Positions 1 to 31,098 of a stretch of DNA of 31,098 bases are shown in pieces (the stretch's first letter is position 1; each line of letters opens with the position of its first letter). Origin of the DNA: a virus. The translations under genes and the position numbers were made by a program. Location: positions 1 to 31,098 of the IMG/VR virus record IMGVR_UViG_3300035682_002258; one strand, 5' to 3'. Below the pieces are notes generated by a model. The model saw only the letters and a list, made by a program, of their open reading frames with translations. It did not search any database and was not told the DNA's origin.

Positions 1-19
1 TCGAACCCACGGAATCCGT
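1..19 (+). tRNA. possible 3' end of a tRNA cut by the window edge
   Basis: The first bases read TCGAAC then CCACG, which looks like the end of a T-loop and the 3' half of a T-stem, followed by GAATCCG as a possible acceptor strand. The rest lies outside the window, so neither the fold nor the identity can be checked. No CCA is encoded after it. It would converge on the minus-strand tRNA-Ser a few bases away. Confidence 0.35.
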
Positions 20-23
20 TTAT

Positions 24-113
24 TGGAGGAAGATAACAGAATCGAACTGTCACCGTTTCATCAACAGTGGTCAGGATTTCAAGTCCCGTTAACGCCCAGC
101 GTCACTATCTTCC
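24..113 (-). tRNA. tRNA-Ser (anticodon UGA)
   Basis: On the minus strand a complete class II tRNA folds: acceptor GGAAGAT/ATCTTCC, D-stem TGAC/GTTA, anticodon stem CGGGA/TCCTG with loop CTTGAAA (anticodon TGA), a 7-bp variable arm CACTGTT/AACGGTG, T-stem GACAG/CTGTT with loop TTCGATT, and an encoded CCA (24-26). The long variable arm and the anticodon both point to serine. Two oddities are visible: base 8 is A where U is usual, and the discriminator is U where bacterial tRNA-Ser usually has G. Phages with a composition unlike their host often carry such tRNAs. It lies downstream of the promoter at 382-410 and the hairpin chain, so it is probably processed from that transcript. Confidence 0.9.
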
Positions 114-150
114 AATTAACATTTAAAACACTCTAGGGCGGTGATTTCCA

Positions 151-375
151 GTCAGCCAAATGTCTGACCTAAAGTGTATTCTAAAGCACACTTTTACAAT
201 ATGCTTTAGAATAACGTGATTGCTCACGTTATAATAGGGTTATACCCTATTCAAGAGTCTTACTCTCTGTGTTATCGCCACAGATTTTATGTATCTTGTC
301 CGCCTTTTTATAGCAAGTTTCAAGTGCGCTATCTGGGCTACGTTCCCAGTACATTGCTGTATCACAATATTTCAA
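151..375 (-). ncRNA. chain of about ten hairpins, candidate structured RNA / tRNA leader
   Basis: Between the promoter at 382-410 and tRNA-Ser there is a nearly unbroken series of short inverted repeats: 151-155/164-168 (5 bp), 171-177/188-194 (7 bp), 178-188/202-212 (11 bp, perfect), 213-219/224-230 (7 bp), 233-240/244-251 (8 bp), 254-258/262-266 (5 bp), 266-271/279-284 (6 bp), 310-314/328-332 (5 bp), 333-337/345-349 (5 bp), 350-353/358-361 (4 bp); another, 374-379/387-392, overlaps the promoter. The second and third share bases and cannot form together. The stems differ in sequence. I see no credible gene here. It could be an RNA of unknown role or the leader of the tRNA transcript. Confidence 0.45.
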
Positions 376-381
376 GAGTGT

Positions 382-410
382 ATTCTACTCTTTTTCTCAA
401 ATCTTGTCAA
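382..410 (-). promoter_or_regulatory. sigma70-type promoter for hairpin RNA and tRNA-Ser
   Basis: On the minus strand TTGACA (410-405) is followed after exactly 17 bases by TAGAAT (387-382). This is a full -35 consensus and a 5/6 -10 element at ideal spacing, with the start expected near 375. Only the hairpin chain and tRNA-Ser lie downstream. It sits just past the terminator at 432-466, so it begins a new transcription unit. The 11-mer AGTGTATTCTA (plus strand, 377-387), which covers the -10, recurs at 173-183, but I see no -35 at the second copy. Confidence 0.75.
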
Positions 411-431
411 GTAATTTCTTTCTCTTAAAGC

Positions 432-466
432 AAAAAACCCCGAGACTGTTAAGTTTCTCGGGGTTT
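432..466 (-). terminator. strong Rho-independent terminator of the minus-strand island
   Basis: An 11-bp perfect inverted repeat (435-445 and 456-466, arms AAACCCCGAGA and TCTCGGGGTTT) with a 10-base loop is followed on the minus strand by a run of six T. It lies 30 bases past the last small ORF and ends the long run of minus-strand genes. The plus-strand side has only TTT, so it works mainly for minus-strand transcription. Confidence 0.9.
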
Positions 467-494
467 AGATAAAGTTCTTTATGATACTAACCTG

Positions 495-626
495 TTACCT
501 AATCCCCGAGATTCTTTGTACCTCATTTAATCCGCGAATACTTGTTGGATATGCTGGCGCAAAGGAGTTGCCGGCTATTGATTGCCAGAGTTCCATATGT
601 TTCCACAAGTTACAAGTTTTATTCAT
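495..626 (-). CDS. small 43-aa protein of unknown function
   Basis: This minus-strand ORF encodes 43 residues, beginning MNKTCNLWKHMELWQ and ending NEVQRISGIR. It is the last ORF before the terminator and is too short to recognise. There is no good Shine-Dalgarno. GGACTAAATAAC (643-632) precedes the ATG by a few bases; the identical 12-mer precedes the GTG of the 100-aa gene at 3469-3771, which lends some support to this start. A short palindrome (CTATTTT/AAAATAG, 643-657) separates it from the gene upstream. With one Cys and several Trp it could be a small phage effector or even a peptide substrate for the enzymes nearby, but nothing shows this. It could also be a chance ORF. Confidence 0.4.
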   Translation of the reverse strand: MNKTCNLWKHMELWQSIAGNSFAPAYPTSIRGLNEVQRISGIR

Positions 627-660
627 AGTAAGTTATTTAGTCCTATTTTAAAAATAGCTA

Positions 661-1326
661 TTAATTGATGTCAAATAAGTTATACTGGGCTACAAATTCA
701 CTAACGACGGTGACAACCTCATCATAATTTGTTACTACACTTTTATAATCAATGTCCATTGGCACTAGATCAATGTCACTTCCCAATTCTAATTTAAGTA
801 TTAAATTAGCCACATTGTCGTACTCATAATCATATACTTGGGTAGAAGTAGTAACAGCAGAAAGTATATACTGTTTAATTTTGTTATACGATAGATATCC
901 ATTTAATAAATGATGTATCTTACTATGCGATATAGTATACGGTTCAGCGACAACCTTCTGATTCTTTTTTCTATGCCAAGTGGTACTGTCGTCGGGATCC
1001 ATATACGCATAACTTAGTATGGCATCTATATAATTGATTCTAGTTAAGAAAATTATGGTGTCAAACGATTGATAGTTTATTGTTTTATACAACTCAGTTA
1101 TAGCATTACTATTGGAGTCAAAAAAATCATTACCATTAAGCTTAACGCACATACTATCGCTTTCATTGATGACTGCTATCAACGGCGGATATTCATTAAA
1201 ATTCTTATTTTTGATTCTGTTTTTTGTTATGGTGTCACCAAACGGGCGTAAATTGAATTTTTTACAGCACAAATCGTGTATCATTGTGCTTTTACTCCTA
1301 GGAGTATAAAATATTAATATTTTCAT
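661..1326 (-). CDS. divergent sulfotransferase-like protein
   Basis: The protein (221 aa) opens with a beta strand and the loop YTPRSKSTM (residues 7-15). This fits the 5'-phosphosulfate-binding loop of PAPS-dependent sulfotransferases, usually PRSGST, with the glycine replaced by lysine. A second family-like motif, FLTRINYIDAILSYAYM, supplies Arg96 and Ser105, as expected for the 3'-phosphate site. The remainder is poorly conserved. It follows the P450 by three bases and is probably cotranscribed. A clearer sulfotransferase is encoded at 26995-27864. The Gly-to-Lys change may alter or abolish PAPS binding, so the function is uncertain. Confidence 0.6.
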   Translation of the reverse strand: MKILIFYTPRSKSTMIHDLCCKKFNLRPFGDTITKNRIKNKNFNEYPPLIAVINESDSMCVKLNGNDFFDSNSNAITELYKTINYQSFDTIIFLTRINYIDAILSYAYMDPDDSTTWHRKKNQKVVAEPYTISHSKIHHLLNGYLSYNKIKQYILSAVTTSTQVYDYEYDNVANLILKLELGSDIDLVPMDIDYKSVVTNYDEVVTVVSEFVAQYNLFDIN

Positions 1327-1329
1327 CCC

Positions 1330-2469
1330 CTAAATAGTTTCCACCATCAGATTAGTTACAGAGTCTTGATTACCGGAAGAGGTAATCTGAAAGACGAATC
1401 CTGAGGGGTCTGGCGTTATTTTATATTTACCTAATGTACCTAGTAACAACTCGACCCATACTTGAAGTACCTTCTTACTAATAACGGATGCAATACAGGC
1501 GTGCATTCCATATCCAAACGCAAGGCTTCCTGCATTTTCGCGTTCTGGTAAGAATTTATCTGGGTCAGCAAACATATTAGGATCTCTGTTTGCTGCCTCT
1601 AGAGACAAAATAACCTTATCGCCCAATTTCAAGGATACATTATGCATACTAATATCTCTTGTTACCGTTCTAACTTTTCTACCTGATGAAGAATTGTACC
1701 TCAATGATTCGTTAATCAGCCCGGGAATCAATGATCTATCTTGATTTAATGTCTCAAATAGATCCTCCCTATATAGGTCTACTGCTAAAAATCCCAGAGC
1801 GCCAGACAATGATCCAACTCCAGAAATAGTTGGACCGGTAAATAATGAAATCAATGTGTCGTCTTTACTATGTGTTATGAATTCATGGTATATTCCAGGA
1901 CCAACTGACGGGACTTTATTTTTAAGCAAACTAACTATTAACTTAGTAAATTCATTGTAGTATGACTGATCTACATTGTGTGCCACAGATTGGCTAGCGT
2001 ACCGTAATATGCCAAGTACTAATCTATGAACTTCTTTTTTGCAATGTGGTAAATTCAGAATTTCTGTACTGACCCAAGCACTAGCCTCTTCTACTAAACT
2101 TGACAAGTTAAAAACTGAATTATTAACAGCCAACAACTCTGTTGACCTTTCTACAAAACAATTGACTATTCGTTGAATGTTCTCTTTGCTATATGCTTCT
2201 TTAACTATGTTTTTGAGGATACTATGCATTGGATCATCAGACGCCCCAAGTGTTCTATTGAACCGATGTGGGGATTCTTGAATAAGATTTCCGCGACCGG
2301 AGGAAAAAATATCGTGATTTTTTAATGCGTATTTTACGTCATCGTATCGGGTAAATACATATCCATTATATTTTTCACAATAATATGCAGTGTCCATTAC
2401 CTGCATTTTTTTATACATCTCAAATTTATATGAGAGCCAATCACTTGACAGGGGATTAAAAAGTTCCAT
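1330..2469 (-). CDS. cytochrome P450
   Basis: This is a full-length soluble bacterial-type P450 (379 aa, no membrane anchor). Landmarks appear in order: a C-helix region with DDPMHSILKNIV (78-89), the K-helix ExxR at Glu254-Arg257, the meander ANRDPNMFADPDKF (293-306), and the heme loop FGYGMHAC with Cys325 as thiolate ligand. The I-helix reads SGVGSLSG (216-223) where the family usually has (A/G)Gx(D/E)T, so the acid is Gly and the Thr is Ser. That could change proton delivery or reaction type. No ferredoxin or reductase gene is in the window, so electrons would come from the host. ATG is preceded by AAAGGAGC with good spacing, and this Shine-Dalgarno lies in a hairpin. The nearby ACP suggests a carrier-bound acyl substrate, by inference only. 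P450 genes are rare in phages. Confidence 0.95.
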   Translation of the reverse strand: MELFNPLSSDWLSYKFEMYKKMQVMDTAYYCEKYNGYVFTRYDDVKYALKNHDIFSSGRGNLIQESPHRFNRTLGASDDPMHSILKNIVKEAYSKENIQRIVNCFVERSTELLAVNNSVFNLSSLVEEASAWVSTEILNLPHCKKEVHRLVLGILRYASQSVAHNVDQSYYNEFTKLIVSLLKNKVPSVGPGIYHEFITHSKDDTLISLFTGPTISGVGSLSGALGFLAVDLYREDLFETLNQDRSLIPGLINESLRYNSSSGRKVRTVTRDISMHNVSLKLGDKVILSLEAANRDPNMFADPDKFLPERENAGSLAFGYGMHACIASVISKKVLQVWVELLLGTLGKYKITPDPSGFVFQITSSGNQDSVTNLMVETI

Positions 2470-2475
2470 TATTAT

Positions 2476-2492
2476 GCTCCTTTTAAAGGAGC
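2476..2492 (-). promoter_or_regulatory. hairpin enclosing the P450 ribosome binding site
   Basis: The 17-base palindrome GCTCCTTTTAAAGGAGC lies directly upstream of the P450 start. On the minus-strand mRNA it can fold as a GCTCCT/AGGAGC stem with a 5-base loop, and the 3' arm is the Shine-Dalgarno. The AUG itself stays free. Folding would hold back translation; ribosomes finishing the 104-aa gene upstream (stop at 2504) could open it. Confidence 0.5.
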
Positions 2493-2503
2493 TCCAAAAT
2501 ATT

Positions 2504-2818
2504 TTACAGTGTATTTCTTACTTCTGAGAAGGTAACGCCATTCTCAGTATTATATGCATCGCGAATAGCCCAATAGTTACTAACTACCGGATCTGCATAC
2601 ACGTCATTACAAGTCTCTTCACTATCCCAAATAAATGTAGTTGTCATGGTCAACTGGTCATCTGAATGTTCTTGTACCAATAACAATAATTTATCAGTGT
2701 GTCTGTAGGTTTCAACCCAATATGTCATAAAATGATTTGAAACGTCATCAATATCACTTACTTTAAAAAATTCTATATCAATCGACGGTCTTGCTGCGGT
2801 TCTTATAATCTGATACAT
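2504..2818 (-). CDS. small phage protein, paralogue of the 100-aa protein at 3469-3771
   Basis: The protein (104 aa) starts MYQIIRTAARPSIDIEFF and contains DDQLTMTTTFIWDS in the middle. The 100-aa product at 3469-3771 has the same plan (MYxxx..RPSxxIxFY, then DRLTLTNKMTWIS), so the two are paralogues on either side of the cupin gene. The size and alternating hydrophobic pattern would suit a small alpha/beta-barrel fold, but I cannot name a function. It has its own late-type promoter (2843-2850), and AGGA lies about 7 bases before the ATG. Confidence 0.75.
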   Translation of the reverse strand: MYQIIRTAARPSIDIEFFKVSDIDDVSNHFMTYWVETYRHTDKLLLLVQEHSDDQLTMTTTFIWDSEETCNDVYADPVVSNYWAIRDAYNTENGVTFSEVRNTL

Positions 2819-2842
2819 ATTTTTTCCTATAAAGTTATAATA

Positions 2843-2850
2843 TATTTATC
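2843..2850 (-). promoter_or_regulatory. T4-type late promoter
   Basis: The minus strand reads GATAAATA (2850-2843), one base from the T4 late consensus TATAAATA. The expected start (near 2837) gives a 19-base leader that contains AGGA just before the ATG at 2818. It would drive the 104-aa protein, the P450 and the genes down to the terminator at 432-466. Confidence 0.6.
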
Positions 2851-2857
2851 TTTAAAA

Positions 2858-3448
2858 TTAGAGATTTATAAATGCATCAGACACATCAGCATACTTATCC
2901 GGAATAATTACTGCATCTGGTTTGTGTGTTTTAATCAGACTTGTTTGAATAGGACCCTGTAACTCCCCTTTCCATTGAATGGCAGCTGAAGTCATTTCAT
3001 CAACGTTATGCCATTTTTCAAATGAAAGAATACAAAATCCATTTCCTAATAAACTACCGGTTTCTCCACCGTGATATTCACCTGATAGTATTTTCGTAGA
3101 GGTATCTCCCCATGTCCTTGAAGTATTGTTTGGTTGGCGTGGTGATAAGCTGCCTCCACCTAAATCCATAGTTATGACTTCCATTCTAGGATGCGAATGG
3201 TTACGTATATACATTTGAGGATATACTAAGTATAATTCAACTTGGTATGCCCCGTGTCTGAACAAACAAATAGCAACGGCATCATCACTACGCACCACTT
3301 CAGCGTTCCAAGGAATCATCATGGGAATTTTAGACTCCATATACCAATTTACAAAATCCTCTAATGTTTCCCAGTCAGATGGTATTTGTAAGTCTTTAAA
3401 AAAAACAGAGGAATCAAACTGTTTCCAAATTGGAGAATTCATTGACAT
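2858..3448 (-). CDS. cupin-fold protein
   Basis: The protein (196 aa) shows a cupin metal-site pattern: His84, His86 and Glu90 in RNHSHPRMEV, then a Gly-rich turn (DLGGGS), and later His126 (GEYHGG) and His147 (FEKWHNVDE), which fit the second cupin motif. Members of this fold include small-molecule dioxygenases, isomerases and binding proteins; which one this is cannot be told. It lies between the two paralogous small genes. The first ATG (3448) may not be the start: a late-type ATAAATA (3455-3449) places the transcript start near 3443, one base before the third codon, also ATG (3442). Confidence 0.65.
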   Translation of the reverse strand: MSMNSPIWKQFDSSVFFKDLQIPSDWETLEDFVNWYMESKIPMMIPWNAEVVRSDDAVAICLFRHGAYQVELYLVYPQMYIRNHSHPRMEVITMDLGGGSLSPRQPNNTSRTWGDTSTKILSGEYHGGETGSLLGNGFCILSFEKWHNVDEMTSAAIQWKGELQGPIQTSLIKTHKPDAVIIPDKYADVSDAFINL

Positions 3449-3455
3449 TATTTAT
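3449..3455 (-). promoter_or_regulatory. late-type promoter, near-leaderless for the cupin gene
   Basis: ATAAATA on the minus strand (3455-3449) directly abuts the annotated start of the cupin gene. By T4 late-promoter spacing the first transcribed base is near 3443, which leaves a one-base leader before the in-frame ATG at 3442. The short AT-rich motif may be chance. Confidence 0.4.
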
Positions 3456-3468
3456 TTGCTTTCTTCTA

Positions 3469-3771
3469 CTATAATAATATGCGTGATATAATATTATTTT
3501 CACGATTATATATTCTATTTGGAATTATCTGGGTGTCATAACAAAATGAGTCTGTCGAAAACTGTAAGAATCCTGCACGCGAAATCCATGTCATCTTATT
3601 AGTTAACGTTAACCGATCTTCTGAATAAGTTACCACTGATAGTATGAAGATACTAGTAGTAATATAGGTGTCATTGAAGTATTTCCTATAGGCAGATGAC
3701 GCTGGATTCCTTTCAGCATAAAAAGGAATCGTTACTGATGGTCTTGTTTCTTCCTTAAAAAATATGTACAC
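3469..3771 (-). CDS. small phage protein with GTG start, paralogue of the 104-aa protein
   Basis: The protein (100 aa) begins MYIFFKEETRPSVTIPFY and carries DRLTLTNKMTWIS, matching the pattern of the product of 2504-2818. The GTG start at 3771 is favoured because it aligns exactly with the MY start of the paralogue. GGACTAAATAAC (3785-3774) lies just before it, the same 12-mer found before the 43-aa ORF at 626. The function is unknown. Duplication of this small gene on both sides of the cupin suggests that the three belong together. Confidence 0.7.
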   Translation of the reverse strand: MYIFFKEETRPSVTIPFYAERNPASSAYRKYFNDTYITTSIFILSVVTYSEDRLTLTNKMTWISRAGFLQFSTDSFCYDTQIIPNRIYNRENNIISRILL

Positions 3772-3799
3772 GTGTTATTTAGTCCGTATATACGTTCAT

Positions 3800-4969
3800 T
3801 TAATTAATAGGGTGCCATACTGTTTTGCAAACATTTAGTGTATCATTGTTTCTCATAAATCGCATATCAATTTGATCTAGATAGCTTTTCCAATGATATT
3901 CCCAAGCTTGCTGTACTCGATCAAACCCGGGAACTTTGGATAGTATATTATCCCACGCCCTCATTCCCATTTTAAATCCATCCAGTACTGCGAAGGGTTT
4001 ATCTGCTTGGAATCTGTTGAAATCCCAATAAGGATAACATACTAATTTTGCTATTTCTGCAAGCTGAGAATATTCAAGATAGTGTTTTTCATAACTTTTA
4101 GTAGTTATTGGTAAACTCGGTAGAGCCTGAATTCTCTCCGACATGGCTTGTACTAAGTATGTTTTACTGGTATTAATTTCAAAATATCTTTTCATAGCCC
4201 GAGCTTGTGCGTGGGCAATCTCCGGGAAGTCGGGGCTCCAATAAAAATACTCAGTACCGTGTGGATTATCAGGGTTAGGTTGTGCCATGCAAGCGGTATC
4301 AATAAAGTAAAAGAACCATTGATTACCTTTTTTAACTATACTAGGTTTGTCTACGCCAAATATGCTTGCTACTTTTTTACCGTGTAATGCTAACTTGCCC
4401 TCAGTCGGACTAAAGGTGGTCTGTTTCTGCGACCTAGCAATGCTAGGAAGATTACTAACATCATTGGTAAAGATGTCATCATTGTAAAATTGCTCATTAA
4501 GTGTGTTTGTCCAATCACCTATTTCAATCTTAATTTCAGGATTCTTATTACCGATCCATTCTAAATCTTTTTTTATTACTAAATCCCATTCTGAATGGAA
4601 ATTGGCATTTGTTCTATCTATGGCATTGGGAGTATAAATTCCCTTATCCATTAGTCTCTCAGGCCATTGAATGTACAGATGATCTAGCGGTATACGGTTC
4701 TCTAAGAACGTCATTAATATGTTGTGGCTGTCACTTCCGCCACTATAATTAAGAATTAAATAATCATTGGTATCTCGCAGTTGCTGTGCTCTAATTCTAT
4801 ACAGTTCTTTTAATGATACGGTGTGAAAGTTAATATTACTAGGTTCTGCAAAGATTTCATCAAAAAAAACCCACTGTAAGCTAGTTTTGGTTCTACTAGC
4901 CTCAAGAATAGCTCGTAGTTTATTGGCGATAACTACTCCATTAACAACATAATGTCCATTTAATCTCAT
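3800..4969 (-). CDS. PP-loop ATP-pyrophosphatase, asparagine-synthetase-like (third copy)
   Basis: The 389-aa protein carries the PP-loop SGGSDS at residues 76-81 after a hydrophobic strand (YLILNY). This is the ATP pyrophosphate-binding signature of N-type ATP pyrophosphatases such as the synthetase domain of AsnB. There is no N-terminal glutaminase domain (no Cys2 after the start), so any amide chemistry would need free ammonia or another amine. It is longer and clearly more divergent than the PP-loop proteins at 4976-5902 and 12996-13937. It follows the 4976-5902 gene by six bases and is probably coexpressed with it. Substrate unknown; it may adenylate a carboxylate or modify RNA or a small molecule. 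Confidence 0.75.
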   Translation of the reverse strand: MRLNGHYVVNGVVIANKLRAILEASRTKTSLQWVFFDEIFAEPSNINFHTVSLKELYRIRAQQLRDTNDYLILNYSGGSDSHNILMTFLENRIPLDHLYIQWPERLMDKGIYTPNAIDRTNANFHSEWDLVIKKDLEWIGNKNPEIKIEIGDWTNTLNEQFYNDDIFTNDVSNLPSIARSQKQTTFSPTEGKLALHGKKVASIFGVDKPSIVKKGNQWFFYFIDTACMAQPNPDNPHGTEYFYWSPDFPEIAHAQARAMKRYFEINTSKTYLVQAMSERIQALPSLPITTKSYEKHYLEYSQLAEIAKLVCYPYWDFNRFQADKPFAVLDGFKMGMRAWDNILSKVPGFDRVQQAWEYHWKSYLDQIDMRFMRNNDTLNVCKTVWHPIN

Positions 4970-4975
4970 TCTTCA

Positions 4976-5902
4976 CTAGGCCTCATACTCAAATCCGGCT
5001 ATTTCCATCCAAAGCTCGTCCACAGTTCTATCTACTAGATGCACATAATGAGATCCCGAGTACTTTTTTTGAAGGAATAACGCAAATTCATTTATCAAAC
5101 TATCTATTTTTTCAAAACCTGTTTTTTTCTGTCTATCAATCATGTCCGGGTATACTTCCCGATAGCCAATAAGCTTCGTAGAGTTTGTGCCTAACTTACC
5201 ATAGTATTCATCATTAATTAGTTTTTTAAACCAAGTAAGGTTTGTATGGGCCAATACTAGACCCGGTGACCATTTTAAAAATTGAACTACCGCCGGCTTA
5301 TCTAGATGTATAGCATATTTTTCCCATCCAATGAACGTTTCTACGTCTCTGAATTTCCAGAGACCGGGTTGAGAGTAGTCATTAGTTAGACGTACCCAAT
5401 AAGGATCTCCCTCTCCCAAGACCGGAAAACCATCATCGATCTCTAAAAATTTACAATATGGCAGGGCTCTAGGTCTGTCTATTTGTGCCATCTCAGAGAT
5501 AGATTCGGCGTCATTTTCATAAAATTTTGTTAAATTAAAATCAATAATAGTATACGGTGTATTTAACAACGAACAAATAGTTACTGCATAACTAACATCA
5601 TATATGTTATAATCATTTTCATAACGTACGATAAAGACTTTTGGATTAGCACCTATTCCCAAATAAGAACGTAATACGAGTTCACTATCAGCTCCGCCAC
5701 TAAAAAAAATACTAGGCTGCAATCCAGGGTAATGATCCATTGTGCTTTGGGCAGCGATCAATAACTCTTCTTTATATGACCGAATCAGTTTATCTGTTTT
5801 ATGATAGATAGTTTTAAATGGTTCGTTAGCGGTCTGCCGGCCATATGGTAGATCGTTGCCATATTGCCATTGATGCCAATTGTGTTCGCATAGATGTATC
5901 AT
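4976..5902 (-). CDS. PP-loop ATP-pyrophosphatase, asparagine-synthetase-like (second copy)
   Basis: The protein (308 aa) has SGGADSELVLRSY at residues 68-80, a PP-loop, followed by KVFIVRYENDYNIYD. The 313-aa protein at 12996-13937 has SGGTDSEIVLRA and then RVVFIKFTNDYNVDD at the same spacing, so the two are paralogues. No glutaminase domain is present. Its ATG overlaps the stop of the radical SAM gene (ATGA), a sign of translational coupling and perhaps of a shared pathway. A role in ATP-dependent amide or ester formation on a carboxylate is inferred from family only. Confidence 0.8.
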   Translation of the reverse strand: MIHLCEHNWHQWQYGNDLPYGRQTANEPFKTIYHKTDKLIRSYKEELLIAAQSTMDHYPGLQPSIFFSGGADSELVLRSYLGIGANPKVFIVRYENDYNIYDVSYAVTICSLLNTPYTIIDFNLTKFYENDAESISEMAQIDRPRALPYCKFLEIDDGFPVLGEGDPYWVRLTNDYSQPGLWKFRDVETFIGWEKYAIHLDKPAVVQFLKWSPGLVLAHTNLTWFKKLINDEYYGKLGTNSTKLIGYREVYPDMIDRQKKTGFEKIDSLINEFALFLQKKYSGSHYVHLVDRTVDELWMEIAGFEYEA

Positions 5903-7371
5903 CTTAAATTTTTAATATCTCGGGATAAGTTTAGCATACTAGTTACATAAGTTTCACACTCTTGATTACTTAACAGTCCCAAATTATATTTAGATTCTAA
6001 TTCTGTTCTTGATAGAGTTATTATGTCAGACTCCGGTATACCTAATCTACGAACATAATTATACGAAAATCCAGCAAATTTACATTTCGGGTGCTTCTTT
6101 GATTTTTCCATTATGGTTTCGGCAATTTGATAACAATGGGCATATGATAATCCTGTATTTTTATTAAACCAGCCGAAATCGTCTACTTCATAACCATATT
6201 TTTCGTATGTTAGATCAAACTCAGAATAAAAAGTGTTATTGAATCGATTGGGAGGGGTTATTCCCAGTGCGCTAATATGCCAAGAGTCCAAATAATTTCT
6301 GTCTGAAGATAGAAATTCATCAAACTCCTGTAAAGTATCGAATGTATCATAGGGTAACCCTAGAATAAACCCTGACGATATCAGTATGTCCTTAAAGGCA
6401 TTCTGTTTTAATTCCCTTATATACTCCAGTTGTGTATACGGTTCTACACCTTTTCCTATTGCTTTTGCTGATTGGTGGTTGATAGTCTCTATTCCAAACA
6501 TAGCAGAGCGAAGACCAGATGCTTTTAAATATTCTATTGATTCAGGAAATCTCATCAATAAGTCTAGGCGTAGATAACTTGAAAAGTGTATCTGAAATTT
6601 AAGTTTAGAAAATACGGTATCGTGTAAATATTTTAACTTGTCTAGGCTATCGTTGTAGGTGTCATCTGTGAAGGTATAATGTGTTATTCCAAACTTATCA
6701 TAGTTATAATTCAACTCATCTAGCAATATTTCTCCGTGCTTGACCCAATCACCCTTTGTTTTTCCGTTTAACGGAAATGCACAAAATTTACATTTAAAAA
6801 TACATCCCCTACTTATTTCGATAGGAGGGGCGTCTAATGATTGTACTAAATCTTCTTTCACATATCGGATTTGGCTAGAAGAGAACTCTTTAAATTCAGT
6901 TCCTTGAACTAAGCTAGTAGTAAATTCTAAGTTAGATAATTTTTTTGTGGAGCACCATTTTGTAAAGTCAACAATCTCTTTATCACTATAACCTTTGAAA
7001 ATAGTAACCCCGTGTCTTTCCAACGGAAAGTATCTAGATCCGCCCGCAATTATTTTTATATCGGGATTTAATGTGCGTATAAACGCGAGAAATGCCTCTA
7101 GCTTGGGACTTGTCTCACGTTTTGAACGAAAATTCAATCCAAATATCTTATCAAAGAACGAAGTACTAAAGCCTACCCACAGTGTAGTTTCAGTAACTAC
7201 ATTCGATAGGATTTCTGCGATTTGATCTAGTTTGCTTACTCGTTCAAATGCTCCCATATCTAAGCACATTACCGAATAATCGTGCTTTCTTAATTCTGAC
7301 GCAATTCTAAAGACCCCACCGTGTTTTTGTAACGGCATCATATTACTGCCGTATAGTAATATACAATTCAT
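5899..7371 (-). CDS. B12-binding-type radical SAM enzyme
   Basis: The protein (490 aa) has a Rossmann-like N-terminal part (about 1-140, with GGSRYFPLERHG near 110-121) typical of the cobalamin-binding domain in B12-dependent radical SAM proteins, then the cluster motif CIFKCKFC (Cys190, Cys194, Cys197), which binds the 4Fe-4S cluster and S-adenosylmethionine. Later segments with HFSSYLRLDLL and SAMFGIETINHQSAK fit the barrel strands of the same family. The canonical DxHxxG cobalamin loop is not obvious, so cobalamin binding is uncertain. Family members methylate, cyclise or rearrange unactivated carbons. It overlaps the stop of the desaturase upstream and the start of the PP-loop gene downstream by ATGA, which implies one coupled unit. 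Confidence 0.85.
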   Translation of the reverse strand: MNCILLYGSNMMPLQKHGGVFRIASELRKHDYSVMCLDMGAFERVSKLDQIAEILSNVVTETTLWVGFSTSFFDKIFGLNFRSKRETSPKLEAFLAFIRTLNPDIKIIAGGSRYFPLERHGVTIFKGYSDKEIVDFTKWCSTKKLSNLEFTTSLVQGTEFKEFSSSQIRYVKEDLVQSLDAPPIEISRGCIFKCKFCAFPLNGKTKGDWVKHGEILLDELNYNYDKFGITHYTFTDDTYNDSLDKLKYLHDTVFSKLKFQIHFSSYLRLDLLMRFPESIEYLKASGLRSAMFGIETINHQSAKAIGKGVEPYTQLEYIRELKQNAFKDILISSGFILGLPYDTFDTLQEFDEFLSSDRNYLDSWHISALGITPPNRFNNTFYSEFDLTYEKYGYEVDDFGWFNKNTGLSYAHCYQIAETIMEKSKKHPKCKFAGFSYNYVRRLGIPESDIITLSRTELESKYNLGLLSNQECETYVTSMLNLSRDIKNLR

Positions 7372-8150
7372 GTTTTAATTATTTTAATGATTAATCCAGA
7401 AATGTCAAATTCCCACCATTTTTGTGTGTAGGTATAATTTTTAGGAAATCTATGATGATTGTTATGCCAGGCCTCACCCCAGCTTGGAATAGCCCATAGC
7501 CAATTGTTTGCTGAGTGATCATTCAAGTTATAACTACGGTAGCCTCCCCACCAAGTTGGTTTGTGTCCAACATAGTTCACAACATTGCTCATTATCCCGG
7601 TTAATGATGCTGGTGCCAAGTGTGCGAACACTACTAACCAAAATCCACCAATCATGAACAATAAAAGACTATACCCTGCTAAGATTACAAAATAATACCT
7701 ATGTAGGAATTGATGGAACTTGTCTGTAACTAACGCTCTCATACGCCATTTAGTATCAGCATCAACTTCATTTACATAATCAAGGGTAAAGATTCTAAGA
7801 CCTTTGTGTATTGGACTATGCGGGTCATCTACCTGATCGCTCTTCAAGTGATGATTGATATGGATAGCTACCCAAGCTAGCGGGCTTCCTGTTCCAGCAA
7901 AGCATCCAATCACAGACAACACTCTAGTCAGTAATGTATAGGTTTTGTAACTGCTATGTGTCAATCTTCTATGATACGTAACTACAATTCCTAAACACCC
8001 ATATAAAAAATAACCTGCAAAAGTGAGCAATACCGCATTAATTGACACCCCGTAGATACATAGTGCAATAATAGTACCTAACAACGATAATATCATAAAT
8101 GATTGTACACCTTTAGTACTGGATGTAGTGAATGTAGTGAATGTGTGCAT
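7368..8150 (-). CDS. membrane fatty-acid desaturase (copy A)
   Basis: The protein (260 aa) is hydrophobic with about four membrane segments and has all three histidine boxes of acyl desaturases: HRRLTH (60-65), HINHH (97-101) and HNNHH (229-233), plus DPHSP after the second box as in Delta9-type enzymes. These residues bind the di-iron centre that removes hydrogens from an acyl chain. Desaturase boxes of the same kind occur in acyl-CoA, acyl-ACP and polyyne-forming enzymes, so carrier and position are not determined. Stop and start overlap the radical SAM gene (ATGA). A late-type ATAAATA stands five bases before the ATG. Electrons would come from host redox proteins. Confidence 0.93.
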   Translation of the reverse strand: MHTFTTFTTSSTKGVQSFMILSLLGTIIALCIYGVSINAVLLTFAGYFLYGCLGIVVTYHRRLTHSSYKTYTLLTRVLSVIGCFAGTGSPLAWVAIHINHHLKSDQVDDPHSPIHKGLRIFTLDYVNEVDADTKWRMRALVTDKFHQFLHRYYFVILAGYSLLLFMIGGFWLVVFAHLAPASLTGIMSNVVNYVGHKPTWWGGYRSYNLNDHSANNWLWAIPSWGEAWHNNHHRFPKNYTYTQKWWEFDISGLIIKIIKT

Positions 8151-8155
8151 ATATG

Positions 8156-8162
8156 TATTTAT
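8156..8162 (-). promoter_or_regulatory. late-type promoter, leaderless for desaturase A
   Basis: ATAAATA (8162-8156, minus strand) is followed by five bases and then the ATG at 8150. With T4 late spacing the A of the ATG would be the first transcribed base. No Shine-Dalgarno lies between. The same arrangement is seen before desaturase B. Confidence 0.5.
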
Positions 8163-8917
8163 TATTTTCTAATTACGTTTGCCAGAGTTACCACCGGATC
8201 AAACTCATATTTGCGCACTTTGGTAGATAAGTCGGCTGCATTAGCGTGATGATTGTTATGCCAGGCGTCGCCCCAGATAAATGGCCATAGCCAAATATTG
8301 TTAGTACTATTATCCTTTGTGTCAAAGTTTCTGTATCCACTAGTGTGTGAATAATAGTTAAAAGCTTTTTGACTTAACTGTATCAAGAACACCGGTAGAA
8401 TCCACACAAAATATAATAGATTTAAATTTATTACTCCCAGCAATAGAACAAAAACTAAAATAATCAAAAAATAATATTTGTTAATTTTCAATTGAATTGG
8501 CTTCATCAAGTCTTTAACTATAAAATAATTCATATCTCCGCTGAGATGTTTTTTAACGTGTTTGAATCCAAATAGTTTAAATCCCAAATACTTAGGACTG
8601 TGTGGATCTTTGGGAGTGTCTGAATATGCGTGATGAATTCTATGAATATACACCCATCCAATTGGACTGCCCCTGCCTGATAAAATCGCAATCAATGTGC
8701 ATATCCATTTTATAAACGCATATTTAAATTCGAATGAATGGTGCGAGTAATAACGGTGAAAAGTTAGGCTTATGCCTAAAATGCTATAAATATAAAAACT
8801 AGCAACCAGTATAGCTATGTTAGGACCGGTGAAGTCTGCCCAGAATATTCCAAATAACGAGGCAATTCCAGTTACTAACTGTACTTTAGGTATTGTTTGA
8901 GCGCTAGCTGAGAACAT
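8162..8917 (-). CDS. membrane fatty-acid desaturase (copy B)
   Basis: The protein (251 aa) has the histidine boxes HRYYSH (54-59), HRIHH (92-96) and HNNHH (220-224), with DPHSP after the second and a further His191 in NYYSHTSG, and several hydrophobic membrane spans. It is thus a complete di-iron acyl desaturase. It is clearly related to copy A downstream but too different to be a recent duplicate. It is the first gene leftwards from a divergent promoter, and it appears leaderless: the late motif at 8930-8923 places the start of the message at the ATG. No ribosome binding site is visible. Confidence 0.93.
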   Translation of the reverse strand: MFSASAQTIPKVQLVTGIASLFGIFWADFTGPNIAILVASFYIYSILGISLTFHRYYSHHSFEFKYAFIKWICTLIAILSGRGSPIGWVYIHRIHHAYSDTPKDPHSPKYLGFKLFGFKHVKKHLSGDMNYFIVKDLMKPIQLKINKYYFLIILVFVLLLGVINLNLLYFVWILPVFLIQLSQKAFNYYSHTSGYRNFDTKDNSTNNIWLWPFIWGDAWHNNHHANAADLSTKVRKYEFDPVVTLANVIRK

Positions 8918-8930
8918 AAATATATTTATC
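8916..8930. promoter_or_regulatory. palindromic, possibly bidirectional late promoter
   Basis: ATAAATATATTTAT (8916-8929) is a perfect 14-base palindrome made of two head-to-head late motifs. Leftwards it gives GATAAATA (8930-8923) with the start at the desaturase ATG (8917). Rightwards it gives CATAAATA (8915-8922) with the start near 8928 and a leader of about 61 bases before the GNAT gene. It sits in the only divergent intergenic space of the island. Confidence 0.5.
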
Positions 8931-8988
8931 TACAATTAGGTCCAAAGCTAAAAATCACTAAGTTAAGTTGAATAACCCGGTATATAGT

Positions 8989-9591
8989 ATGCACTCCAGA
9001 GAATTAACCATAAATGACATTGAAGATATAAAAAGTTGTATATTTCATCATACCACGATATACGGAGTTCCAATAGATCATTCTAGCCTGTTACAAAAGT
9101 TGCAAAATATGTTAACAGTTGGTAGAGTGTATGGTTGCTATGACAACAATATATGTGTAGGCATTTCCACCCAACATTTTTGGAAAATTATTCCTATTTG
9201 GATTTTTTCAAATGTATATGTCAAGAACAGTAAGTCTACTTTAAAATTAACCGATTATTATGCTGAAGTTTGTCTTTCGATGATGGCAGCGGGCATTAAG
9301 TATGCAGAAACTAAAGAGTACTTTGAATTCTATTACGTAGTACGTGACAGCATTTCAACTTCAAGAAAAAAGAACGTTAAAAAAATTATTGAAACGGTAA
9401 ATCCTTCTTTATTCTTAGAGAGATATGAGATCGAGAATATTCATTTCTTATCCAATTTAGCAGACATTAAATGGGATTACATTCGCGAAATAATCGGGGA
9501 TGTCGGAATTAAAACTTTATCTAGCCAAAATAACAAAACGTTAGTTATACGTCGGGGTCGTTTAAGTAGGGCGGCAAGAGAAATAAATTAA
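8989..9591 (+). CDS. GNAT-like acyltransferase
   Basis: The product from ATG 8989 is 200 aa: MHSRELTINDIEDIKSCIF, then RVYGCYDNNICVGIST, and AGIKYAETKEYFEFYYVV. This order (acceptor helix, strand with VG, helix, strand) fits an N-acetyltransferase fold, but a clear acyl-CoA loop (Q/RxxGxG/A) is not visible. A TTG at 8968 would add seven residues; the ATG is preferred because the ELTxxDIEDI opening is typical of the family. No Shine-Dalgarno is evident at either. It lies with the SDR gene on the plus strand, opposite to the rest of the island. The substrate is unknown, and it could instead be an inactive relative. Confidence 0.55.
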   Translation: MHSRELTINDIEDIKSCIFHHTTIYGVPIDHSSLLQKLQNMLTVGRVYGCYDNNICVGISTQHFWKIIPIWIFSNVYVKNSKSTLKLTDYYAEVCLSMMAAGIKYAETKEYFEFYYVVRDSISTSRKKNVKKIIETVNPSLFLERYEIENIHFLSNLADIKWDYIREIIGDVGIKTLSSQNNKTLVIRRGRLSRAAREIN

Positions 9592-9606
9592 TAGAGAAGA
9601 TAAAGA

Positions 9607-10269
9607 ATGACTAAACCAATTATGTTAATAACTGGATCAAGCCGCGGCGTTGGTCTAGCCTGCGCCCAACATTTTAATGATTCTTACTCTATTGTGGGAG
9701 TTGCAAGAACACCTGGAGAATTTGTAACTGAACTCGGAGACATAACTGATCCTGTTTTTAGAGAAATGTTAGTTGAAAAATACACACCAAAGGTATTCAT
9801 TAATAATGCTGGTGTTGCTGGCAGCAATTTTGATGCGATGTATAGTACTAACATAGAAGCGGCAGGATTTTTATTATTAAATTTTTATAAAAAGATGCTA
9901 TGGGGACATATAATCAATGTATCTAGCGTGTCTGCTAACATATCCGGACGTCATGCAACTAGCCTCAGTGAGTTAACCTACAAAGCATCCAAAGTTTTTT
10001 TAAAAAATCTAAGCAACAACCTATCAAATAAAAGAGCAAAACCACTAGTCATAACCAGCTTAGAACCAGACTACATATATACAGACATGATCGCAGCGGT
10101 CAGCTCTCGGCCTCCGCCAGATGAAAATTATACCAATTACAAATTCAACTCGTACACTCCCATGCAACCAGAGTACATTGCACAGACAATTGAATGGATT
10201 ATATCACAGCCACCCTGGGTTTGCATTAAATCATTAGAAATCAGCAACGCTTACGAACTCCGTCAATAA
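9607..10269 (+). CDS. short-chain dehydrogenase/reductase (SDR)
   Basis: The protein (220 aa) is a classical SDR. It has the nucleotide-binding turn TGSSRGVG (9-16), the structural NNAG (66-69), a catalytic serine in NVSSVS (105-110) and the active-site YKASK (Tyr125, Lys129). It would reduce or oxidise an alcohol or ketone with NAD(P)H. In a cluster with an acyl carrier protein, a 3-ketoacyl-ACP reductase-like role is possible but not shown. AGAGAAGATAAAG precedes the ATG. Its 3' end overlaps the end of the convergent TauD gene by seven bases, and no terminator separates them, so the two transcripts would be mutually antisense. Confidence 0.9.
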   Translation: MTKPIMLITGSSRGVGLACAQHFNDSYSIVGVARTPGEFVTELGDITDPVFREMLVEKYTPKVFINNAGVAGSNFDAMYSTNIEAAGFLLLNFYKKMLWGHIINVSSVSANISGRHATSLSELTYKASKVFLKNLSNNLSNKRAKPLVITSLEPDYIYTDMIAAVSSRPPPDENYTNYKFNSYTPMQPEYIAQTIEWIISQPPWVCIKSLEISNAYELRQ

Positions 10270-11081
10270 AGATTTGCAGAAAGAACTCGAAATCCTACTC
10301 TAGTACTAGGATGGTAATCCCATATTGCTTGATGCTGTGTGCCAAAATTATCCCACCATGCAATCGTATTAGGTGTCCATTTAAATCTGCAAGAGAATCG
10401 AGGATTAAGTATAGTATAAAAAAGCTTTGACAAAATATGATTACTTTCTACTACTGAAAGCTCTGGGATTCCTATAGTAAATCCTTCATTAACATTTATG
10501 AACTTTTTTCCTGTTTCAGGTATAGTAGCAATGATTGGATGGGAAGCACATTGCGGCCGACCCATTTGGTCAACCGATGATGTAGGGGGCCATACCATTT
10601 TTGCGCGGCTTGCGCCAGGCGACATATGCATGGCATACAATGGTGCCATTATTAGCTTTTCAGTGTCACTTAATGATTCGTAAGCTGCAACAGTATTAAC
10701 AAATACAGTGTCACCACCGACGTCCGGACATTCTGTCACATACAACATAGAAGTACGCGGTGGATGTTTTACAGAAGTCCGATCTGCGTGTAGTACTCTA
10801 CCCTCTACAGTGAGAAATGTAGTATTCTCATCTGCAACGAAATGTCCAATAAGATGATTGTTATTGTATTTAGGTTGTGTAGTATGTAAAAAAATATCAC
10901 CGAATTGCCGTATTACGGTTGGTAAATATTCAGGCGCCAGTTGTTGATCTCTGAAAAATAGCACGTGATTCTCCAGCAGTGCATTTTTTAAATCTGCGTT
11001 TTGCTGCACAGTTAGCGGATTAGCCAGATCGATTCCCGATATTTCTGCACCAATAGTATGTGTTAATTTAGTAATTTTCAT
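10263..11081 (-). CDS. TauD/TfdA-family Fe(II)/2-oxoglutarate dioxygenase
   Basis: The protein (272 aa) has the length and order of TauD enzymes: HxD as His98-Ala-Asp100 in RVLHADRTS, VGGDTVFVN afterwards, and the distal TQHQAIWDY with His250, followed by Arg261 and Arg265 for 2-oxoglutarate. The family hydroxylates, desaturates or decarboxylates small carboxylates. Relatives act on carrier-bound fatty acids in isonitrile lipopeptide pathways, which is suggestive because an ACP is in this operon. AGGA about 10 bases before the ATG is the ribosome site, inside the end of the upstream gene. It is the last gene of the coupled run that starts at 14697. Confidence 0.93.
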   Translation of the reverse strand: MKITKLTHTIGAEISGIDLANPLTVQQNADLKNALLENHVLFFRDQQLAPEYLPTVIRQFGDIFLHTTQPKYNNNHLIGHFVADENTTFLTVEGRVLHADRTSVKHPPRTSMLYVTECPDVGGDTVFVNTVAAYESLSDTEKLIMAPLYAMHMSPGASRAKMVWPPTSSVDQMGRPQCASHPIIATIPETGKKFINVNEGFTIGIPELSVVESNHILSKLFYTILNPRFSCRFKWTPNTIAWWDNFGTQHQAIWDYHPSTRVGFRVLSANLY

Positions 11082-11082
11082 T

Positions 11083-11640
11083 CTAAAATCCTAGTTTTTC
11101 TATCAAATTATCCATTGGAATATCCCATTGAAATTGCAGTATTGTTCTTTTAGCGTTGTGTAGTCGTCCATCGACTGAATGAATTTCGCTTGTATTTAAA
11201 AAATACGCTTCATTTTCAATTGCAGTAAAAGTATCTACTAATGTTAAATCAGCTCTTACATACCCCAATGTTGTCGCTTCATATTGAGAACTACCGTAAT
11301 TATATTTTACCTGACTTAGGCGTCTAGCATTTTCCTTTGGTTGCCAAAAATTGGTTGCCAAGCCATGAGGTTTAATATAATAATTCATACTAGTTAGAGT
11401 GTGATCATCTATGTGCGGTCGTATTTGAGCATTTACCTGTACTAGATGGATATATTTCGGCGGTATCTTAAAAACCGATGCAAAAATGTTGTTTAAATAT
11501 GTTAGATCAGCTATCTGAAACATCACAAATGTGTATCCATACGGTGTGTATCCATACTCAAAAAGCATCTGCCCTTTAAGTTTGTCTAAATCAAGGTCTT
11601 GCCCTATATTTAAATTGACCTTTTTATAATAAGTAGTCAT
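11083..11640 (-). CDS. small Fe(II)/2-oxoglutarate-oxygenase-like protein
   Basis: The protein (185 aa) shows HxD (His76, Asp78 in IRPHIDDHT), then LNTSEIHSVDG with His154, and Arg165 in KRTILQFQW. These give the two-His-one-carboxylate site and the cosubstrate arginine on a double-stranded beta-helix of about the right length. It resembles the small hydroxylase-like oxygenases found in phages more than TauD. ATGA overlap with the desaturase gene upstream and two bases to TauD downstream indicate coupling. The substrate is unknown. Two oxygenases of different subfamilies side by side suggest successive oxidations. Confidence 0.7.
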   Translation of the reverse strand: MTTYYKKVNLNIGQDLDLDKLKGQMLFEYGYTPYGYTFVMFQIADLTYLNNIFASVFKIPPKYIHLVQVNAQIRPHIDDHTLTSMNYYIKPHGLATNFWQPKENARRLSQVKYNYGSSQYEATTLGYVRADLTLVDTFTAIENEAYFLNTSEIHSVDGRLHNAKRTILQFQWDIPMDNLIEKLGF

Positions 11641-12434
11641 TTTAAGAATGGTCTAAAAATGTTGCACGGGTCAAATTCCCACCATTTGCCACTTATTCCA
11701 GAGCCAAAATCATATTCTGCCGGTGCATAGTGATGATTATTATGCCAACCTTGACCCCATGCCAGATATCCCAAGAATGGATTGTTTTGTGATTGGTCTT
11801 TTGTTTCAAAATTTCTATACCCAAACCAACCCCTAACGTGACCAAATACATTGACCAAGTTATCTTGTGTTGATCCTATTAAGGTTACTAACCAAAATGC
11901 ACTCAGTGCTAATTTCCAATCAAATAATGCGACGATAGCCGGAACTCCCCATAATATGGTAATACTATATTTGTGAAAGAAGAGATGATTTGATTTCCGT
12001 AGTAAATCAACCGCATACTTGATATTAATGGGACTGTTTTTTTCGGTAACTTTAAAATACCATCCCACAAAGGCAGTTTTCTTGTCGTATGCTACTGGAC
12101 TATGAATATCTTTTTTTGTATCCGAATGTGGATGATGATATCCTCGATGCATTGCTGTCCAAAATATGCTACCACCTTGTCCTGCAAATGTCGCAAATAG
12201 TAGAATAACATTTTCTTTCCAAGTTGGAATTTGATGTGTTTTATGACTGAATACCCTATGATACCCTACAGCAATTCCTAACCCACATACTAACACCCAC
12301 ATAATGAATGTTGCGCAGAGGTAGTATATCGGGATAATTCCGGAAATGAGCATCACAATGGTAGCCAGACCAAAAATCCAGGCTGGAACAAATTGAAACC
12401 AAAATGATTTGGATACTGAAGTAAGATATTTCAT
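11637..12434 (-). CDS. membrane fatty-acid desaturase (copy C)
   Basis: The protein (265 aa) has several membrane segments and histidine boxes HRVFSH (59-64), HRGYHH (96-101) and HNNHH (231-235). The second box is HxxxHH, where copies A and B have HxxHH, but it still offers the needed histidines; DIHSP follows as in Delta9 desaturases. NVFGHVRGWFGYRN matches the loop with an extra His seen in A and B. It is coupled by ATGA overlaps to the GNAT-like gene upstream and the oxygenase downstream. Being in the same coupled run as the acyl carrier protein, it is the best candidate for an ACP-linked desaturase. Confidence 0.92.
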   Translation of the reverse strand: MKYLTSVSKSFWFQFVPAWIFGLATIVMLISGIIPIYYLCATFIMWVLVCGLGIAVGYHRVFSHKTHQIPTWKENVILLFATFAGQGGSIFWTAMHRGYHHPHSDTKKDIHSPVAYDKKTAFVGWYFKVTEKNSPINIKYAVDLLRKSNHLFFHKYSITILWGVPAIVALFDWKLALSAFWLVTLIGSTQDNLVNVFGHVRGWFGYRNFETKDQSQNNPFLGYLAWGQGWHNNHHYAPAEYDFGSGISGKWWEFDPCNIFRPFLK

Positions 12435-13021
12435 AAATTGCCGCCTAGCATTAACGGTTGTCTGTATTCTTGGTGTAAATAATTACATCTTACTATCGAA
12501 TCATCCGGCAATAACAATCTCTTATATAATAATTCCCAAGCATTTATATAGAAACATTTATTTTTCGCCGGTACTACGTACTCATCAAAATATCCATAAC
12601 GAGTATTATTGTACTTACTCCAATGGAATCGACGTAGCAACTTAGTGTGTTTGCTATGTGTCAATGTGTAAAACTTCAATCTACCATTAGACTCATTGTA
12701 TTTTATAACTTCATCTAACACTTCTCTTAATAAGTTGTTGTTGCCGGTGCTTCTATATAAAGTATAGAACCAACTTGGTTCCTCGACACTCTCATAGAAT
12801 GATATTAAAGCTTTTACTATTCCATCTTCAACATATCCAAATGAATGATAATTATTAAGATCGCTTAAATAGTTGGCACAAAATATGTCATAAGTTAACG
12901 CATTCAACCCCGTGTTTTCAACTTGATATATTTTAGCACTGTCAACACCCATATATTTTGAGTGATTAAAAATGTTCCTAACTGCAATCGTATGTTCACT
13001 GGTTAATTTTACAACCGGCAT
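12431..13021 (-). CDS. GNAT-like protein
   Basis: From ATG 13021 the product is 196 aa: MPVVKLTSEHTIAVRNIFNH, then YHSFGYVEDGIVKALISFY, and LLREVLDEVIKYNESNGRLKFYTLT. This suits an acyltransferase fold of the GNAT type but lacks a clear acyl-CoA signature. The upstream ATG at 13057 is possible; 13021 is preferred because GGAGAAAAGT lies directly before it. The gene overlaps the end of the PP-loop gene by 26 bases and the start of desaturase C by ATGA, so it is embedded in the coupled run. It may transfer an acyl group from the ACP, by analogy with ACP-using GNATs; this is inference. Confidence 0.55.
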   Translation of the reverse strand: MPVVKLTSEHTIAVRNIFNHSKYMGVDSAKIYQVENTGLNALTYDIFCANYLSDLNNYHSFGYVEDGIVKALISFYESVEEPSWFYTLYRSTGNNNLLREVLDEVIKYNESNGRLKFYTLTHSKHTKLLRRFHWSKYNNTRYGYFDEYVVPAKNKCFYINAWELLYKRLLLPDDSIVRCNYLHQEYRQPLMLGGNL

Positions 13022-13937
13022 ACTTTTCTCCAAATAGTTGAGTATAAACTTCATCAATAAAGATTCCGTCTAAACTAGATTCTAATCTTTTCATGTGACT
13101 GAGATACAAGGTGTTATACGTTTCACCATTAAAACCCATCAATTTTTCATAGCCATGTGTTTTTACTTTATCTAAGATAGAAGGCATTAGCTCAGCAAGC
13201 ACTTCATTTTTAGTGCTAACACTAGATGTCTTGTAGTTAAATCGATCTGTAATTAACCATTGAATTTTAGGATGAGCCAAATAATACCCCATCATTTCCG
13301 GTGTGTAGCTAAACCATTCATTCACTAACGGCACATTAAATTTTAAACTAAATCGCATTGCACTGGCATCTTCATTTTCTCTGAAACAATAATACCATTT
13401 GCCGCCAACTGGCGATGTATGTCTACGTAGCATCATTTCACCTCCCATAACTGCAGGTAATTGCATTTTTCGAATATGATGATACACTGTGAGATATGCC
13501 ATTTGTCTGCATTGAATATCGGCAGCAAATTCATATGCTTGCCCACTGTGATAAAACTCTTTTACATCAAAGTCAATAGATTCTAATCTCAATCCCAAGT
13601 CATCCGTAATCCGCTTAGCCATTATGAAATCATCTACATTATAATCATTGGTAAATTTAATGAAAACAACTCTAGGAATTATACCTATATGTTTGAATGC
13701 CCTTAGCACTATTTCACTATCGGTACCACCGCTGAACATTACTACAAAATCATTACCGTATTCTTTACTTATTAACTCTGCAACTCTATATTGCTCTTGC
13801 AGCCAATTGCTTGTTTTATAGTAGTCTGTGTCTATTTTACCAATAGATACTTTAAATTTTTCATATGGATACTCTCGTATACCAAATAATCGATCACCAA
13901 TGGTGTACCTTAGGTGATTGTTTAATGTGAAATTCAT
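12996..13937 (-). CDS. PP-loop ATP-pyrophosphatase, asparagine-synthetase-like (first copy)
   Basis: The protein (313 aa) has the PP-loop SGGTDS at 69-74 (VVMFSGGTDSEIVLRAF) and FTNDYNVDD after the next strand. The conserved stretches match the 308-aa protein at 4976-5902. It lacks a glutaminase domain. Its ATG overlaps the ACP stop (ATGA), and this tight pairing suggests that it works with the carrier, for example activating a carboxylate with ATP or joining an acyl group to an amine. None of this is proven, and tRNA-modifying enzymes share the loop. No adenylating AMP ligase is visible, so this enzyme is a candidate for the missing activation step. Confidence 0.82.
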   Translation of the reverse strand: MNFTLNNHLRYTIGDRLFGIREYPYEKFKVSIGKIDTDYYKTSNWLQEQYRVAELISKEYGNDFVVMFSGGTDSEIVLRAFKHIGIIPRVVFIKFTNDYNVDDFIMAKRITDDLGLRLESIDFDVKEFYHSGQAYEFAADIQCRQMAYLTVYHHIRKMQLPAVMGGEMMLRRHTSPVGGKWYYCFRENEDASAMRFSLKFNVPLVNEWFSYTPEMMGYYLAHPKIQWLITDRFNYKTSSVSTKNEVLAELMPSILDKVKTHGYEKLMGFNGETYNTLYLSHMKRLESSLDGIFIDEVYTQLFGEKYAGCKINQ

Positions 13938-14152
13938 GCCATAATAGCCATCAGATCACCGATAGTGCTTACAGTAGCTTCGTTGGTTATTTCAGTAGAG
14001 GTTATTTCTTCATAATAAATCTGCAACTCTACAACATCCAATGAATCTAGGCCGATATCTAATAGAACATCCGTCGGAGACAATGTAATATTTTTCTTAA
14101 AGATTTGTAATACATACTCTTCAATAAATTTAATTTTTTCTTGGTCTGTCAT
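13934..14152 (-). CDS. acyl carrier protein
   Basis: The protein (72 aa) is acidic and helical, with the phosphopantetheine site GLDSLDVVEL; the serine is residue 37. The length and position of the serine match a free-standing type II ACP. A phosphopantetheinyl transferase is not in the window, so the host's would have to act. ATGA overlaps join it to the GNAT gene upstream and the PP-loop gene downstream. A dedicated ACP in the middle of a run with desaturases and oxygenases is the strongest sign that the island builds or modifies a carrier-bound acyl chain. A host-ACP mimic that diverts lipid synthesis is an alternative. Confidence 0.93.
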   Translation of the reverse strand: MTDQEKIKFIEEYVLQIFKKNITLSPTDVLLDIGLDSLDVVELQIYYEEITSTEITNEATVSTIGDLMAIMA

Positions 14153-14697
14153 AAAGTAGTCCTATCTAATTCAATCACATACTGCTCTGTATAGTATATA
14201 TTCTTTTTCCCAATCGGTTTGAACTTTCTATAGATATCAGGCCAATCATTGAACATAACTGTGCGTTTACCTTCGTGTGCTCTAATGAACCATTGATATA
14301 TTGCACTATTATATGAGTTAGCAGTGATATACAGGTGCTGATAGTGAGTGGTATTTTCAATAATTTTAGGCAGTATATATTCTGCCATAAAGTATTTAGT
14401 ACGGTATTTTGGCATTATATAGGCTCTAGTAAGGGCAAGTGCTACAGTATGATCTAAGTCATATTCATTGTACCCGGCACTGCACACGTATTCACCATTA
14501 TCTTCTAACACATAGTAGCAACCTTTCAGGTATCGGCCGGTGGAATCATTCAAAATATAAAAAATATTAGCGGGATCGCGGGAGTGATCCGGATGATAAT
14601 TAGTAAACAGATTTGCATCCGTTATTCCTGCCAGAGAGGTTTGTAACATTTTCATTACAACCTCGTTAGATGCATCGTGAATCTGATGTAATTGCAT
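14149..14697 (-). CDS. GNAT-family acyltransferase-like protein
   Basis: The protein (182 aa) has a GNAT-like middle: YLKGCYYVLEDNGEYVCSAGY followed by ALALTRAYIMPKYRTKYFMA, where the strand plus RxxYRxxxxM region resembles the acyl-CoA loop and helix, and then YQHLYITANSYNSAIYQWF for the last strand and helix. Its stop overlaps the ACP start, so it may load or unload the carrier. Upstream lies a 20-base spacer with the palindrome CCGCCCGGCGG and only a weak GG-rich ribosome site. Aquatic phages carry many GNAT proteins of unknown substrate, so the link to the ACP rests on gene order alone. Confidence 0.6.
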   Translation of the reverse strand: MQLHQIHDASNEVVMKMLQTSLAGITDANLFTNYHPDHSRDPANIFYILNDSTGRYLKGCYYVLEDNGEYVCSAGYNEYDLDHTVALALTRAYIMPKYRTKYFMAEYILPKIIENTTHYQHLYITANSYNSAIYQWFIRAHEGKRTVMFNDWPDIYRKFKPIGKKNIYYTEQYVIELDRTTL

Positions 14698-14717
14698 TAC
14701 ACCGCCCGGCGGATACT

Positions 14718-15239
14718 TTACACCGCCACTTTACCGATAGCAGTTACTGCTGCTGCGATAAGTCCGATAGCCATCAGTTCTTGTAAGGGTACCCCGTCTG
14801 ATTGTAATTGCTGATAATGCTGTTTCACTCTAGAGGGTGACTTACTTATAATGCTGGCACATAATGAATACATTGTAAATTTCTTCTTAGACACGGCGTG
14901 TGGTGACTGGTCGTTATATGCATCAAGAATCATTCCAGACGATAGCAGTCGCATGGTATCATCTTCCGACATTTCAACATAGTTAAACCAAACACTATTA
15001 ACACTTTCGTTCGCTGCTGCTATTTTCGCAGCTTTGCGTTCTGGTTTGCCGACCAAGACGCTGTTATGTTGAATCTCATACGCCAATTCACCGTTGCTAT
15101 TACTAATAGCTGCTACTAACGCACAAGCGTGAGCATCTACTGGATCCAACGCACTGTGATTGATCGCGGAATCTATTAGCTGACTAAGATCGCTCACGTG
15201 AGCCGGCAAGCTGCTTCTTACATCATCTACCCAATTCAT
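14718..15239 (-). CDS. AhpD-fold protein without the catalytic cysteines
   Basis: The 173-aa protein follows the layout of alkylhydroperoxidase AhpD: N-terminal RSSLPAHVSDL, then SALDPVDAHACALVAA, AAKIAAANESVNSVWFNYVE (70-89), and a C-terminal half with KKKFTMYSLCASII. Where AhpD has GCSHCLVAHE, the CxxC peroxidatic pair, this protein has KSPSRVKQHY (133-142), so both cysteines are lost while His141 is kept. It therefore cannot be a normal peroxidase; a binding or structural role is more likely. It overlaps the small Cys/His gene (ATGA) and is separated from the GNAT-ACP run by 20 bases. The assignment is by my recall of the family pattern. Confidence 0.6.
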   Translation of the reverse strand: MNWVDDVRSSLPAHVSDLSQLIDSAINHSALDPVDAHACALVAAISNSNGELAYEIQHNSVLVGKPERKAAKIAAANESVNSVWFNYVEMSEDDTMRLLSSGMILDAYNDQSPHAVSKKKFTMYSLCASIISKSPSRVKQHYQQLQSDGVPLQELMAIGLIAAAVTAIGKVAV

Positions 15240-15556
15240 AGTATTTCCTTAGATTCGGGCTCAGTGGGTGGTAAGATACCATTGCTGGGATTTTTTCTAA
15301 TGTCATCAACTTCTTGAAACATACGGCGTTCTTGCAGCGTTAGTCCATCTTTGTGTAAATGTCGTGGATTACCACATATGCCGCATCCTGGATTACCACA
15401 ATCCATAGCGTGATGTTTAGCTAAACGGTGTGGCTGGTCTAGAAGTTTTTGCTGGACGGCGCCAGTTGCTTTGGCAATTTTTAATTGTTTGACAACGGTG
15501 TTGTCATCTTTGAGTAGTCTTCTACTATGTTTGATTTTGTCTTGTTCTGCGCTCAT
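15236..15556 (-). CDS. small protein with a Cys/His metal-site-like motif
   Basis: The protein (106 aa) is hydrophilic, with a basic helical first half and the motif DCGNPGCGICGNPRHLH (Cys53, Cys58, Cys61, His66, His68), which could hold zinc. The end is proline- and glutamate-rich. I do not recognise a named family. It sits between the kinase (stop one base before this ATG) and the AhpD-like gene (ATGA overlap), so it is cotranscribed with iscU and the kinase. Confidence 0.7.
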   Translation of the reverse strand: MSAEQDKIKHSRRLLKDDNTVVKQLKIAKATGAVQQKLLDQPHRLAKHHAMDCGNPGCGICGNPRHLHKDGLTLQERRMFQEVDDIRKNPSNGILPPTEPESKEIL

Positions 15557-15557
15557 T

Positions 15558-16028
15558 TCAACTCACATATATAATTTTATCGAATCCTTCATCGATAGAA
15601 GGTTCTTCCCACTTACTAATCATTGTTTGTATTACAGTATCCGGGATCACTTTTTCGGGCCTACTAGCTAATCTGATCAGCAACTCATCTGGTTCAGGTG
15701 TAGTGAACACTACCGCTATTTTTTCATATCTACTGGGTAGCATACGCAATTTTTTTGCCCTAGACAGCACAGTGGTACTTGTTTGATCCCAAATGATATC
15801 ATACTGCCTGTTTACAGCCCATAACACAGTATCCACCATATGATTGACAGCAGTGGGCATTATCCCTTCAAATACCTCACTGTATGGTTTACCAATTTTA
15901 GTAGCATAGGCTTCGACATAGGTATCAGTACTTGCTATGATAGTGTTACCCCAATCAAATTGTTGTGTGTGGCACCATGTGCTTTTACCTGAGGCCGGCA
16001 CACCTACTAAAATGTATACTTTATTCAT
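15558..16028 (-). CDS. P-loop kinase (polynucleotide-kinase-like)
   Basis: The protein (156 aa) starts with a Walker A GVPASGKST (9-17), has STDTYVE (33-39) after the next strand as in the substrate-binding part of Pnkp- and zeta-like kinases, DIIWDQTST (77-85) in place of Walker B, and the lid-like arginines LIRLASRPEK (116-125). It is about the size of the kinase domain of T4 polynucleotide kinase and lacks a phosphatase domain. The substrate could be a 5'-OH nucleic acid or a small molecule. It lies three bases after iscU, with AAGG close to the ATG. Confidence 0.8.
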   Translation of the reverse strand: MNKVYILVGVPASGKSTWCHTQQFDWGNTIIASTDTYVEAYATKIGKPYSEVFEGIMPTAVNHMVDTVLWAVNRQYDIIWDQTSTTVLSRAKKLRMLPSRYEKIAVVFTTPEPDELLIRLASRPEKVIPDTVIQTMISKWEEPSIDEGFDKIIYVS

Positions 16029-16031
16029 ACC

Positions 16032-16412
16032 TTAATGCTTTGATCTATAATCTGCTATCGCAGCCTTTATGGCGTCTTCGGCGAGGATTGAGCAGTGGAT
16101 TTTGACTGGTGGGAGGGCAAGTTCTTCTGCGATGTGTGTGTTTCTAATTGTTGCTGCTTCGTCAAGCGACTTGCCTTTAATCCATTCAGTAACGAGACTT
16201 GATGAAGCAATTGCTGACCCGCACCCATACGTTTTAAATTTAGCATCTTTTATAACTCCTGTGATTGGATCTACTTTTATCTGAAGTCTCATCAGGTCTC
16301 CGCACGCCGGCGCTCCTACTAATCCTGTACCTATATTTTCTTCGTCTTTGGGAAAATTTCCTGCATTACGGGGATTTTCATAATGATCAATTACTGCGGC
16401 TGAATAACTCAT
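16032..16412 (-). CDS. iscU: iron-sulfur cluster scaffold IscU
   Basis: The protein (126 aa) is a complete IscU. It opens like the E. coli protein (VIDHYENPRN) and keeps the three cluster cysteines Cys37 (GAPACGD), Cys64 (TYGCGSAIASSS) and Cys107 (KIHCSILAEDA), Asp39, and the HscA-binding LPPVK (100-104). IscU assembles 2Fe-2S and 4Fe-4S clusters from cysteine sulfur (IscS) and passes them on with HscA and HscB; these partners would be the host's. From memory it is very similar to proteobacterial IscU, especially at the C-terminus, so a fairly recent host origin is likely. Radical SAM and ferredoxin-dependent enzymes in the neighbouring island would create cluster demand. It has its own late promoter and AAGGA before the ATG. 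Confidence 0.97.
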   Translation of the reverse strand: MSYSAAVIDHYENPRNAGNFPKDEENIGTGLVGAPACGDLMRLQIKVDPITGVIKDAKFKTYGCGSAIASSSLVTEWIKGKSLDEAATIRNTHIAEELALPPVKIHCSILAEDAIKAAIADYRSKH

Positions 16413-16433
16413 AATAGTATTCCTTTATCACTG

Positions 16434-16440
16434 TATTTAT
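16434..16440 (-). promoter_or_regulatory. T4-type late promoter before iscU
   Basis: CATAAATA on the minus strand (core 16440-16434) predicts a start near 16428 and a 16-base leader with AAGGA well placed before the iscU ATG at 16412. It heads the run iscU, kinase, Cys/His protein, AhpD-like protein and probably the GNAT-ACP genes beyond, since no terminator intervenes. Confidence 0.6.
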
Positions 16441-16468
16441 GATTTAAACACTAACCACTGTACTTATT

Positions 16469-17035
16469 TTAGTCGTCATCGTCTAGAACTATCCATCCCA
16501 ATGTCAACAAATCAGCTTTAATTTCATCAGTGACGGTTCCTTCACCAACATATTTCATCGTTGTTATATAATACTCTTGTTGTTCTTTACTCATCAAGGA
16601 AAATTGTTCATCATCGATTGCCTTGGAAGTATCCCTGATACCTGAACAATACCAGTCAATGTAGTCACCTTTTTCTTGCATATCGGCAATGATTCCGCCA
16701 GCCGAGCGCCACGAGCAACTCCAGCGTTGATCTTTAAGTAAAGACCATACAGCATTTTGTACAAATTCTCGATTACACATTGCCGCATACAGATTTTGTG
16801 CATATGAATTACTTGTTCTTGTTTTTTCAAGAATCCATTCAGTGCTGCGGAGATCATTTTCCATGTTATTTTTTTGCCAGTCAGGTTCTTGTTCTTTTTG
16901 TCTGGTGTCCATTATCATTTTCTCCCACATTGTGATTACATCAATAGCAGTATTATCGCTCTTTTCTTCAGCCCTGGCAATAGCGTTGTTTATTAGAAAA
17001 CTATGTCGTTCTGGACTGATAGAAAGATCACCCAA
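16469..17035 (-). CDS. phage protein of unknown function, TTG start
   Basis: The protein (188 aa) is acidic and soluble, with SYAQNLYAAMCN (77-88), WSCSWRSAGGIIADM (109-123) and YIDWYCSG (129-136), ending GWIVLDDDD. I recognise this pattern as a protein of unknown role seen in T4-like aquatic phages. The only start near the upstream stop is TTG at 17035, with AAGAG about 8 bases before it; the first internal ATG would remove 35 residues. It follows the holin-like gene by nine bases, which suggests a link with lysis, but the content gives no support for that. Confidence 0.75.
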   Translation of the reverse strand: MGDLSISPERHSFLINNAIARAEEKSDNTAIDVITMWEKMIMDTRQKEQEPDWQKNNMENDLRSTEWILEKTRTSNSYAQNLYAAMCNREFVQNAVWSLLKDQRWSCSWRSAGGIIADMQEKGDYIDWYCSGIRDTSKAIDDEQFSLMSKEQQEYYITTMKYVGEGTVTDEIKADLLTLGWIVLDDDD

Positions 17036-17044
17036 TTTGTTCTC

Positions 17045-17368
17045 TTACTTAAAGAAAATCAATACCAATGCCATTGCTTGCAGCATAAACCCTACACCAA
17101 TCGTTACGATGTTTAGTAAATCTTTAAGCAAGACTGCCCTAAAAAACAGCAATCCCAATGCCGCCCACAACATCAACACAATATCTACAGAAGGGGTCTT
17201 GTCAGTAAGACCTGTCATTAATGCCAAGATAGAGGGAATCGTTGCAGCGTGTAGGCAAATGTTAGTAAGCCAGCCCAGTGTATCAGCAGATATCTTACTG
17301 AATTTAGTGGTAATAAAAACGGTGATCGCCGTAACAATCGAGCTGACAAAGTTGTAAATGTGTTCCAT
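17045..17368 (-). CDS. holin-like membrane protein
   Basis: The protein (107 aa) has three likely membrane helices (about 8-20, 36-55 and 60-105 containing two hydrophobic blocks) with Lys residues between and a hydrophobic C-terminus ending FFK. Its start shares one base with the lysin stop (TAATG). A small multi-span protein directly after a cell-wall hydrolase is the usual place for a holin, which would open the inner membrane at lysis. No family motif confirms this; a pinholin or antiholin role is possible. Confidence 0.65.
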   Translation of the reverse strand: MEHIYNFVSSIVTAITVFITTKFSKISADTLGWLTNICLHAATIPSILALMTGLTDKTPSVDIVLMLWAALGLLFFRAVLLKDLLNIVTIGVGFMLQAMALVLIFFK

Positions 17369-17910
17369 TATTTTTTATTCCTGTAAAAAATGTGATTTCC
17401 GATTTTAGTAATTTTCTCGTATGGCCAAGCTGGACTTACATATACTGCGTGATAATATAAAGCATCACGCAAACTATCAAGTCTAAATCCCTCTAAAAGA
17501 ACCTTTTTAGCTACAGCATAGCTTTCTTTATAAGCAGCGTCAATTGGTTTATCCTTTTGCATTCCAGTACAGTACCAACTAAATTGGCATATTACTTTCT
17601 CCATAACAAAATTCTTTTGATACACCACTCCACAGATATCATTAGGAAAATATGGGCTATCTACTCTATTCAATGTAACCTGAGCCACAGCAACTTTACC
17701 TTCAAATGTTTCGTGCCCGGCTTCTTTATATATATTCATAGCAAGACAATCCAGGGTCCTATCCACATTTGTGGATGATACATACGATTTTGGTTTGTCT
17801 ATTACAACTTCTTTTAATGTTCCAAACTTAAAAGTAATTACCGCGTTTAACAAAAACGCTATCAACAACAAACCAAAAAGTCTATTGATTGCTTTAATGG
17901 AAAATTCCAT
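17368..17910 (-). CDS. SleB-like cell-wall hydrolase (endolysin)
   Basis: The protein (180 aa) has one N-terminal hydrophobic helix (about 10-27) and then a Hydrolase_2/SleB-type domain: CLAMNIYKEAGHETFEGKVA (54-73, with the likely catalytic Glu in YKEA), VAQVTLNRVDS, DICGVVYQKN, CQFSWYC and ALYYHAVYVSPAW. This family are lytic transglycosylases that cut peptidoglycan glycan strands. The membrane helix suggests a signal-anchor lysin exported by the host Sec system. AAGGAAG precedes the ATG. It heads the lysin, holin, 188-aa run behind an extended -10 promoter. Confidence 0.92.
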   Translation of the reverse strand: MEFSIKAINRLFGLLLIAFLLNAVITFKFGTLKEVVIDKPKSYVSSTNVDRTLDCLAMNIYKEAGHETFEGKVAVAQVTLNRVDSPYFPNDICGVVYQKNFVMEKVICQFSWYCTGMQKDKPIDAAYKESYAVAKKVLLEGFRLDSLRDALYYHAVYVSPAWPYEKITKIGNHIFYRNKK

Positions 17911-17956
17911 TTTACTTCCTTTCTTAGGTTATGACAGGTATTAATTCATACTAATC

Positions 17957-17965
17957 ATTATAGCA
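17957..17965 (-). promoter_or_regulatory. extended -10 promoter for the lysis genes
   Basis: The minus strand reads TGCTATAAT (17965-17957), a full TATAAT with the TGn extension, about 47 bases before the lysin ATG. No good -35 hexamer is seen at 16-18 bases. It is a host-sigma70 type, unlike the late motifs elsewhere. Confidence 0.6.
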
Positions 17966-17987
17966 CAAAGGCTATGAGTTTGCTAGT

Positions 17988-18010
17988 AAAAAGGGTAACC
18001 TATTGTACCC
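17988..18010 (-). terminator. weak Rho-independent terminator after the virion genes
   Basis: On the minus strand GGGTA and TACCC (18010-18006 and 17997-17993) pair around an 8-base loop and are followed by TTTTT (17992-17988). The stem starts inside the last codons of the 600-aa gene. With 5 bp it is short, so read-through is likely. Confidence 0.45.
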
Positions 18011-19802
18011 AGCAATCACAATTACATTTGATTACTTCATCAATTGCTTCTGCCACCGTGTAAATAGATGGCAACAGCGTAGCGGCTGTATAAGCCGCAT
18101 TCAGCGTAACGGGCAACAGAGTTGTTGCTTTTGAGCCTGCTAAACTTCCGGGCTCTACTGCTTTTCCTGTATCGATTGGCAGGCCGCCGCCTGTTGCTAC
18201 TCTAGGTCCTGCCCTGACCACAGCAATAGGGATAACGGGAACCCCTGGCTGAGTTCTCGGCACACCTTCAGTCCCGATACTCCCGCCACCGGACTGAAGC
18301 CCAACACCGCCAGTGCCTCCACCATTCAATGGTACTCTTGCAGGGCCAGTACCATTCAATTCCGGGCCCAATAGATTAATACCTGCGACGTTTGTCCTAG
18401 CAGTATTGAGGATTTCTGCTATAGGAGATTGCTGACCTAGCACAGTAACACCACTAGTCCCACCTGGGATCGGGCTAGTAACCATAAAGAGTTCGGTGTT
18501 AGGATCTACGTACCCAATTGGTACCGGAGTAATAACATTCCCTGCAGGGTCTAGCTGTGTAAGTATACTAGGTGTGGTGTAAGTTGTGATCGGTGAGTCA
18601 GGAGTACCGTTAATACCCACTACAGGTATTCCACTGATTGCTAGAGGCAGCGTGCCATTAGCAATCAACAACCGTTCAACTATGGGATCAAGCGCGCCGG
18701 CGATGTTATTATCTAACTCAATCCCTATTGCCCTTAATCTATATTGATTACGCTCTTGACGCATCATAGCAACAATGCTTTGTCCACCCGGTAAAGTTAG
18801 GTTAGAAATAGCTTCTAGTGTTTGGGCTGTCATATGTGGCAACGTGTTCAGTGCTAGATATGGTATGGCATCTACAAACACATAGATTGATGTGGGGAAC
18901 AAATTCAACCAGATATCTCGCGTAGTAGTTGGTACAGGTGGAAGACTTGTATACCTAGCCCGTTGCTCTATCAACAATTGTGCCCCTGTAGCATCATACG
19001 CAGTATTCAAATCTAATGATAAAATAGGGCGTACGGTGCGGATGACTGCTATTTCTGCATTAGCAGCATCAATGTATCCCTGAACAATACTATTAGAGAA
19101 CGATCCTGTACCGGGAGGGTAAGCGATTGTTAAAGTAGGAACTGAACCTGAGGTAGCCGGAAAAGTAAGTCCATTGATAGATGTAACTCTACCAAAGTTA
19201 GTAATATTTGCATCATCAGTTCCTATAGAAGACGTAGGGGATGCCCAACTACAAGTTACTGTCGGCGCTGATGCACCTTCTCGCCCATATCCTCCGCCTG
19301 AATCAGTGAGAGTTATACCTGATATAGAATAGTTGCCAAATCCATCTGGCCCGGTATATTGTACTGAGGCGGTTGCAAGTTCCCAAGTAACTGCGAGATA
19401 CAATTGTTTATAGATGTTATATAGCGTAGCTGTTTCTATCGTTTGAATGCCTGAATAAATGTCTTGCCACATATACGGCAACCCGGACATACAACCAAAA
19501 AAGTCACTCATCGTATACGTGCCGGAGGCACCGCTACCCAGTGCTGTTAAATTGTGTCCTGCCGCCGCTAGCGGTATGTTGGTAGGAACATTGGTCCCGT
19601 TAACCTGATCCAGCCCTTTAGTAGTCTCAATTGAGTACACTACCTGTGCAAAATTTTCAAAATTAACTGCCCTAATGTTTCTAATTTGTTGCATAGAAGC
19701 TGAGAACGCTCCCGCACTAGTGGCGATATCATCAGGCAATATGCCCTCTAAGAAGGATCCAAACCCCTCTGCTGCTACTTGAAAATTTAATGATTCAGCC
19801 AT
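18000..19802 (-). CDS. large virion-associated protein, probably baseplate region
   Basis: The protein (600 aa) begins MAESLNFQVAAEGFGSFLEG and has a long mixed first part (1-480), a Gly-rich linker (about 488-545 with LNGGGTGG and LQSGGGSI), and a C-terminal segment ending in the Cys-rich CNCDCWVQ. I see no enzyme motif. It is the third gene of the PAAR run, so a baseplate or tail-spike role is inferred from position. It starts 15 bases after the 462-aa gene with only a weak AGAAAG ribosome site. Confidence 0.65.
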   Translation of the reverse strand: MAESLNFQVAAEGFGSFLEGILPDDIATSAGAFSASMQQIRNIRAVNFENFAQVVYSIETTKGLDQVNGTNVPTNIPLAAAGHNLTALGSGASGTYTMSDFFGCMSGLPYMWQDIYSGIQTIETATLYNIYKQLYLAVTWELATASVQYTGPDGFGNYSISGITLTDSGGGYGREGASAPTVTCSWASPTSSIGTDDANITNFGRVTSINGLTFPATSGSVPTLTIAYPPGTGSFSNSIVQGYIDAANAEIAVIRTVRPILSLDLNTAYDATGAQLLIEQRARYTSLPPVPTTTRDIWLNLFPTSIYVFVDAIPYLALNTLPHMTAQTLEAISNLTLPGGQSIVAMMRQERNQYRLRAIGIELDNNIAGALDPIVERLLIANGTLPLAISGIPVVGINGTPDSPITTYTTPSILTQLDPAGNVITPVPIGYVDPNTELFMVTSPIPGGTSGVTVLGQQSPIAEILNTARTNVAGINLLGPELNGTGPARVPLNGGGTGGVGLQSGGGSIGTEGVPRTQPGVPVIPIAVVRAGPRVATGGGLPIDTGKAVEPGSLAGSKATTLLPVTLNAAYTAATLLPSIYTVAEAIDEVIKCNCDCWVQ

Positions 19803-19817
19803 TGTGATTGATACTTT

Positions 19818-21206
19818 CTAAAACGGTCCGCCACCACTGTCACCATTATTAAAGGGGGCAGCAGTGTAGGTACCGGTGAACGCTGTTCCGGTTTGCTCTT
19901 GCTCTCCACCAGATATGATTTGTTGAACTATATCTATTACAGGGGTATTTGGCGGGGCATCTATTATTGCGTTGATAATTTCAGGCTCGATAGAAGGCGG
20001 GATAATTATCGGTGGTAGTCCTGGTGGAACAACGGTGCCGACAATTGCTTTAACTTCCGGAGATTCTATTCTAATGCTAACTGCATTCTCTTCAAATATC
20101 GGATAATATGTTTTACTATTTGTAGGGCCAGGATTGGCATTATATATAGGAACAGTAAGTGATCGGTATGAGTTTGGGAATATTTTTTTAATATTCAGCA
20201 AGTCGGCCAATGAGTCTAGCCCCTCTGTTTTACAATTTAACGGGACTAATATATCTGCCAAGTCTTGACCAACAATTATTAAAAATGCGCCGTATATCCG
20301 TTGTTCTTGTTCCTTGCTAATAGAAGCTGCTGTGCCCCTGGTAATAGCATCAATTTCGGAACTGATCAATCCAGCCGATAGCAATGCCACACTCAGTGAT
20401 TGTGTTTGCGCATTGTATTTTTTAATAGTTTGTAACAATACCGAAGGTAATCCAAACTTCAAAATCTTTGATAGATCAATAATTTTACCAGCAGTAATAC
20501 AATCTTGACCAAATGCAGTTGTTGACAAGCTAACACCAGTGATATCAGCACTTATCAAATCATTCATATTGCTGTAGGTGCCTTCTAAGAAGGTTTGTCC
20601 TTGCTTCATCGCATTGATAGCAGTGTTAGAATAGCGTACAAATCCATCAAGTGTTAAGAAGGATGATACAAAATCTTTGTATTCTGGCATTCCGGCGCCG
20701 GCTGGTATGCCATTCCAATTAAACTCATTCCAAGCCTGCAATGCTGGTAATCGTAAGTAACCCCACTGAGTTACACTTTTGTTCGCATTATTAGTGTTGT
20801 AAGGTATCCAAGTTGCGCTTTGTCCTTGCCCAGTATCGCCTACTTCACTATATCCAGTAGTAGCTTCACCTTGCCATCTAGCTGAGGGATCGGATACTAT
20901 GTAAGTAGTTGGTTTACTATCACCTAATGCCGGTATCGTGCCAGCCCCAATTGAAATTAAATTGTCATAGGTTGATGTTCCGGTGGGGGTCTGCGCCACC
21001 ACTCCTCTAGTATAAGCATCATTGATTGCATAAGCAAGAAGCCGAAGACAAGTTCCTCCAACCACAGTGCCCATTGTGTAATCAGTGTTTGTTTTGCTAG
21101 TGCCCATATAACCCTGAGCGACCGGATTAATGTAAAACCCTACATTTTGTAATAGGGATCCGTTTACATTAACGCCCAGTGGGCTTTGTTTACCAGACTG
21201 GCTCAT
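19818..21206 (-). CDS. virion-associated protein next to the PAAR spike
   Basis: The protein (462 aa) opens MSQSGKQSPLGVNVNGSLLQ and contains QGYMGTSKTNTDYTMGTVVG, a central helical region (around 270-310) and a Pro/Ile-rich stretch near 390-430 (VPPGLPPIIIPPSIEPEI), ending in a Gly-rich tail. No catalytic motif is seen. The ATG overlaps the PAAR stop (ATGA), so the two are made together, which favours a spike- or baseplate-associated structural protein. The Pro-rich stretch may act as an extended linker. Confidence 0.65.
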   Translation of the reverse strand: MSQSGKQSPLGVNVNGSLLQNVGFYINPVAQGYMGTSKTNTDYTMGTVVGGTCLRLLAYAINDAYTRGVVAQTPTGTSTYDNLISIGAGTIPALGDSKPTTYIVSDPSARWQGEATTGYSEVGDTGQGQSATWIPYNTNNANKSVTQWGYLRLPALQAWNEFNWNGIPAGAGMPEYKDFVSSFLTLDGFVRYSNTAINAMKQGQTFLEGTYSNMNDLISADITGVSLSTTAFGQDCITAGKIIDLSKILKFGLPSVLLQTIKKYNAQTQSLSVALLSAGLISSEIDAITRGTAASISKEQEQRIYGAFLIIVGQDLADILVPLNCKTEGLDSLADLLNIKKIFPNSYRSLTVPIYNANPGPTNSKTYYPIFEENAVSIRIESPEVKAIVGTVVPPGLPPIIIPPSIEPEIINAIIDAPPNTPVIDIVQQIISGGEQEQTGTAFTGTYTAAPFNNGDSGGGPF

Positions 21207-21487
21207 GGGCAGAATACGTCCGGGCTACCTTCAATAATCGTGTGACCACAGGTATTACCTGAACCTACTCGTAAGACAGGGTCACCCTCACAAATAACAG
21301 TGGGGCTACCATCTGTAGTTTGTGCTGCCTGATGTGGCGGGTGTGGTTTTCTTCCAAACGGGGCGTGCGAGGTGATTGCGCTGAGATGCAGTCCCACGGG
21401 AATTCCATTAGCAAACACCGTACCTGCTCCCCTGATTATGGTTCCACCGGTAGTGTTTGCATCACCTTGTCTACTTAACTGTGCCAT
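21203..21487 (-). CDS. PAAR-repeat spike-tip protein
   Basis: The protein (94 aa) has the PAAR pattern: an N-terminal turn (QGDANTTGGTIIRGAGTVFA), ANGIPVGLHLSAITSHAPFG, VICEGDPVLRVGSGNTCGHT and a Gly-rich end IIEGSPDVFCP, with spaced His and Cys that can bind a metal at the tip. PAAR proteins sharpen the T4-like membrane-piercing spike (as gp5.4). Size is typical. It heads the virion run and has its own late-type promoter. Confidence 0.92.
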   Translation of the reverse strand: MAQLSRQGDANTTGGTIIRGAGTVFANGIPVGLHLSAITSHAPFGRKPHPPHQAAQTTDGSPTVICEGDPVLRVGSGNTCGHTIIEGSPDVFCP

Positions 21488-21512
21488 ATGTCTATATTGT
21501 CTTTCTATAGTA

Positions 21513-21519
21513 TATTTAT
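21513..21519 (-). promoter_or_regulatory. T4-type late promoter before the PAAR gene
   Basis: CATAAATATA on the minus strand (core 21519-21513) predicts a start near 21507 and a 20-base leader to the PAAR ATG at 21487. A virion gene behind this motif agrees with the late class in T4. Confidence 0.65.
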
Positions 21520-21546
21520 GCTAAATAAAAGTGTAGTTCGCGGAAT

Positions 21547-21572
21547 TAGCGTTCCCAACTACTCTAACGCTA
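21547..21572 (+). promoter_or_regulatory. hairpin upstream of the endonuclease ribosome site
   Basis: TAGCGTT (21547-21553) and AACGCTA (21566-21572) form a 7-bp stem with a 12-base loop, ending four bases before AAGGAG. The stem leaves the ribosome site free. It may affect expression of the endonuclease or mark its insertion boundary. Confidence 0.4.
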
Positions 21573-21589
21573 TTTAAGGAGCAATCAGT

Positions 21590-22291
21590 ATGAATATTTA
21601 TTCAAAATCAAACCCGCCCTCAGGGTTTTATGTTTACGCATATCTAAGAAAAGACGGAACACCTTATTACATTGGTAAGGGCTCTAATGCGCGTGCTTGG
21701 ATTAAGGGAAAAGTCGAAATTCATCTTCCGACAGACCTTTCCCGTATTGTAATTTTAGAATCTGGAATGTCTGAGGATTCCGCATTTACACACGAAACAA
21801 CTCTAATAGAGGCATATGGTCGTAAAGATATAGGTACAGGTATATTACGAAATAAAACAGATGGGGGTGATGGATTACGAAATATGGTTCGCACTAAAGA
21901 ATGGTGTGATAAGATTAGTACTGCATTGACCGGAATAACTCGTTCTTCAAAAAGCTTAGAGAAAATTCAATTAAGTAAAAAGAATAACGGGACACATCCA
22001 TCTGACAAATTAATAATTGATAAGACAAATAACACAAAGACCTCTAATAACTCGCATCCTAGTAACCCAAACATACAAGCAAAACGACAGAATACTATGC
22101 TATTAAATGGAACATCTCCTGACTGTCAATCTGTTAAGGATAAAAGAAAAAAGACAATGGAATTAAATCAAAGTATTAATTTTAGAAATAATAATCCTAA
22201 TAATATTAAAAAGACTTGTCCACATTGTTTAAAAACAATGGGCAAGCCTAGTTTAAATAGATGGCACGGTGATAAGTGTAAGTTAGCCTAG
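21590..22291 (+). CDS. GIY-YIG homing-endonuclease-like protein
   Basis: The protein (233 aa) has a GIY-YIG nuclease domain: [24 protein letters not shown] (13-36; variants of GIY and YIG, Arg35), then [14 protein letters not shown] with the likely metal-binding Glu69 and [10 protein letters not shown]. Repeated short S/T-K-I-x motifs ([20 protein letters not shown]) resemble the NUMOD DNA-contact repeats. The C-terminus is a CCHC zinc knuckle (Cys210, Cys213, His226, Cys230). AAGGAG precedes the ATG. It faces opposite to its neighbours, between the PAAR and Sm-like genes, and overlaps the end of the latter by nine bases, which fits a free-standing mobile gene of the T4 seg type. Confidence 0.88.
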
Positions 22292-22588
22292 TATAATTTT
22301 CTTATCAGGAATTTTTAGGCCAGTGGTCGCTTCCAAATATTTTAGTTTTACATTGTCATCGGTTGCTGCTACAATTGAAATACTTTTAGTGTTTAACATA
22401 AATTTACCTTTTGGATCCGCAGTGAACACACTAGGCACTAAACCTAAACCCTGTGGACCCGGAGCAATTGACACGGGTTCCTCTACCGTAATAAATCCGT
22501 TCATATCTGTGTCGCCTACTACTTTGGCTATTAATTCCTCACCACTGTTAAGTTTTAAGGTAACTACTGTTCCTATTGTGAATTTCAT
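22283..22588 (-). CDS. Sm-like (LSm-fold) phage protein
   Basis: The protein (101 aa) opens [41 protein letters not shown], the Sm1-like strand pattern ([17 protein letters not shown], then D and G in the turn), and later [17 protein letters not shown] as the second strand pair. T4-like phages from water often carry such a protein; whether it binds RNA is unknown. AAAGGA precedes the ATG. It is the last gene of the run from the sulfotransferase to here, and its 3' end overlaps the endonuclease gene. Confidence 0.65.
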
Positions 22589-22598
22589 TGTATTCCTT

Positions 22599-22823
22599 TT
22601 AATCTGCTAATTTTTGTTTGAGTTCAGTGAACCCACCCACAAGTTCTCCATCAAGGAAAATTTGTGGTACCGTGCGGGCATTTGGTACTGCCTCTAATAA
22701 TTCTTCTTTTGTGTAACCATCGCCTATTTTGCGTTCTTCAAAGGGGATACCTTTTTGTGTTAGTAATGCCTTTGCTTGATCGCAAAAGGTACAATGATAT
22801 TTTGACCAGATAATTGCTTTCAT
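22599..22823 (-). CDS. glutaredoxin
   Basis: The protein (74 aa) is a minimal glutaredoxin with the dithiol CTFC (Cys11, Cys14), the cis-proline in RTVPQIF (Pro53) and GELVGGFTEL for glutathione binding. In phages such proteins reduce ribonucleotide reductase, as T4 NrdC does. It follows nrdB by nine bases, with AAGGA at the start. The second residue of the dithiol motif is Thr in place of the common Pro. Confidence 0.95.
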   Translation of the reverse strand: MKAIIWSKYHCTFCDQAKALLTQKGIPFEERKIGDGYTKEELLEAVPNARTVPQIFLDGELVGGFTELKQKLAD

Positions 22824-22832
22824 TTTATTTCC

Positions 22833-23933
22833 TTATAGTGCGGGTAATTCATCATAGTGTAATGATTCACTCATCACTCCCATAACATAATTCGTGCTTT
22901 CTGTTTCCTGAAGAGCAGACTGTTTTTTACTTGTGTCAGTATGTTTATTAAACCACGGAATAGGAGTAGTTTTGGGTGAGATAGTTTGATACTTGATTCC
23001 AATTTCTTTCAATGCACCCATTGCAGTGTAATCCACAAAGTCTTTGAGAATATTTGCATTTAGTCCAATCACCGGACCTTTGTTGAATAGATAGTCTGCC
23101 CATTCTTTTTCTTCTCTGATGACATCCATATAAAGCTGATAGACTTCGTGTTCGCATTCTTGTTTAATGGCAGCAAATCGATTGTCATCTTTGATAACTT
23201 GATTGATCAAGTAAGCTGTCCAACCTTTGTGTAGCAGTTCATCTTGCAAGATTAAACTGATGATGTTACCATTACCCATAAAGAGTTTATTCTCAACCAT
23301 TGCCAAGCTAGTAGCAAATGACACCATAAATCTAAATGCTTCTAATGCATAGCTAGCGTGTAATGCCATCCAAATTGCTTTAATATGCTCACTTTCTACT
23401 ACTGGTAGATGTAATTGTTTTTTACAGTTGAGGATATGCAATGCTTCATAGTAGTTACCCACACTTGAAGCCATATCAATGATTTCTTTAGTGTCATGGA
23501 TTGTATTAAACACATCCTTTGGAACATTATAGATATTACGAATGATATGACTATAGCTCTTACTATGAATATTTGTTTCAAAGAAGGTCCAATTATAAAT
23601 CAATGCTTCAAGTTCTGGCAAGGATATTACAGGAGCGAATACTTGACTAGGACCACGACCTTGTAAGCTGTCTAATGCGGTTTGTCGCAATAGATTGCTA
23701 GTAAATATATGCTTTACTGCGGCGCCGGCGTCCTTGAAGTCATTCGCATCTTTGCTTAAGCTAATCTCTTCTGGTTGCCAAAAGAAACCACGGGCGGTTT
23801 GCTCAAAATCAGCAATCTTGGGATACTTGACTTCCTCAAACCTTTGGATGGTCACCGGACCAGCAGGGTCCAGGAACATTTTACGGCGCAGATAATCTGT
23901 TTTAGTGTTTAGGTTGTATTGTTCTTGTGACAT
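22833..23933 (-). CDS. nrdB: ribonucleotide reductase class Ia, small subunit
   Basis: The protein (366 aa) has the R2 layout: LDSLQGR with Asp88, WTFFETNIHSKSYSHI with His123 and radical Tyr127, YALEAFRFMVSF with Glu198, and QDELLH with Glu232 and His235. The C-terminal tail keeps Glu345 and Tyr349 (ESTNYVMG), which pass the radical to NrdA. The odd point is the iron-ligand motif: E. coli and T4 have ETIH (ExxH), here it is ETNIH (ExxxH), one residue longer, with the rest aligned. DNA in this stretch is a clean reading frame. No Shine-Dalgarno is seen; TATAAATG lies upstream. Confidence 0.96.
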   Translation of the reverse strand: MSQEQYNLNTKTDYLRRKMFLDPAGPVTIQRFEEVKYPKIADFEQTARGFFWQPEEISLSKDANDFKDAGAAVKHIFTSNLLRQTALDSLQGRGPSQVFAPVISLPELEALIYNWTFFETNIHSKSYSHIIRNIYNVPKDVFNTIHDTKEIIDMASSVGNYYEALHILNCKKQLHLPVVESEHIKAIWMALHASYALEAFRFMVSFATSLAMVENKLFMGNGNIISLILQDELLHKGWTAYLINQVIKDDNRFAAIKQECEHEVYQLYMDVIREEKEWADYLFNKGPVIGLNANILKDFVDYTAMGALKEIGIKYQTISPKTTPIPWFNKHTDTSKKQSALQETESTNYVMGVMSESLHYDELPAL

Positions 23934-23946
23934 TTTTAAATTATTT

Positions 23947-24672
23947 TCATTTATAATAATATTCTTTAGGGTGTTCTAATTTTATATTTTCAAAGTTGCT
24001 AAAATCCCAAACACTAGTAGTAATCTTTTTATACATACACTCTGCTACAAATTGGTTAAATTCAGTAGGCAAATGAGCTGCCATTATAGCCGGTATCTCT
24101 TGCTCCCATTTTCTACTACTAATATCAATATTCAATAGTTCTTTGCATCTTAATACATAATTAAACATACAATGTTCTTTAGGTAGTTTATATTTTGTGC
24201 GTTGATCATTCGTAAATGATTCTTCGAAACAAGGGAATAATATAACTTTATTGTCCAATACTGATATTTGATTAATCATTAGCTCTGATGCGGTAACTAA
24301 AAATTCTTGATCAGATGATATATACCATCCCATAAGGTCATCTAACATTCTTACATCAATTGGTAATAGATTTTTAATTTTTTCCTTTTTGTACATTTCA
24401 ACGTGATTTAAAGTAGCACACAATACTTCTTCATTGTTAATATTGATAGTTTTTGTATACCTATATGGATTAGTTACTAAAAATATGTTGATATCATTTT
24501 TATGATAATTATTCAAAAATTTTTTATAGGAATAATACACTGAGGTACCTGCCCAACTATAGTGGGTTACATTACTTTCTGTAAATTTTTTACCTAACAT
24601 AACACTCCAATTTAATTCAGGATAATTATCATTTACACTAGCAAAACTATCTCCGTAAATACCTATATTCAT
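23947..24672 (-). CDS. SGNH-hydrolase-like protein between nrdA and nrdB
   Basis: From ATG 24672 the protein is 241 aa and starts MNIGIYGDSFASVND, which is block I of the SGNH family (GDS). HYSWAGTSVYYS supplies a block II-like glycine, LVTNPYRY a block III-like Asn, and AAHLPTEFNQFVAE resembles the block V His region. Esterases and acetyl transferases share this fold. The start at 24672 overlaps the nrdA stop as ATGA; an ATG at 24690 would add six residues. It separates nrdA and nrdB inside one operon, which is common for inserted phage genes. The substrate, perhaps a glycan or lipid ester, is unknown. Confidence 0.65.
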   Translation of the reverse strand: MNIGIYGDSFASVNDNYPELNWSVMLGKKFTESNVTHYSWAGTSVYYSYKKFLNNYHKNDINIFLVTNPYRYTKTININNEEVLCATLNHVEMYKKEKIKNLLPIDVRMLDDLMGWYISSDQEFLVTASELMINQISVLDNKVILFPCFEESFTNDQRTKYKLPKEHCMFNYVLRCKELLNIDISSRKWEQEIPAIMAAHLPTEFNQFVAECMYKKITTSVWDFSNFENIKLEHPKEYYYK

Positions 24673-26981
24673 AATTTGCAACTTTCGCAATCTTCTTCAT
24701 CATCAAAATTAATAGGCATCAGAGGAGCAATTTCAGCCTCTGACTTTGATCCTTGCTTGTCAATTAAACTATAATACAGAGTTTTAAGCCCATATAAGTG
24801 AGCCTGCATTAAGTTCTTTGCAATCAAGGTAGAGGGCACTTTACGATCTGCAAAATGCTTTGGGGAGTAGAATGTATTAGTGCTGATACTTTGATCTATG
24901 TAGGCGGCCAACACTGCTGCTGTTTTCAAGTAGCCATCACAATCTTTTTGATCCCACATCAATTGATACTTTGATTTCAATTTGTGATATTCAGGGACAA
25001 CTTGTGTCAATGACCCTGCTTTACTTTCTTTAACGCTAATCAAACTCATTGGCATTTCAATACCATTAGTGCTATTGATAACAACGCTTGAGCTTTCAAC
25101 TGGAGCAATAGCCATTTGAGTAGCATTCCTGACTCCATACTGTTTCATATTAGTGCGTAGTGTTTCCCAATCAAGTTCAGGTGCAAAGTTTGCTAACTCA
25201 TTTACCCCTTTAGCCCTTAACTCCCAGGGGAATATTCCCTGACCATACCTAGTTTTATCGCTATGTAAACAAGGGCCACGTTCTTTAGCTACTTCTACAG
25301 TGGCTTCAGTCAAGTAAAATGCCTGATGTTCCATCCAAGATTTAACTTCCTGCAATGCATCTTTCTCACCATATTTAAGGCCGCGCTTTGCGTGCCAATA
25401 TGCTAGATTAGTAACACCAATGCCCAATGGGCGAATTTCATCATTAGACAATTTGCTTTGGATACTCAAAAAATCTTGGTAATCTAATATGTTGTTGAGA
25501 CTACGGGCGAGAATCTTACAGGCACGCTTCATATCTTCTGGATTACGGAAACTTCCCCAATTAATGCTACCAAGTGTGCAGAGAGCTATCCTGCCCTCAT
25601 CATCGTCTAAACGTTTAAATGATTTTGTAGGAAGTAGTATTTCTTGGCACAAATTGGATTGATAGATAGTATGAAATTCGGGATCAAACGGACCTTGAGC
25701 TTGAACATTATCAATATATGTAAGATAAATTCTACCAGTATCAGTACGCTCTTTCAAAATCCCACTCTTAAACACCTCTTCCGCACTCATTGTTTTGGTG
25801 CGGAGATCGGTTCGTTGTTCGTATTTTACATACATTTCTTCAAATGCAGGTGTATCGCGATAGAAGGCTTCATACAGTTCAGGGACTTGATTGGGATCAA
25901 AGAAGGTGATTTGCTCACGATTTTTAAACCGTCTCCAGAAGAACGCATTTAGCACAACATTGTAGTCCATATGCCGAACTCTAGTTTCTTCAGTGCCTTG
26001 ATTGTTTTTAAGCACAATGAGATCATCAAATTGATAATGCCAAATTGGATATGTGATGGTAGCACTGGCGTTGCGGATCCCACCCTGCGAACAGCTACGC
26101 AAGTCGCCGAACCATTTCTTTAAGAATGGAATCATACCTGTGTGCATAATCTCACCACCGCGAATAGGGCTACCTAGTGGTCGTAGTCGTCCAATTTCTA
26201 AACCAATGCCGGCGCGTTTGCTGGCATACTTTGCCATCATTTCGCCACTAGCAAAAATACTGTCAAGATCATCATCACTGCGAATGAGGACACAACTAGA
26301 AAACTGCTTAGTGGGAGTGCCAAGCCCAGCAAGAACAGGAGTAGCGAGAGTGAATAAGCCGTCACTGGCTGCATTGTAATATTCCTTTATGTAACGCATT
26401 CTTGCACTTAGAGGTTCTTCTTTATGAAAGACAGTGGCGGCTGCAACAATGTACCTAACCTGTGGCGTTTCGTAGCTTTGTTTGGTAGAGCGATTTTTTA
26501 CTAGATATTTCTCAATCAGTTGCTCAATGGCGGCATAACTATATTGCTCGTCTTTAGAATGATCAATGAACGAATCCATTTTATCCCATTCCTCTTCAGT
26601 ATACCACACCAGCAACTCAGCGGTATAGAGTCCTGTTTCTACGTTTGTTTTTACAATATCAAACAAACGGGGAGGCTCGTATCCACCATACACATCTTTG
26701 CGCAACATAGATAGTCGTTGTTTACCTGCCACGTATTGATAATTAGTGTGACCAACATCTGGATTTGATTCTACATCTATCAAGTCTACGATAGCTCTAA
26801 GCGTGATACCGTCGATTTCCTGTGTGGTTATACCATCGTAGAAATGCGGCTGCGCTTTGATTTCTATCATAGATTGGCTGACATCCGCTATCCCTGTACA
26901 GATTTTAGCGATTTGCGATTGCCATTTTTCTATAGTAAGCTGCTCTATTAATCCAGAACGTTTAGTGACATTTATCTTCAT
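24669..26981 (-). CDS. nrdA: ribonucleotide reductase class Ia, large subunit
   Basis: The protein (770 aa, close to E. coli NrdA at 761) has an N-terminal ATP-cone-like region (1-90) and the catalytic residues in order: Cys230 in QFSSCVLI, Asn443, Cys445 and Glu447 in QSNLCQEI, Cys468 in ALCTLGS, and the tyrosine pair in KTLYYSL near the end. The C-terminal CESC (Cys765, Cys768) takes electrons from glutaredoxin. It makes deoxyribonucleoside diphosphates for phage DNA. AGGTAAG precedes the ATG. The operon is sulfotransferase, nrdA, SGNH, nrdB, glutaredoxin. Confidence 0.98.
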   Translation of the reverse strand: MKINVTKRSGLIEQLTIEKWQSQIAKICTGIADVSQSMIEIKAQPHFYDGITTQEIDGITLRAIVDLIDVESNPDVGHTNYQYVAGKQRLSMLRKDVYGGYEPPRLFDIVKTNVETGLYTAELLVWYTEEEWDKMDSFIDHSKDEQYSYAAIEQLIEKYLVKNRSTKQSYETPQVRYIVAAATVFHKEEPLSARMRYIKEYYNAASDGLFTLATPVLAGLGTPTKQFSSCVLIRSDDDLDSIFASGEMMAKYASKRAGIGLEIGRLRPLGSPIRGGEIMHTGMIPFLKKWFGDLRSCSQGGIRNASATITYPIWHYQFDDLIVLKNNQGTEETRVRHMDYNVVLNAFFWRRFKNREQITFFDPNQVPELYEAFYRDTPAFEEMYVKYEQRTDLRTKTMSAEEVFKSGILKERTDTGRIYLTYIDNVQAQGPFDPEFHTIYQSNLCQEILLPTKSFKRLDDDEGRIALCTLGSINWGSFRNPEDMKRACKILARSLNNILDYQDFLSIQSKLSNDEIRPLGIGVTNLAYWHAKRGLKYGEKDALQEVKSWMEHQAFYLTEATVEVAKERGPCLHSDKTRYGQGIFPWELRAKGVNELANFAPELDWETLRTNMKQYGVRNATQMAIAPVESSSVVINSTNGIEMPMSLISVKESKAGSLTQVVPEYHKLKSKYQLMWDQKDCDGYLKTAAVLAAYIDQSISTNTFYSPKHFADRKVPSTLIAKNLMQAHLYGLKTLYYSLIDKQGSKSEAEIAPLMPINFDDEEDCESCKL

Positions 26982-26994
26982 ATCTTACCTATTG

Positions 26995-27864
26995 TTATGT
27001 TGTTGTATTGGTATTACTTGTAGAGAAGTCTCTCCAGAACTCAGCATCGACACAAGATTTAATCACGCCGGCTGGCAGAATATCGTGAGGATCAGGTGAC
27101 AACCGGGAAATATCAGGGCGAACTTGGTGCATATCAGCAAATCCATACACATCCATATCCTGTTCGGGGTGAACATTTACTATGTTGGTAAAATCGTGAT
27201 CATAGTATTTCTCACCCAAAAACTGATAGAGTTTACGCATAACTTCTTTGGGGGTTCTAATCAGGTCGTTATACTCAACAAAGTGTAGCATATCGGATTT
27301 ACCATCTACTAATAGTTGCTTAATAGCGTCATATGATTGCCCAATGATTCCGGGTCCTACCAATGCCCGGCAGCGTTCAGTATCGTTCAACTCTACGTTA
27401 GCCTGAATCAACATTTTATCAATGAAATTGATTTTTTCACCATTAAATGGATTTCGTCGGCACATAGTGATGAATGAAGTTAGAATTTCATCTATATTGC
27501 GAACTGGACAGATAATTTTTGGAGTAGTGTGCAGGTATCCGGTAATGTAGTGTGGGCGATTTACCCAAGCTCGATTTTTATCGATAACGATTGGATGATC
27601 TACATCACTGTAAAAATTATCAATAATAGAACCAATTATTTTATTGGCTTCTGTTGGTTTGGGGAAAGCTCGGAACAGTTCATCTGTGCGAATATGAGTG
27701 TCTAGATTAAGCATTAAGCCGTGGACTGGGCTACTTGGGCCACTGTGAATACGAGGATTTTGATTTAAGATAGATGAAAGCAAAGTGCTACCACTGCGGG
27801 GTAGGCCGGCCATAAAGTAAAACGTTTTTTTGATAGAGCTATTTTGGTTCAGTATAGTAGTCAT
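26995..27864 (-). CDS. sulfotransferase
   Basis: The protein (289 aa) has the 5'-phosphosulfate loop AGLPRSGSTLLSSIL (19-33) and the 3'-phosphate motif CPVRNIDEILTSFITM with Arg122 and Ser130, both intact. Enzymes of this family move sulfate from PAPS to a hydroxyl or amine, for example on glycans, lipids or small molecules. The target here is unknown; a surface glycan or the product of the island are options. It opens the nrd operon and has no obvious Shine-Dalgarno (ATTATAATAT stands before the ATG). Confidence 0.88.
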   Translation of the reverse strand: MTTILNQNSSIKKTFYFMAGLPRSGSTLLSSILNQNPRIHSGPSSPVHGLMLNLDTHIRTDELFRAFPKPTEANKIIGSIIDNFYSDVDHPIVIDKNRAWVNRPHYITGYLHTTPKIICPVRNIDEILTSFITMCRRNPFNGEKINFIDKMLIQANVELNDTERCRALVGPGIIGQSYDAIKQLLVDGKSDMLHFVEYNDLIRTPKEVMRKLYQFLGEKYYDHDFTNIVNVHPEQDMDVYGFADMHQVRPDISRLSPDPHDILPAGVIKSCVDAEFWRDFSTSNTNTTT

Positions 27865-27960
27865 ATATTATAATATCGTAGAGTATACTACTTAGCACCG
27901 CGCAAGTTCCGTAATTAAATACATATTTTACGCGATCAGCTACTCTAACTTTTTATAAGT

Positions 27961-27976
27961 ATAACACGTGTGGTAT
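27961..27976. repeat. imperfect 16-base palindrome in the intergenic region
   Basis: ATAACACGTGTGGTAT is a near-perfect palindrome around ACACGTGT, with one mismatched pair, in the 154-base gap between the 901-aa gene and the sulfotransferase. It could be an operator for the nrd operon, but no promoter is clear here and there is only one copy. Confidence 0.25.
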
Positions 27977-28018
27977 GACAGGAGAAGAGTGATTGGGTGG
28001 TTCAGTTTGTATTTTGAA

Positions 28019-30724
28019 TTAAAATAATAGAAAAAAGTTACTGTTTGCCACAGCCGCGAACACCCATCCTGAATTATTTCCTCCATCTATAGAATTCACT
28101 CCCGGATTCCAAGTAGCTCCGCCAGTTGCATTTGAATAGCTAATAGCTAGGTAATCGACCGTTACGGTGCCACTAGCCTTACTTAGTGTATGTTGTGCGG
28201 AGGTCGGCGACCCTATAGTAATTAAATTACCTGCAGTACCTGTCAATGAAAAAAGAGTAAATGTACTAGTGGTTCCCGCTGTAAATAAAACAGTGGCAGG
28301 CTGCACGGTGTTAGTTATATTTGAAAATGTACTCGACCCTGTTATTGTTAATGTACCTGCACCACCTTGATTTAGTGTTGGGTAAGAAGCACCTCCTCCG
28401 GCAAAAGTTTTAGAACTTGCACTAGTTAAATTAATTGTTCCAGAACCGGTAGTAGTTAAATTTGTTGCTGTTGTGGCATCGAATGCAGTACCAGTACCTG
28501 ATGCAGTTAGTGTTCCAGTACCAAATTGAATGGCTCTAGTATTACTATTTGAAGAATTAAATGTAAGTACTGTTAATGTATATGAAACTAAAGCTAATGT
28601 CCCGGCAGTTAATGTTCCAATACCCGAACAAGTTATTGCTGATCCAAGAGAAACTGTTAATCCTGAATTATTAATGGTAAGAGCGGCTATTGTTTTGCCA
28701 TTACCAGTAATGGTACCTGTACCTCTTGCATTAATGGTTAACCCAGTGTACGTGCCGCCTGAGGCTAAGGTGAGTGAATTTACATTTAGTGCGGTAGTTG
28801 AAGGAGTACCCGTACTACCTGTAAAGTTTAATATCCCAAAAAAGCCACCTGTGGTTAGAGTAGGAATGGCGCCACCTGCAGTTAAACTTAAATTTGGAGC
28901 ATTGGTAGTAGTTCCACCGGTAACTCCGCAAGTAAAAGTTCTAGTTATAGACATCGTGCAAGAAAATCCACCAGTTCCTGTATATGTGAAATCGGTGATA
29001 TTACTCATAGACAGGACCGTAGTTGCAGCGGTACCATTAGTTAAAAATATAGTTCCAGTTCCAAAGTAAATAGCTCTAACACCAGAAGCAGTACTAATAA
29101 ATGAAGTGGCAACGGTTAATGAATATCCAGCAAGATTCAAGATACCGGACGTCAGGGTTACTGATCCTGTCGTAGAAAGAGCACCTAATAATGAAGTTAC
29201 CGACGCAGTATTACTATGGGCAATAGTAAGTAATGATATTGATTTACCATTTGTTGTAAATGTACCCGTGTTGCCGACAAAAGTAGGTTGCATTCCTGTA
29301 TATGTTCCACCAGAAGCTAGCGTTAATGAAGTAGCAATTTTTACAGCGCCACTCGGCGCGCCTGCACTACCAGTAAAGTCTAGAATATTAAAGTAACTAT
29401 TTGCAGTAAACGCGCCGGTTGTCAGTCCTGTACCACTAGTTATATATAAATTTGGAACATTAGCAGTAGTGGATCCACTAACTCCAACCGTGAATACTCT
29501 AGTTACAGTAGCCGCGGTAGAAAAGTTAGGAGTACCTGTATATGTGAAATTACTAAGACTACTCATATCCATTACTACGGTACTTGCAACGGTAGAAGTT
29601 AAAAATATAGTTTGACTTCCAAATTGAATAGCTCTAATATTAGCATTATTACTACTAAATGAACCAGTGGTTAGTGTGTACCCAGAAAGATTCAATGTAC
29701 CGTTCGTTAGGGTAGTCGCACCTGTTATAGTGGCGGCTCCTACTAATGAAAGTGTGCTGGAAGAAACATTCATAGTCATTGCAGCTACTGTTTTACCATT
29801 TGATGTAAAAGTAGGATTAAATCCATTAAAGGTGAAAGTAAAAGCAGTGTATGTGCCACCCGCAGCTAGAGTTAATGCAGTGGCTATATTTGTAGCGGCT
29901 GATGTTACTGTACTTGTATTACCGGTGAAATCTACTTTATACCACCAGCTATTATTACTCATTGTTATGGTTCCACTTCCTCCATTAATATATAAATTCA
30001 TAGCCTTAGCGAGAGTGCCGCCGGTCGCTCCGAAATTAAAAGACACCGCAGTCTGTCCGACACCAAGTGTTACGTTAAATCCGGCAGCACTGTTGCCGGG
30101 ACTTGTCCAGGTAAATCCAGTAACATTCGAACAACTAATCGCAGTTACAGTATTACCTGCAGGAGTGAGGTATACATTACCGGTAGTAGTAGGTGATGAA
30201 TTAAACTGAAGTTGCCTAGTAAGTGTTCCTGAGGAAGAAAAGTAGCCGGCATACAAATTAAATCCACCCAAGAACAAAATACCTTGTGTAAGTGTAAGCG
30301 TACTACTAGAACTTAAACGTAAATCACTACCAAGCAATATTTGAACTCCTGCAGTAGTATTAATAATAAATTGGAGGCAATTTAATACTACCGTACCACA
30401 CGTTACATATTGATTACCAGCTATTGTGATATTTCCTGTACTGGTCCATACCGTACTATTAGTTATACTTAATAAACCTCCTGATATCGATAAGGTACTA
30501 CCAGCACCTGCAAATGTTACAGTACCTGCACTAACCGTTAGTGAATTACAGTTTATCGCGCCTGACAGGGTAACAGTATATGTACCACCGGAGCTTGCAT
30601 TAAAAATTACAGCATCATTAGTGGTAGGTGCTGCTGCACCTCCTGCACCTCCTGAAGTAAGTGACCAGCGGGTTGTGGTTGTATTCCATGTACCAGTGCC
30701 ACCTACCCAATATTTGTTAGCCAT
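28019..30724 (-). CDS. large repetitive tail-fibre or adhesin-like protein
   Basis: The protein (901 aa) begins MANKYWVGGTGTWNTTTTRW and consists almost wholly of Gly, Ser, Thr, Ala and Asn in short beta-strand patterns, as in beta-helical adhesins. A unit of about 183 residues is repeated: LTLAAGGTYTAF (284), LTLASGGTYTGM (467) and LTLASGGTYTGL (651); RAIQFGSQTIFL (364), RAIYFGTGTIFL (550) and RAIQFGTGTL (730); YFNILDFTGSAG (444) and FFGILNFTGSTG (628). A further, diverged unit precedes them. A virion-surface role in binding host or glycans is likely but unproven. It follows the 57-aa gene by one base, with no good ribosome site, so it may be translated by coupling. Confidence 0.8.
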   Translation of the reverse strand: MANKYWVGGTGTWNTTTTRWSLTSGGAGGAAAPTTNDAVIFNASSGGTYTVTLSGAINCNSLTVSAGTVTFAGAGSTLSISGGLLSITNSTVWTSTGNITIAGNQYVTCGTVVLNCLQFIINTTAGVQILLGSDLRLSSSSTLTLTQGILFLGGFNLYAGYFSSSGTLTRQLQFNSSPTTTGNVYLTPAGNTVTAISCSNVTGFTWTSPGNSAAGFNVTLGVGQTAVSFNFGATGGTLAKAMNLYINGGSGTITMSNNSWWYKVDFTGNTSTVTSAATNIATALTLAAGGTYTAFTFTFNGFNPTFTSNGKTVAAMTMNVSSSTLSLVGAATITGATTLTNGTLNLSGYTLTTGSFSSNNANIRAIQFGSQTIFLTSTVASTVVMDMSSLSNFTYTGTPNFSTAATVTRVFTVGVSGSTTANVPNLYITSGTGLTTGAFTANSYFNILDFTGSAGAPSGAVKIATSLTLASGGTYTGMQPTFVGNTGTFTTNGKSISLLTIAHSNTASVTSLLGALSTTGSVTLTSGILNLAGYSLTVATSFISTASGVRAIYFGTGTIFLTNGTAATTVLSMSNITDFTYTGTGGFSCTMSITRTFTCGVTGGTTTNAPNLSLTAGGAIPTLTTGGFFGILNFTGSTGTPSTTALNVNSLTLASGGTYTGLTINARGTGTITGNGKTIAALTINNSGLTVSLGSAITCSGIGTLTAGTLALVSYTLTVLTFNSSNSNTRAIQFGTGTLTASGTGTAFDATTATNLTTTGSGTINLTSASSKTFAGGGASYPTLNQGGAGTLTITGSSTFSNITNTVQPATVLFTAGTTSTFTLFSLTGTAGNLITIGSPTSAQHTLSKASGTVTVDYLAISYSNATGGATWNPGVNSIDGGNNSGWVFAAVANSNFFLLF
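28190..29875 (-). repeat. tandem repeat units of about 550 bases inside the 901-aa gene
   Basis: Units start at residues 284, 467 and 651, about nucleotides 29875, 29326 and 28774, giving periods of 549 and 552 bases. Each starts with codons for LTLAxGGTYT and has RAIxFG about 80 residues later. Stretches of about 20-40 bases are alike between units, so recombination could change the copy number. The last unit is incomplete. Confidence 0.7.
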
Positions 30725-30725
30725 T

Positions 30726-30899
30726 TTATATTTCTATGTATACTGCAGGATCAGGATACATTATAGCTAACCAATTGTTAAAACGTTCTTGTTTCATAGC
30801 TTCAATTTCTTCTTCGGTAAAGGTGTGATCATCTGGTAGAGCTATTGCATCCGAAAAGGTATCACGTCCTTGTGTTCGTTGAAAATCAATTATTATCAT
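30726..30899 (-). CDS. small 57-aa phage protein
   Basis: The ORF encodes MIIIDFQRTQGRDTFSDAIA, a helical middle (TFTEEEIEAMKQERFNNW) and the end YPDPAVYIEI. TAAGGAAT lies about 6 bases before the ATG, and it is one base from the fibre gene start, so it is very likely real. It is compact and acidic. Between fibre genes it could be a chaperone or assembly factor, but no family is recognised. Confidence 0.7.
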   Translation of the reverse strand: MIIIDFQRTQGRDTFSDAIALPDDHTFTEEEIEAMKQERFNNWLAIMYPDPAVYIEI

Positions 30900-30915
30900 A
30901 GGTATTCCTTAATAG

Positions 30916-31098
30916 TTAAGCCTGTTGTGCGACAGCAATTACGTCCCAAAAGCTATCGGCTGTATTATATATACAGCCAACATATAGAGTTTTAGATATT
31001 ACAGTAGTAGTAGGCAGCGTAGTGCCAATAATACGATATCCCCCTGCTGAAGTAGTCCAAGTTAATCCTCTAGCCGTACCATCATCTTTTATACGTAT
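30916..31098 (-). CDS. C-terminal part of a fibre-like virion protein (cut by window edge)
   Basis: The last 60 codons of a minus-strand gene are present (start outside). They contain DDGTARGLTWTTSAGGYRII, LPTTTVISKTLYVGCIYNT and end DSFWDVIAVAQQA. The sequence is beta-rich with Thr and Gly, like the tip of phage fibre or structural proteins, but too little is left to be specific. It ends 17 bases before the 57-aa gene and is probably in the same run as the 901-aa protein. Confidence 0.6.
   Translation of the reverse strand: MRIKDDGTARGLTWTTSAGGYRIIGTTLPTTTVISKTLYVGCIYNTADSFWDVIAVAQQA

Follow-up and report, generated by a model that had tools for sequence, protein, structure and literature searches.

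Single metabolic genes are a familiar feature of phage genomes, and the locus described here raises the question of whether they can also build a small molecule or lipid of their own through an ordered, selected multi-enzyme set. Cyanophages reportedly bear single desaturase genes (Roitman 2018). The window, meaning the whole analysed stretch of 31,098 nucleotides from the IMG/VR virus record IMGVR_UViG_3300035682_002258, holds between 661 and 14,697 an island in which the initial annotation had recognised an acyl carrier protein (ACP), three desaturases, a P450, a TauD and a second 2-oxoglutarate (2OG) oxygenase, a short-chain dehydrogenase (SDR), a radical SAM enzyme and three PP-loop enzymes, all of which were borne out by domain or motif matches. 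Of its three GNAT-like proteins, gnat2 was confirmed by fold and gnat3 through PF00583 matches in its relatives, whereas gnat1 gave no Pfam match and is left unconfirmed. Genes whose coordinates are written with two dots lie on the minus strand unless a plus is indicated.

Joining of a bacterial cluster to a phage by misassembly is ruled out: the island is also present on two other IMG/VR contigs, the same joins are found on other contigs, the join between core and flank recurs in diverged relatives, and loci L082-L085 likewise speak against it. The flank is phage DNA: of the 15 matches listed for its NrdA, the nearest come from Xanthomonas phage X1 (58.8%) and from Stenotrophomonas phages. 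The 32 related contigs are mostly fragments, the longest reaching 524 kb; the T4-type capsid family Gp23 was matched on 11 of them, nine times across nearly full length. The two contigs with the window's own island gave no Gp23 match, and the window itself is a fragment. Flank genes include h173 and h106 (14718..15556), which by synteny adjoin the island in near relatives, and a NifU-like Fe-S scaffold (16032..16412; phrog_8429, 3.5e-39). L001 bears an extra HxD-type gene at its positions 17739-18296, past the place where the window stops, so the island continues beyond the window's left edge. A tRNA-Ser (24-113) was the only RNA matched in the Rfam scan. Two frames suspected of encoding VrlC-like virion proteins (18000-19802 and 19818-21206) found no match in the phage-record search. 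Repeats are all short, the best within the island being the histidine-box codons common to the three desaturases.

The set recurs in related loci around a core ordered (ACP)-ligase-GNAT-desaturase. Among PP-loop-seeded loci, 69 of 70 have a GNAT gene as the following gene and 62 of 66 a desaturase no more than 2.5 kb away. An ACP gene sits immediately upstream in only 26 of 73, so ACP is either not always needed or located elsewhere. ATGA overlaps, as first reported, join six gene pairs (PP2-rSAM, rSAM-des1, 2OG-des3, des3-gnat2, PP3-ACP and ACP-gnat3). Island genes diverge together (rho 0.77-0.89) and are under purifying selection (dN/dS 0.07-0.35 where dS is unsaturated). The ordered core, correlated divergence and selection uphold the earlier view of one functional island over that of unrelated single acquisitions never found together elsewhere. 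None of 50,697 phage records matched PP2, PP3 or the radical SAM protein. A bacterial counterpart with a similar set occurs on a Bdellovibrionales contig (L144), the only one of 13 Bdellovibrio-type loci read to hold the whole set, and another locus (L036) carries five PP2/PP3-type and two PP1 genes with no desaturase across 166 kb.

The ACP (13934..14152) matches PF00550 at 20.3 bits, just below the cut-off of 20.8, and TIGR00517 at an E-value of 6e-6, likewise below its cut-off; the serine of its DSL motif is conserved in all 30 distinct ACP sequences, the window's own included. The activating enzyme AcpS (PF01648, above cut-off) is encoded close to an ACP by two related phages. Its gene shares four bases with a desaturase gene in L273, where the ACP is one gene away, and is separated from a desaturase gene by two bases in L274. 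Regarding acyl supply, no fatty acyl-AMP ligase (PF00501) was found among the 20 window proteins between 661 and 15239, as the initial annotation had it, yet relatives do carry such ligases, in or beside three islands (L003, L114 and the L008 phage). Its remarks that no thioesterase and no chain-building enzyme were visible also hold, since Pfam revealed no thioesterase, rubredoxin or electron donor among the same 20 proteins and ketosynthase was absent from all 32 related contigs. An OlsA/PlsC-type acyltransferase (PF01553) was likewise matched on none of the 32, mostly fragments, against 10 of 14 controls, and a host enzyme could serve instead.

The three desaturases are stearoyl-CoA/DesC-type membrane enzymes by their three histidine boxes and profile matches, with a correspondingly predicted activity. 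Desaturase 1 (7368..8150; PF00487, 4e-14) belongs to a clade of seven rows with support of 100, five of which adjoin a radical SAM gene; desaturase 2 (8162..8917; 4e-17) falls in a separate clade of seven rows (support 97); and desaturase 3 (11637..12434; 5e-10), the core desaturase, in a clade of 30 rows (support 100), 24 of which adjoin gnat2. These clades are old and separate, and one island (L053) alone carries eight desaturases. The tree was built by a quick method and is flagged for long branches that meet, including three L053 rows, so its deep joins are unsure; it lends no support to recent tandem duplication. Enzymes of the stearoyl-CoA type are expected to need hydrocarbon chains, and the solved desaturases nearest to those of the window act on acyl-CoA.

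The core ligase PP3 (12996..13937) is, on its predicted structure, a stand-alone member of the asparagine-synthetase superfamily, combining an SGGxDS PP-loop with the synthetase fold. Its AlphaFold model (pLDDT 91) aligns with human ASNS at Z 15.4 and with beta-lactam synthetase at 14.7; asparagine, beta-lactam and carbapenam synthetases together span 12.8-15.4, followed by hydroxyamidotransferase (11.3) and LarE (10.7). MnmA and TilS are also among the fold matches, and in Pfam QueC is the commonest family among PP3 relatives (13 of 22, weakly), with Asn_synthase in 11 of 22; given the fold ranking, a tRNA-type identity is less likely. PP3 comprises 313 residues, compared with about 490-520 for two-domain chains, its PP-loop already lies at residue 69, and it has no N-terminal domain of the glutaminase type found in glutamine-dependent asparagine synthetase. 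PP2 (4976..5902; SGGADS), also asparagine-synthetase-like, is 28% identical to PP3. PP1 (3800..4969; SGGSDS; 59 ORFs in 42 loci) is their distant kin, its profile matching that of PP3 in hhalign at 93% (E 2.6e-7), and no PP-loop family was matched in Pfam except weakly ThiI. The SGGxDS motif is intact in all three.

The core acyltransferase gnat2 (12431..13021) has a GNAT fold (Z 14.8 over 153 residues to 3g8w), and the structures nearest to it are mostly acetyltransferases. Its reading frame opens at a TTG at 13057; the start is probably the ATG at 13021, deduced from the overlap sequence and used by most relatives. PF00583 is matched by nine of 22 relatives of gnat3 (14149..14697), not by the window's own copy; gnat3 also has a PDB GNAT match at 9e-4. 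The unconfirmed gnat1 (8968..9591, plus) has 29 ORFs in 25 loci. Comparison of the gnat2 and gnat3 profiles gave no convincing kinship, and the OlsB family PF13444 was unmatched by gnat2 and gnat3 (22 members each) and by gnat1. FeeM is not among the fold matches listed, which excludes nothing.

Oxidative enzymes surround this core. The cytochrome P450 (1330..2469; PF00067, 3.6e-15) retains ExxR and FGYGMHAC, its best PDB chain being 8fbc (9e-31). The TauD-family oxygenase (10263..11081; PF02668, 4e-45; PDB TauD, 6e-42) scores much higher with taurine dioxygenase than with ScoE, and ScoE-like isonitrile synthesis was rejected. The second 2OG/Fe oxygenase-like protein (11083..11640; 104 ORFs in 60 loci) shows HxD and a distal H..R with no Pfam match, and the SDR (9607..10269, plus; PF00106, 7e-13) has TGxxxGxG and YxxxK. 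The radical SAM enzyme (5899..7371; PF04055, 2e-14; CIFKCKFC) is nearest to B12-dependent groups, namely PhpK (7.6e-18) and HpnJ (3e-13) in NCBIfam, both far under their cut-offs, and AprD4 (5e-8) and TokK (4e-5) in PDB; Pfam found no B12 domain in it. Further islands hold a fatty acid hydroxylase, a Rieske protein and a nitronate monooxygenase. The smaller products comprise a 221-residue protein (661..1326) that by eye is possibly a sulfotransferase-like P-loop protein (TPRSKST) and had no match in Pfam or PHROG, a 196-residue protein (2858..3448; seven ORFs in six loci) that is cupin-like by eye with no Pfam match, and two paralogues recognised by self-comparison (2504..2818 and 3469..3771; E 4e-7), the former belonging to a family common to many islands (50 ORFs in 41 loci, with own copies counted).

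Our tentative reading, which we hold to be slightly less likely than not, is of a modular pathway in which an acyl chain taken from the host is desaturated and oxidised while on a phage ACP and is coupled to an amine. Host or phage AcpS would produce holo-ACP, onto which a chain from host lipid metabolism would be loaded, activated in some relatives by a phage acyl-AMP ligase; carriage on ACP is presumed here, the nearest solved desaturases using acyl-CoA. Several desaturases of probably differing regiochemistry could insert double or possibly triple bonds, the P450, TauD and 2OG enzyme may oxidise the chain or head group, and the radical SAM enzyme may contribute a further modification. The asparagine-synthetase-type ligase and the GNATs would form amide bonds, and the enzymes would act on one product, presumably an acyl amide such as an N-acyl amino acid, an aminolipid or similar, which may stay in the membrane or be diffusible. 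In favour of this reading stand the core order, the amide-forming class of the PP3 fold, the GNAT assignments, the conserved ACP serine, the AcpS and acyl-AMP ligase genes of relatives, the accessory oxidative enzymes of other islands, the separate desaturase clades, the purifying selection and the L144 counterpart. Against it count the patchy presence of ACP beside the core, the desaturase-free L036, the acyl-CoA substrates of the nearest solved desaturases, the failure to find a thioesterase or electron donor among the 20 window proteins, the mostly acetyltransferase structures nearest to gnat2 and the single whole set among the Bdellovibrio-type loci read.

It is unlikely, though worth weighing, that the desaturases instead act on host phospholipids, with ACP, GNAT and ligase either producing an aminolipid free of phosphorus or altering membrane fluidity. 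The island desaturases do resemble stearoyl-CoA desaturase, phage desaturases are read as membrane modifiers in PMC7300359 and PMC7678222, and an N-acyltransferase is described as making aminolipids from 3-hydroxyacyl-ACP in PMC11631085. The lack of PlsC-type matches on the 32 mostly fragmentary related contigs and of OlsB matches among the three GNAT-like proteins argues against such remodelling, and eight distinct desaturases plus a P450 seem in excess of fluidity needs.

Modification of host LPS or a virion glycan, from within a T4-like hypervariable region for host recognition, is decidedly unlikely: no glycosyltransferase occurs among the 20 window proteins (661 to 15239), and the desaturases should require hydrocarbon chains. 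The setting gives this surface chemistry some appeal, since by eye the island abuts large tail- or virion-like proteins in L273 and L274 and lies near glycosyltransferase-like genes in L026 and L033, a comparable gene set adjoins annotated tail-fibre genes in Pelagibacter phage Mosig, and PMC7029224 places LPS genes and radical SAM cassettes in the pelagimyophage hypervariable region. We consider it improbable that the genes are unrelated cargo that shares a hypervariable region but no single pathway; accessory content does vary much between islands, and a desaturase falls inside 6 kb in only five of the 55 loci that carry more distant radical SAM genes, but core order, co-divergence and selection, together with the adjoining AcpS, ACP and desaturase genes, speak against it. 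Nucleic-acid hypermodification, suggested by the resemblance of the PP-loop, radical SAM, GNAT and 2OG enzymes to tRNA-modifying sets, the tRNA in the window and the QueC, MnmA and TilS matches of PP3, is highly improbable, as PP3 ranks with the asparagine, beta-lactam and carbapenam synthetases and neither ACP nor membrane desaturases fit.

Synthesis of an acyl amide remains our preferred reading, and the recurring enzyme set suggests that large phages carrying it make a lipid-like molecule during infection. The earlier proposal that this happens late is unsupported: the 31 kb hold a single copy of TATAAATA, the T4 late-promoter consensus, where chance would give 5.84, and that copy lies inside des2 and upstream of only the two plus-strand genes. 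Nothing usable emerged from sigma-70-like sites (88 against 78.5 by chance, sd 9.1) or terminator-like sites (12 against 9.0, sd 3.5). We know of no cluster type matched by the core of asparagine-synthetase-type ligase, GNAT and desaturase, with or without ACP, and the product may consequently be new chemistry. A bolder and more doubtful extension is that lytic T4-like and jumbo phages run carrier-protein-dependent synthesis of a family of acyl amides, polyunsaturated or acetylenic, of a kind of membrane lipid or natural product that no organism is known to make, from interchangeable modules, some with their own AcpS and acyl-AMP ligase, and that some predatory Bdellovibrionales make related molecules. 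The island genes are small and complete enough for expression, which makes the question directly testable.

Among known systems, the polyyne clusters invoked by the initial annotation are alike in part of their gene content. According to PMC8406139, they comprise jamABC with two desaturases, a thioesterase and a rubredoxin, the last two being replaced by a P450 in 10 actinobacterial clusters; the window shares the ACP, the membrane desaturases (three) and the P450, and differs in having no ligase of the acyl-AMP type, thioesterase or rubredoxin and in possessing an amide-forming-type ligase and GNATs. The single phage desaturases from the Arctic (PMC7300359) and Lake Baikal (PMC7678222) are of the same stearoyl-CoA type, whereas the island orders desaturases of several clades with ACP, ligase and GNATs. 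The pelagimyophage hypervariable region and the island of Mosig EXVC030M share with the present island a T4-like setting and, close to tail fibres, genes for a desaturase, TauD, a GNAT and a 2OG-type enzyme, but the PP-loop, ACP and radical SAM profiles were unmatched in the 24.5 kb of Mosig read. Rhodobacteraceae prophages also carry an ACP, according to PMC8224337 beside fabF and fabG of chain elongation, while no ketosynthase was found with the island. PP3 shares its fold and synthetase-domain PP-loop with asparagine synthetase B and beta-lactam synthetase, from which its shorter chain without the glutaminase domain sets it apart. Synthesis of ornithine lipids and N-acyl amino acids (OlsB, FeeM and OlsH; PMC11631085, PMC8762209 and PMC12493201) likewise attaches an acyl chain to an amine in an acyl-ACP- or ATP-dependent manner, as proposed here; the island differs in lacking OlsB- or PlsC-family matches and in having a desaturase in its core, and for the FeeL/FeeM system, which has a GNAT-fold synthase using acyl-ACP, it offers a GNAT-fold protein and an ACP as candidate counterparts.

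The gene set that the initial annotation had read as a biosynthetic island recurs in related phages. When IMG/VR was searched using only the PP-loop alignment, 162 loci were confirmed and 78 of them retained; one (L102) was already in the set, leaving 77 for analysis, and four (L172, L223, L230, L231) without a complete seed gene in the gene calls were left out, giving 73. Among loci with enough downstream sequence, 69 of 70 had a gnat2-family gene directly after the PP-loop seed, and 62 of 66 had a same-strand desaturase no more than 2.5 kb away. An ACP gene immediately upstream was found in 26 of 73 loci, and 44 of 73 had gnat3, another GNAT-like gene, at most 1.8 kb upstream. Counted as groups defined by shared 30-residue stretches, the figures were 24/25 for gnat2, 21/24 for the desaturase, 8/27 for ACP and 19/27 for gnat3. 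With radical SAM as a second seed (80 loci of 301 confirmed), 18 of the 25 loci with ≥40% identity had a desaturase no further than 6 kb away, versus 5 of the 55 more divergent ones, the radical SAM family thus being much wider than the island.

Pairwise divergences of PP-loop, gnat2 and desaturase were correlated across 22 loci (Spearman 0.86, 0.89 and 0.77; each reached in 0 of 2000 permutations) and across 15 closer loci (0.53, 0.81 and 0.55; one of 2000 permutations each). Comparisons of window genes with the related loci L086, L088 or L003 gave dN/dS of 0.07-0.35 in 11 of 13 cases, ratios that are rough because most dS values exceed 1; dS was saturated in two of the 13.

Two modules can be distinguished. 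Module A comprises gnat3 (14149-14697), ACP (13934-14152), PP3 (12996-13937), gnat2 (12431-13021) and des3 (11637-12434), followed in several relatives by a 2OG-type gene; L088 carries it together with counterparts of 2OG (11083-11640), TauD (10263-11081) and SDR (9607-10269), with order kept and 41-73% identity across eight genes. Module B comprises des2 (8162-8917), des1 (7368-8150), the radical SAM gene (5899-7371), PP2 (4976-5902) and PP1 (3800-4969), and is present in L003, L007, L015 and L022 with reordering or additional genes. The island at L036:1567-15003 has five members of the PP2/PP3 PP-loop family, two copies of PP1 and no desaturase. The flank nrdA-nrdB-grx-PAAR-h462-h600-lysin-NifU-h106 is common, wholly or partly, to the nearest relatives of the window, and the island therefore occupies one genomic site there, with differing content; in other phages it lies elsewhere in the genome.

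Misassembly of a bacterial cluster onto a phage is ruled out by other contigs bearing the whole island or its join to the flank: IMGVR_UViG_3300042863_001387 and 3300046000_007076 contain it entirely (protein identity 95-100%), and two shorter contigs, L083 and L084, join its right-hand part to the flank. In L001 the island continues past the left edge of the window, with a further HxD-type gene. The 31,098-base window has a tRNA-Ser at its left end and, right of the island, a phage flank with NifU, endolysin and ribonucleotide reductase, plus a PAAR-like protein and glutaredoxin recognised by eye; its NrdA is closest, among the matches listed, to those of Xanthomonas phage X1 and Stenotrophomonas phages. 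Beside nrdA, a sulfotransferase is encoded at 26995-27864 (PF13469, 3.7e-14). The sole plus-strand gene of the flank (21590-22291) is GIY-YIG-like by eye, with a weak PHROG endonuclease match. The T4 late-promoter consensus TATAAATA occurs once in positions 1-31098 versus 5.84 expected, and may be avoided.

The enzymes initially listed are present with intact catalytic motifs, except that gnat1 (8968-9591) alone among the claimed GNATs lacked confirmation. The predicted PP3 model (pLDDT 91) aligned best with asparagine, beta-lactam and carbapenam synthetases (Z 12.8-15.4 over 238-260 residues; Foldseek was also run), followed by a hydroxyamidotransferase (Z 11.3) and LarE (Z 10.7), while gnat2 adopts a GNAT fold (Z 14.8 across 153 residues). 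The desaturase profile matched stearoyl-CoA desaturase (4ymk) at 7e-27. A desaturase tree, built by a quick method from 81 rows (74 from viral and 7 from MAG loci; duplicates and rows <200 aa excluded), placed des3 in a clade of 30 rows (support 100), 24 of them adjoining gnat2, des1 in a clade of 7 (support 100), 5 of them adjoining radical SAM, and des2 in another clade of 7 (support 97). Judged by this tree, the desaturases are separate old kinds. L053 encodes eight, a count agreed by a separate FA_desaturase profile search; seven fall in different groups, each with members from other phages, and one is unplaced. Some of these groups include Bdellovibrionales or another MAG, and several joins are on long branches.

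The 32 related contigs with parts of the island are mostly fragments, some near-identical and two from the window's own phage. The major capsid protein Gp23 was matched in 11 (nine across nearly the whole length) and terminase in six, the 524 kb contig of L120 having both. FA_desaturase occurred in 31 of 32, as expected from how the contigs were chosen. Ketosynthase (controls 14/14) and PlsC (controls 10/14) were each found in 0 of 32, absences that are weak because the contigs are mostly fragments. AMP ligases were present in five: three (L003, L114 and the L008 phage) have the gene within or adjoining the island, and two (the contigs of L096 and L232) at a distance from it. AcpS was present in two, the related phages that carry L026 and L033; in L273 its gene shares four bases with a desaturase gene and has ACP and a second desaturase on the other side, and in L274 two bases separate it from a desaturase gene. 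Accessory genes included Rieske and TctC (L003), nitronate monooxygenase (L022), fatty-acid hydroxylase (L026) and, in the MAG contig L150, CoA-transferase. At L275:518-3021 (L008 phage), consecutive TctC-, TctB- and TctA-like genes, named by eye, adjoin two PP1 genes; the three look like a complete set for a tripartite tricarboxylate transporter, here encoded by a phage. Next to the island at L114:2326-4192 lie two further genes named by eye, one for a beta-keto-acid-cleavage-like protein and the other for a TRAP-type receptor.

The amide-forming ligase class, the GNATs and the ACP with its conserved serine (Ser37), together with the AcpS, AMP ligases and extra desaturases of relatives, point to a carrier-bound acyl chain pathway, in which an acyl chain would be held on the ACP, modified there and then joined to an amine. 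We infer that the island enzymes share one product, which might be retained in the membrane or leave the cell.

In 84,980 species genomes, 81 stretches matched a motif; of the 19 loci confirmed, 13 carry Bdellovibrio-type titles. L144, a locus on a 413 kb Bdellovibrionales contig, has radical SAM, PP-loop, desaturase, gnat2, ACP, desaturase, SDR, a split transketolase, a second radical SAM and a gnat3 piece; the transketolase genes (L144:15919-17702) lie within this counterpart cluster. In the stretches read of the 13 Bdellovibrio-type loci, a desaturase was present in five and ACP in one, which counts against the bacterial counterpart. The PP-loop profile matched in 70 of 368 genomes of that phylum (E 1e-20 or better in 24), the neighbourhoods being read as short stretches. 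Binning of phage contigs into MAGs may explain L146, L150 and L153.

Across 50,697 phage records, PP2, PP3 and radical SAM had no relative; des1 and TauD matched three each, all at <35% identity. The Acinetobacter phage MD-2021a record CAKLQH020000002 (L272), with trpB, trpC, btuB, baeSR and aidB in the stretch read, looks like bacterial chromosome rather than phage. Among the matches listed in open-access PMC searches, no description of the gene set was found; papers there describe phage desaturases as single genes (PMC7300359, PMC7678222), a prophage ACP together with fabF and fabG (PMC8224337), and fabF with a desaturase in freshwater pelagimyophages (PMC7029224). A comparable island adjoins the tail fibres of Pelagibacter phage Mosig; the PP-loop, ACP and radical SAM profiles were unmatched in the 24.5 kb read, and its annotations are desaturase, aminotransferase, taurine dioxygenase, methylase, N-acetyltransferase and Asp/Arg hydroxylase.
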